Assembly: GCF_003574625.1 (NCBI RefSeq)
Contig: NZ_QNUJ01000018.1
Location: 1 to 44,402, forward strand
DNA length: 44,402 nucleotides
Direction: 5' to 3'
Source: Shinella zoogloeoides
Lineage (GTDB): Bacteria; Pseudomonadota; Alphaproteobacteria; Rhizobiales; Rhizobiaceae
Every line of letters begins with the position of its first letter. Position 1 is the first letter of the stretch. Below are positions 1-44,402 of the stretch, one piece after another. The translations under genes and the position numbers were made by a program. The notes beneath the pieces were generated by a model. It had not been told where the DNA came from. It did not search any database and saw only the letters and a list, made by a program, of their open reading frames with translations.

Positions 1-119
1 TTTCGGCGATAGCAAGGAAATTCGCGACGAGCCGGCAGACCATTATGCGGGTTCGCGACGAGAGTTCACGGTCCGTTCGACCTTAGCGTGTCTGGGGGAA
101 CAAATCTTGTTCTGACCCC
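1..119 (-). repeat. End of a Tn3-family transposon (left copy), inverted copy of the right window end
   Basis: Bases 1-119 are the exact reverse complement of bases 44284-44402. The inner 38 bp (82-119) have the layout of a Tn3-family terminal inverted repeat: read from 119 leftwards they begin GGGGTC and end ACGCTAAG, the hallmark outer and inner ends. The GGGG edge faces into the window, so the transposon body lies to the left, outside it. Identity with the other end stops exactly at this edge. Bases 1-81 would be subterminal transposon sequence; no gene is readable in them. Confidence 0.85.
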
Positions 120-206
120 GGAAAGCTCGATCTGCTTGAAGCACGCATCGTCGGAGGGGCGTGATGTCATCGAGATTGCGTCAGAGCCCTTATTCCATGC
201 CGAAAC

Positions 207-1127
207 ACAGCTGAGGTGCGGGCGCTGTCGCTGGAGACCTCCAGCACGACGGCCGCGATCCAGAAGACCCTGCAGGACCTGCGTGCCCGTATCGACCGCC
301 TGGGAGCGGCGGGCGAGGGCGCGCGGGTTTCCGCAGAGGGCGTGAAGGTCACAGCCTCGGCCGTACAAGGCTCCTTTGCCGGCGTCGAGGAGGTGATGTC
401 GAAGATACTGGACAGCGCCTCCACCCTTGCTGGGACGACAGGCGCGGTGGACCGCGAATGCAGCGAATTCGCCCGTTCTATCGGCGCGGCCTCGGCGGAA
501 ATCATCCGCTCGAACGAGGTGCTGCAGGACGCCTCCGGCAAGGTCGGTGAGGTAGTCGCGATCTCAGAGCGTATCATCCAGGTGACGGCGAGCGCCGGCA
601 TCGAGACACCGGATACGCCTTATATCCTTCTCGTGCAGCAGCTTGCCGGCGAGGTCTCCGACCGCTTCTGCGTGGCCGTGCGTAGTGGCGAGATCGCGCT
701 CGACGCGCTGTTCGACAGGCAATATCGGCCCATTCCGGGAACGGACCCGGTGCAGATAACGACACGCTTTACCGATTTCACCGACCGTGTGCTCCCGGCG
801 ATCCAGGAGCCGGCGGTCACGGTGGACGACCGCATCGCCTTCTGCGCCGCCGTCGACGAGAACGGTTACCTTCCAACCCACAACCGTAAGTTCTCCCAGC
901 CGCAGCGGCCGGGAAACTCGGCGTGGAACACCGCCAATTGCCGTAACCGCCGTATCTTCGACGACCGCGTGGGCCTGGCAGCTGGCCGCAATACCGAGCC
1001 GTTTCTTCTCCAGACCTACCGGCGCGACATGGGCGGCGGGCAATTCGTCATGATGAAGGATTTCTCCGCCCCGATCTTCGTTGATGGGCGGCACTGGGGC
1101 GGGTTCAGGCTGGCGATCAGGGTGTGA
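207..1127 (+). pseudogene. C-terminal fragment of a methyl-accepting chemotaxis protein
   Basis: The frame opens near 165, but receptor-like sequence starts only at about 207-213 with EVRALSLETS, which matches the VADEVRxLA segment after the conserved hairpin tip of chemoreceptor signalling domains. The tip and everything upstream (sensor domain, membrane helices, HAMP) are missing. The rest is a coiled-coil arm followed by a soluble C-terminal domain (about residues 135-303, counting from the GTG at 216), with a stretch containing NTANCRNRRIFDDR and MGGGQFVMMKDFSAPIFV. I recognise this C-terminal layout from rhizobial receptors. There is no start with a ribosome site. The break lies about 90 bp inside the transposon edge, so the Tn3 insertion alone did not cause it. 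It is almost certainly non-functional as a receptor. Confidence 0.8.
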
Positions 1128-1216
1128 CAACCCGGTTTCCAACCTGCGGGCGGCGCGATGCCAAACCTCCGGCGGCTACCGAATTGTGAGCGCCAAGGCC
1201 TGATTGATTTTGCCAC

Positions 1217-1600
1217 TCAGGACCCCGGCAGCGGACACGTCCCGCTGCCTTCGAAGAGGCGCGAGCGAGTGAGGAAGCGCTTCTCCCGCCCGTTGTCGAG
1301 CGAGAACATGCCGCCGCGACCCGGCACGACGTCGATGATCAGCTGCGTGTGCTGCCACACGCCGAACTGGCTCTCGCTGATATAGACGGGCACACCGCCG
1401 ATCTCCCCGAGCCTGACGTCCCGGTCGCCGACGATGTAGTCGTCAGCCGGATAGCACATGGGGGACGAGCCGTCGCAGCAGCCGCCGGACTGGTGGAAGA
1501 GGATATCGGGATAATCCGCCTGGATTTCCCGGATGAGCGCAAGCGCCGCATCTGTCGCGACGACCCGCGGCTGCGTGATGGCTTCTGGCATGTCTGTCAT
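1217..1600 (-). CDS. DUF779 family protein (aldehyde dehydrogenase partner)
   Basis: This 127-residue cytoplasmic protein carries the DUF779 signature: a central SGGCCDGSSPMCY stretch followed by a VYISESQFGVWQHTQLIIDV segment. The cysteine cluster and the His suggest metal binding, but no biochemical role is firmly established that I know of. The ATG at 1600 is preceded by GGGAGG at 5-nt spacing. It lies directly downstream of the aldehyde dehydrogenase gene on the same strand. DUF779 genes are recurrent neighbours of AldB/ExaC-type acetaldehyde dehydrogenases, so it probably shares that operon and aids the enzyme. The 127-bp gap to the upstream gene holds an inverted repeat. Confidence 0.85.
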   Translation of the reverse strand: MTDMPEAITQPRVVATDAALALIREIQADYPDILFHQSGGCCDGSSPMCYPADDYIVGDRDVRLGEIGGVPVYISESQFGVWQHTQLIIDVVPGRGGMFSLDNGREKRFLTRSRLFEGSGTCPLPGS

Positions 1601-1648
1601 CGTGGCCTCCCGAAACAGGTTTCCCTCCCTCCGGAAAACGCGGAGAGA

Positions 1649-1698
1649 GGGGAAGGCAGGTCACGGAGAAAGCGCCCTGCCCTGCGGTTGCCTTCCCC
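1649..1698. repeat. Intergenic inverted repeat with 10-bp perfect arms
   Basis: GGGGAAGGCA (1649-1658) is repeated inverted as TGCCTTCCCC (1689-1698) with a 30-bp spacer, in the gap between the aldehyde dehydrogenase and DUF779 genes. It resembles the mobile intergenic palindromes common in rhizobia. It could also form a stable hairpin in the transcript that tempers downstream expression. No T-run follows on the minus strand, so a simple intrinsic terminator is unlikely. Confidence 0.5.
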
Positions 1699-1727
1699 GG
1701 GGGGGGTAGGAGAAGGCCGGCGGCGGC

Positions 1728-3236
<1,509 letters not shown>

Positions 3237-3387
3237 TGTCATTCCTCCCATGAAGGGCCCGGATGGGCCGTCGAGAAAGATGGTGCTGCGCTTCTGGCGG
3301 GTACGAAAGGGGCTGACCGGCGATGGCAGGCGCGACTGTTTCAGAATCGAGACAGGACAATGCGACAGGCTGTGCTGCGCCGCAGCA

Positions 3388-4347
3388 TCAGTTGATCGAG
3401 AGCTTCTTCATCTTGCGATAGAGCGTCGCGCGGCTGATGCCGAGCAGGTCAGCCGCCTGGCTGATATTGCCGCCGGCGCGCGCCAGCACGCGGCGAAGCG
3501 CGGCGCGTTCAGCGACGTCGAGGTCCCGCCCCTCTTCCAACCGGTCCTCCTGCAGGAGATCGGATGCCGCGACGCCCGAGGCGATGCGCCGGTCGTCGAG
3601 GCCGAGCGCCAGCCGGGCGGCGCGGGTGGCTCCGACCACGAGGTCGTCGCGGTCGACGGCCAAAAAAGCCGGTGCCGTGCGCCCCTCGACAGGCACGAGC
3701 AGAATGCGGGCGGCGGAGAAGACACGGCGGAAGAGGCCCGCCTCGATGCGCGCCGCGGCATCCCGCACAGCTTGCGACAGGACCGCCATCGTCATCTCGT
3801 TCGCATCGTCTCGGCAGGTGGAAATGTCGAGGGCGGCGGCGATACGGCCGGTATGGTCGCGGATCGGCGCCGTGGTGCAGGACAGGCCGGTGTTCTGCGA
3901 CAGGAAATGCTGATCGCGGAGGATCACCACCGACCGCTCGTCGGCCAGCGCCGTGCCGATGCCATTGGTGCCCACGCTCGCCTCGCTCCAGACCGTGCCG
4001 GACCAGAGGCCGACGCCGCGAAACTCTCGGTCGTCGCCCGCCGCCCCGCGCCGCTCGAGCGCGATGCCGTTCTCGTCGGTCAGCAAAAGGCAGCAGCCGC
4101 CCTTTCCCACAATTGCGAAGAGCCGGTCGATTTCGGCGCCTGCCTCCTCGATCAGGACACTCGCGCGAGCCCGGACCTGCCGGAACTCCGCCTCGGTCAG
4201 CCGCCAGGGCGTCCGGTGCTCTTCCGGGGAAAGACCGTAGAGCGTCAGGCAGCGGCGCCATGAGGCGGCGATGGGAGAACTGGCCGCCGCCGAGGCATGA
4301 CCTGCAATGGTATGCACATGATCTGCGTGGTCAAAAGACATGGACAT
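3388..4347 (-). CDS. AcoR-like transcriptional regulator, GAF plus Fis-type helix-turn-helix, without AAA+ domain
   Basis: A 319-residue regulator. Residues about 25-40 ([13 protein letters not shown]) match the N-terminus of AcoR proteins. A GAF sensor domain follows (about 60-200; [36 protein letters not shown]). The C-terminus has a Fis-type helix-turn-helix ([27 protein letters not shown]). The sigma-54-interacting AAA+ domain that makes classical AcoR about 650 residues long is absent: no Walker A and no GAFTGA. It therefore cannot activate sigma-54 promoters in the usual way. The start at 4347 has GGAGG at 7 nt. Its place just upstream of the aldehyde dehydrogenase suggests it senses an acetoin/aldehyde-type signal and controls that operon; this is inference. 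Confidence 0.88.
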
Positions 4348-4465
4348 TCGCTTTCCTCCCGAATGATTCCGGCCCAGGGACCGACCGGAAAAGCCGCAGG
4401 GCTATAGCGACCCTGCTTCCGGCGGCCACCTCGGCCAGTCAACTGTGACTTGATGTGTGCATCGC

Positions 4466-5260
4466 CTACCCCCCGGCCTCGCCTGAAAGCGACTTTCGTT
4501 TCCAATGGGTCGCGCGGCTCTCCCAGGGCTGGATCAGGCCATGCTCTACCAGAAGCATCACGGCCACGAAGGCGAGGGAATATACGAGGATATGGGCGAC
4601 GTCGAATTGCTGGAAATACAGATGGATCCGGAAGCCGATGCCGTTTGACCGACCGAGGAATTCGACCACCAGCACAATCTTCCAGATGACCGCGATACCG
4701 TTTCGCGCCGCAACCGCCAGCCAGGGCGCAAGCTGCGGAAAAACCAGATGCCGGAAACGCTCGCCCCGAGTCAGCCGGGCAACGAAGGCGAGGTCCGCGA
4801 GGGCGGGATCGAAGGTGCGCACGCCCTGCCGCACGGTGACCATGACCATGGCGGTCTTGTTGAGCGTCACGGCGGCGACCGCTGCCACTTCGTTGAGACC
4901 GATCCAAAGATAGCACAGGACGATCAGCACCAACGCCGGCAGGTTCATGAAGATCGTCACCCAGGGATCGGCCCAATGATTGAAGCGTCGGTAGCTTCCG
5001 AGAAGAATGCCGAGCGGCATGCCGAGCGCCATGGCGAAGGCGAAGGCCGCGGCAACACGGGAAAGTGTCGCCAGAAGATCGCGGATAAGCCGGCCGGACG
5101 CGAGCTCTGCCTGAAGCACGCGCGCGACTTCGAGCGGATCCGGCAGGACCGTCCGGTCGGCCTTCAGCGCCGAGAGCCCCGCCCAGAACACGACGAACAG
5201 GACAAGGGACAGGATGAACACGCTCCTGGGAGCGCGATCTTCTACACTCTTCTGCAACAT
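4466..5260 (-). CDS. ABC transporter permease, SsuC/TauC/NrtB family
   Basis: A 264-residue inner-membrane permease with an N-terminal helix (FILSLVLFVVFWAGL), several more hydrophobic segments, and a motif like the EAA loop that contacts the ATPase (about ADLAFVARLTRGERFRHLVFPQLAPWLAVAARNG). The family moves nitrate, sulfonates, taurine or pyrimidine-precursor-like molecules inward. The matching ATPase (14810) and binding protein (15462) are also on the minus strand but about 9.5 kb away. All three are controlled from intergenic regions carrying the same palindrome (5309 here, 16491 for the others), so I infer one transporter split by insertion of the other PQQ-associated genes. The substrate is unknown; a metal-chelate or cofactor related to the dehydrogenase is possible. 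Confidence 0.88.
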   Translation of the reverse strand: MLQKSVEDRAPRSVFILSLVLFVVFWAGLSALKADRTVLPDPLEVARVLQAELASGRLIRDLLATLSRVAAAFAFAMALGMPLGILLGSYRRFNHWADPWVTIFMNLPALVLIVLCYLWIGLNEVAAVAAVTLNKTAMVMVTVRQGVRTFDPALADLAFVARLTRGERFRHLVFPQLAPWLAVAARNGIAVIWKIVLVVEFLGRSNGIGFRIHLYFQQFDVAHILVYSLAFVAVMLLVEHGLIQPWESRATHWKRKSLSGEAGG

Positions 5261-5308
5261 GGGTCATCTCCCGAGCGCATTATAGCGGCGCGGACCGTTC
5301 ACCCATCC

Positions 5309-5322
5309 ACGACCTTGGTCGT
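5309..5322. promoter_or_regulatory. Palindromic operator candidate, site A
   Basis: ACGACCTTGGTCGT: 6-bp perfect inverted arms around a TT centre, followed by AT. It lies midway between the divergent permease (start 56 bp away) and the NosR-like gene (start 58 bp away), and so could serve both. It is one of seven related sites found only in the intergenic regions of the PQQ block. Confidence 0.7.
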
Positions 5323-5373
5323 ATGGGCGCCCGCCCGCCCGCTGCATAGAAATCGGAGCGGGAGGAACGCGCG

Positions 5374-7488
5374 ATGGGGAGAGGCTTTGGGCTATATGCA
5401 GCGCTGCAGCGCGTTTTTATTATCCTGGTCCTGACCGGCGGAAGCCTGATTGCCGGACTTCAGACCACTCTTGCCGCACCACTCGATCGCGAGGCGCTCC
5501 AGGCGATGATCGTGCCGCCCTATGCCCTTGGCGAAGCCGTGAACGACAAGGGTGTATGGACGCTTCTCAATTCCGGCGGCGCGGAGGCCGGTTATGTCTT
5601 CGAGACCGGTCCCCTCGCCCCGCTTCCCGGCTTTTCCGGCGCGCCCATCGATATGCTCGTGACCATCGACCTCGATGGCCGGTTTCTCGATGTCAGGCTT
5701 GTCTCGCACAATGAACCGATTTTCGTATCCGGCCTCGGCGAAGCACCCCTTCATGCATTTCTGAAGCAATACCGCGGCCATTCGATCCATGAGCCGCTGG
5801 TCGTCGGCACGCCCTATGGCGATGCCGGCAATGGCTCGGACCTCGTCTATCTCGACGGTGTGACCAAGGCGACGGCCTCGGTGCGTATTGCCCACGAATC
5901 GATCCTGGCCGCAACGCTCGCCGTCGCACGCGAGAAGATGCAGGGCGTTGCAAGCGGCCCGCCCGCTTACCCCGACCCGGCGATCGATGAGGCGCTCGAC
6001 TGGGCGACGCTCGTCGAGCGCGGCTATGCCCGCAACCTCAAGGTCACCAACGCGAAACTCGACGCAGCCTTCCGAAAGACCATCTGGGCGCATGACGATC
6101 CCGACGCCGCGGCGGACCCCGAGGGCCTCTATCTCGATCTGTGGGCCGTCGACATCGGGCCTCCGGCCATCGCCAGGGCTGTGCTGAGCAACGACAGCCT
6201 TGCCGATCTTCAACGCCTTCTTCGGGTTTCGCCTGACGACGAACCCGTCCTCGTCATCGACGCAGGCCGCCACGGCCTCGTCTCGCAGGATTTCGTGCGC
6301 AATACGGCGCCGGACCGGCTCTCGGCAGAACAGGACGGCCTGCCCCTCGCGCTGCGTGACGCCGACATGCTGGTGGAGACGCAGGACGGCGTGCCCCACG
6401 GCACGCGCATGGTCCTGCGTATCGACCGCCGCCTCGGCTTCGACCCAACGCGGGAGTGGACGCTGGCGGCGCAGGCCGTGCGCGCGCATGGGATGCTGAA
6501 GCCGGAAAGCGGATCCGCCCATTTCCCGCTTACCCTGAAGGCCGACGGGCAGTTCTTCGGTCGCCCGCAGATCTCAGTTGCCCTGCCCGCATGGCAGGCG
6601 GCGATGGTCTCTCGCAAATGGGATCTCGCCCTTCTCTTTCTTTTGCTTGCCGGCCTGTTCGCCGCCGTCGGTCCGGGCATGCACAGACTTGCAAGGCCTG
6701 CGCAACTGCGCCCTGCGCGGCTCGGCTTTCTCGCCCTCGTCATCGGATTCGTCGGATGGTGGGGCCAGGGCCAGCTATCGGTCGTCACACCGCTTGCCGC
6801 GCTTCGGACGGCAATGGGTGGCGGCAACCTCGCCGTGCTGCTGTACGACCCGTTCTCGCTCATGATCTGGAGCGCGACCATCATCGGCTTCCTGCTCTGG
6901 GGGCGCGGCCTGTTCTGCGGCTGGCTCTGCCCCTTCGGCGCCATGCAGGAATTTGCCCACCACGCCGGCCGCCTGCTGCGACTGCCGCAATGGAACCCGT
7001 CCCCGGCGTGGGACGCCCGGCTCAAGGCCGGGACATGGCTATCGCTCGCGGCCCTCATCGCCATTGCCGTGTTCGCACCGGAAAGGGCGGAAACGGCGGC
7101 CGAGATCGAACCCTTCAAGACGGCCGTCACCACCGGGTTCCAGCGCGAATGGTACTATGTCGCCTATGCCCTCTTCTGGCTGGCCCTCGGTGCGATCACC
7201 TTCAAGGGCTTCTGCCGCTACCTCTGCCCGCTTGGCGCCCTGATGGCGTTGGGCGGCCTGCTCCGCACCCGCAGATGGATCCCGCGACGCGTGGAATGCG
7301 GCTCGCCGTGTCAGCTGTGCCGCGTGCGCTGCCCCTATGGCGCCATCAAGAAGACAGGCCATATCGCCTATTCCCAATGCTTCCAGTGTCTCGATTGCGT
7401 GTCGATCCATGACGACACGGCGCAATGCGTGCCGCTGGTGCTTGCAGCGAGAAAGCGCGCACCGCAGCCGGCGGGAGCCCAGCCATGA
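5374..7488 (+). CDS. NosR/NirI-like membrane flavo-iron-sulfur protein
   Basis: A 704-residue protein with a signal-anchor segment (about 10-30) and a periplasmic FMN-binding domain. The ApbE flavinylation motif DGVTKAT is at about residues 161-167, with Thr167 the likely FMN attachment site. A long soluble middle part follows, then about five membrane helices from about residue 410. Iron-sulfur motifs are CGWLCPFGAMQEF, FCRYLCPLG, CGSPCQLCRVRCPYGAI and CFQCLDC. This is the NosR/NapH/RnfD-like architecture that passes electrons between the quinone pool or cytoplasm and periplasmic partners. No nos genes are present. Instead it overlaps apbE by ATGA and shares the operator-bearing region with the PQQ regulon, so it probably serves electron transfer linked to alcohol oxidation. 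The start has GGAGG at 8 nt. The partner protein is not evident. Confidence 0.85.
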   Translation: MGRGFGLYAALQRVFIILVLTGGSLIAGLQTTLAAPLDREALQAMIVPPYALGEAVNDKGVWTLLNSGGAEAGYVFETGPLAPLPGFSGAPIDMLVTIDLDGRFLDVRLVSHNEPIFVSGLGEAPLHAFLKQYRGHSIHEPLVVGTPYGDAGNGSDLVYLDGVTKATASVRIAHESILAATLAVAREKMQGVASGPPAYPDPAIDEALDWATLVERGYARNLKVTNAKLDAAFRKTIWAHDDPDAAADPEGLYLDLWAVDIGPPAIARAVLSNDSLADLQRLLRVSPDDEPVLVIDAGRHGLVSQDFVRNTAPDRLSAEQDGLPLALRDADMLVETQDGVPHGTRMVLRIDRRLGFDPTREWTLAAQAVRAHGMLKPESGSAHFPLTLKADGQFFGRPQISVALPAWQAAMVSRKWDLALLFLLLAGLFAAVGPGMHRLARPAQLRPARLGFLALVIGFVGWWGQGQLSVVTPLAALRTAMGGGNLAVLLYDPFSLMIWSATIIGFLLWGRGLFCGWLCPFGAMQEFAHHAGRLLRLPQWNPSPAWDARLKAGTWLSLAALIAIAVFAPERAETAAEIEPFKTAVTTGFQREWYYVAYALFWLALGAITFKGFCRYLCPLGALMALGGLLRTRRWIPRRVECGSPCQLCRVRCPYGAIKKTGHIAYSQCFQCLDCVSIHDDTAQCVPLVLAARKRAPQPAGAQP

Positions 7489-8360
7489 AGCGGCGGCGCT
7501 TTCTCTTCATCGCCGCGGCGGCGGCACTTGGCGGCCCTGCGCGGGCCGAGATCACGACATGGCAGGCCGATATGCTCGGCGGTACGGTGCGTATCGACCT
7601 GCGCGGCCCGCGCGCGCTTTCCGCAGATGTCGTGCGCAATGTCGGCGCCACCATAGCCGAGGTCGAGGCCGCAGCCAGTCTGTTCAAACCCGCCTCGGCG
7701 TTGAGCCGTCTCAATGCCGCCGGCCGTCTTGACGAGCCGCCCGCCGCCTTGCTCGATCTGTGCAGCTTGGCCGATGATCTCTACCGTCGTACCGACGGGC
7801 GCTTCGATCCGACGGTTCAACCGCTATGGCGCGCCCTTGCCGAAGGCCGCGATACCGCGGATGCAAGGGCCGCGATCGGCTGGAACCGCGTGCGGATCGG
7901 AACGCCCATCCGGCTCGACGACGGCCAGGCGCTGACCTTCAACGGGCTTGCACAGGGGTATGCGGCGGATCGGGTACGCGCCCTGCTTCGCAAGGCAGGC
8001 TATAATCAGGCTCTTGTCGAAATGGGGGAATACGCAACCATCGGCGGACCATTCACCGTCGCAGTGGAAGATCCGGCCATCGGTGAAGTTGCGGTCCGGC
8101 GGCTGACGGGAAATGCCATCGCGACCTCCAGCCCGGCCGCCATGCGCATTGGCGGCAGCTTCCATATCCTCGGACCGAAGCGTGAGGCCCCATGCTGGTC
8201 AACGATTTCGGTGGAAGCGGAAAGCGCGGCAATGGCAGACGGCTTTTCTACAGCCTTCTGCCTGATGTCCGCCGACGATATCCGCAAGGCAATTGGAAAG
8301 GCCCGCGATGTGATGCGGGTGACGGCGGTGGATTTCGCCGGCGACGTCTCCACTTTCTGA
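7485..8360 (+). CDS. apbE: FAD:protein FMN transferase, ApbE family
   Basis: A 291-residue exported enzyme that covalently attaches FMN to a Thr/Ser of partner proteins in the periplasm. The N-terminus MKRRRFLFIAAAAALGG has an Arg-rich n-region resembling a Tat or Sec signal. ApbE features include a short EVEAAASLFKPASALSRLN segment, TDGRFDPTVQPLW, the LTFNGLAQGYAADRV loop, LVEMGEYATIGG, and the metal-site region AAMADGFSTAFCLM. The ATG overlaps the stop of the NosR-like gene (ATGA), implying coupled translation. That neighbour has the matching flavinylation motif, so it is the obvious substrate. The gene is convergent with the XoxJ-like gene. Confidence 0.92.
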   Translation: MKRRRFLFIAAAAALGGPARAEITTWQADMLGGTVRIDLRGPRALSADVVRNVGATIAEVEAAASLFKPASALSRLNAAGRLDEPPAALLDLCSLADDLYRRTDGRFDPTVQPLWRALAEGRDTADARAAIGWNRVRIGTPIRLDDGQALTFNGLAQGYAADRVRALLRKAGYNQALVEMGEYATIGGPFTVAVEDPAIGEVAVRRLTGNAIATSSPAAMRIGGSFHILGPKREAPCWSTISVEAESAAMADGFSTAFCLMSADDIRKAIGKARDVMRVTAVDFAGDVSTF

Positions 8361-8386
8361 ACGCTTGAGCCCGTTGGCTCAGCGTT
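8360..8386. terminator. Hairpin between convergent apbE and xoxJ-like genes
   Basis: AACGCTTGAGCC (8360-8371) and GGCTCAGCGTT (8376-8386) form a stem with one bulge around a 4-nt loop. It lies exactly between the two stop codons. There is no T-run on either side, so it may act with Rho or as an RNA 3'-end stabiliser. Confidence 0.4.
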
Positions 8387-9275
8387 GCGGCGGCGTGTAT
8401 GTCAGGCCGTATCGTTCAAAAATACGGGCGATTTCACCTTCGGCAAGCGCATTCTCGATCGCCTCGTCAACCGCATAGGCGAGATCCCTGTGCTGGAAAT
8501 TGATGCCGACGCCGATGGTCCAGTGTCCCCGCGCAAAGCCGACCAACGGTGGGGAATGCACCGCCAGTCCATCTTTAGGATGGCGTATCAACCCCGCTTC
8601 CAGTTCAGCGCGCGGCCCCATTGCCGCCTTTGTGTCGCCTTTGGCCAACCCATCCACGGCGGCGGCTGTGGAACGGAAGCGGTGGATCTTGTCGACGGCC
8701 CCGATCAGCGAGGTGAGATAGAAGTCGGCAATCGAGTCATTCTCGACAGCAACGGGGTCAAACCGGAAGAAGGGCGGTGTGGGGCCCTTCTCCTCGTAGT
8801 CGGTGGTGCGATAGGCAATCGCGATATTTTCCGCCGCATATTGCCCGGTGAAGACGACCTGCTCGACTCGACAGACGAGCGCGCTGTCATAGGGCACATG
8901 CAGCATGACATCGCTGACGCGGCCGCCGACGGCAGCCCCCTTCCAGACATAGTTGAGCAGATCGGCCTCGAGATTTTCGCCGGATGCCACGAGCCGGAAC
9001 TTGGCCTCGACGCCGAGGGCCTTGGCGATCAGCCGGCCGATTTCGATATCGACGCCAGCCGCCTTGCCCTTTTCCTCATAGGACCAGGGCGCGTAGTCGT
9101 CATAGACCGCAAACTCGATCCATCCCTCCTCAACGATCCGGTCGAAGCTTCGCCCGACATCCTGCGCGAAGGTGTTCTGAGGCTTCGGCTGGGGTTTGTA
9201 GTCCTCGCAACGCGCAAAGGCGCCGCCCGGAAGGGCGGCGCCGATGATGAAGGCCAGAAGGGTTCTACGCAGCAT
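8379..9275 (-). CDS. xoxJ: Quinoprotein dehydrogenase-associated periplasmic binding protein (XoxJ/MxaJ-like)
   Basis: A 298-residue protein with a signal peptide (MLRRTLLAFIIGAALPGGAFA) and the fold of family-3 solute-binding proteins: IEFAVYDDYAPWSYEEKGKAAGVDIEIGRLIAKALG, then ALVCRVEQVVFTGQYAAENIAIAY, and at the end IGVGINFQHRDLAYAVDEAIENAL. XoxJ/MxaJ proteins sit next to PQQ dehydrogenase and cytochrome genes and are thought to help activate the dehydrogenase rather than to feed a transporter. Here it follows the cytochrome c gene on the same strand with only a few bases between, forming a two-gene operon. The exact role in the ExaF/PedH branch is inferred from XoxJ. Confidence 0.83.
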   Translation of the reverse strand: MLRRTLLAFIIGAALPGGAFARCEDYKPQPKPQNTFAQDVGRSFDRIVEEGWIEFAVYDDYAPWSYEEKGKAAGVDIEIGRLIAKALGVEAKFRLVASGENLEADLLNYVWKGAAVGGRVSDVMLHVPYDSALVCRVEQVVFTGQYAAENIAIAYRTTDYEEKGPTPPFFRFDPVAVENDSIADFYLTSLIGAVDKIHRFRSTAAAVDGLAKGDTKAAMGPRAELEAGLIRHPKDGLAVHSPPLVGFARGHWTIGVGINFQHRDLAYAVDEAIENALAEGEIARIFERYGLTYTPPQR

Positions 9276-9281
9276 GACAGT

Positions 9282-9968
9282 TTACTGCGTGGCGGAAAGG
9301 CCGACGGTCAGCACTTCCGCCGCCTTCTTCCAGGTCTCGGGCGCGTCGGTGAGGATGCGTGCCGCCTCATAGGTCACGCTGTCGGCGATCGGTGCGCCAG
9401 AGGCCGTCTTCACTTCGGCGGCGATCGTCTCCAGTTCCTTCTTGAGCGCGCCGGTATCGGCGACCTTGCCACTGCCCAGTTCATCGCGAATTTCGTGCAG
9501 GCGCTTGGCGTGCTCGTCGAGCGCACCGTCCTCCGGCCGCGTTTCCACATAGGTACGGATCGCCCAGGCCGCCTTTTGGCCGAGGATATCGCCAAAGGCC
9601 GGCATCTTGGTGGTGCCGTCCTGTGTATAGCCGTGGCGGAAGCGCTCGATGAACCACTCGTCACCCGCCTCTTCCGCTTCGAGGAAGCGCAGGTCCGGTG
9701 CAAGTCCGCCGGATACGGCTCCGAGACCATGACAGCGCGCGCAGTTCTGGTTGAAACCGGAGGAGCCGATTTCCACGGCCTTCAACCAGACGTCATGGCC
9801 GGCCTTCGCCTCACGATAGGGATTTTCTGTCAGCCACTCCTCGCCCACCTCTGGCAACGCGTCCGTATTGACCGGCTGCGGCGCCACATCGCCATGGGCG
9901 ATCACCAGGCTCGTCGTTGCCAGAAGGATGGCTGCGGCGATCCCGCCGCGAATGATGTTGGCCGACAT
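9282..9968 (-). CDS. pedF: Cytochrome c-550, PedF/XoxG type
   Basis: A 228-residue periplasmic cytochrome that takes electrons from the PQQ alcohol dehydrogenase. It has a signal peptide (about 1-24, ending SLVIAHG), one haem site CARCH in FNQNCARCHGLGAVSGGLAPDLR, and a candidate Met ligand in TTKMPAFGDILG. The C-terminal part is an acidic helical extension. The ATG at 9968 has GGAGG at 5 nt; the longer upstream reading frame would include the regulatory region. It is transcribed away from operator site B. PedF-type cytochromes are specific partners of ethanol-type quinoproteins, in agreement with the dehydrogenase at 16.6 kb. Confidence 0.88.
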   Translation of the reverse strand: MSANIIRGGIAAAILLATTSLVIAHGDVAPQPVNTDALPEVGEEWLTENPYREAKAGHDVWLKAVEIGSSGFNQNCARCHGLGAVSGGLAPDLRFLEAEEAGDEWFIERFRHGYTQDGTTKMPAFGDILGQKAAWAIRTYVETRPEDGALDEHAKRLHEIRDELGSGKVADTGALKKELETIAAEVKTASGAPIADSVTYEAARILTDAPETWKKAAEVLTVGLSATQ

Positions 9969-10029
9969 GCGGTCCTCCCTCGCATTTAAAACTGCCACTT
10001 TCTACGGCAGACCCCACACGCTGCGATAT

Positions 10030-10043
10030 GCGACCTAGGTCGC
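10030..10043. promoter_or_regulatory. Palindromic operator candidate, site B
   Basis: GCGACCTAGGTCGC is a perfect 14-bp palindrome. It lies 68 bp before the cytochrome start (minus strand) and 24 bp, centre to centre, from site C. The two sites probably control the two divergent operons separately. Confidence 0.7.
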
Positions 10044-10055
10044 TAAAGCTCATGG

Positions 10056-10068
10056 CACCAAGGTCGTA
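10056..10068. promoter_or_regulatory. Palindromic operator candidate, site C
   Basis: CACCAAGGTCGTA with a weaker left arm; its centre is 57 bp before the start of the binding-protein gene at 10118. The sequence running on from it (GGTCGTATTTCCGTT) is repeated exactly next to site D, on the other strand, in front of the second binding-protein gene. Confidence 0.65.
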
Positions 10069-10117
10069 TTTCCGTTGCGCCAGCCAGACGACATTCTGGC
10101 CAATGGGAGGAAATGAT

Positions 10118-11305
10118 ATGCTGGCAAGTCTCGCAGCGCGCCATCGAGGTCTATATCTCGCGGCAGCGGTCGTCTGTCTGGCGTCGCCAGCTGCGGCGGA
10201 AATCGCCATACCAATGACCTATCTCCGGCAGGAAGTCGCGGCACCGCCGGTGCTCTCCAATCTCGATCCCATCCCCGACGATCGCGGCCTCGCGGGAGCG
10301 GAGGTCGCCCTCACGGACACGAAGACGACCGGCAGCTTCATGGGCCATGCCTACAGCCTCGCCGTCGTCTCGGTCGAACCAGGCGGTGACTTCCTCAATA
10401 CCGCGCGCAAGGTGCTCGCGGCCTCAAAAGTTCTGTTCATCGACGCGACACCAGAGGGCATGCTCGCCGTCGCGGATCTCCCAGAAGCAAAGGGCGCCCT
10501 GCTCTTCAACGTTGCCTCGGGCGCACGGCGGCTACGCGATGCGGATTGTCGCGCGAACCTGCTGCACACCATAGCCGAAGACGCGATGCGTACCGACGCG
10601 CTGATGCAGGTGCTGAAAGCCCGGCGCTGGACGCGGACCGTCCTGATCGTCGGTCCGAAGCCGGAAGACAAGGCCTATGCCGAGACGTTGCGTATCTCAG
10701 CCCAGAAGTTCGGCGTCGATATCCTCGCCTCCAAGAACTGGACCTTCGACACGGACCTGCGCCGCGCCGCCGGCCAGGAAATCCCGCTCTTCACCCAGGA
10801 TTTCCCCGACCATGACGTCCTGCTGATCGCGGACGAGGCGGACGATTTTGCGCGCTATGTCCAGGACAACACCTGGCTCCCGCGTCCCGTTGCCGGCGCG
10901 GATGGTCTTCGTGGCGAGGGTTGGGCGCCCGTGCTCGAGCAATGGGCCGCCGTGCAGTTGCAGAACCGCTTCGAGAAGGCGACAGGCCGCGACATGGGTT
11001 CGCGCGACTATGCTGCCTGGACGGCGCTGCGCACCGTTGGAGAGGCGGTGACGCGCACCAATTCCGCCGATCCCGCGGTGCTTCGCGCCTTCATCCTTTC
11101 CGACAAATTCGCACTCGACGGCTTCAAGGGGCGCAGCCTCAGCTATCGCGCCTGGAACGGCCAGCTTCGGCAGCCGATAGCGGTCGTCAATGCCCGGGCG
11201 TTGGTCGAGCTGACACCGCTCGACGGCTACCTGCACCAGACCAATGAAATGGACACGCTGGGGCTCGACCGGCCCGAAAGCGCCTGCACTGCCTTTGGAG
11301 ATTGA
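10118..11305 (+). CDS. ABC substrate-binding protein of the PQQ-dependent alcohol dehydrogenase system
   Basis: A 395-residue periplasmic protein with a signal peptide (about 1-27, SPAAAEIAIPMTYL). It resembles branched-chain amino-acid-type binding proteins but belongs to the variant that co-occurs with PQQ dehydrogenases (the TIGR03863-type family as I recall it). Recognisable parts are LSNLDPIPDDRGLAGAEVALTDTKTTG near the N-terminus and the lobe containing LFNVASGARRLRDADCRANLLHT. The ATG at 10118 has GGAGG at 7 nt; an upstream in-frame ATG would read through operator site C and is rejected. It heads a run of six genes to 14870 with tight spacing. What it binds is not known to me. Confidence 0.88.
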   Translation: MLASLAARHRGLYLAAAVVCLASPAAAEIAIPMTYLRQEVAAPPVLSNLDPIPDDRGLAGAEVALTDTKTTGSFMGHAYSLAVVSVEPGGDFLNTARKVLAASKVLFIDATPEGMLAVADLPEAKGALLFNVASGARRLRDADCRANLLHTIAEDAMRTDALMQVLKARRWTRTVLIVGPKPEDKAYAETLRISAQKFGVDILASKNWTFDTDLRRAAGQEIPLFTQDFPDHDVLLIADEADDFARYVQDNTWLPRPVAGADGLRGEGWAPVLEQWAAVQLQNRFEKATGRDMGSRDYAAWTALRTVGEAVTRTNSADPAVLRAFILSDKFALDGFKGRSLSYRAWNGQLRQPIAVVNARALVELTPLDGYLHQTNEMDTLGLDRPESACTAFGD

Positions 11306-11306
11306 G

Positions 11307-12272
11307 ATGAGATTCCTTCCTTTGTTGATCGCCCCCCTGCTGGCGGCCGCGCCCTTTCAGGCTTTTGCCGGCGAGATATGGGTGACGAACGAGAAGGACG
11401 ATACGATCTCCGTGATCGACACGGCGACGCTGGAGGTGGTGCGCACTATCAAGACCGGGGAGCGGCCCCGCGGCATCACCTTCAATTCCGACGGCAGCCG
11501 TGTCTATATCTGCGCCTCGGACAGTGACACGGTGCAGGTGATGGATCCGGCGACGGGCGAAATCCTGCACGACTTGCCGTCGGGCGAGGACCCGGAGCAG
11601 TTCGTGCTCGCGCCCGATGACAAGCATCTGTGGATCGCCAACGAGGACGACGCGGTAACGACCGTCGTCGATGTCGAGACGCGACAGGTGGTAGCCCAGA
11701 TCAATGTCGGCATCGAGCCCGAGGGCATGGCCGTATCGCCGGATGGCAAGATCGTCATAACCACCTCTGAAACGACAAACATGGCGCATTGGATCGACAC
11801 GGAGAAGAAGACCATCTTCGCCAACACGCTCGTCGATTCCCGCCCACGGCATGCCGAATTCGCCAAGGGCGGCAGGGAGTTGTGGGTCTCCTCGGAAATC
11901 GGCGGCACGATCACCGTCTTCGACGTCGCAACCCAGGCGGAAAAGGCAAAAATCCGTTTCGAAATTACCGGCGTCAATGCCGACCTCATCCAGCCCGTCG
12001 GATTCGAATTCACGCCCGACGGCAAGAGGGCCTTTGTCGCGCTCGGCCCGGCAAACCATGTGGCCGTCATCGATGCCGAGACCTTTGCCATCGAGAAATA
12101 CGTGCTTGCTGGCCGCCGCGTCTGGCATCTCGCCTTTTCACCTGACCACAAGCAGCTTTTCACCACCAACGGGGTCTCCGGCGACGTGACCGTCGTCGAT
12201 GTCGCGACGCTGGAGCCCATGAAATCCATCAAGGTCGGGCGCTTCCCCTGGGGCGCGGCGACCCGGCCATGA
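11307..12272 (+). CDS. PQQ-associated YVTN-type beta-propeller protein
   Basis: A 321-residue secreted protein with a signal peptide (about 1-20, ending QAFAGEIWV) and seven or so propeller blades of the YVTN type: IWVTNEKDDTISVIDTATLEVVRTIKTG, VYICASDSDTVQVMDPATGEI, LWIANEDDAVTTVVDV, and so on to GDVTVVDVATLEPMKSIKVG. It is the variant found with the PQQ-associated ABC genes (TIGR03866-like). It starts one base after the previous stop (TGAG ATG) and ends 21 bp before the next gene. Possible roles are scaffold or binding partner for the dehydrogenase or the exporter. No catalytic residues can be named. Confidence 0.88.
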   Translation: MRFLPLLIAPLLAAAPFQAFAGEIWVTNEKDDTISVIDTATLEVVRTIKTGERPRGITFNSDGSRVYICASDSDTVQVMDPATGEILHDLPSGEDPEQFVLAPDDKHLWIANEDDAVTTVVDVETRQVVAQINVGIEPEGMAVSPDGKIVITTSETTNMAHWIDTEKKTIFANTLVDSRPRHAEFAKGGRELWVSSEIGGTITVFDVATQAEKAKIRFEITGVNADLIQPVGFEFTPDGKRAFVALGPANHVAVIDAETFAIEKYVLAGRRVWHLAFSPDHKQLFTTNGVSGDVTVVDVATLEPMKSIKVGRFPWGAATRP

Positions 12273-12293
12273 CTTTTCGAAAGGGAGGATAGA

Positions 12294-12752
12294 ATGAAGA
12301 AAGCACTTTTCGCCGCCGTGGCGCTCGCCGCGATGCCATTCGCAGCGCTGGCAGACGACGATGACGACGCCAGGCCAGAGGCCGGCATGGGCCTTGCCGG
12401 CGTTCTCTCGAAATCCAACCGCGAGACTTTGCCGGAGCTGACACTCTCGGCCGGACAACCCATTGCCAAGGGTCCGCTGACGCTGAAATCCGGCAAATAC
12501 TACACGCTCAAGATCGAGGCGGACGGCAGCCAGGAACTGGCGCTGGAGGGCGCAGGGTTCTTTCGCGCCATCTGGGTCAACGAGATCGTCATCGAGGGCA
12601 TCGAGATCCGTCCGCTCGGCGTCGATTCCATCGAATTCGACGAGGCGGGTGAGGCCGAAATCAGCTTCGTCGCGATCAAGCCTGGTAGCTACCACCTGAA
12701 AATTCCCGGTAGCACCGGCGACACCCAGCAAGTCGCCATCACCATAGAGTGA
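12294..12752 (+). CDS. Small secreted protein of the PQQ-ABC operon, cupredoxin-like length
   Basis: A 152-residue exported protein with signal peptide MKKALFAAVALAAMPFAALA, then an acidic stretch DDDDDARPE and a beta-rich body (GPLTLKSGKYYTLKIEADGSQELALEGAGFFRAIW, then FDEAGEAEISFVAIKPGSYHLKIPG). The size and the ending resemble cupredoxins, but the usual copper ligands (Cys and paired His) are absent, so a copper site is unlikely. Acidic patches might bind a cation. It recurs in PQQ-ABC operons as a conserved unknown, to my recollection. It has GGGAGG at 6 nt before the ATG, and its stop overlaps the GTG of the ATPase gene. Confidence 0.8.
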   Translation: MKKALFAAVALAAMPFAALADDDDDARPEAGMGLAGVLSKSNRETLPELTLSAGQPIAKGPLTLKSGKYYTLKIEADGSQELALEGAGFFRAIWVNEIVIEGIEIRPLGVDSIEFDEAGEAEISFVAIKPGSYHLKIPGSTGDTQQVAITIE

Positions 12753-13471
12753 GCACCATGAGCGGCTTGACGGTCGAGGGCATCAGCCATGACTGGGGCG
12801 CGCGGCGTGCGCTCGATGGCGTGTCGTTTACGGTTCAGTCTGGCCGCTTCTGTGCCTTGCTCGGTCCGAACGGCGCCGGGAAATCGACGCTGTTCGGCAT
12901 GCTCACGCGGCTTTTCACACCGCGGGCGGGGCGCATCACCGTTGCCGGGCACGATATGGCCCGCAAGCCCCGCGCTGCACTCGCCCGTATGGGCGTCGTC
13001 TTCCAGGCATCGACGCTCGATCCGGACCTCACCGTCAAGCGCAACCTCCTCTATTTCGCGGCCCTGCATGGTCTGTCGGGGTCGGAGGCGGAGACGCGAG
13101 CAATGGCGGCGCTCGAACAGCTCGGCATGGCAGAGCGCGCCGGCGAAAAGGCAGCGAAACTGAACGGCGGCCACCGCCGGCGCATGGAGATCGCACGCGC
13201 CCTCCTCCACAGGCCGCAGGTCCTGCTGCTGGACGAGCCGACGGTCGGGCTCGACGCGGCCTCGCGCGCAGCAATCACCGCGCATGTGCATGATCTTGCC
13301 GCTGGCGGTTTGACCGTGCTCTGGGCGACCCATTTGGTGGACGAGGTACGGGAAAAGGACCGCCTCGTCGTTCTCCATCAGGGCCGTGTGCTCGCCGATG
13401 GCGAGGCCGGCGAGATCGGTGGCGACGATCTCACAGCCCGCTTCCTTGCATTGACGGGAGAGCGGAGATGA
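12749..13471 (+). CDS. ABC transporter ATP-binding protein, PQQ-alcohol dehydrogenase system
   Basis: A 240-residue cytoplasmic ATPase of an ABC-2-type exporter. Walker A is GPNGAGKST and Walker B VLLLDEPTVGLD. The H-loop His is in ATHLVDEV. The signature loop reads LNGGHRRR instead of LSGGQ, a variation seen in this subfamily (TIGR03864-like). GTG at 12749 overlaps the previous stop (GTGA), and an ATG at 12758 is an alternative start with no better ribosome site. Its stop overlaps the permease start (ATGA). Together they correspond to the PedABC-type export system; the cargo is undetermined. Confidence 0.9.
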   Translation: MSTMSGLTVEGISHDWGARRALDGVSFTVQSGRFCALLGPNGAGKSTLFGMLTRLFTPRAGRITVAGHDMARKPRAALARMGVVFQASTLDPDLTVKRNLLYFAALHGLSGSEAETRAMAALEQLGMAERAGEKAAKLNGGHRRRMEIARALLHRPQVLLLDEPTVGLDAASRAAITAHVHDLAAGGLTVLWATHLVDEVREKDRLVVLHQGRVLADGEAGEIGGDDLTARFLALTGERR

Positions 13472-14310
13472 CTGCGGAACCATTTCCAGCAATCGAAGAG
13501 AAGCTAAGCGACGTTCCGCGCACCCGTCCTTTCGTTGCGCTGAGAGCTATCCTTTACCGGGAGGCGTTGCGTTTCCTTGGTCAGCGCGGTCGGCTCGTCG
13601 CGGCGCTGGTGCGCCCGCTCGTCTGGCTGTTCGTCTTCGCAACCGGTTTTCGCGCGGCACTCGGCCTGTCGATCACACCACCTTACCAGACCTATATCAC
13701 CTACGAGATCTACATCGTGCCGGGGCTTGTCGGCATGATCCTGCTCTTCAGCGGCATGCAATCATCGCTCAGCCTGGTCTACGATCGTGAAATGGGCTCG
13801 ATGCGCCTCCTCCTCGCGGCGCCGCTGCCGCGCTGGTGGCTGTTGTTCTGCCGCCTGCTGGCCGGCAGCCTGATTGCCGTTCTGCAGGCCTATGCCTTCC
13901 TCGCCGTCGCCGCGCTCTACGGCATCCGATTCCCATGGGTCGGCTATCTCGCCGCCGCCCCCGCCATGGCCGCGGCCGCCATGATGCTTGGCGCACTCGG
14001 CCTGCTGCTGTCCTCCTTCATCCGCCAACTCGAAAATTTTGCCGGCGTCATGAACTTCGTGATTTTCCCGATGTTCTTCCTGTCCTCCGCGCTCTATCCG
14101 CTGTGGAAGATGGCCGAGGCCTCGCCGCGCCTACGTGATCTGTGTGCGCTCAATCCCTTCACCCATGCCGTCGAACTGATCAGGTTCGCCCTCTATGCCA
14201 AAGGCAATCTGACGGCGCTCGCCGTCACACTCGCCGCGTTCGTCGTCTTCGGTCTTGTCGCCATCTGGGGCTACGACCCCGCCCGCGGGCTCACCGCCCG
14301 AAAGGCCTGA
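13468..14310 (+). CDS. ABC-2 type permease, PedC-like
   Basis: A 280-residue membrane protein with about six hydrophobic segments (LVWLFVFATGFRAALG, YIVPGLVGMILLFSGMQ, LLFCRLLAGSLIAVLQAYAFLAVAALYG, AAAPAMAAAAMMLGALGLLL, FVIFPMFFLSSALYPLW, LAVTLAAFVVFGLVAIWGY). It also has the ABC-2 family Q-S-S/E-R-E-G-like region (QSSLSLVYDREMGSMRLLL). It is translationally coupled to the ATPase by ATGA overlap. It matches the alcohol-associated permease family (PedC, TIGR03861-like). It forms a two-component exporter with the gene before it. Confidence 0.9.
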   Translation: MTAEPFPAIEEKLSDVPRTRPFVALRAILYREALRFLGQRGRLVAALVRPLVWLFVFATGFRAALGLSITPPYQTYITYEIYIVPGLVGMILLFSGMQSSLSLVYDREMGSMRLLLAAPLPRWWLLFCRLLAGSLIAVLQAYAFLAVAALYGIRFPWVGYLAAAPAMAAAAMMLGALGLLLSSFIRQLENFAGVMNFVIFPMFFLSSALYPLWKMAEASPRLRDLCALNPFTHAVELIRFALYAKGNLTALAVTLAAFVVFGLVAIWGYDPARGLTARKA

Positions 14311-14324
14311 ACAGGAGAACCGCC

Positions 14325-14870
14325 ATGCGCCTTGCCATCGTTACCGTCAGCCTGCTGATCTTCGCCTCTGACGCGATGTCCCAGACGGATGCCGACGCCG
14401 GCGGCACGCTCAATCCGGAGGAATTGACGTTGAACCGGGTCATGAAGGACGTTGCCGAAGGGCACACCGGTATGACGATCTGTGCGACCGGCTACTACAT
14501 CACCAAATCCGGTCGGCACGAAATGGCACGCGAGCTCTTCGAGCGCTGTGCCGCCGCCGGCTGGACCGGGGCCATGACCTGGATGTCGCAGCTTGACGAC
14601 AACGGCCTCGGCAGCGTGGAAAACCCAGATGCCGCCGCCGAATGGGATCGCCGCGCCGCTGAAGCCGGCGACCCGGTCGGCAAGCTCAACTACGGCCTGG
14701 ACCTGATGCGCGGTCGCGGCGTCGTGGAAAACCGCGCGCTCGGTCGCCAGCTCGTCGATGAGGCTGCGGAGAGCGGCCTTCCCACGGCGCGGCGCCTGAA
14801 GGGAGCCGGTTACGACCTCGATGTCGTGACGCCTGACGCCGACAACTGGAAATACGCGCCGGCCTTCTGA
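14325..14870 (+). CDS. Secreted Sel1-repeat protein
   Basis: A 181-residue protein with a signal peptide (MRLAIVTVSLLIFASDAMSQ) and two to three Sel1-like helical repeats: YYITKSGRHEMARELFERCAAAGW, ENPDAAAEWDRRAAEAGDPVGKLNYG, ENRALGRQLVDEAAESGLPTARR. Sel1 repeats mediate protein contacts. It is the last gene of the ABC operon, 14 bp after the permease, with AGGAGA before the ATG. Its 3' end overlaps by 61 bp the convergent ATPase gene on the other strand, so transcription of the two operons may interfere. Confidence 0.78.
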   Translation: MRLAIVTVSLLIFASDAMSQTDADAGGTLNPEELTLNRVMKDVAEGHTGMTICATGYYITKSGRHEMARELFERCAAAGWTGAMTWMSQLDDNGLGSVENPDAAAEWDRRAAEAGDPVGKLNYGLDLMRGRGVVENRALGRQLVDEAAESGLPTARRLKGAGYDLDVVTPDADNWKYAPAF

Positions 14871-15490
14871 TCGTCCTCGATAAGCCGCGCCGGACGCCCT
14901 TCGAGACGCAGGATGCGCCCGGCAAGCCGTTCGGCTTCGGCCTGCACATGCGTAACGATGAGGGTTGCGCAGGGGCGTGCTGCCCTCAGGTCTTCGAAGA
15001 CGCGCATCATATCTGTGGCAAGCACTGGATCGAGACTGACGAATGGCTCGTCCATTAACAGGAGGTCCGGTGCGCCGGCAAAGGCGCGCGCGAGCGAAAG
15101 CCGCCGCTGCTGGCCAAGGGACAGCGCGCCGGGAAACCGGTCACCGAAACCGGCAAGACCGACTTTCTCAAGCCAGACCTGCGCCTGGTCTTCGGTTATT
15201 CGGGCGATGATAATCAAATTCTGAAGGGCGGTGCGCCAAGGAAGGAGAGTGGGTTCCTGGAAGACGACGGCGAGCCGCTCCGTAGCCTCACGGTGCCCGC
15301 GAAAGGTCCCGTCAAGGCCAGCGGCGATCCTCAGCAGCGACGTTTTGCCGACGCCGGAAGGTCCCGTTAGTGCGACCGTCTCGCCAGGCAACAATGAAAG
15401 GGCGATCGGGCCAAGCACGCAGCCGGGGCCGCCATGGTCGAAATCGAGCCGTAGAACCGGCTCAACTGCCGGGACGATAGAAGATGCCAT
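14810..15490 (-). CDS. ABC transporter ATP-binding protein, SsuB/TauB/NrtD family
   Basis: A 226-residue ATPase. Walker A is GPSGVGKTS, the Q-loop is in VFQEPTLLPWRT, the signature is LSLGQQRR, Walker B is LLLMDEPFVSLD, and the H-loop is in VTHVQAEAE. These sequences are typical of the sulfonate/taurine/nitrate import family. The ATG at 15490 lies inside the end of the binding-protein gene (29-bp overlap), so the two are coupled; longer upstream starts would be fully nested in that gene. The permease of this family is 9.5 kb away at 4466. No other permease of the right type is in the window. Confidence 0.87.
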   Translation of the reverse strand: MASSIVPAVEPVLRLDFDHGGPGCVLGPIALSLLPGETVALTGPSGVGKTSLLRIAAGLDGTFRGHREATERLAVVFQEPTLLPWRTALQNLIIIARITEDQAQVWLEKVGLAGFGDRFPGALSLGQQRRLSLARAFAGAPDLLLMDEPFVSLDPVLATDMMRVFEDLRAARPCATLIVTHVQAEAERLAGRILRLEGRPARLIEDDQKAGAYFQLSASGVTTSRS

Positions 15491-16436
15491 CGGGTAGTTC
15501 CCTGAGGTTCCCGACAAGATCCGCGCCGCCGAGTTCGGCCATGAGGGCGAGCATCCGGGCGGCAGCCTTCTCGTCCACCGCGCCACTCTTCGGCGTGCCG
15601 GCAAGAAAGCCTGCCTTCAGCGCTTCGAATTCGGCGTCGCTCTCCACCTTCATCATCGGTCGGATGCGTTCGAAGGCGGACGGATCGGAGGCAAGTTTCT
15701 CCTTGGCCGCGTGCGAGGCTTTGGCGATCGCCGCGCCGAGACCGGGATGCGCCTTGAGCACGGTACCGCGCACCACATAGCCGACGAGCGGCGTTTCCGG
15801 ATCGAGCCCGAGCGCTTCCGCCGCCTTTTCGACCGGGAGCAGCACGCGCATGCCCGCCGCCTGCATGCGCGCACCGAAATTCCAGAAGTTGAGCGCGCCA
15901 TCGACCTGGCCGTCGAGCGCCGCCTTGTAGATCAGCGGGGGCGCACCGAAGACCTGCTCGCTTTCAACGGCGAGATCAAACCCCTCCACCTTCTGGGCAT
16001 AGGCGCGCATAATCAGCCAGCTCTTGTCGATGGGGCTGCCGGCGACACCGATCTTCCGCCCCTTGAGATCCGCAAGAGCCTTGGCGGAACTACCGGGCGC
16101 CACCATCAATCCGCCGACGGCGCGGGAATAGGGAATGAAGACCAGATCGCGACCAGCCGCGCGTTCCCGCGCCACCCAGAGCCAGTCGGAAACGATCATG
16201 TCCACTTCGCCGGCAATCAGCGCGATCTGCGCCGCCGGTGCACCGGCAATGTCCGTGACCTCCATCGAAAAGCCGTTCGCCTCGTCGAGGCGGTAGTGGC
16301 GGATCGTATCGGCTTCCCAGTTCACCGTACCCGAGAGCTGGAGCGCGGTGCGGACGATCGGTCGTTCGGCAAAAGCAGGCGCAAAGGAAAGGAGCGCGGC
16401 GACGAGCGCGCTCGTGAGCGATCTCATAAAAGTCAT
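15462..16436 (-). CDS. ABC substrate-binding protein, NMT1/THI5/TauA-like
   Basis: A 324-residue periplasmic protein with signal peptide MTFMRSLTSALVAALLSFAPAFA. The fold elements are GFSMEVTDIAGAPAAQIALIAGEVDMIVSDWLWV and VAPGSSAKALADLKGRKIGVAGSPIDKSWLIMRAYAQ, as in taurine/nitrate/thiamine-precursor binding proteins. The ATG at 16436 has GGAGG at 7 nt. It is transcribed away from the alcohol dehydrogenase gene, and its promoter region carries operator sites D and E. The ligand cannot be told from sequence. Given the regulon, a lanthanide chelate, a PQQ-related compound or an alcohol-derived acid are candidates (speculative). Confidence 0.85.
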   Translation of the reverse strand: MTFMRSLTSALVAALLSFAPAFAERPIVRTALQLSGTVNWEADTIRHYRLDEANGFSMEVTDIAGAPAAQIALIAGEVDMIVSDWLWVARERAAGRDLVFIPYSRAVGGLMVAPGSSAKALADLKGRKIGVAGSPIDKSWLIMRAYAQKVEGFDLAVESEQVFGAPPLIYKAALDGQVDGALNFWNFGARMQAAGMRVLLPVEKAAEALGLDPETPLVGYVVRGTVLKAHPGLGAAIAKASHAAKEKLASDPSAFERIRPMMKVESDAEFEALKAGFLAGTPKSGAVDEKAAARMLALMAELGGADLVGNLRELPDGIFYRPGS

Positions 16437-16490
16437 TGTTTCTCCTCCCGCAACCCCGACAGCCTACCGAGCGCCAGGACAAACGGAAAT

Positions 16491-16505
16491 ACGACCTATT
16501 GGTGG
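16491..16505. promoter_or_regulatory. Palindromic operator candidate, site D (degenerate)
   Basis: ACGACCTATTGGTGG: the two halves are separated by 4 rather than 2 bases. Read on the minus strand it continues GGTCGTATTTCCGTT, identical to the flank of site C. Its centre is about 62 bp before the binding-protein start at 16436. Confidence 0.55.
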
Positions 16506-16534
16506 GGTCCCGAATGGCCGGTAACGGGTATTTT

Positions 16535-16548
16535 ACGACCAAGGTCGA
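16535..16548. promoter_or_regulatory. Palindromic operator candidate, site E
   Basis: ACGACCAAGGTCGA: 5-bp perfect arms (CGACC/GGTCG) around AA. Its centre is 86 bp before the dehydrogenase start at 16628, making it the probable activator site for that gene. Confidence 0.7.
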
Positions 16549-16627
16549 ATTCATGCGTCGGGGAACTGCGCCGATCATCCGACTGTGAAGCCCGCGTCCT
16601 GCTGCGGGCATGGAGTGGGAGGATGCC

Positions 16628-18394
16628 ATGAGGAAATTCATTCTGGCCGCAATCGCGGCCATCGCCTGTTCGAGCGCCGCGTATGCCGGCGTGACGGAGG
16701 CCGATCTTGCGAAGGATGCAGAAACCGTCGGCGATGTCCTGACCAACGGCATGGGCCGCAATTTGCAGCGCTTTTCGCCGATGGAGACGTTGAACACCAA
16801 GAACGTCAAGAATCTCGTTCCTGCCTGGGCTTTCTCGCTCGGCGGCGAGAAGCAGCGCGGCCAGGAAAGCCAGCCGATCATTTATGACGGCATCATGTAC
16901 ATCACGGGTTCCTACAGCCGCATCTACGCCATCGACGTCAAGACCGGCAAGGAAGTCTGGCAGTACGATGCCCGCCTGCCGGAAGGCATCCTGCCCTGCT
17001 GCGACGTGGTCAACCGTGGCGCGGCCATTTACGGCGACAATATCTATTTCGGTACGCTCGACGCGCGCCTCGTCGCCCTGAACCGCAAGACCGGCGACGT
17101 CGTGTGGAACAAGAAGCTCGCCGATTACAAGGAAGGCTACAGCTATACCGCAGCTCCGCTGATCGTGAACGGCCTCGTCGTGACGGGCAATTCCGGCGGC
17201 GAATTCGGCATCGTCGGCGAGGTGCAGGCGCGCAACGCTGAGACCGGCGAACTCGTCTGGACACGCCCCGTCATCGAAGGCCACATGGGCACCTTCAAGG
17301 GCAAGGAAAGCACGATGACCGGGACGCTCAACGCGACCTGGCCCGGCGACATGTGGAAGACCGGCGGCGGCGCGACCTGGCTCGGCGGCTCGTATGACGA
17401 GGACACAAAAACGCTCGTCTTCGGTGCTGGCAACCCCTCGCCCTGGAACAGCCATCTGCGCAATGCCGGCAAGCCAGTCGAAGGCAACAAGGGCGACAAC
17501 CTTTATGCCGCCTCGCGCCTAGGCATCGACCCGGAGAACGGCGAGATCAAGTGGCATTTCCAGACGACGCCCCGCGAAGGCTGGGACTTCGACGGCGTCA
17601 ACGAGGTCGTTCCCTTCGTCGACAAGGACGGCAACAAGCGCTTCGCCACCGCCGACCGCAACGGCTTCTTCTACGTGCTCAACCGCGAAGACGGCAAGTT
17701 CGTCTCAGCCCATCCCTTCGTGAAGGACATTTCCTGGGCCAAGGGCATAGATGAAACCGGTCGCCCGATCTACAATGAAGACAACCGGCCCGGCGATGCC
17801 GCTGAAGCAGCCGATGGTGCCAAGGGCCAGCAGGTCTTCGCCGTGCCGTCGTTCCTCGGCGGCAAGAACTGGATGCCGATGGCCTATAGCCCGAAGACCG
17901 GCCTGTTCTACGTGCCCTCCAACGAATGGGGCATGGACATCTGGAACGAACCGATCACCTACAAGAAGGGGGCTGCCTATCTCGGTGCCGGCTTTACCAT
18001 CAAGCCTCTTTTCGACGATCACATCGGCAGCTTGAAGGCAATCGATCCGAACACCGGCGAGATCAAGTGGGAATACAAGAACGGCGCCCCGCTCTGGGGT
18101 GGGGCGATGGCCACCGCCGGCGGCCTGGTGTTCTTCGGTACCCCTGAGGGTGACTTCATCGCGCTGAACAACGAGACGGGCGAGGAACTCTGGAAGTTCC
18201 AGACCGGCTCGGGCATCGTCGGCCAGCCGGTGACCTGGGAACAGGACGGCGAGCAATATGTCTCGATCATCTCCGGCTGGGGCGGCGCCGTTCCACTCTG
18301 GGGCGGGGAAGTTGCCAAGAAGGTCAATTATCTCAACCAGGGCGGCATGGTCTGGACGTTCCGTCTGCCAAAGCAACTGGCCTCGCTGAACTGA
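16628..18394 (+). CDS. exaF: PQQ-dependent alcohol dehydrogenase, ExaF/PedH type (lanthanide signature)
   Basis: A 588-residue periplasmic quinoprotein that oxidises ethanol and other primary alcohols to aldehydes. Signal peptide [20 protein letters not shown]. It has eight propeller blades with tryptophan-docking motifs ([68 protein letters not shown]). The vicinal disulfide pair is Cys124-Cys125 ([10 protein letters not shown]), as in ethanol-type enzymes. The catalytic Asp is D320 in GWDFDGVNE. The second Asp two residues later (D322) is the extra ligand found in lanthanide-dependent enzymes such as XoxF, ExaF and PedH; calcium enzymes have a different residue there. Length and the CC context favour ExaF/PedH over XoxF. 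ATG 16628 has GGAGG at 5 nt. A strong terminator follows. Confidence 0.93.
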
Positions 18395-18401
18395 GATCTG
18401 G

Positions 18402-18428
18402 AGCCGGGCGGAAACGCCCGGCTTTTCT
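18402..18428 (+). terminator. Rho-independent terminator after the alcohol dehydrogenase
   Basis: AGCCGGGCG (18402-18410), loop GAAA, CGCCCGGCT (18415-18423), then a short T-run. This is a perfect 9-bp GC-rich stem with a stable GAAA tetraloop, 8 bp after the stop codon. It implies exaF is transcribed alone. Confidence 0.92.
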
Positions 18429-18471
18429 GCTTTCGCCCTGAGCAATAGGCCGATGAAGACGGACGAATTCG

Positions 18472-19194
18472 ATGCTAAGCTATCGCCAGCCCTATCGGGA
18501 ATTTCGCATGTTACCAGTTGTGATGCCGGAAAAACCTGTGCGAGTGCTGAAATCGGCGCTGATCGTAGATGATCATCCGTTGTTCTGCGACGCGCTGGCG
18601 ATGACCCTCACCGGGCCGGTGGGCATCCCCGATGTCGAGGCTGTCGGCACCCTCGAGGCGGCACTGACGCGGCTCAACGCCGGGCCACCGCCCGACGTCG
18701 TGGTGCTCGACCTCAACCTGCCGGACGTCAATGGGCTCGATGGCGTGGTGCGCCTGCGCCATGCCGCGCCGGACACGCCGATCGTCGTCGTGTCGTCCCT
18801 TGACGAGGTCCGCGTCGTGCGCGCGGCACTGAAAGCCGGCATCAATGCCTTTGTGCCGAAACACGCCTCGCGCGAAGAGTTCCGCGAGGCGTTTTCGGTC
18901 ATCGCTCGCGGAGAGATCCACGCGAGCCGACTTGCACTTGAAGCTTCCGCGTCGAGCCCTTCCGAGGAGGCCGTCAAGCGGCTCGCGCTGCTGACGCGTC
19001 AGCAGGCGCGCATCCTGCAACTCGTTTGCGCAGGGCGTATGAACAAGCAGATCGCCTATGAGCTCTCTATCGCGGAGACGACGGTCAAAGCGCATGTGAC
19101 GGCGATCATGCGCAAGCTCGGCGTGCAGACACGCATGCAGGCGGTGCTCTTCGCGCAGGAAGCCAGCTTTGCTACGATGGTGACGGACGTCTAA
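18472..19194 (+). CDS. LuxR/NarL-family response regulator (AgmR/ErbR/PedR-like)
   Basis: A two-component response regulator. The receiver domain (about residues 28-145) has ALIVDDHPLFCDAL, the phospho-acceptor Asp80 in VVVLDLNLPDV, and the conserved VVSSLDEV and PKHAS ends. A LuxR-type helix-turn-helix follows at the C-terminus (LTRQQARILQLVCAGRMNKQIAYELSIAETTVKAHVTAIMRKLGVQTRMQAV). AgmR/ErbR/PedR proteins of this class activate quinoprotein ethanol oxidation genes, so it is the first candidate for binding the repeated GACC-WW-GGTC palindrome. The start is uncertain: ATG 18472 gives 240 residues; ATGs at 18508 and 18523 are nearer the domain, and none has a clear Shine-Dalgarno. No palindrome copy precedes this gene, so it is probably not autoregulated through it. 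Confidence 0.87.
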   Translation: MLSYRQPYREFRMLPVVMPEKPVRVLKSALIVDDHPLFCDALAMTLTGPVGIPDVEAVGTLEAALTRLNAGPPPDVVVLDLNLPDVNGLDGVVRLRHAAPDTPIVVVSSLDEVRVVRAALKAGINAFVPKHASREEFREAFSVIARGEIHASRLALEASASSPSEEAVKRLALLTRQQARILQLVCAGRMNKQIAYELSIAETTVKAHVTAIMRKLGVQTRMQAVLFAQEASFATMVTDV

Positions 19195-19289
19195 GACCAT
19201 CGGCTAAGAACCTCATTCGACGCTGGCGCGGAGCCGAGCCGGATGCTTTAAAGTGGAGGACGGGGGAAAGGCGGAGGAGGCCGTCACCC

Positions 19290-20441
19290 GTGGATGAACG
19301 TTACATAGATCGCGCGCTGGTTTCCGCGCACGAGACCTGTCCGATCGAACGCTTGGCCGAGCGCCTGGGTGCCGGGCCGTTCTCGCTCGTGCTGCTTTTC
19401 GTTTCGCCCGAAGCGGACGTCTCCGCCGTCGTTGCCGAGGCTGAGAACGCCTGGCCGGGCGCGAAGATCGCCGGCTGCACCACTGCGGGCGAGATTTCTG
19501 GGGATGGCTACGGCGATGAAAGCATCGTCGCCATCGGCTTTCATGCACGCCACTTCGCTGCCGAGACGCTGCTCGTTCCCAACCTCTCGGAACTCGCCGC
19601 CGGCGAGCTTACCGATACCTTGCTGCATATCCGCCAGGCGCTCGCCCGTGACCATGGGCACCTTCCGGAAGAGTTTGCCCTGCTTTTCGTCGATGGCCTT
19701 TCTGCCCGCGAGGACGAACTCGCTTCGGCACTGGCCGCCGCCACCGGTGCGATGCCGCTGATCGGCGGCTCGGCGGGTGACGGCACGCATTTTCGCGAGA
19801 CGCTGGTTTTCGACGGCACGCGGCTTCTGGCGAATGCCGCAGTGATTTCCGTCATCCGCGGCGCCTGTCCGTTGCGCCCGTTCAAGATGGATCACATCAA
19901 GCCGACCGAGCGGCGCATGGTCGTGACGGAGGCCGAACCCGCCGCCCGCATCGTGCGGTGCATCAATGCCGAGCCGGCCGTGCACGAATATGCCCGCCTC
20001 ATCGGCATGGAACCGGAAAGCGTCAACACGCTGACCTTCGCCATCCATCCGTTGACAGTTCGCATGGGCGAGCGCCACCACGTCCGTGCGATCCAGCGGG
20101 TCCTGCCCTCCGGCGAGCTTCTGTTTTTCTCCGCGATCGACGAAGGCATGGTCCTGACCATTGCCGAGCCGCACGATCTGGTCGGACATCTCTCTGCTGA
20201 ATTGCAGACACTCAAGGGACCGGCGGACCCGATCGCCGTGCTCGCTTTCGATTGCATTCTCCGGCGGATCGAGGCGCAGGAACGGCAGATGACCAGCCGT
20301 GTCTCCGAACTCCTTCGCCAGCACGGCGTGATCGGCTTTTCCACCTATGGTGAGCAGTTCGGCCCGATGCACATCAACCACACGATGACTGGCCTGGCTT
20401 TTTATCCGCCCGGAACCATCGTACCGGAAAGCGCCTCATGA
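19290..20441 (+). CDS. FIST-domain sensory protein
   Basis: A 383-residue cytoplasmic protein with the FIST N and C domains, which are predicted small-ligand sensors often paired with kinases. Landmarks: GAKIAGCTTAGEISGDGYGDESIVAIGF, LLFVDGLSAREDELASAL, PLIGGSAGDG, and in the C-part EYARLIG and FSTYGEQFGPMHINHTMTGLAFYP. Translation starts at GTG 19290, with GGAGGAGG 10 nt upstream; the nearby ATG is out of frame. The stop overlaps the ATG of the histidine kinase (ATGA). The FIST protein probably supplies the input signal for that kinase and, through it, for the regulator upstream. Confidence 0.88.
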   Translation: MDERYIDRALVSAHETCPIERLAERLGAGPFSLVLLFVSPEADVSAVVAEAENAWPGAKIAGCTTAGEISGDGYGDESIVAIGFHARHFAAETLLVPNLSELAAGELTDTLLHIRQALARDHGHLPEEFALLFVDGLSAREDELASALAAATGAMPLIGGSAGDGTHFRETLVFDGTRLLANAAVISVIRGACPLRPFKMDHIKPTERRMVVTEAEPAARIVRCINAEPAVHEYARLIGMEPESVNTLTFAIHPLTVRMGERHHVRAIQRVLPSGELLFFSAIDEGMVLTIAEPHDLVGHLSAELQTLKGPADPIAVLAFDCILRRIEAQERQMTSRVSELLRQHGVIGFSTYGEQFGPMHINHTMTGLAFYPPGTIVPESAS

Positions 20442-22630
20442 GCAAACGGATATCCGAAGATTTGCTTGACAGAGGGGACGGCGAGGCACGCAATCTTGAA
20501 AAGATGCTCGTGATCGCTGACGCCCTCATGCGCCAGGTCGAGCAAAGCACAGGCGAACGAGGCGCCGCCTTCGAGCAGTTCCGCCGCGCCGCGGTGCTGG
20601 AGGATCGGGTACGTCAGCGCACACACGATCTGGAAGCGACTCTGAAGCTTCTGAATGAGGCCAATAGTGCCGCTGAGCGCGCGCGCCATGACCTGTCGCA
20701 GGCCATCGAGGCGATCGAGGAAGGGTTCGCACTCTTTGATCCGGCGGAAGTCCTTGTAATGTGCAATTCGCGCTTTTGCCGAGATCTTACGGATGTGCGG
20801 GAGAAGTTCCTTCCAGGCATCACCTTCACCGATTATGTGGAGGCGGCCAGCCGCTCGGCCGTTCTTGCTCTTCCGAAGGGTATGACAGCGAAAGCCTGGG
20901 CGGCTGAGCGTATTCGGCTGCGCCATACGCGTCAGGTATTCAATGTCGGCCTTAGGGGCGACCGCTGGCTCCAGGTCAGCGAGCAGCGCACTGCCGACGG
21001 CGGTACCGTGATCCTCCAGACCGATGTTACGGATATCATTCGCATGGAGCGATCAGAGCGGGGCAAGCTGCTGGACGATCAGGCCCGCATGATTCGTGCC
21101 ACGCTGGAGCACATCAACCAGGGCGTCGGAATCTTCGACGCCAACCGGTGCCTCGTCGGATGGAACAGCCGCATCGCCCAATTGCTCGACATTCCCGCCC
21201 GCCTCCTGCGGCGCGGTATCTCATTTGAAATGCTGGCCAACCATATCCGACATGCCATTACGCTCGGCGACGGCTTTTCCAGCGAGATGCTGCGCCAATG
21301 GATCGATGGCGGATTGCCGCGCCGCCCCCTCTCCTTCGAGTTCACCCACGCGTCCGGCATCATCCTTGATGTCTTCGCGCAGGAGATGCCCGGGCGCGGC
21401 TTCGTGATGTCCTTTGCCGACGTGACGCGCGAGCGGCAGGCAATCCACGCCATGATCCGCGCCAACAACTCGCTGGAAGCGCGCGTCGCCGCCCGAACGG
21501 GAGATCTCGCAGCGGCATTGGCGGAGGCCGAGCGCGCGAATACCGCCCGTGTTCGCTTTGTCGCGGCCGCCAGCCACGACCTTCTGCAGCCGCTTTCGGC
21601 GGCCAAGCTGTTCGTTGCCGCGGCACGCGACGACGCGGAGCAGACCCCGCTGCGCGGGACGCTGGAAAAGGCGCACAACGCTCTTGTCAGCGTCGAGAAC
21701 ATTCTGGGGGCCCTGCTCGACATCTCGCGCCTGGAGGCTGGCGGCACGGCGATGGATGTCGGCCCCGTCTCGCTTTCGCTGCTTCTGCGCCAGCTCACCG
21801 ACGAATTTGCGCCGATCGCAGCCGGCAAGGGGCTGCGGCTCGACATCCTGCCCTGCGCGCTCACCGTATCAAGTGATCCGACCTATCTGCGCCGCATTCT
21901 GCAGAACCTGATCAGCAATGCGATCCGCTATACGGCCAGCGGACGCATTCTTGTCGGTCCGCGCCGCGCTGGCGGGCAGGTGCGCATCGAGATCCACGAT
22001 ACCGGGCCGGGCATCGCACCCGACCAGCAGCAGGCGATCTTCCGCGAGTTCCATCGCGTGCAAGGCTCCGCCTCGGCGTCGGAGGGCATGGGGCTCGGCC
22101 TGGCCATCGTCGAACGTGCCTGTGCGCTTCTCGGACATCGGTTAGCCTTGATCTCGCGGCTCGGGGGCGGCACCTGCTTTTCCGTGGAACTGACCCCTAT
22201 GGCGTATCACGCAAGCCCGACCTATCGTGAGGCGACGCCGGTCATTCCCGACGAGCCCGGCGACAACAGCGACCGTATCGCCCTTCTCGTCGAAAACGAC
22301 CTCGATTTGCGCCGGGCGATCGCGCTGCTGCTCGAGCGACGCGGCGTCAGCGTTCTGGAGGCCGCAAGCGGTGAGGAAGCGCTCTCGCTGCTGGAGGAAA
22401 TCGGCATCGTACCGGACCTCTATCTGGTCGATCAGCAGCTTGACGGCGTCATGACCGGCATAGAGACCGTCGAGGCCCTGCATGCGCAACATGGCGAACG
22501 TCCGACCCGCATTCTGACGGCCGATCGCAAACCGCAGACGCGGATGGCGGCCGAAGCGGCGGGCATCGAGATCATGTACAAGCCAATTGCCGCCGATGCG
22601 TTGGAGGCCTTCGTCCTGCATGCCGGGTAG
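20438..22630 (+). CDS. Hybrid histidine kinase with two PAS domains and a C-terminal receiver
   Basis: A 730-residue kinase without membrane segments. Order: coiled coil (about 10-90), PAS (about 90-205; [19 protein letters not shown]), PAS (about 215-335; [21 protein letters not shown]), coiled coil, and a HisKA domain with phospho-acceptor His380 ([14 protein letters not shown]). A HATPase domain follows ([50 protein letters not shown]), then a receiver (about 610-730) with Asp near residue 665 ([10 protein letters not shown]) and the MYKPI lysine. It is similar in layout to NahK/ErcS' kinases that govern quinoprotein ethanol oxidation in pseudomonads. It is coupled to the FIST gene. The cognate regulator is probably the LuxR-type protein at 18472, directly upstream. 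Confidence 0.9.
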
Positions 22631-22643
22631 GCCGCGAGGCTGG

Positions 22644-22656
22644 CACCAAGGTCGCA
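22644..22656. promoter_or_regulatory. Palindromic operator candidate, site F
   Basis: CACCAAGGTCGCA, centred 65 bp before the pseudoazurin start. It has the same weak-left/strong-right layout as site C and lies just after the kinase stop codon. Confidence 0.65.
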
Positions 22657-22713
22657 TTGCGAGGCCAGCCGACCCGTGAGACACCCCTCCAAACTGACTT
22701 GGAGGAGATGGAC

Positions 22714-23154
22714 ATGAAGAATTTCATCACAATAGCAACCGTAATGGTCCTTGCAAGCGGCACAGCCCAGGCTGCCGAGCATGTGGTCAAGATGATGAAC
22801 AAAGGCGACAGCGGCAACATGGTCTTCGAACCCGCCGCGATCGCCGCCGCCCCGGGCGATACGATCCACTTCATCCCGACGGACAAGAGCCACAATGTCG
22901 AGAGCATCAAGGGCATGCTTCCCGATGGCGTCGAGCCCTTCAAGAGCAAGGTCAACGAGGAATATGTCCTGACCGTGTCTTCCCCCGGCATCTACGGCGT
23001 GAAGTGCTCGCCGCATTTCAGCATGGGCATGGTCGCGCTCATCAAGGTCGGCGACAGCCCGGCCAACCTGGAGGCGGCAAAGGCCGTCAAGCTGCCGGCA
23101 AAGGCCGGCGAGCGCATGAAGGCGGCCTTCGAAACACTCGCCGCCGCGCAATAG
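22714..23154 (+). CDS. Pseudoazurin (blue copper electron carrier)
   Basis: A 146-residue secreted cupredoxin. Signal peptide [20 protein letters not shown]. Copper ligands are the His of DKSHNVES and, in the C-terminal loop [13 protein letters not shown], Cys, His and Met. It transfers electrons in the periplasm between the alcohol dehydrogenase or its cytochrome and a terminal oxidase or other acceptors. ATG 22714 has GGAGG at 8 nt; the ATG two codons earlier sits too close to the Shine-Dalgarno. It is a monocistronic-looking gene between sites F and G, which places it in the PQQ regulon rather than in a denitrification context. Confidence 0.92.
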
Positions 23155-23169
23155 GTCCGCCCCATATAG

Positions 23170-23184
23170 AGACCTTGGTCGCAT
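23170..23184. promoter_or_regulatory. Palindromic operator candidate, site G
   Basis: AGACCTTGGTCGCAT: core GACC-TT-GGTC, centred 76 bp before pqqA. It would tie PQQ synthesis to the same regulator as the dehydrogenase. Confidence 0.7.
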
Positions 23185-23251
23185 TGTGGAGCGGGCCTGA
23201 GGTAGCGCAACCTGCTGCGGTGGCTGTTCCACAAACCTGGAGGAGAATTTC

Positions 23252-23353
23252 ATGGCTTGGAAGAAACCCGTCATCAAGGACATCGCCTGCGGCATGGAAA
23301 TCAACATGTATGGCCCGTCGGAAGATGACCCGCGTCCGGACCACCCGTTCTGA
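23252..23353 (+). CDS. pqqA: PQQ precursor peptide PqqA
   Basis: A 33-residue peptide beginning MAWKKPVIKDIACGM. The Glu-x3-Tyr unit EINMY (Glu16, Tyr20) supplies both residues that PqqE crosslinks and that become PQQ. It has an ideal GGAGG at 8 nt. The tail after the Tyr is 13 residues long and acidic/proline-rich, longer than the short tails of many PqqA peptides. It ends 7 nt before pqqB. This gene is too short for most gene finders. Confidence 0.95.
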   Translation: MAWKKPVIKDIACGMEINMYGPSEDDPRPDHPF

Positions 23354-23360
23354 GGCAACG

Positions 23361-24248
23361 GTGCGTATCATCGTGCTCGGGGCAGGCGCCGGTGGTGGCC
23401 TGCCCCAGTGGAATTGCGGCTGTGTCCAGTGCGCGGCCGCACGCACGGGCGCGATCGCGCCCATGACGCAAAGTACGCTCGCAGTCAGCGTGGACGGTCG
23501 AAACTGGGCCTTGCTCAATGCATCGCCTGATTTGCGCCACCAGCTTGCCGCCTCGCCCGCCCTCCATCCGACCGGTCTTCGCGACAGTCCGATCAAGGCG
23601 GTTGTGCTGACCAACGGCGATGTCGACCATATCGCGGGGCTTCTGACCTTGCGTGAGAAGACGGGTTTTACCCTTTTCGCAACGGAAGCAACCCACCAGA
23701 TCCTGTCGCAGAACACGGTCTTCGGTGTCCTGGACCCCACGTTCGTGCAACGCGAAACAATCGCTCTCGACACTGATTTTTGTCCGCTTCCGGGCCTGAC
23801 CGTCGCCGCTTATGCCGTTCCGGGCAAAATACCACTCTATCTCGAAGGCGAGGCGCCCGACGTGACGATGATGGGTGAGCAGACAATCGGACTGCGGCTG
23901 CGGTCCGGCGATCGCGAGGTGCATTATGTGCCCGGTTGCGCGGCCCTGCCCGACTGGCTTGTGAGCCTCCTGGAACCGGCAGATGCGGTGCTGTTTGACG
24001 GTACGATCTGGCGCGATGACGAAATGCCGCGTTCCGGCACCGGCACGAAAACAGGAGCCCGCATGGGGCATCTGGCCATGGGCGGTCCCGATGGCTCGCT
24101 CGCGCGACTGCGGTCGCTGCGCGGGCGTCGCATCTACACGCATGTGAACAATACGAATTCGGCCTTGATGCCGGATAGCGCCGCCCGTGCGGCCGTCACC
24201 GCGGCGGGGTGGGAGATTGCTCGGGACGGCATGGAGATCGCGCTATGA
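23361..24248 (+). CDS. pqqB: PqqB, metallo-beta-lactamase-fold oxygenase of PQQ synthesis
   Basis: A 295-residue protein. Characteristic starts and motifs: MRIIVLGAGAGGGLPQWNCGCVQC (zinc-site cysteines), TQSTLAVSVDGRNWALLNASPDLRHQL, VVLTNGDVDHIAGLL in place of the canonical HxHxDH, and YTHVNNTNSAL. PqqB hydroxylates the crosslinked Glu-Tyr intermediate. It starts at GTG 23361, with TGAGG (overlapping the pqqA stop) as ribosome site. It is coupled to pqqC by ATGA overlap. Confidence 0.95.
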   Translation: MRIIVLGAGAGGGLPQWNCGCVQCAAARTGAIAPMTQSTLAVSVDGRNWALLNASPDLRHQLAASPALHPTGLRDSPIKAVVLTNGDVDHIAGLLTLREKTGFTLFATEATHQILSQNTVFGVLDPTFVQRETIALDTDFCPLPGLTVAAYAVPGKIPLYLEGEAPDVTMMGEQTIGLRLRSGDREVHYVPGCAALPDWLVSLLEPADAVLFDGTIWRDDEMPRSGTGTKTGARMGHLAMGGPDGSLARLRSLRGRRIYTHVNNTNSALMPDSAARAAVTAAGWEIARDGMEIAL

Positions 24249-25015
24249 ATTCGATCGTGAACCACAACGAACTGCCGTTGAGCCGCGCTGAATTCGAGGC
24301 GCGGCTGCGGCGGGTCGGGGTCGAGCGCTATCACGACAAACATCGCTTCCATGATCGGCTGCATAGCGGCGGCTGCACGATGGATGAGGTGCAGGCCTGG
24401 GTCATCAATCGATGGCAGTATCAGTGCTCCATCCCGATGAAGGACGCCGCTTTCCTGTCGCGCTGCCATGACCCGGATCTGCGGCGCGTCTGGCGCTCGC
24501 GTATCGAAGACCACGACGGCGGCGTCGAAGACGGCGGCGGCATCCGGCGATGGTTGCGGCTCGCCGAAGGTGTCGGCCTCGACCCGGCCTATGTCGCCTC
24601 GGGCCACGGTGTCATGCCGGCGACGCGCTTCATCGTGGACGCCTACATCCGCTTCGTACGCGACGAGCCGCTCATCGCCGCCATGGCGAGTTCCCTGACG
24701 GAAATGTTTGCCCCCGCCATTCACACCCGCCGGATCGACGGTCTTCTGGAGCATTATGATTTCGCGGACCGCGAGACGATCGCTTATTTCCGTCATCGCC
24801 TGACCGAAGCCCCGAAGGATGTCCGCTTCACGCTCGACTGGGTGTTGACCCATGCTGTCACCCGCGCCGATCAGGAGGCGGCGATCGCAGCGCTGACATT
24901 CAAGACGGATGTGCTTTGGGCACAGCTCGACGCACTATGGAGCGCCTATGTCGACGGACATGTGCCGCCTGGAGCCTGGAAGCCCGGCGAGGCACAACTG
25001 GCAGCACGGCCATGA
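24245..25015 (+). CDS. pqqC: Pyrroloquinoline-quinone synthase PqqC
   Basis: A 256-residue all-helical, cofactor-free oxidase that performs the final ring closure and eight-electron oxidation to PQQ. Family sequence is present throughout: YHDKHRFHDRLHSGGC, VINRWQYQCSIPMKDAAFLSRC, RIEDHDGGVEDGGGIRRWLRLAEGVGL, SLTEMFAPAIHTRRIDGLLEHYDF. Full length; the ATG overlaps the pqqB stop and its own stop overlaps the pqqD start. Confidence 0.96.
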   Translation: MNSIVNHNELPLSRAEFEARLRRVGVERYHDKHRFHDRLHSGGCTMDEVQAWVINRWQYQCSIPMKDAAFLSRCHDPDLRRVWRSRIEDHDGGVEDGGGIRRWLRLAEGVGLDPAYVASGHGVMPATRFIVDAYIRFVRDEPLIAAMASSLTEMFAPAIHTRRIDGLLEHYDFADRETIAYFRHRLTEAPKDVRFTLDWVLTHAVTRADQEAAIAALTFKTDVLWAQLDALWSAYVDGHVPPGAWKPGEAQLAARP

Positions 25016-25284
25016 CCGACGATCCCGTCCCCTGCCTTCCGCGAGGAACGCGCCTGCATCATGACCGCGTCCGCGACACGATGGTGCTTCTCGTTCCGGA
25101 ACGGGCGCTGCTGCTCGACGAGACCGGCAACGCCATCCTTCGCGAGGTCGACGGTCGGTCCACGGTGAACACGATTGCCGCCCGGCTCGCCGAACGCTAC
25201 GGCGCACCCGAGGCGGCGGTTATGTCGGACGTCCGCGATTTTCTGGGCGGCCTCGTGGCGCAAAGACTGGTGGATTATCGATGA
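25012..25284 (+). CDS. pqqD: PQQ peptide chaperone PqqD
   Basis: A 90-residue RiPP recognition protein that presents PqqA to PqqE. Family features: PRGTRLHHDRVRDTMVLLVPERALLLDETGNAILREVDGRSTVNTIAARLAERY. Four-base overlaps (ATGA) with pqqC before and pqqE after indicate tightly coupled translation. Confidence 0.95.
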   Translation: MTDDPVPCLPRGTRLHHDRVRDTMVLLVPERALLLDETGNAILREVDGRSTVNTIAARLAERYGAPEAAVMSDVRDFLGGLVAQRLVDYR

Positions 25285-26372
25285 CGGAGCGACCTGCCCC
25301 ACCCATTGCCCTGCTTGCGGAACTGACGCACCGTTGTCCGCTGTCCTGCTCGTACTGCTCCAACCCGCTTGAGCTGACCGCACGCGAGAAAGAATTGCCG
25401 ACCGAAATCTGGGCGGATGTCTTCCGGCAGGCGGCGGACCTTGGCGTCCTGCAATTGCACCTTTCCGGCGGAGAACCGGCGTCGCGACGGGACCTCGAGA
25501 CGCTTGTGGCGGTAGCGCGCGATGCGGGCCTTTACGTCAATCTCATCACGTCGGGCATTGGGCTATCCCCCTCTCGCCTCGATGCCCTGGAAACGGCAGG
25601 CCTCGATCATGTGCAACTTTCGCTGCAGGCGACGCGTGCCGAAAAGGCCGACTGGATCGGTGGCTACAAGGGTGGCTTCGCCCGCAAACTCGCCTTTGCC
25701 GATGAGGTTCACCGGCGCGGTCTTCCGCTCACCATCAATGCTGTCATGCACCGGCACACGATCGACGATATCGACGCGGCGATTGAATTCGCCGCAAGCC
25801 TCGGCGCCCGGCGCATCGAGGTCGCCTGCGTGCAGTTCTACGGCTGGGCGCTGGCAAACCGGTCGGGGCTGCTGCCCTCCCGAGACCAGGTTCTCCGCGC
25901 GAAGGAAGCAGTGCTCGCGGCGCGGCGTGCCTATGCCGGCCGGATGACGATCGACTTCGTACCGCCCGACTATTATGCGGACTATCCCAAGGCATGCATG
26001 GGCGGCTGGGGCACGACCGGCATCAATATCGCCCCGGACGGAACGGTTCTGCCCTGTCATGCCGCCGCGACGATCCCCGGCCTCGCTTTCGACCGGGTGA
26101 CCGAGAAACCGCTCTCGGCCATCTGGTATGACGGATCCGCCTTCAACGCGTTTCGCGGCTACGCCTGGATGAAGGAACCTTGCCGCAGTTGCGCCCGCCG
26201 TGACAAGGATCATGGCGGGTGCCGCTGTCAGGCCTTGGCTCTTGCCGCCGATGCCACGGCGACCGATCCGGTTTGCCGCCACGCGCCCGGTCGTCCCGTC
26301 GTCGATGACATCCTTGCCCGCGAAGCCCCCTTCGAAACTCAACTGGTTTACCGAAACAGCAAAACCAGGTAA
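25281..26372 (+). CDS. pqqE: Radical-SAM enzyme PqqE
   Basis: A 363-residue radical-SAM enzyme that forms the Glu-Tyr carbon-carbon bond in PqqA. The SAM cluster motif is CPLSCSYC (Cys-x3-Cys-x2-Cys) after LLAELTHR. LHLSGGEPASRRDLE follows. A C-terminal SPASM domain carries cysteines in YPKACMGGWG, GTVLPCHAAA and EPCRSCARRDKDHGGCRCQA. It is the last gene of pqqABCDE. No pqqF/pqqG protease is in the window, so the precursor peptide must be trimmed by a protease encoded elsewhere. Confidence 0.96.
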   Translation: MTERPAPPIALLAELTHRCPLSCSYCSNPLELTAREKELPTEIWADVFRQAADLGVLQLHLSGGEPASRRDLETLVAVARDAGLYVNLITSGIGLSPSRLDALETAGLDHVQLSLQATRAEKADWIGGYKGGFARKLAFADEVHRRGLPLTINAVMHRHTIDDIDAAIEFAASLGARRIEVACVQFYGWALANRSGLLPSRDQVLRAKEAVLAARRAYAGRMTIDFVPPDYYADYPKACMGGWGTTGINIAPDGTVLPCHAAATIPGLAFDRVTEKPLSAIWYDGSAFNAFRGYAWMKEPCRSCARRDKDHGGCRCQALALAADATATDPVCRHAPGRPVVDDILAREAPFETQLVYRNSKTR

Positions 26373-27061
26373 CGGAATGAGCCTCTTGGCGACAATGGGG
26401 ATTTCGTCGATGCCGACCGGCGGTCAGTTGCCAAGGGCGGCGCATCCAAAACTGCGGTATTCGAGCTACGCAAGATTCGTCGGTCGCTCTATTAGGATAG
26501 AGTTGACCTTCTAAAACCCTTCTTTCCCGGTTTACGGGGTCTATGCCAGCATGGTTCTCTCAATTTTGGGTGGGTGGGATTGCGCGAACGAGGCGGTATC
26601 TTGGCGCTGCTCTATAATGGACGCTGACCCGAGGAATGACTATGCTATTCTAACGCCTTCGGCGCGGTTCCAAGAACCACTTGCCACTGAGGATCCACCC
26701 GCGCGATCAGCGGAATCGTGCAGCAAATGGAGGAGCGCCGACTTACCGACGACCCCGCCCGCTCGCAGCCCATCGCGCTCGCCGGATTCTCAAACTGGCA
26801 CACGCCCGCTGCCGCGAACGTCCGGACGTAGGATAGCCGCTTATCATTTCTGCAAGCTGCGCGGCCCGATGTGGTGCTCAAGCCGCATCGGTCACGCAGG
26901 GGACCGGTCGAGCGATACGAGGCGCTCCCGGGTCCTCATTCCCTCCAGGACAGCAAGCCTCCAGGGCTGCCTTGGTCAGGCGACAGAGACAGATTTGCGC
27001 GTCCGCAGATTCAAGCGAACCAGATACTTATGAGGGGATGAGCGGTCCGGTTGCCCGCCTA
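26373..27061. other. Gene-free 0.7-kb stretch, possible decayed sequence
   Basis: No convincing gene. Reading frames over 100 codons here have no ribosome site and unlike-protein composition. A segment around 26700-26820 reads as protein-like on one forward frame (RISGIVQQMEERRLTDDPARSQ) and is then broken by stops, which may be the relic of a gene I cannot name. No terminator was recognised after pqqE. Confidence 0.4.
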
Positions 27062-27793
27062 TCAAATGAGGCTCTGGCCGCCATCGATATGAAGGGTCTG
27101 GCCAGTGGTAAAATCGCTTTCCATCGCGTGAACATAGGCAGGCGCGATATCGGCCGGCGTTGCAATGCGACCAACGGGCAAACGGGCGGCCATAGTGTCG
27201 AAATACCCTGCCTTCGCCTCGCCGGCCAATGCGTCGAACATGGGGGTGTCCACCCAGCCCGGTGACACGACGTTCACGCGGGTTGGCGCCAGTTCAAGCG
27301 ATAGCGCGTGGGCCAGATAGCTGAAGGAACCAGCAATCGCCGCGACGACCGCGCCTCCCGGGACCGGTGGCTTGTCCTTGTTGATGCCCGAGGTGAACGT
27401 CATGGACCCACCGCGCGTCAATCGGCGAGCCGCGTGTTTTGCAAGAAGAACGGCACCGACAAACTTGTTCTCGATGAAGTCGCGAACGGCATCGATGTCC
27501 GTCTGATCGATCGGATCGCCCGGTGGAGGCGACCCGGCCGTCGAGACGAGATGATCGAATGTGCCCACGGCATCGAAAAGCCGGGCGATTTCGCGCTCCT
27601 GCGTCATGTCGGCGGCAAGGGCGGTAAGACGATCCTCAGCGGCGAGTGTCTCTCGCGCCACCTTCAGCCTCTCCATCGAGCGACCGACGATGACCACCTG
27701 TGCCCGGGCTTTCACCGCGGCGGAGGCGACGCCGAGACCGATACCCGAACTGCCGCCGACGATAATGACTTTCCTGCCCATAAGCGGTGCCAT
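27062..27793 (-). CDS. Short-chain dehydrogenase/reductase
   Basis: A 243-residue classical SDR. Cofactor motif GGSSGIGLG near the N-terminus, and STAGSPPPG in place of NNAG. The usual YxxxK is represented only by SFSYLAHALSLELAPTRVNVVSPGWVDTP: a Tyr is present, but position +4 is Ala rather than Lys, so the catalytic Lys appears replaced. The C-terminus DFTTGQTLHIDGGQSL is typical. The substrate is unknown. The start at 27793 shares its A with the stop of the upstream VOC gene (TGATG) and has GGAG at 6 nt; a longer start at 27805 is possible. It is the last gene of a three-gene operon. Confidence 0.85.
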   Translation of the reverse strand: MAPLMGRKVIIVGGSSGIGLGVASAAVKARAQVVIVGRSMERLKVARETLAAEDRLTALAADMTQEREIARLFDAVGTFDHLVSTAGSPPPGDPIDQTDIDAVRDFIENKFVGAVLLAKHAARRLTRGGSMTFTSGINKDKPPVPGGAVVAAIAGSFSYLAHALSLELAPTRVNVVSPGWVDTPMFDALAGEAKAGYFDTMAARLPVGRIATPADIAPAYVHAMESDFTTGQTLHIDGGQSLI

Positions 27794-28299
27794 CAGGTTC
27801 TCCATATTCTGCGTTGAAGATAATTTTTCCGGTGAAGCGGAACGCGTCCGCCGCGATAGGCGTGCTCGAGATCGGCGATGACGATCTTCTTCATTTTGTA
27901 CATGGCCTGCATCACGCGGTTGGCTTTCTCTTGGTCGGGATCGGCGAGCATGCGTAGGAGTACCCGCGGCGTGACCTGCCAATAGACGCCGAACTTGTCC
28001 GTCAGCCGCCCGCAGGGCTGTTCCTTGTCGCCGTCGGCGGTGAGCGCGTTCCAATAATAGTCCGTCTCCGTCTGATCGTCGGTTTCGACGAGGAAGGAGA
28101 AGGCTTCGTTGTACGGCACCCACGAGTTGGCGTTTAAAGCCGCAACCGGCAGCCCGGCAAGCGCGAACCGCACGACAGACAATTCCGGATCGGGCAATAG
28201 GATGCGTTCGAGGACCGTGGAATCCTTGAAGACGGACAGGTAGAACGCCATGGCCTCCTCGGCTTGGCCCTGGAACCAGAGATGAGGATAGATCTTCAT
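27793..28299 (-). CDS. VOC superfamily (PhnB-like) protein
   Basis: A 168-residue protein of the PhnB/3-demethylubiquinone-methyltransferase-like branch of the VOC (glyoxalase fold) superfamily: MKIYPHLWFQGQAEEAMAFYLSVFKDSTVLER, VRFALAGLPVAALNAN, FSFLVETDDQTETDYYWNALTADGDKEQPCGRLTDKFGVYWQVTPR. The reaction is unknown; such proteins often act in resistance or detoxification. The C-terminus ends in a basic tail. Its ATG overlaps the stop of the DUF1127 gene and its stop overlaps the SDR start, so the three are a coupled operon. Confidence 0.87.
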   Translation of the reverse strand: MKIYPHLWFQGQAEEAMAFYLSVFKDSTVLERILLPDPELSVVRFALAGLPVAALNANSWVPYNEAFSFLVETDDQTETDYYWNALTADGDKEQPCGRLTDKFGVYWQVTPRVLLRMLADPDQEKANRVMQAMYKMKKIVIADLEHAYRGGRVPLHRKNYLQRRIWRT

Positions 28300-28559
28300 T
28301 TGCCTTCTCCTTGACTGGCGGCCGCAGACCGGGGGCGGATTGTCCCGTCCCAGTCGCGTTCGAAGCCGATGTCATCAAGACGGCGGGCCGAAAAGCGCGG
28401 GATGCGCCGCATGGCAAGGTGTAGGCGAACCGCATTCCGTGGCCGGGCCGCCAGGCGTGCGACGAACGCGAACAATGATGTCAGCGCCTTTCGGGCGTCA
28501 GGCGCGGAAACCGGCACAAGGCTGCCGCACGGAGCGTCGTAGGTGTGAATGATACTCAC
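28296..28559 (-). CDS. DUF1127-like small basic protein
   Basis: An 87-residue protein whose C-terminal part (about RLHLAMRRIPRFSARRLDDIGFERDWDG) matches the DUF1127 motif of small Arg-rich proteins common in alphaproteobacteria. The N-terminal extension is not recognised. Translation most likely starts at GTG 28559 with AAGGA at 8 nt; a TTG at 28577 would add six residues. The stop overlaps the VOC gene start. DUF1127 proteins have been linked to RNA turnover and metabolite control; its role in this operon is unclear. Confidence 0.7.
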   Translation of the reverse strand: MSIIHTYDAPCGSLVPVSAPDARKALTSLFAFVARLAARPRNAVRLHLAMRRIPRFSARRLDDIGFERDWDGTIRPRSAAASQGEGK

Positions 28560-28697
28560 AGCGTTTTTCCTTCTCAAATCGCGCCCCCCGGGGAGCGGCC
28601 GTTGAATTCAAATCGATGAGGAAAAACTGCGGCAAAACCGGCTGGACGACAAACGAGTAATCGTCGATGATTTGTGATCAAGGCTCACAGGTGATCC

Positions 28698-29606
28698 ATG
28701 GCCCGCAAACTTCCTCCGCTGACGACGTTGCCAGCCTTCGATGCTGCTGCCCGGCATCTGAGCTTCACCCGCGCAGCCGCGGAATTGAACCTGACGCACG
28801 GGGCGATCAGCCGAGCTGTGCGCAATCTCGAGGGGATGTTGGGCGTCCGGCTCTTCGAGCGCGGCACGCGTTCGGTCAGGCTGACGCCGGAGGGAGCGGC
28901 CTACGCCGCCGAAATCGGCGCCGCACTTGACCGCATGGGTATCGCGACCATCGCAGCAACAGCCTCAAGATCGGCCGGTGTTCTCAATGTCAGCACCTCG
29001 GATGGCTTTGCCGGGAGGTGGCTTGTACCCCGCCTCCACAGGTTCCATCGGATTCACCGCGAAATCGACGTGCGTCTTTCGACGTCTGGAACGCTCACCG
29101 ATTTCATCCGCGATGGCATCGATATCGCAATCCGCTACGGCGAGGGCAACTATGACAAGGTCGTATCGGAACTTCTGGCGGAAGAGGATGTCAGCCCCGT
29201 CTGCAGCCCGGAGCTGCTGAAGGCAGACCGCCCGCTGCGCAGCCCGGAGGACCTCCGGCACCACAGGCTCATTCACGACAATTTTCGCATCGACTGGGCG
29301 ACCTGGCTCCAAGCCGCCGGCCTTTACGGCATCGATCACACCGCGGGCATAAAATTCGAATCCGCCGCCTATGCGGTCGAGGCGGCCGTGCAGGGCGAAG
29401 GCGTGCTTCTCGGCAGGAGCGCGCTCGTATCAGCGGACCTCGCAGCGGGACGGCTGGTGCGGCCCTTCGACCTGGCCCTCAAATCGCGCTGGAGCTACTA
29501 CGTCGTCTATCCGGAAGGCGCGTTGCGGCACCACAAGATCAGGGCGTTCCGCGACTGGCTGTTTGATGAGATGGCGGCACACCCGGCAGCCCGAGTAAAT
29601 CCGTAA
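28698..29606 (+). CDS. LysR-family regulator, GcvA-like
   Basis: A 302-residue regulator. The N-terminal winged helix-turn-helix (LPAFDAAARHLSFTRAAAELNLTHGAISRAVRNLEGMLGVRLFER) and the effector-binding domain (SDGFAGRWLVPRLHRFHR, DGIDIAIRYGEG, AVQGEGVLLGRSALVSADLAAGRLVRPF) match the GcvA/AmpR branch. It is divergent from the DUF1127-VOC-SDR operon with about 140 bp between, so it probably controls that operon. It converges on the truncated cysG at its 3' end. Confidence 0.9.
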   Translation: MARKLPPLTTLPAFDAAARHLSFTRAAAELNLTHGAISRAVRNLEGMLGVRLFERGTRSVRLTPEGAAYAAEIGAALDRMGIATIAATASRSAGVLNVSTSDGFAGRWLVPRLHRFHRIHREIDVRLSTSGTLTDFIRDGIDIAIRYGEGNYDKVVSELLAEEDVSPVCSPELLKADRPLRSPEDLRHHRLIHDNFRIDWATWLQAAGLYGIDHTAGIKFESAAYAVEAAVQGEGVLLGRSALVSADLAAGRLVRPFDLALKSRWSYYVVYPEGALRHHKIRAFRDWLFDEMAAHPAARVNP

Positions 29607-29650
29607 ACCCTATTGAAGGGAGTCGATCCAACCGCACTTCAACGGTTCAC

Positions 29651-30682
29651 TTAAGCCGTGGTGTTGGCAGCCGTGACGCCGGGAATAACGTCGACGGGAA
29701 TGTTTTCGCGATCGAGATGAGCGATCTCCTCGCCGGCCCGGCCGAATACCATGGGGTCGCCAGACTTCAACCGCACCACGCGTTTGCCCGCCCTGGTGAG
29801 GCTGACCATCGTGGCAGTGATGTCTTCCTGCCGGCAGCTCTCGCGGCGGCCGCGTTTTCCCACCAGCATGCGCTTGGCCTCGCGGCGGGCAAGCTCCAGC
29901 ACGTCGGCGGAAACCAGATCGTCGAAGAGGATGACATCGGCCGCTTGCAGCGCGCGCACGGCCTTGAGCGTCAGGAGTTCCGCGTCGCCCGGCCCGGCGC
30001 CGACGAAGGTCACGCGACCGATGGCGGGGGCTTCCGCGAGCCGTTCGGCCTCAGCAAGAAGCTCCCCGCCCACGTCCTCCTCCGGCGTATCCAGCGTGGA
30101 AAAGACCCGGTCGCAAAACCGCTCCCAGAAGACGCGGCGCGGATGACCGGGCTTGAGACGCAGGTTGACCGCCGCACGAAGCGACTGTGCCAGTGCCGCC
30201 CAGGTCTTGAGGCTGCGCGGCAAAAGCGTCTCGATCTTGCGGCGGATCGTTTGCGCCAAGATGGGTGCCGCGCCGTCCGTCGAGATCGCCACGACCACGG
30301 GCGAGCGGTTGACGATCGAACCGAACTGGAACTGGCAGAAGGCCGGCTTGTCGATGACATTGACTGGCACGCCCGCGGCGCGGGCGGCGGCAGCGAACGT
30401 GTCCGCATCGTCCTCGCAATCGCCGATCGCCAGCACCGCGTCCGAGAGATCGGATGGTGTCCAGCACCGGGCATGCCGCGTCAGGCATGCAGCCGGATGA
30501 TCCGGTATGCGGGCGAAGAGCGCCTCGAAGGCCTCGCCGAAGGTTTCCGCATAGACATCGACGCGGGCGCCGCAGGCGGCCAGCAGTTCGGCCTTCCACA
30601 TCGCGGCATCCGTGCCGCCGGCTACCATGACACGCTTGCCCTCCAGCGCCCAGAAAACGGGCAGCTTGGCGAGCGGCTCCAT
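29651..30682 (-). pseudogene. cysG: Truncated sirohaem synthase CysG
   Basis: Sirohaem is the cofactor of the nitrite reductase encoded upstream. 343 codons remain of a protein usually about 460-480 long. The N-terminal precorrin-2 dehydrogenase/ferrochelatase domain is complete (LEGKRVMVAGGTDAAMWKAELLAACGA; dimer helix region). The C-terminal methyltransferase domain begins normally (VTFVGAGPGDAELLTLKAVRALQAADVILFDDLVS, RLKSGDPMVFGRAGEE) but stops at PGVTAANTTA, losing about the last 120 residues. The start at 30682 lies 7 nt after the narB stop. The Met1 activity may survive, but the uroporphyrinogen methylation step is probably lost. Confidence 0.85.
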
Positions 30683-30689
30683 GCGGGCT

Positions 30690-33347
30690 TCACTCCGCGG
30701 CGGCTGCGAGACATCCATCGACGATCCCCCTGATCTCGGCCCGGCAGGAGCCGCAATTGGTTCCGGCATTGAGCGCCTTGCCGACGGCCTCGACGCTGTG
30801 GCAGCCACCGCGCACGGCGGCGACGATCTGGTTGACGCCGACGCCGAAGCACGAACAGACGGTGGCGCCGGGCTCCGGCTTGTCCGCGCCCGGCCGGCCG
30901 GCGACGAGCGCGAAGCGCTTGCGCAGGTTGGCGTGTTCGGCAGTGAGCTGCGCGATCGCCCAGTTACGGGCGACGGCGACGGGTTCGCGCGCCAGGAAGA
31001 AGGCCGCGAGAAGCCGCGTGCCGTCGAAGAAAGCGAGCCTGACATCGCCGGTCTGCGCATCCGCATAGCCGAGTGGCTCGACACCCTCGGGAACGGCGAA
31101 GGTGCGGCGGCACCAGTCCGCCCAGGCTTCCACCGGCGCGGTGAAGGCCAGTTCCAGCCGCCAGCCGCCATCGGCCCTTGCGAGCGCCCAGTAGGCTGCG
31201 TCCGGCTCGGCCGGCTTCGCCTGCGAGACGGCGAAGGCATAGTGCTGCACCCTGAACCGCCGGGCCGCGACGGCGACGTTTTTCGAGGCGGGCTGGCCGG
31301 AGAAGCGGTCGGTGATGGCAGGCACGACGGCATCGATGCGGGCCCCGGCGGCGAATTGGTCGTTCCAGTGCATGGGGGCGAAGATGCTGCCCTGCGCTTG
31401 ACGTTCGGTGATCAACGCGCGTACCACGGCGCTGCCCAACGGACTCTCGAGCTCGACCAATCCGGCGTTGCCGACGCCGATCTCGATGGCATCGCGCGGA
31501 TGCAGTTCCGCGAAGGGTTCGGCGATGTGGGACGACAGGCGCGCGCTTTTGCCGGTGCGCGTCATGGTGTGCCACTGGTCGCGAATGCGGCCGGTATTCA
31601 GCGTGAAGGGATAGTCGGGATTGGTGCGGTCGGTTTCGGCAGGCTCAACCGCGACGAAGCGCGCCTTGCCGTCCGCATGGTAGAAACCGCCATCGGCGAA
31701 GAAGCGGGTTTCCGCACGCCCCTGCCCTGCCGGCTGCGGCCATTGGAAGGGGATGAGCACATCGTAATCATCGCGCCCGATGCCGTGATGGGAGCCGATG
31801 TCGAAACCCCGGCTGCCGTCGTTCTCGAAGGCCGAGAGTGCGGCATGTTCGGAGAAGATTTCCGCGGGTGTTTCATAGGCGAAAGCGTCCGCAAAGCCCA
31901 TGCGGCGCGCGACTTCAGCCAATTGCCACCAGTCCGCCCGTGCAGCGCCGGGCGCCGCGAGGAAAGCGCGCTGGCGGGAAATGCGGCGCTCGGAATTGGT
32001 GACGGTCCCGCTCTTCTCTCCCCAGCCGAGCGACGGCAGCAGGACATCGGCGTGACGGGCGGTGTCCGTCTCCTTGAGGATGTCGGAAACGACGACGAAG
32101 GGGCAGGCCTTGATTGCCGCCTCGACGGCGCTGGCATCGGGCATCGAGACGACGGGGTTGGTCGCCATGATCCACAGCGCCTTGATGCGCCTGTCCGCCA
32201 CGGCCTGAAAGAGATCGACGGCCTTGAGGCCCGGCTTTTTCGCGATGACGGGGGAGGCCCAGAAGCGCTGCACCCGGTCGCGGTCCTCGGCGCGTTCGAT
32301 GGCCATATGGGCGGCCAGCATGTTGGCGAGCCCGCCAACCTCGCGGCCGCCCATGGCGTTGGGCTGCCCCGTCAGCGAGAACGGCCCCATGCCCGGCTTT
32401 CCGATCCGGCCGGTGGCGAGGTGACAATTGAGGATGGCGTTGACCTTGTCGGTGCCGGATGAGGACTGGTTGACGCCCTGGCTGTAGCAGGTGACGACTT
32501 TCTCGGTCGTTGTGAACAGCCGGTAGAATTCGCGAAGCTGCATGGCCGGAAGCCCTGTGCGCTCCAGCACCTCGCCGAAGGAAACATCTGCGGCCGTCGC
32601 GAAGGCGTCGGCAAAGCCCGACGTGTGTGCCGCCACATAGTTCTGGTCGACGGCGTTGTTCGAAACGAGATGCGCAAAGAGGCCGACGAACAGCGCCACA
32701 TCCGTATCGGGGCGAATGGCGAGGTGCAGATCGCAGATATCGGCCGTCATGGTGCGGCGCGGATCGATGACGACGACCTTCATGCCCGGCCGCCGCTCCT
32801 TGGCGGCGGCAAGGCGCTGGTAAAGCACGGGGTGACACCAGGCGAGGTTGGAGCCGGTTAGGATGACGAGATCGGCCAGCTCCAGGTCCTCATAGGTCCC
32901 CGGCACCGTATCCGAGCCGAAGGCGCGGCGATGGCCGGCGACCGAGGACGACATGCAGAGCCGCGAATTCGTGTCGATATTGGCCGAGCCGAAAAACCCC
33001 TTCATCAGCTTGTTGGCGACGTAATAATCCTCCGTCAGCAGCTGGCCGGAGACATAGAACGCCACGGAATCGGGGCCGTGCTCGGCAATCGCAGCAGCGA
33101 ACTTTGCCGCGACGAGGTCGAGCGCACTGTCCCAGGACGCCGGCTCGCCATCGATTTCGGGATGCTGGATGCGACCGTCGAGATCGATCGTCTCGGCAAG
33201 TGCCGAGCCCTTCGAGCAGAGTCGGCCATAGTTGGACGGATGATCGGGATCGCCCTTGACGGAGACGGCGCCGTCTTCCGCGACCGTCGCGATGACGCCG
33301 CAGCCGACGCCGCAATAGGGGCAGGTTGTCTTGACCGTCTTTTCCAT
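30690..33347 (-). CDS. narB: Assimilatory nitrate reductase catalytic subunit (NarB/NasA)
   Basis: An 885-residue cytoplasmic molybdenum enzyme reducing nitrate to nitrite. The N-terminal 4Fe-4S motif is CPYCGVGCGVIATV...RLCSKG. The Mo-bis-MGD body includes FGSANIDTNSRLCMSS, TGSNLAWCHPVLYQRL and VTCYSQGVNQSSSGTDKVNAI. Also seen are the molydopterin-binding C-terminal domain (NTGRIRDQWHTMTRTGKSARL) and a final BFD-like 2Fe-2S domain (CSCFGVGVNQIVAAV...AGTNCGSCRAE), which takes electrons. There is no signal peptide, as expected for the assimilatory enzyme. It follows nirD by one base. Confidence 0.94.
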   Translation of the reverse strand: MEKTVKTTCPYCGVGCGVIATVAEDGAVSVKGDPDHPSNYGRLCSKGSALAETIDLDGRIQHPEIDGEPASWDSALDLVAAKFAAAIAEHGPDSVAFYVSGQLLTEDYYVANKLMKGFFGSANIDTNSRLCMSSSVAGHRRAFGSDTVPGTYEDLELADLVILTGSNLAWCHPVLYQRLAAAKERRPGMKVVVIDPRRTMTADICDLHLAIRPDTDVALFVGLFAHLVSNNAVDQNYVAAHTSGFADAFATAADVSFGEVLERTGLPAMQLREFYRLFTTTEKVVTCYSQGVNQSSSGTDKVNAILNCHLATGRIGKPGMGPFSLTGQPNAMGGREVGGLANMLAAHMAIERAEDRDRVQRFWASPVIAKKPGLKAVDLFQAVADRRIKALWIMATNPVVSMPDASAVEAAIKACPFVVVSDILKETDTARHADVLLPSLGWGEKSGTVTNSERRISRQRAFLAAPGAARADWWQLAEVARRMGFADAFAYETPAEIFSEHAALSAFENDGSRGFDIGSHHGIGRDDYDVLIPFQWPQPAGQGRAETRFFADGGFYHADGKARFVAVEPAETDRTNPDYPFTLNTGRIRDQWHTMTRTGKSARLSSHIAEPFAELHPRDAIEIGVGNAGLVELESPLGSAVVRALITERQAQGSIFAPMHWNDQFAAGARIDAVVPAITDRFSGQPASKNVAVAARRFRVQHYAFAVSQAKPAEPDAAYWALARADGGWRLELAFTAPVEAWADWCRRTFAVPEGVEPLGYADAQTGDVRLAFFDGTRLLAAFFLAREPVAVARNWAIAQLTAEHANLRKRFALVAGRPGADKPEPGATVCSCFGVGVNQIVAAVRGGCHSVEAVGKALNAGTNCGSCRAEIRGIVDGCLAAAAE

Positions 33348-33348
33348 C

Positions 33349-33678
33349 CTATTCGGCCGCCACCATCAGGCTTTCGAGCGCGATGAACAGCTCGCCGCCG
33401 TCATTCTTCAGCGCGATGGTCTTCACCGCGCCCTCGTCCGCACCGAGCGCCTTGCCGGTCTCCAGCGAGATCACCCAATTGTGCAGCGGGCAGGTCACGG
33501 CCTTGGCATGAACGATGCCCTGGGAGAGCGGACCACCCTTGTGCGGGCAATGGTCCTCGATGGCGAAAACCTCGTTTTCCGCGGTGCGGACCACGGCGAT
33601 CTTGCCCTGCGGGGTCTTCACGCAGCGTGCGCCGCGCAGCGGAATGTCGGCAATGTTTCCGATGGCATACCAGTTCAT
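33349..33678 (-). CDS. nirD: Nitrite reductase small subunit NirD
   Basis: A 109-residue Rieske-type subunit of assimilatory NADH nitrite reductase. Its Rieske positions are partly preserved: CPHKGGPLSQG and CPLHNWVISLETG. The ATG at 33678 has AGGAGGT upstream, overlapping the nirB stop region, while the longer frame only reads back into nirB. Confidence 0.93.
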   Translation of the reverse strand: MNWYAIGNIADIPLRGARCVKTPQGKIAVVRTAENEVFAIEDHCPHKGGPLSQGIVHAKAVTCPLHNWVISLETGKALGADEGAVKTIALKNDGGELFIALESLMVAAE

Positions 33679-33688
33679 GTCCGACCTC

Positions 33689-36139
33689 CTATTCCGCTGC
33701 CTGTCCGTAGCCGATGGTCGCCATCGGCCGAAATTCATGTTTGTCCTTGCCGGAGACGCGCTCCGACCAGGGATCGACCTGGGCGAATTTCTGGGAGAAG
33801 ACGAAGCGGTCGTAATAGGCCTTGCGCTTCATCGCATCGCCCAAGATCTGGCGGCGGATCTCATCGAGACCGATGCGTTTCGCCCATTTGTAGATGCGCT
33901 CGAGATAACGCGCCTGTTCGCGGTACATCTGTGTCAGCGCCACGATGTGCTCCAGCGCCTCGTCCTCGCTTTTCACGAGGCCGAGCACCTCCGTGCCCTT
34001 GATGTCGAGGCCCGCCGCACCCGCAAAATGGATCTCGAAACCACTGTCGACGCAGATGACGCCGATATCCTTGCAAGTCGCTTCCGCGCAGTTGCGCGGA
34101 CAGCCAGAGACGGCGAGCTTCAGCTTGGCCGGCGTCCACGAGCCCCACATGAATTTTTCGATGCGGATTCCGAGGCCGGTGGAATCCTGCGTGCCGAAGC
34201 GGCACCAGTCGGAGCCGACACAGGTTTTGACCGTGCGGAGGCCTTTCGCGTAAGCCTGTCCCGAGATGAAGCCGGCCTTGCCGAGATCGGCCCAGACGGC
34301 CGGCAGGTCCTCCTTCTCGATGCCGAGCAGGTCGATGCGCTGGCCGCCGGTCACCTTCACCAGCGGGATCTCGAATTTGTCGACCACGTCGGCGATGGCG
34401 CGCAGTTCGCGGGAATTGGTGACCCCGCCCCATATCCGCGGCACGACGGAATAGGTGCCATCTTTCTGGATATTGGCGTGCACGCGTTCATTGATGAAGC
34501 GCGACTGGTAATCGTCGGCATATTCGTCCGGCCAATCACAGACGAGGTAGTAGTTCAGCGCCGGGCGGCACTTGGCGCAGCCGCAGGAGGTTTTCCATTC
34601 CAGTTCCTGCATGACGGCCGGAATGGACTTCAGCCCCTTCGCCTTGATCAGGCGGCGCACGTCGTCATGGCCGATATCGGTGCAGCCGCACATCGGATGG
34701 ACAGCGGCGGGATTGTAGCTGTCACCAAGCGTCAGCGTCATCAGCTGTTCGACGAGGCCGGTGCAGGAACCGCAGGATGCCGATGCCTTGGTGTAGGCCC
34801 GCACCTCGTCGAGTGCGGTCAGGCCCTTTTCCGTGATGGTCGAGACGATCTTGCCCTTGCAAACGCCGTTGCAGCCGCAGATCTCCGCATCATCCGGCAA
34901 GGCTGCAACGGCCGCCATAGGGTCCAGCGGAGCGCCCCCCTGAAAGGCCTGGCCGAAGATCAGCGTCTCGCGCATCTCCGAAATGTCGGTCTGTTTCTTC
35001 TTCAGATCATTGAACCAGGCGCCATCGGCGGTTTCGCCGTAGAGCACGGTGCCAATGATCTTGTTACCCTTCAGCACCAGCCGCTTGTAGACGCCGGCCG
35101 AGGCATCGCGCAGCACGATCTCCTCGCGATCGTCGCCATCAGCGAAATCACCCAGCGAGAAGAGCTCGATACCGGTCACCTTCAGCTTGGTCGGCGTGTC
35201 CGAATGCACGAAGGCCGCACCCTGCTCGCCGGCAAGATGCGAAGCCGCGACACGCGCCATCTCGTAGAGCGGTGCGACGAGGCCATAGACCATGCCGCCC
35301 ACTTCCGCACATTCGCCGAGCGCCCAGATGCTGCCGTCGGAGGTATGCATGCCATGATCGACGACGATGCCGCGGTTGACGGCGAGCCCTGCCTCCCTGG
35401 CGAGCCCGACGCTCGGGCGGATGCCGACGGCCATGACGACGAGCGTCGCCGGGATGATCCGGCCATCCTCCAGTTCGATACCCTCGACCTTGCCGTTGCC
35501 GATAATGGCCTTGGTATTGGCCTTGCAGAGGATCTTGATGCCGCGCCCTTCGAGCTCCTTCTGCAGCAGATAGCCGGCGGCTGGATCGAGCTGCCGATCC
35601 ATCAGCGTCGGCATGACATGGAGCACGGTCACATCCATGCCGCGCCCTGCAAGACCGGCGGCGGCCTCAAGACCGAGCAGGCCGCCGCCGATAACGACGG
35701 CCTTTTCGCGCGACTGGGCGGCCAGCAGCATGGCCTGCACATCATCGAGGTCACGGTAGGTGATGACGCCGGGCAGGTTGTTGCCCGGCACCGGCAGGAT
35801 GAAAGGCACGGAACCGGTGGCGATGACCAGCTTGTCGTAGCTCTCGGTCACGCCGTGATCGGATGTGACCGTCTTGGCATCGCGGTCGATGGCGACGATG
35901 CGGTGGCCCTTGTAGAGCGTGATGCCGTGCTTGATGTACCAGCCGTCGCCGTGGATGATGATCTCTTCATAATCCTTCTCGCCCGACAGCACCGGCGAGA
36001 GCATGATGCGGTCGTAATTGACGCGCGGCTCGGCGTTGAAAATGGTGACCGCGTATTGGCCCGGTGCCTTTTCGAAGAGATGCTCCAGCATGCGCCCCGG
36101 CGCCATACCATTGCCGATGATGACGAGTTTCTCGGTCAT
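33689..36139 (-). CDS. nirB: Nitrite reductase [NAD(P)H] large subunit NirB
   Basis: An 816-residue cytoplasmic enzyme converting nitrite to ammonium. FAD/NAD domains come first (VIIGNGMAPGRMLEHLFE, VVIGGGLLGLEAAAGLAGRG). Two BFD-like 2Fe-2S segments follow (CGCNGVCKGKIVSTI...SASCGSCTGLV, CGCTDIGHDDVRRLI...TSCGCAKCRPAL). The sirohaem-4Fe-4S domain is at the end (CVGSDWCRFGTQDS, VSGCPRNCAEATCKDIGVI). Full length. It lies 15 nt after narK. Its sirohaem cofactor needs CysG, which is truncated at the end of this operon. Confidence 0.95.
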   Translation of the reverse strand: MTEKLVIIGNGMAPGRMLEHLFEKAPGQYAVTIFNAEPRVNYDRIMLSPVLSGEKDYEEIIIHGDGWYIKHGITLYKGHRIVAIDRDAKTVTSDHGVTESYDKLVIATGSVPFILPVPGNNLPGVITYRDLDDVQAMLLAAQSREKAVVIGGGLLGLEAAAGLAGRGMDVTVLHVMPTLMDRQLDPAAGYLLQKELEGRGIKILCKANTKAIIGNGKVEGIELEDGRIIPATLVVMAVGIRPSVGLAREAGLAVNRGIVVDHGMHTSDGSIWALGECAEVGGMVYGLVAPLYEMARVAASHLAGEQGAAFVHSDTPTKLKVTGIELFSLGDFADGDDREEIVLRDASAGVYKRLVLKGNKIIGTVLYGETADGAWFNDLKKKQTDISEMRETLIFGQAFQGGAPLDPMAAVAALPDDAEICGCNGVCKGKIVSTITEKGLTALDEVRAYTKASASCGSCTGLVEQLMTLTLGDSYNPAAVHPMCGCTDIGHDDVRRLIKAKGLKSIPAVMQELEWKTSCGCAKCRPALNYYLVCDWPDEYADDYQSRFINERVHANIQKDGTYSVVPRIWGGVTNSRELRAIADVVDKFEIPLVKVTGGQRIDLLGIEKEDLPAVWADLGKAGFISGQAYAKGLRTVKTCVGSDWCRFGTQDSTGLGIRIEKFMWGSWTPAKLKLAVSGCPRNCAEATCKDIGVICVDSGFEIHFAGAAGLDIKGTEVLGLVKSEDEALEHIVALTQMYREQARYLERIYKWAKRIGLDEIRRQILGDAMKRKAYYDRFVFSQKFAQVDPWSERVSGKDKHEFRPMATIGYGQAAE

Positions 36140-36154
36140 GATCTTTCCTTGCGA

Positions 36155-37381
36155 TTATGCTGCGACGGCGGAGACGGAGGGGCGCTCCATCTGGCGGATG
36201 GAGAGGTGCATCCAGGTCAGTGAGACGGCGACGACGGCCAAAAGCAGCAGGAAACAGCTCGACCAGAGGCCGGTCGCATCCTTGAGCAGACCGAAGGCGA
36301 TGGGCAGGATGAAGCCACCGAGACCGCCGACCATGCCGACAATGCCGCCGACCGGACCGACGCTGTCGGGATAGTAAGCCGGGATGTGCTTGTAGACGGC
36401 GGCCTTGCCGAGGCTCATGACGAAACCGAGCACGAAGACCACGACGATGAAGACGGCGGGCGTGATGCCTGATGGCAGCGACAGGATAAGCGTTGCCACG
36501 GCCGAGACGGCGAACATGCCATACATGACGGAGCGCGCGCCCTTGCGATCGGAAAGCATGCCGCCGAGCGCCCGGAAAACGCTGCCGGGAATGGAATACG
36601 CAGCGGCGACCATGCCGGCGGTTGCGATATCGAAACCATAGACACCGACGAGATAACGCGGCAGCCAGAGCGCGAGCGCCACGAACCCACCGAAAGCGAA
36701 GAAGTAATAGAGCGAGAAGCGCCAGACCTGGGCCTTCTTCAGCGGGGCGAATTCCTCACGCAGGCTGCGCTTGGGCGCCTTGCCGTCACGACGGCTCGCG
36801 AAAGCCGGATCGTCGCTCGTCGTGAACCAGAACAGGCAGGCCGTGAAGAACAACGCGGCCGCCCAGATTTCCGCAACCATCTGCCAGCCGGCGGCGACGA
36901 GCACGAAGGGCGCGACAAATTTCGTGAGGGCGGCGCCGACATTGCCCGCGCCGAAGATGCCGAGCACCGTGCCCTGCTTTTCTGCCGGGAAGAACGGCGA
37001 GACATAGGCCACGCCGACGGCGAAGGATCCGCCGGCAAGTCCCACACCGAGGCCGGCCAGCAGCATCTGCGGAAAGGTCGTCGCGTGCGACAGCAGGAGC
37101 GTCGAAAGGGCTGCCGCCAGCATGGTCAGCGTATAGACGAGGCGACCGCCGAAGCGCGGCGTCCAGACGCCGAGCAGGATGCGCACCAGCGAGCCCGTCA
37201 GGATCGGCGTGCCGACGAGCAGGCCGAACTGGGCTTCCGACAGGCCGAGATCGTCCTTGATGCGGATGCCGATGATCGCAAAGATCGTCCAGACGGCAAA
37301 ACAGATGGTGAAGGCGAAGGTGGACATCCAGAGCGCGACAGCGCGTTCGCGTGGGGATGTGGGCTGCTTGATCTCAGACAT
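36155..37381 (-). CDS. narK: Nitrate/nitrite transporter, NarK/NasA MFS family
   Basis: A 408-residue major-facilitator transporter with about twelve hydrophobic segments. NNP-family signatures: GLGVGLAGGSFAVGVAYVSPFFPAEKQGTVLGIFGAGNVGAA and VGGIVGMVGGLGGFILPIAFG. It imports nitrate for assimilation. ATG 37381 has GGAGA at 4-5 nt; the frame continues upstream through the leader RNA and that extension is rejected. It is the first gene of narK-nirB-nirD-narB-cysG, downstream of a sigma-54 promoter and an ANTAR-type leader. Confidence 0.93.
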   Translation of the reverse strand: MSEIKQPTSPRERAVALWMSTFAFTICFAVWTIFAIIGIRIKDDLGLSEAQFGLLVGTPILTGSLVRILLGVWTPRFGGRLVYTLTMLAAALSTLLLSHATTFPQMLLAGLGVGLAGGSFAVGVAYVSPFFPAEKQGTVLGIFGAGNVGAALTKFVAPFVLVAAGWQMVAEIWAAALFFTACLFWFTTSDDPAFASRRDGKAPKRSLREEFAPLKKAQVWRFSLYYFFAFGGFVALALWLPRYLVGVYGFDIATAGMVAAAYSIPGSVFRALGGMLSDRKGARSVMYGMFAVSAVATLILSLPSGITPAVFIVVVFVLGFVMSLGKAAVYKHIPAYYPDSVGPVGGIVGMVGGLGGFILPIAFGLLKDATGLWSSCFLLLLAVVAVSLTWMHLSIRQMERPSVSAVAA

Positions 37382-37428
37382 GACTTCTCCGAGGCCCGAC
37401 AAGGTCGTGCCGCTCCATCTTGGGGGTG

Positions 37429-37459
37429 AAAAACAAAAGGCCGCTGGCCAGGCACGGCC
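37429..37459 (-). terminator. Leader terminator upstream of narK
   Basis: On the minus strand GGCCG (37459-37455) pairs with CGGCC (37443-37439), directly followed by TTTTGTTTTT (37438-37429). Its 5' arm shares bases with the 3' arm of the second leader hairpin, so the two compete. An outer pairing of GCCGCTG/CAGCGGC (37498-37492 with 37446-37440) is also possible. Confidence 0.75.
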
Positions 37460-37528
37460 GCACGGTCGCTCCGTGCGGACAGAATCCTGATCAGCGGCTT
37501 TGCTGGTGGTGTGCCCGTCGTTGGACAC
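37458..37528 (-). promoter_or_regulatory. ANTAR (NasT)-responsive antiterminator leader RNA, two hairpins
   Basis: Hairpin 1 (37528-37511): stem GTGTCC/GGGCAC with one G-U pair and hexaloop AACGAC. Hairpin 2 (37478-37458): 8-bp perfect stem CCGCACGG/CCGTGCGG with loop AGCGA. Both loops have A at position 1 and G at position 4, the rule for RNA bound by ANTAR-domain antiterminators. Hairpin 2 overlaps the terminator arm. In known NasST systems nitrate releases NasT from NasS, and NasT then stabilises the hairpins and lets transcription continue into the nitrate genes; both proteins are encoded just upstream here. Confidence 0.82.
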
Positions 37529-37561
37529 CGATTTCGTGGCCCTGCGGCCTGACTACTTAAA

Positions 37562-37577
37562 AGCAATCGGCGTGCCA
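37562..37577 (-). promoter_or_regulatory. Sigma-54 promoter of the nitrate operon
   Basis: TGGCACGCCGATTGCT on the minus strand has the -24 GG and -12 GC elements exactly 10 bases apart and matches the consensus TGGCAC-N5-TTGC fully. The predicted start (about 37551) is some 22 nt before the first leader hairpin. Three copies of GCTGCAC (minus strand; 37624-37630, 37654-37660, 37676-37682) lie upstream and could be half-sites for an NtrC-type activator. Confidence 0.85.
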
Positions 37578-37706
37578 GTTTTAGCAAGCCATTGTTTCAA
37601 AAAGAGAAGAAGAATTTTCCAGCGTGCAGCATTCAACGAACGGCGCTCAATCTGTGCAGCGCAGAGCCAAATTTTGTGCAGCGCGCATAAATTAAGCGCC
37701 GCCTGT

Positions 37707-38921
37707 TCAGCCGGTGGACTGGGAGGCGATATAGGCCTCCACATCGTCAGGGTCGAAAAGCCCGCCGTCGAAGAACCCGTCCGGTCCGAGCGTCAGCGCG
37801 CCGGAGGAACCGACAGGCGTCGCGGCGGTCAATGCCCCCTCGACCTTGGCGCTGGCCGACGGCATGGCGATTCCGAGGTCCTTCAGCGCGGCGCGGTAGA
37901 TATCCGGCCGGTAGGTTTCAGCGGCAATGCGCTGACGCTCCGCCGTATGTTCGATCTGCCGCCAGCGGACCATCTGGGTGTAGAACCACAGGGCGTGGCT
38001 CTTCCAGGGGAAGGTCGCCGCCTTAGCGTTGGGCACGAAGAAATCGCTGACCGCCTGCGTCGCCCCGTCACCGATGAAAAGATTGCCGTTGAGCGCCGGA
38101 AGAAGAAGTTCCACGTCACGCCCGACATAAGCGGGCCGGGCTAGAAGTGCGGCGAGCGCCTCATGATTGTCAGGCCGAGCGCACCAGAGCGACGCCTGAT
38201 GCAGCGCGACCAGCAGCGCCGCCATTGCCTCGGGATTTGCCTTGCCCCAGCGAGCGTTGACCCCGAGCACCTTTTCCGGGCTCGACCGCCAGATCGCCGC
38301 CTTAACAGTCGCAAGATGGCCACCGCGACGCAGCACGCCGAAGGTATTCCAGGGCTCACCCGCGCAATAGCCGTCGATCACCCCTTCGGCGAGCGCATCG
38401 CCCATATCCGGCGGCGGCAACACGACGATCTCAATGTCCTGATCGGGATCGATGGCGCTGGCGGCCAACCAATAGCGCAGTTCGTAGTTATGCCCCGAAT
38501 AGGGATGTACGACACCAAAACGCAGCGGCATGTCCGAGCGCGCCTTGATGACCTTGCGCAGCGCTGTTCCGTTCGCGCGGGCATCGAGATCCGCCGTTGC
38601 ACCATTTTCCGCCATCGCCCGCCAGAGCGCAGGAGAAACGGTCACCGCATTACCGCCGAGGCCGAGAGCTATGGGCACGATCATGTCGGGTGCAGGCACG
38701 TTGAGGCCGAGATTGCAGGCGATCGGCACGGGGCCGAGGATATGCGCGACGTCGATATGGCGCACGGCCAGCCGGTCGCGGATACTCGCCCAGGACCGCT
38801 CGCGCAGCAGGGTGAGGTCGACCGCCTGCTCCTCGGCAAAGCCCATCTCGCGGGCGACGACGAGGAGTGCGCTGTCGAGCAGCGGCACGAAACCGGCGGT
38901 AATGGCATGGCGCGTCGTCAT
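37707..38921 (-). CDS. nasS: Nitrate sensor NasS (cytoplasmic NrtA-like protein)
   Basis: A 404-residue protein of the NrtA/CmpA nitrate-binding family without a signal peptide (starts MTTRHAITAGFVPLLDSALLVVAREMGFAEEQ). That is the mark of the cytoplasmic sensor NasS rather than of a transporter subunit. Family segments include VPAPDMIVPIALGLGGNAVTVS, FGVVHPYSGHNYELRYWLAA and DGYCAGEPWNTFGVL. Without nitrate it is expected to hold NasT inactive. The ATG overlaps the nasT stop. The intergenic region after its 3' end carries the sigma-54 promoter of the next operon. Confidence 0.92.
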   Translation of the reverse strand: MTTRHAITAGFVPLLDSALLVVAREMGFAEEQAVDLTLLRERSWASIRDRLAVRHIDVAHILGPVPIACNLGLNVPAPDMIVPIALGLGGNAVTVSPALWRAMAENGATADLDARANGTALRKVIKARSDMPLRFGVVHPYSGHNYELRYWLAASAIDPDQDIEIVVLPPPDMGDALAEGVIDGYCAGEPWNTFGVLRRGGHLATVKAAIWRSSPEKVLGVNARWGKANPEAMAALLVALHQASLWCARPDNHEALAALLARPAYVGRDVELLLPALNGNLFIGDGATQAVSDFFVPNAKAATFPWKSHALWFYTQMVRWRQIEHTAERQRIAAETYRPDIYRAALKDLGIAMPSASAKVEGALTAATPVGSSGALTLGPDGFFDGGLFDPDDVEAYIASQSTG

Positions 38922-39520
38922 TGCGTCCCTCCGGGATCAAGCAGGCTGGACGCCGTGACAAGGCTCTGGGCGATCTCGACGATCTTGCGATTCTGGTTCA
39001 TCGCCGTGCGGCGCAGCAAGGCATAGGCGTCTTCTTCCGACAGCCCGCGCGAGCGCATCAGAAGGCCTTTGGCGCGGTCGATGACCTTGCGGTTTTCCAG
39101 TTCGCCGCGCGTTTCCTCGAGCTCGCGGTTGAGGCGGGAAAAGGCGTTGAAGCGGCTGATCGCCATTTTGAGGATCGGGCGCACCCGTTCCTGTTTCAAC
39201 CCGTCGACGATATAGGCCGAAACGCCCGCCTCGACCGCCGCCTCGATGGAGGCCTCGTCGGACCTGTCGACGAACATCGCGATGGGACGCTTTACGGCGC
39301 GCGAGAGCTGGAACATGCTCTCCAGCATGTCGCGGTTGGGATTTTCAAGATCGATTACGATGACATCGGGATTGAGATCGGCGATGCGCCGCGCCAGGCC
39401 ATGCATAACGTCGATGACCGCGACCTTTTCATAGCCGGCCTCCCGCAGCCCCTCTTCGATGATGGCGGCACGGATGCGATTCTCGTCGATGACCAGTACG
39501 TTCAGTCCGCTCGGTTTCAT
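38918..39520 (-). CDS. nasT: ANTAR-domain antiterminator NasT
   Basis: A 200-residue regulator with an N-terminal receiver-like domain (LNVLVIDENRIRAAIIEEGLREAGYEKV; Asp in DVIVIDLENPNRD) and a C-terminal RNA-binding ANTAR domain (ENRKVIDRAKGLLMRSRGLSEEDAYALLRRTAMNQNRKIVEIAQSLV). It binds paired hairpins in leader RNAs; the matching leader lies 1.4 kb downstream. Its own promoter would be in 39521-39620, where no clear elements were recognised. Confidence 0.93.
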   Translation of the reverse strand: MKPSGLNVLVIDENRIRAAIIEEGLREAGYEKVAVIDVMHGLARRIADLNPDVIVIDLENPNRDMLESMFQLSRAVKRPIAMFVDRSDEASIEAAVEAGVSAYIVDGLKQERVRPILKMAISRFNAFSRLNRELEETRGELENRKVIDRAKGLLMRSRGLSEEDAYALLRRTAMNQNRKIVEIAQSLVTASSLLDPGGTQ

Positions 39521-39994
39521 GCAAAGACCGTGATGACCCCGCGCTGCCGGATCGCTGCATCGTCATTTCGCAATGCAACATCTTCGAGACAATAGCAAGG
39601 TGCTAACACCGGTGCATTATGAGCTCCTGAAAAGATTGGGATCAGCGCCCCGATGAACATCGTCCATTCAACCGACCACTCGATGGCAACGCTTCTCGGG
39701 TGGATCAGGATCGAACCCCGCGCCAATTCATAGCCGCTTTCGCCGTTGGCGCCATCGACGGCGCCGACAGCCGCCCGGCTTGCGGCTCCCTCTTGATGGA
39801 TGTGTAAGGTGAGAACCAGGACCTGTGTATGTAGTCGGCTCCGTGTGACCTGTGTCGGCGAGCCGGGGCAGGTTTCACTGTGTCATTGCCTTGTCTGACA
39901 GCTGATCGGAATAGGAGGAGCCGGTGAAGGTTTTCGATTATAAGGAATAGTCGTCGCCCTTGGTATCGCCGTGTTGGCAAGCCCTGCTAGCACA
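39521..39994. other. Intergenic region with scrambled sequence
   Basis: No intact gene. The first part should hold the nasT promoter; GGTGCTAACACC (39599-39610) is a small palindrome there. Around 39952-40010 a forward frame reads IVVALGIAVLASPASTWAAQSS, like a signal peptide, with GGAGGAG and a GTG shortly before, but it is broken by stops and frame changes. This may be the relic of an exported protein gene fused to the VOC relic that follows. Confidence 0.4.
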
Positions 39995-40168
39995 TGGGCG
40001 GCGCAATCTTCTTTTGTATTTCGAGCGCGAGGATATTGACGCGGCCTTCGCGGGGATCCCACGCCATGTGGACCTGAGCCATCCCGTCACACGGCGGGCA
40101 TGGGGAGAGCGCGTATTCCGCTTTTACGATCCGGACGACCATACGGTCGAGTTCGGCGAGTTGCAGAA
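39995..40168 (+). pseudogene. C-terminal relic of a VOC/glyoxalase-fold protein
   Basis: The frame reads LLLYFEREDIDAAFAGIPRHVDLSHPVTRRAWGERVFRFYDPDDHTVEFGEL, the ending of a VOC-family domain, including the conserved FRFYDPDxHxVE strand. The N-terminal half is absent. After the motif the frame runs on into unrelated sequence to a stop at 40313. No start or ribosome site fits. Non-functional. Confidence 0.65.
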
Positions 40169-40309
40169 CTCACATCTTCGGGCGATCCGCAGGAGATATG
40201 ACATTTTCTGGCGCCCGCACCGCAAGAAGCGGCGCGCGGGAAAGACGTTCTATACGGCCCTAGAGCCTGTCCAAACGCAAAACCTCTACGCACTTTTGCT
40301 GAAATTAGC

Positions 40310-40852
40310 TTAGAACGTCATCGCGCGATGCGCGCTTGCAACAGCCTTGCGCAGATCACCGATGGCGTCGTTCGAGGCTGCGGGCAACTCTTCCCCTTCA
40401 AGCTCCGGCGGCATCTTCCATCCAGGATCGACACCCTTCATGTTCGGCAGCTCGTGCGCGATGCCCTTGTGGCAGTCGATACAGGTCGCCTTACCCGTCA
40501 GAAGGTATTTCGAGTGGATATCGGCGGCACGCTGGGTCTGCTTGGTGAAGTCCATCGCGACGGCGGAATGGCAGTTGCGGCATTCAAGGCTATCGTTCGC
40601 CTTCAGGCGCGCCCATTCGTGTTTCGCTTCTCGCGCGTGTTGATGGTGCCGAAGATCTTGCCCCAGACCTCCTTGGAGGCCTGCATTTTGCGGGCGATCT
40701 TGTCGGTCCACTGGTGCGGCACGTGGCAATCCGGACAGGAGGCGCGCACCCCGGAGCGATTGGTGAAGTGCACCGTATTGGTCAATTCCTGATAGACGTT
40801 GTCCTTCATCTCGTGACAGGAGGTGCAGAACTTCTCCGTATTGGTCAGGGCC
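40310..40852 (-). pseudogene. napC: Broken napC (NapC/NirT tetrahaem cytochrome)
   Basis: Two frames together carry most of a Nap[75 protein letters not shown] in one, then [65 protein letters not shown] in another. All four haem motifs (CTSCH, CPDCH, CRNCH, CIDCH) are readable. A small deletion after INTREK (about 40640) shifts the frame and removes the residues before HEW. The N-terminal membrane anchor is missing beyond 40852. No other nap genes are present, so it is a relic of a periplasmic nitrate reductase locus. Confidence 0.88.
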
Positions 40853-40955
40853 TGCGATATCGATAAGACGACACACTCGCATAAGGCCATCTGCCGATTT
40901 CAGTTATTGCAGTTAGGCATCCCAGCTACTATATTGCTGTCAAGGAGACCGCATC

Positions 40956-41402
40956 ATGGCCAGCCAAATCATACACTTCGCCGGGTTGTCGGATCGGGAC
41001 CGCAGGGTAGCCTCGCCGCTGCCCAAGCTTACTGCCGGCGACAGGCTGGAGCTTCACGTCCATCACGAGGGCGGCCGCGAGCACAAGCTCTCGATTCCGC
41101 CGTCGGCCGCCGCTGCGGTTGAAGCCCTTCTGGCCCACATGTTGCGCGGCGAGCGCGTTGCCGTCCTGGCCGAGGATCAGGAATTGAGCCCAACAGAAGC
41201 ATCCGCGATTCTGGGCATCTCCCGTCCCCTGGTCGTCCTTAGGATGGATCGCGGCGATCTGCCGTTCCGTTACGTGGGCAAGCATCGTCGCGCTCTGCTT
41301 AAGGACGTGCTTGCACTGAAATCCAAGCTCGACACCCGCCAGTCCGCGATGGATGCGCTCGCCGATGACACAGAGGACCTCATTCAGACCCATGGCCTCT
41401 AA
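40956..41402 (+). CDS. Antitoxin-like protein with excisionase-type DNA-binding domain
   Basis: A 148-residue protein. The N-terminal part resembles a short beta domain (PKLTAGDRLELHVHHEGGREHKLSIPPSAAAAVEALLAHMLRGE). The C-terminal half is an excisionase/MerR-like helix-turn-helix (ELSPTEASAILGISRPLVVLRMDRGDLPFRYVGKHRRALLKDVLAL). AAGGAG lies before the ATG. The 3' end overlaps the PIN gene by 11 bp, the usual antitoxin-then-toxin order with coupled translation. It presumably binds its own promoter (40900-40950) and neutralises the toxin. Confidence 0.82.
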   Translation: MASQIIHFAGLSDRDRRVASPLPKLTAGDRLELHVHHEGGREHKLSIPPSAAAAVEALLAHMLRGERVAVLAEDQELSPTEASAILGISRPLVVLRMDRGDLPFRYVGKHRRALLKDVLALKSKLDTRQSAMDALADDTEDLIQTHGL

Positions 41403-41970
41403 CCCGCCCGTCGCGGTGTATGATGCCTGCGTCCTCTATCCATTTCACCTGCGCAACGTCCTGATCCAGTGCGCTTTCGACGGACTTGTCGAAGCACGCT
41501 GGACGGACAAGATTCATGATGAGTGGATCCGCAATCTCGCGGCCAACACGCCGGCGTTGCCCATCGAACGCCTGATCGCAACACGCGACAGGATGAAGGC
41601 AGTCTTGCCGGACGCGGACATCACGGACTACCGCCACCTCATTCCGGAGCTCCGTCTGCCCGATCCTGACGACCGGCATGTCTTGGCCGCCGCCATCGCC
41701 GGCAAAGCCGCGTATATCGTCACCTGGAATCTCAAGGACTTTCCGGCGAAGGATCTAGCCTCTCATGGCGTGGCAAGCCAGTCCCCGGATGCTTTCCTCA
41801 CTGGCCTCCATGCGACGTTTCCCGATGCGCTGATCTCCAGCATCAAACGAGCGCGGCAAAATCTCCGAAAGACGATGCCCTCGGTCGACATGTTTATCGA
41901 TGGACTTCAACAAAGTGGCCTGAAGACTTTTCCGGCACTGCTTCGTCAGAAGATCGGCGGGCTGATCTAA
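41392..41970 (+). CDS. PIN-domain toxin (VapC-like ribonuclease)
   Basis: A 192-residue protein with a PIN nuclease domain. Acidic residues at the expected places: Asp in VAVYDACVLYP, Glu in HDEWIRNLA, Asp pair in RLPDPDDRHVLAAAIAGKAAYIVTWNLKDFP (final Asp). It is longer than classical VapC (about 130) because of a helical C-terminal extension. It likely cleaves RNA when free of the antitoxin encoded by the overlapping gene. The pair can stabilise the replicon. Confidence 0.87.
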   Translation: MASNPPVAVYDACVLYPFHLRNVLIQCAFDGLVEARWTDKIHDEWIRNLAANTPALPIERLIATRDRMKAVLPDADITDYRHLIPELRLPDPDDRHVLAAAIAGKAAYIVTWNLKDFPAKDLASHGVASQSPDAFLTGLHATFPDALISSIKRARQNLRKTMPSVDMFIDGLQQSGLKTFPALLRQKIGGLI

Positions 41971-42010
41971 CTGACAAGCGACTACGGGCTCCCGCTACCC
42001 TAGTTATCGA

Positions 42011-42700
42011 CTATTCCTCTTCGCCCCCGGCCGTCTCCTGGGCTCCCTCCTGCATACCCTTCCGGCTGAGCAACCCCCCATCCTCCAGCGCTTCGATGTC
42101 GGGCAGATCGCGCAGCGTCTGCATGCCGAAGGCGGTGAGGAACTGTTTGGTCGTAACATAGGTGTAGGGCGCACCCGGCGTCGGGCTGCGCGGGCCGGAG
42201 GCGAGGAAGTTGGCATTGCGCAGACTGGCGATCGTGTCGCGGCTGACCTCCTTGCCGAAGATTTTCGACAGGTCGCCGCGGGTGATCGGCTGGAAATACG
42301 CGATCGCCATCAGCACCATGGCCTCGAAGTCGGACAGTACGGGCGCCGCGCTGCGCGTCGAAGCCTGCGACGCCCGGATCGCGGACGCGTAAGCCGAACG
42401 GCTTCGGTGCTGCCAGCCGCCGGCGACGAAGACGATCTCATAGGGCCGGTCCCGCAGTTCCGCGCGCAGATCGTCGATCAGAAGGTCGATGCTGCAGTCC
42501 TTGCCGACGACACGCGCCAGCGTCTCGCGGCCGACCGGCTCGGCCGCGGCAAAGATCACCGCCTCGACGCGCAGCATCCATTCGCGCCAGCGCAACTCCG
42601 GCGGCAAATCCGCCAGCTCCCGATCCAGCAAGCATTCGCTTGCGTCCTTTGTCCGAGACGTTCGTGTTTTGCCCGCTTCCTCCGGTTCAGCCATCGTCAT
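42011..42700 (-). CDS. scpB: ScpB-family (SMC accessory) protein, accessory-replicon type
   Basis: A 229-residue protein with the two winged-helix domains of Scp[62 protein letters not shown] and [45 protein letters not shown]...[13 protein letters not shown]. Chromosomal ScpB works with ScpA and SMC; neither is here. The gene overlaps the end of the DUF1403 gene (ATGA), so the two products are probably made together. The tail is acidic. The role may be in segregation or in controlling the adjacent integrase; not established. Confidence 0.85.
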
Positions 42701-43662
42701 AGCCCATAGATCCGGAACGAACTACGACCGGACAGTTCGCGCACGGCGTCAAAGCCTTCCAGCCGGTCGAACAGCCGGGTCGCCGCCCAGCGCGAGAGAT
42801 TGCTGCCGGGCGCCGAGGCCGCCACCGCGTCCTCATCAAGCAAGGCCTGGATGACGGCGCCAGCGCCTTTCGTCCGGACCTTTGGCGCCGCGGTACGCAG
42901 CGTTTCAGAACGCCGCGCGATCTCGCCGGCGGTGCGCAGGGCCGCGCCTGTTCCCTCGGTGAGGGCAAGGCAGACAGCGCGGGCGAAGGCCGGCTCGCCT
43001 GGGCGCACACGGCCTCTGCCCCCAAGCGTCTTGAAGGCCGGCCCATAGCGCTCGGCCATCAGCAGCGGCACGGCACAATCCCATTTCAGCAGCCCGGCGA
43101 TCAACATGTCGGCCAGCAGCCAGGCGAGCGGCTCGGCATCTGGGCGCACGGCATGCATGGCCGTGACCAGGTCCGCCGCGGCGAATGGCGCCGGGCGGCC
43201 GGATTGCAGCGCGTCGTCGGCATGATCGACCGCCGCGGTGAGCCGATCGTCCCAGGCGAGGCCCAACAGATCGGCAAGCTCCGCCACCGCCTTCGAGGAG
43301 AAAGCGGGTTTTCGAGTGGAAAGTCTTTTATAGGCCAAAAACACCTTTCCGGCCGGGCCGGGATCGTCACCGGCGGCGGTGAGCAGAACGGCATCGCGCA
43401 ACGCCGCCTCGTCCTCGCTGCAGCCCATCAGCCGGACCGCGACGGCGGCACATTTCAGGGCCTGGCGGGACCGCCAGCAGCCGGCCCAGGCGGGCGCGGA
43501 GCGGACAAGATCGTCCAGCGATTTCAACGCGATGCCGGCGGCAAAGGCGGCGGCGAGTTCGTCCGGCTGGCGGCCACGCGGCAGGGTCCAGCCGGGCAAG
43601 GCGGGGATGAGCGCCGGAGCGGAAACGGGTGAGGCGACAGGCGAATCCATGACCGACAGCAT
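42697..43662 (-). CDS. DUF1403 family protein
   Basis: A 321-residue protein of the DUF1403 family, found mainly on rhizobial and related alphaproteobacterial accessory replicons beside scpB-like and integrase genes. It appears helical and Ala-rich, with no recognised catalytic motif ([68 protein letters not shown]). ATGs at 43662 and 43650 are both possible and neither has a clear Shine-Dalgarno. It is divergent from the integrase, with an inverted repeat just upstream. Function unknown. Confidence 0.82.
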
Positions 43663-43670
43663 AGGCCAAA

Positions 43671-43709
43671 CGTGCGGATTATGCCAACACTATACGCAAT
43701 AACCGCACG
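43671..43709. repeat. Inverted repeat between DUF1403 and integrase genes
   Basis: CGTGCGG (43671-43677) and CCGCACG (43703-43709) are perfect 7-bp arms, with partial symmetry continuing inward (ATTAT / ATAA) and a 25-bp spacer. The stretch from here to 43774 is AT-rich and must hold the divergent promoters. The repeat could be an operator or a recombination site for the adjacent integrase. Confidence 0.55.
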
Positions 43710-43774
43710 GCTTGTCTTTCATGCATAATGATCGATAAGATTGCATTATCTTTCATTTTTGTCATTATAGAGAA

Positions 43775-44283
43775 ATGACCCGAATCGTCGACAAAAACAG
43801 CGAAAATCACCCTCCGGAACCTTCCGCGCCGCCGCACAGCACGCCGGCGGCCGATGGCAATTCCAAGACCGTCGTCGCCGCGCCGGCGCCTCCTCCCCTG
43901 CCGGCCCACCTGCAGGACCTCACCGACCGCGCTCGGGGTTACGTCGAAGCGGCCAGCTCCGCCAACACCCGCCGCGCCTACACCGCCGACTGGACGCATT
44001 TTACCGCTTGGTGCCGGCGCCAGAACCTATCCGCCCTCCCCCCGGATCCGGAGGTCGTCGGCCTCTACATCACCGCCTGCGCCTCCGGCAGTGCCGTTTG
44101 CACGGCTACGCGCGGCGCCAAGCCGAATTCGGTCGCGACCATCGAGCGGCGCCTCGCCGCCATCGGATGGAACTGCGCGCAGCGTGGGACGCCGCTCGAT
44201 CGCAAGAACCGAGCGATTGCCACGGTGATGGCCGGTATCCGCAACAAGCACGCCGCCCCGCCCCGGCAGAAGGAAGCCATCCT
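43775..44283 (+). pseudogene. Tyrosine recombinase/integrase, cut by the Tn3-type element
   Basis: The first about 169 residues of a tyrosine recombinase: a Pro/Ala-rich leader, then the SAM-like DNA-binding core (ARGYVEAASSANTRRAYTADWTHFTAWCRRQNLSALPPDPEVVGLYITA, then SVATIERRLAAIGWNCAQRGTPLDRKNRAIATVMAGIRNKHA). The reading frame enters the transposon repeat at 44284 and stops at 44320. The catalytic domain with R-H-R-Y is missing, so it is inactive unless the rest lies beyond the element. It is divergent from the DUF1403-scpB pair, with which such integrases are typically associated. Confidence 0.85.
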
Positions 44284-44402
44284 GGGGTCAGAACAAGATT
44301 TGTTCCCCCAGACACGCTAAGGTCGAACGGACCGTGAACTCTCGTCGCGAACCCGCATAATGGTCTGCCGGCTCGTCGCGAATTTCCTTGCTATCGCCGA
44401 AA
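44284..44402 (+). repeat. End of a Tn3-family transposon (right copy)
   Basis: Exact inverted copy of 1-119. The 38-bp terminal repeat is 44284-44321, starting GGGGTC and ending ACGCTAAG; its outer edge abuts the interrupted integrase. The transposon body continues to the right outside the window. The five bases before it are ATCCT, while those inside the left copy are GGAAA, so no shared 5-bp target duplication joins the two ends. Confidence 0.87.

Follow-up and report, generated by a model that had tools for sequence, protein, structure and literature searches.

Probable operator sites in a PQQ block

The window analyzed here, a 44,402-bp stretch of DNA from the soil bacterium Shinella zoogloeoides, carries a block of PQQ and alcohol-oxidation genes with a short palindrome between them, and the question it raises is whether this palindrome is a shared operator and, if so, which protein binds it. 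The block runs from the ABC permease of a split importer (4466..5260, minus strand; named by domain search) through a NosR-like membrane protein (5374..7488, plus), called NosR-like only at 431 bits against a cut-off of 1000, ApbE (7485..8360, plus; domain search), a solute-binding-type protein with an SBP_bac_3 domain (8379..9275, minus), for which XoxJ-like is the name given by an earlier sequence-only reading, and cytochrome c550 PedF (9282..9968, minus; above cut-off). Further along are the PQQ-ABC operon (10118..14310, plus), encoding a binding protein, a beta-propeller, a 152-aa protein, an ATPase, and the PedC permease; the SsuA-like binding protein of the split importer (15462..16436, minus; a weak match, below cut-off); a PQQ alcohol dehydrogenase (16628..18394, plus; TIGR03075); pseudoazurin (22714..23154, plus; above cut-off); and pqqA–E (23252..26372, plus), with pqqA and pqqB assigned by reading and PqqC and PqqE above cut-off. 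The dehydrogenase contains a GWDFDG motif, which we take to mark the lanthanide type.

Six palindromes of the form [GC]ACC-WW-GGTC were read directly in the window: GACCTTGGTC at 5311..5320, between the ABC permease (start 5260, minus) and the NosR-like gene (start 5374, plus); GACCTAGGTC at 10032..10041 and CACCAAGGTC at 10056..10065 (plus), on the pedF and PQQ-ABC sides, respectively, of the divergent region separating these genes; GACCAAGGTC at 16537..16546, upstream of the exaF-like PQQ alcohol dehydrogenase; a second CACCAAGGTC at 22644..22653 (plus), upstream of pseudoazurin; and a second GACCTTGGTC at 23171..23180 (plus), upstream of pqqA. A degenerate site, CACCAATAGGTCGTAT (~16489..16504, minus), lies upstream of the SsuA-like gene and has halves 4 bases apart, not 2, with the gene-side half conserved. 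The sequence-only reading had placed seven related sites in all five regulatory intergenic regions of the block; we read six palindromes and one degenerate copy at those places, all five regions contain them, and its start codons gave us the same centre-to-start distances for the six operators (58/56, 68, 57, 86, 65, and 76 bp).

Within the 44,402 bp scanned, the core ACCWWGGT was confined to the six operator sites. With one mismatch allowed and palindromes scored once per strand, GACCWWGGTCG had 11 matches compared to 3.1 expected, a number reached by none of 100 shuffles, and GACCWWGGTC had four exact matches, compared to a mean of 0.1 and a maximum of 3 in 200 first-order Markov sequences. 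The remaining one-mismatch 10-mers in the window were at 19650, inside a FIST-domain gene, at 22944, within the coding sequence of pseudoazurin, and at 30002, among open reading frames; no operator site was found for exaC in the window. Across the 5.375-Mb genome, the strict pattern ACCWWGGTCNNAT had 10 matches, of which six were the operator sites and four fell inside predicted reading frames (three long, one of 135 aa). Sites equally frequent in unrelated intergenic regions would have spoken against the original proposal; the strict pattern occurred between genes only at the PQQ block. The shorter GACCWWGGTCG is by itself unspecific, with 43 strand-counted matches genome-wide versus 29 for the reversed pattern.

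Conservation before orthologous genes

We compared the promoters of orthologous genes in PQQ-type loci (the best 80 of 569), leaving out genes with a blast match starting past residue 40 or with no upstream stretch available for comparison. A site within one mismatch preceded PQQ-ABC in 8/8 Rhizobiales and 25/26 Rhodobacterales-type loci, pedF in 8/8 rhizobial and 24/29 Rhodobacterales-type loci, nosR in 7/8 Rhodobacterales-type loci, exaF in 10/10 rhizobial loci, and pseudoazurin in 10/10 rhizobial loci and the one Paracoccus locus; permuted palindromes used as controls gave at most 4 in these sets (4/26 at PQQ-ABC). For pqqA, sites were present in 4/5 and 3/5 loci of two groups. Upstream of the SsuA-like gene, AGGTCGTAT is retained in all seven rhizobial loci with that promoter, showing that the degenerate copy noted near 16491 is real, and GGTCGTATT occurs in 5/7 Rhodobacterales-type loci. 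Operator cores are retained while flanks, paired-site spacing (24 to 44 bp), and neighbours vary and regulator identity falls to 50–60%. The enrichment before orthologous genes that the sequence-only reading had asked for is thus found with permuted-motif controls. Its proposal of a shared PQQ/alcohol regulon gained from this conservation, from the near-exclusive genomic location of the sites, and from their co-occurrence with the regulator at 18472 described below, but membership differs between lineages, as only 6/29 Rhodobacterales-type loci have the site before exaF (best control 3). These comparisons support the short palindrome as a probable shared operator defining a PQQ/alcohol-oxidation regulon.

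Architecture of the site

The column profile of 96 distinct sites is symmetric, with two inverted heptamers around a 2-bp centre and an outer T...A. A –10-like element lies 31–33 bp downstream of the site in two unrelated promoter sets, its AT peak at +32.5 reaching 0.90 in 108 promoters and 0.84 in 32 coxG promoters, which places the site centre near –44. The inferred –35 is poor, as TTGAC is absent from the column counts. The best model is a NarL-type 7-2-7 site, TNCGACC-WW-GGTCGNA, centred near –44. Given this model, the YAT that had been described as usually trailing the core is better read as the outer operator A and the start of the weak –35. NarL sites likewise consist of two inverted heptamers 2 bp apart in a 7-2-7 arrangement with an outer T...A, but their heptamer is TACYYMT instead of TNCGACC. 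Members of the same family as the 18472 regulator, NarL and DevR/DosR belong to the nearest relatives with a known structure.

A candidate regulator and its partners

The protein proposed as binder (18472..19194, plus) has Response_reg (76.9 bits) and GerE (69.4 bits) Pfam domains, both above cut-off, and so is a NarL/FixJ-type response regulator. It is followed by a FIST-domain protein (19290..20441, plus), named NosP-like only because its 356 bits fall below the NCBIfam NosP equivalog cut-off of 450, and by a PAS hybrid histidine kinase (20438..22630, plus), NahK/ErcS'-like but below family cut-offs, which is the proposed cognate kinase. The three genes are adjacent in 77 of 80 loci (the best 80 of 569); the exceptions are L041 (no FIST gene), L090 (neither partner), and L081 (genes separated). 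The recognition helix is identical in 82/90 regulator orthologues. Outside the class, a survey on a gammaproteobacterial scale returned only regulators of ≤46% identity.

The site also precedes coxG where a form-II Cox operon adjoins the trio: at –55 to –67, it was found with at most two mismatches in 30/39 cases, compared to 0–3/39 for controls, even though the coxG operon is non-homologous to the PQQ block. PQQ loci and Cox loci that carry this operator share the trio, which gives indirect support to the 18472 regulator as candidate binder, the choice already made in the sequence-only reading.

Presence of the site also tracks the regulator at a threshold of ≥50% identity. In the family, the PQQ-ABC promoter site was present in 7/7 genomes with the regulator (6/6 without the genome of the window itself) versus 7/64 without it; in the class, the corresponding values were 3/3 and 1/47. 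The family test covered 70 of 81 genomes, with one gene copy each except for G611 (two) and with further copies in G441, G449, G510, and G544 left out; the class test covered 49 of the 54 genomes matching at E ≤ 1e-100, leaving out G023, G125, G191, G310, and G313 as well as the 39 weaker of 93. Just 7 of the 70 Rhizobiaceae PQQ-ABC genomes searched have the regulator. The 64 upstream regions without it contained three exact palindromes (permuted controls, none), and no alternative common palindrome stood out among them. Part of this association reflects the cluster being inherited as a unit. The regulator's own promoter had a site in 8/70 cases, which is control level (best control 9).

Proposed mechanism and alternatives

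We consider it probable, with good confidence, that the 18472 response regulator uses the palindrome as its operator and activates the PQQ alcohol-oxidation genes from there. A phosphorylated regulator dimer would bind the two heptamers of the NarL-like site near –44, touch the weak –35, and activate transcription (class II). The adjacent hybrid kinase, with the NosP-like FIST protein modulating it, would supply the phosphate in response to a signal that may be alcohol- or aldehyde-derived. The genes for the dehydrogenase, cytochrome, PQQ synthesis, PQQ-ABC, pseudoazurin, NosR-like/ApbE pair, and importer would thus be induced together.

Activation rather than repression is what we infer from site position alone. 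The operator touches the inferred –35, so the same regulator might instead repress, with phosphorylation relieving or imposing the block, and a relative, RfdRS, is described in part of PMC4776306 as an adhI repressor. We regard repression as rather unlikely, since a poor –35 is typical of activator-dependent promoters and FlhRS and AfdRS are described as activators.

It is distinctly improbable that another protein binds the palindrome, such as the AcoR/Fis-type regulator at 3388–4347 or a NarL-type paralogue (for example C26:50680, 42% identity). An AcoR-type gene, so named by reading, does lie in the window beside exaC, regulators of 36–46% identity have parts of the recognition helix in common, and the three exact palindromes noted above occur where a ≥50% regulator is absent. 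However, AcoR had no tblastn match in the best 80 of 569 loci (rhizobial stretches stop short of its place), a sigma54 activator is ill-matched to sites near –44 with a sigma70-like –10, and genomes with lower-identity regulators only are at control level (7/64; permuted palindromes reached as many as 11/70). The scarcity of the regulator among Rhizobiaceae PQQ-ABC genomes could also suggest that the palindromes are leftovers of a recently transferred gene block, or chance, and not operators at all; this reading is largely refuted and barely credible, as the cores persist despite changed surroundings and the same site precedes the non-homologous coxG operon.

Relation to known systems

FlhRS of Paracoccus denitrificans and AfdRS and RfdRS of Rhodobacter sphaeroides are described, in the portions of PMC4776306 and PMC8879981 available, as controlling C1/alcohol oxidation through a LuxR-type regulator, and the published order FlhR-orf2-FlhS and AfdR/RfdR-T-S (regulator, small intervening ORF, kinase; PMC4776306, in part) matches that of the trio here (18472, 19290, 20438). 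The 18472 regulator is likely of the FlhR/AfdR/RfdR type. It is 71% identical to a Paracoccus denitrificans regulator, and in Paracoccus loci the regulator adjoins a XoxF-type gene. The ErdR model scored 161 bits on it against a cut-off of 390.

These systems differ from the one here in that the regulon of the window is a PQQ alcohol dehydrogenase block, whereas their published target, in the material available, is class-III formaldehyde dehydrogenase (flhA/adhI). Promoters of the latter lacked the operator in 26 regulator-bearing genomes (0 exact and 2/30 within one mismatch; best control 5). The operator is thus not simply a published FlhR box, a result that concerns the operator and is compatible with indirect control. 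No FlhRS, AfdRS, or RfdRS operator is described in the literature searched, which did not include the original studies (Harms 2001; Hickman 2004). In Pseudomonas, AgmR/ErbR with NosP and PedS1/ErcS' is similar by description: a LuxR-type regulator, its gene adjacent to those for a hybrid kinase and a NosP-type protein, governs ped/pqq genes (PMC12997753, in part). The available parts of PMC9927353 and PMC8041468 give no AgmR motif, regulator terms are absent from a rhizobial XoxF paper (PMC12628762), a literature search for spellings of the motif returned nothing related, and none of the matches listed for GACCTTGGTC concerned PQQ regulation.

The palindrome would provide a defined operator for an alphaproteobacterial two-component class that has no binding site in the literature searched, and would place the PQQ alcohol dehydrogenase and its cytochrome in one regulon with PQQ synthesis, pseudoazurin, and the NosR-like/ApbE pair.

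Cox operons and further sites

From the side of regulation, the operator before coxG gives a hint about form-II Cox enzymes, for which CO oxidation is called uncertain in part of PMC5747140. As a tentative possibility, one pair of FlhR-type regulator (with a NosP-like partner) and operator may govern interchangeable modules, PQQ clusters and form-II coxG-S-L, with a few lineages having both; form-II Cox proteins there could be oxidoreductases of aldehyde or alcohol pathways, not CO oxidases, and the NosP-like part could make the pathway responsive to nitric oxide or redox state. Such a coupling would agree with the presence of pseudoazurin and NosR-like/ApbE in the proposed regulon.

A scan of 22 regulator-bearing genomes for further regulon members yielded at least 206 strict matches compared to 28 for the reversed pattern. 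Among 20 stretches chosen from the matches listed, 15 had the site within a predicted reading frame, and we did not accept these matches as further members. In a single case, L306, the site lies ~150 bp upstream of an ORF that by eye resembles acetyl-CoA synthetase.

Distribution of the palindrome in the window

Direct reading bore out the six palindromes ([GC]ACC-WW-GGTC at 5311, 10032, 10056, 16537, 22644, and 23171) and the degenerate seventh copy (16491) placed here by the sequence-only reading. Within the 44.4-kb window, the 8-bp core ACCWWGGT is confined to the six palindrome places. A symmetric position matrix recovered the same six sites and no others at the threshold used, a result that is partly by construction, as the matrix was trained on 72 sites including those of the window. 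The pattern ACCWWGGTCNNAT has 10 matches in the 5.375-Mb genome, six of which are the window palindromes and four of which fall within predicted reading frames (three long, one of 135 aa). By itself, the 11-mer GACCWWGGTCG is frequent across the genome (43 matches versus 29 for the reversed pattern), so much of the specificity is carried by the flanking NAT and promoter position.

The PedF cytochrome, four PQQ-ABC operon genes, PQQ alcohol dehydrogenase, pseudoazurin, PqqC, PqqE, and ExaC score above curated-model cut-offs. NosR-like, NosP-like, and NahK/ErcS'-like genes match their models clearly yet fall under the cut-offs, and are therefore named as 'like' only. The regulator at 18472 combines receiver and GerE domains, and Shinella is among the sources of its nearest named relatives.

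Conservation upstream of orthologous genes

We collected 80 loci around regulator relatives in named genomes (the best 80 of 569; 10 Rhizobiales-type, 70 Rhodobacterales-type or unassigned) and scored 250-bp upstream regions for GACCWWGGTC, allowing up to one mismatch, using the 11 other arrangements of the half-site letters as controls. Close relatives among these loci are not independent; flanks nevertheless differ widely between groups. In the Rhizobiales group, the site occurred upstream of exaF in 10/10 regions (best control 1), pedF in 8/8 (1), PQQ-ABC in 8/8 (2), pseudoazurin in 10/10 (2), pqqA in 4/5 (1), and the SsuA-like gene, whose upstream region is common to exaF, in 7/7 (3). Rhodobacterales-type loci carried it upstream of PQQ-ABC in 25/26 (4), pedF in 24/29 (4; region common to PQQ-ABC in many), nosR in 7/8 (0), and the ABC permease in 6/8 (1; region common to nosR), with counts of 3/5 for pqqA (2), 3/7 for the SsuA-like gene (2), 6/29 for exaF (3), 2/6 for exaC (2), 8/70 for the regulator's own promoter (9), and 8/68 for the FIST gene (11). 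Operon-internal genes were mostly at control level, apart from three Rhizobiales-group exceptions: a 152-aa protein (3/8; best control 0), the ABC ATPase (2/9; 1), and pqqB (4/6; 1), which has the pqqA promoter within reach.

Set against the best permuted controls, the site counts make a strong case for the predicted operator at PQQ-ABC/pedF, nosR, pseudoazurin, and, in rhizobia, exaF and pqqA; in the Rhodobacterales-type group, the case is weak at exaF and exaC and for autoregulation. The proposal of a shared operator defining a PQQ/alcohol regulon is supported, with membership varying from lineage to lineage (exaF weak in Rhodobacterales-type loci). The Paracoccus caeni locus L041 has a high-scoring palindrome at 9860 upstream of the regulator itself and lacks the FIST gene. 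No palindrome was found at the window exaC (1728–3251), an acetaldehyde dehydrogenase gene, which adjoins an AcoR/Fis-type regulator named by reading (3388–4347); two loci (L091 and L105) have an exact palindrome ~150 bp upstream of exaC, which overall is within control range.

Co-occurrence with the regulator

In a class-level sample, the PQQ-ABC binding protein matched in 93 of 385 genomes; 54 of these matched at E ≤ 1e-100, and 49 of them entered the comparison. A regulator of at least 50% identity was present in three, and the site lay upstream of the PQQ-ABC gene in 3/3 with the regulator versus 1/47 regions without. In the family (81 of 297 genomes matching, 70 searched), seven genomes had a regulator of at least 84% identity and all others at most 48%. 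Sites within 450 bp occurred in 7/7 with the regulator, own genome included, versus 7/64 regions without (Fisher 2.6e-6); excluding the own genome gave 6/6 (Fisher 1.3e-5). The 7/64 rate is inside the permuted-control range at one mismatch (up to 11/70). Three of these seven sites, in G501, G514, and G562 (loci L279, L250, and L288), where no regulator above 48% was found, are exact GACCWWGGTC; permuted controls gave no exact matches, and thus the specificity may be partly shared by related, lower-identity regulators. Among 90 loci with a regulator of at least 50% identity, 82 have an unchanged recognition helix, IAETTVKAHVTAIMRKL.

Together, sequence comparisons argue that the palindrome is a genuine, conserved operator for a known kind of regulator; we infer binding, as well as the sign of regulation and the signal for the 18472 regulator.

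Operator shape and promoter position

In the outer columns of 96 distinct sites, T occupies −3 with a frequency of 0.65 and A occupies +13 with a frequency of 0.88, extending the consensus to TNCGACC-WW-GGTCGNA. NarL sites consist of two heptamers with a 2-bp centre, the same layout. The AT fraction 3' of 108 sites is ~0.3 but, counted from the site centre, climbs to 0.90 at +32.5, with further high values at +33.5 (0.69) and +36.5 (0.67). In 27 promoters, a TANNNT begins at +31.5 or +32.5 (0.7 per offset when shuffled). Read as a −10 element, this peak would place the site centre near −44 and, with 17-bp spacing, the −35 on the T(T) after the operator's outer A. Given this putative −10 position, the trailing 'YAT' noted earlier is better read as the edge of the operator followed by the −35.

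In the 16491 copy, it is the gene-side half, AGGTCGTAT, that is preserved, in 7/7 fetched rhizobial loci having that promoter. Paired sites between pedF and PQQ-ABC are 24–25 bp apart in rhizobia and 29–44 bp in Rhodobacterales-type loci, so each site probably serves one promoter.

Relation to known systems

According to one review, flhR-orf2-flhS, afdR-afdT-afdS, and rfdR-rfdT-rfdS share >50% similarity and control formaldehyde dehydrogenase genes (PMC4776306); a second review places methanol oxidation under FlhRS control (PMC8879981). The window trio has the identical gene order, but the motif was not above controls in class-III ADH promoters (30 regions, 26 regulator-bearing genomes), so this operator leaves the published target of FlhRS-type systems unexplained. 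In Pseudomonas, the ped and pqq genes are under the control of AgmR, which lies near NosP and PedS1 (PMC12997753), a similar regulatory logic. The predicted regulon is wider than any described in the literature read, and no published description of this operator was found among the papers searched.

Paracoccus regulator relatives adjoin a XoxF-type gene, and two species have a weak site, ATACGACCATGGCACAAT, close to where the cytochrome operon begins. A single Paracoccus locus (L306; G388:C2:31659) has a strict site ~150 bp upstream of an acetyl-CoA-synthetase-like ORF, named by eye.

Reuse of the operator at coxG promoters

The side observation of greatest interest is that this operator is used again upstream of form-II-type Cox operons. 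The trio is adjacent in 77/80 loci, and what coxG loci share with PQQ loci is this set of regulator, FIST protein, and kinase. In 30 of 39 loci, the palindrome lies ~60 bp upstream of a coxG-coxS-coxL operon adjoining the trio (for example L076, L089, L094, L099, and L055). One Cox large subunit contains AYRGAGR, the form-II signature. A coxG start was scorable in 39/80 loci, 30 of them without exaF in the stretch examined. With at most two mismatches at −55 to −67, the palindrome occurred in 30/39, compared with 0–3 for each of the eleven controls. When the whole 250 bp was considered and only a single mismatch allowed, it occurred in 14/39 (best control 5). The −10-like peak recurred (AT 0.84 at +32.5) in 32 coxG cases picked by half-site pattern, a few of which are probably misaligned.
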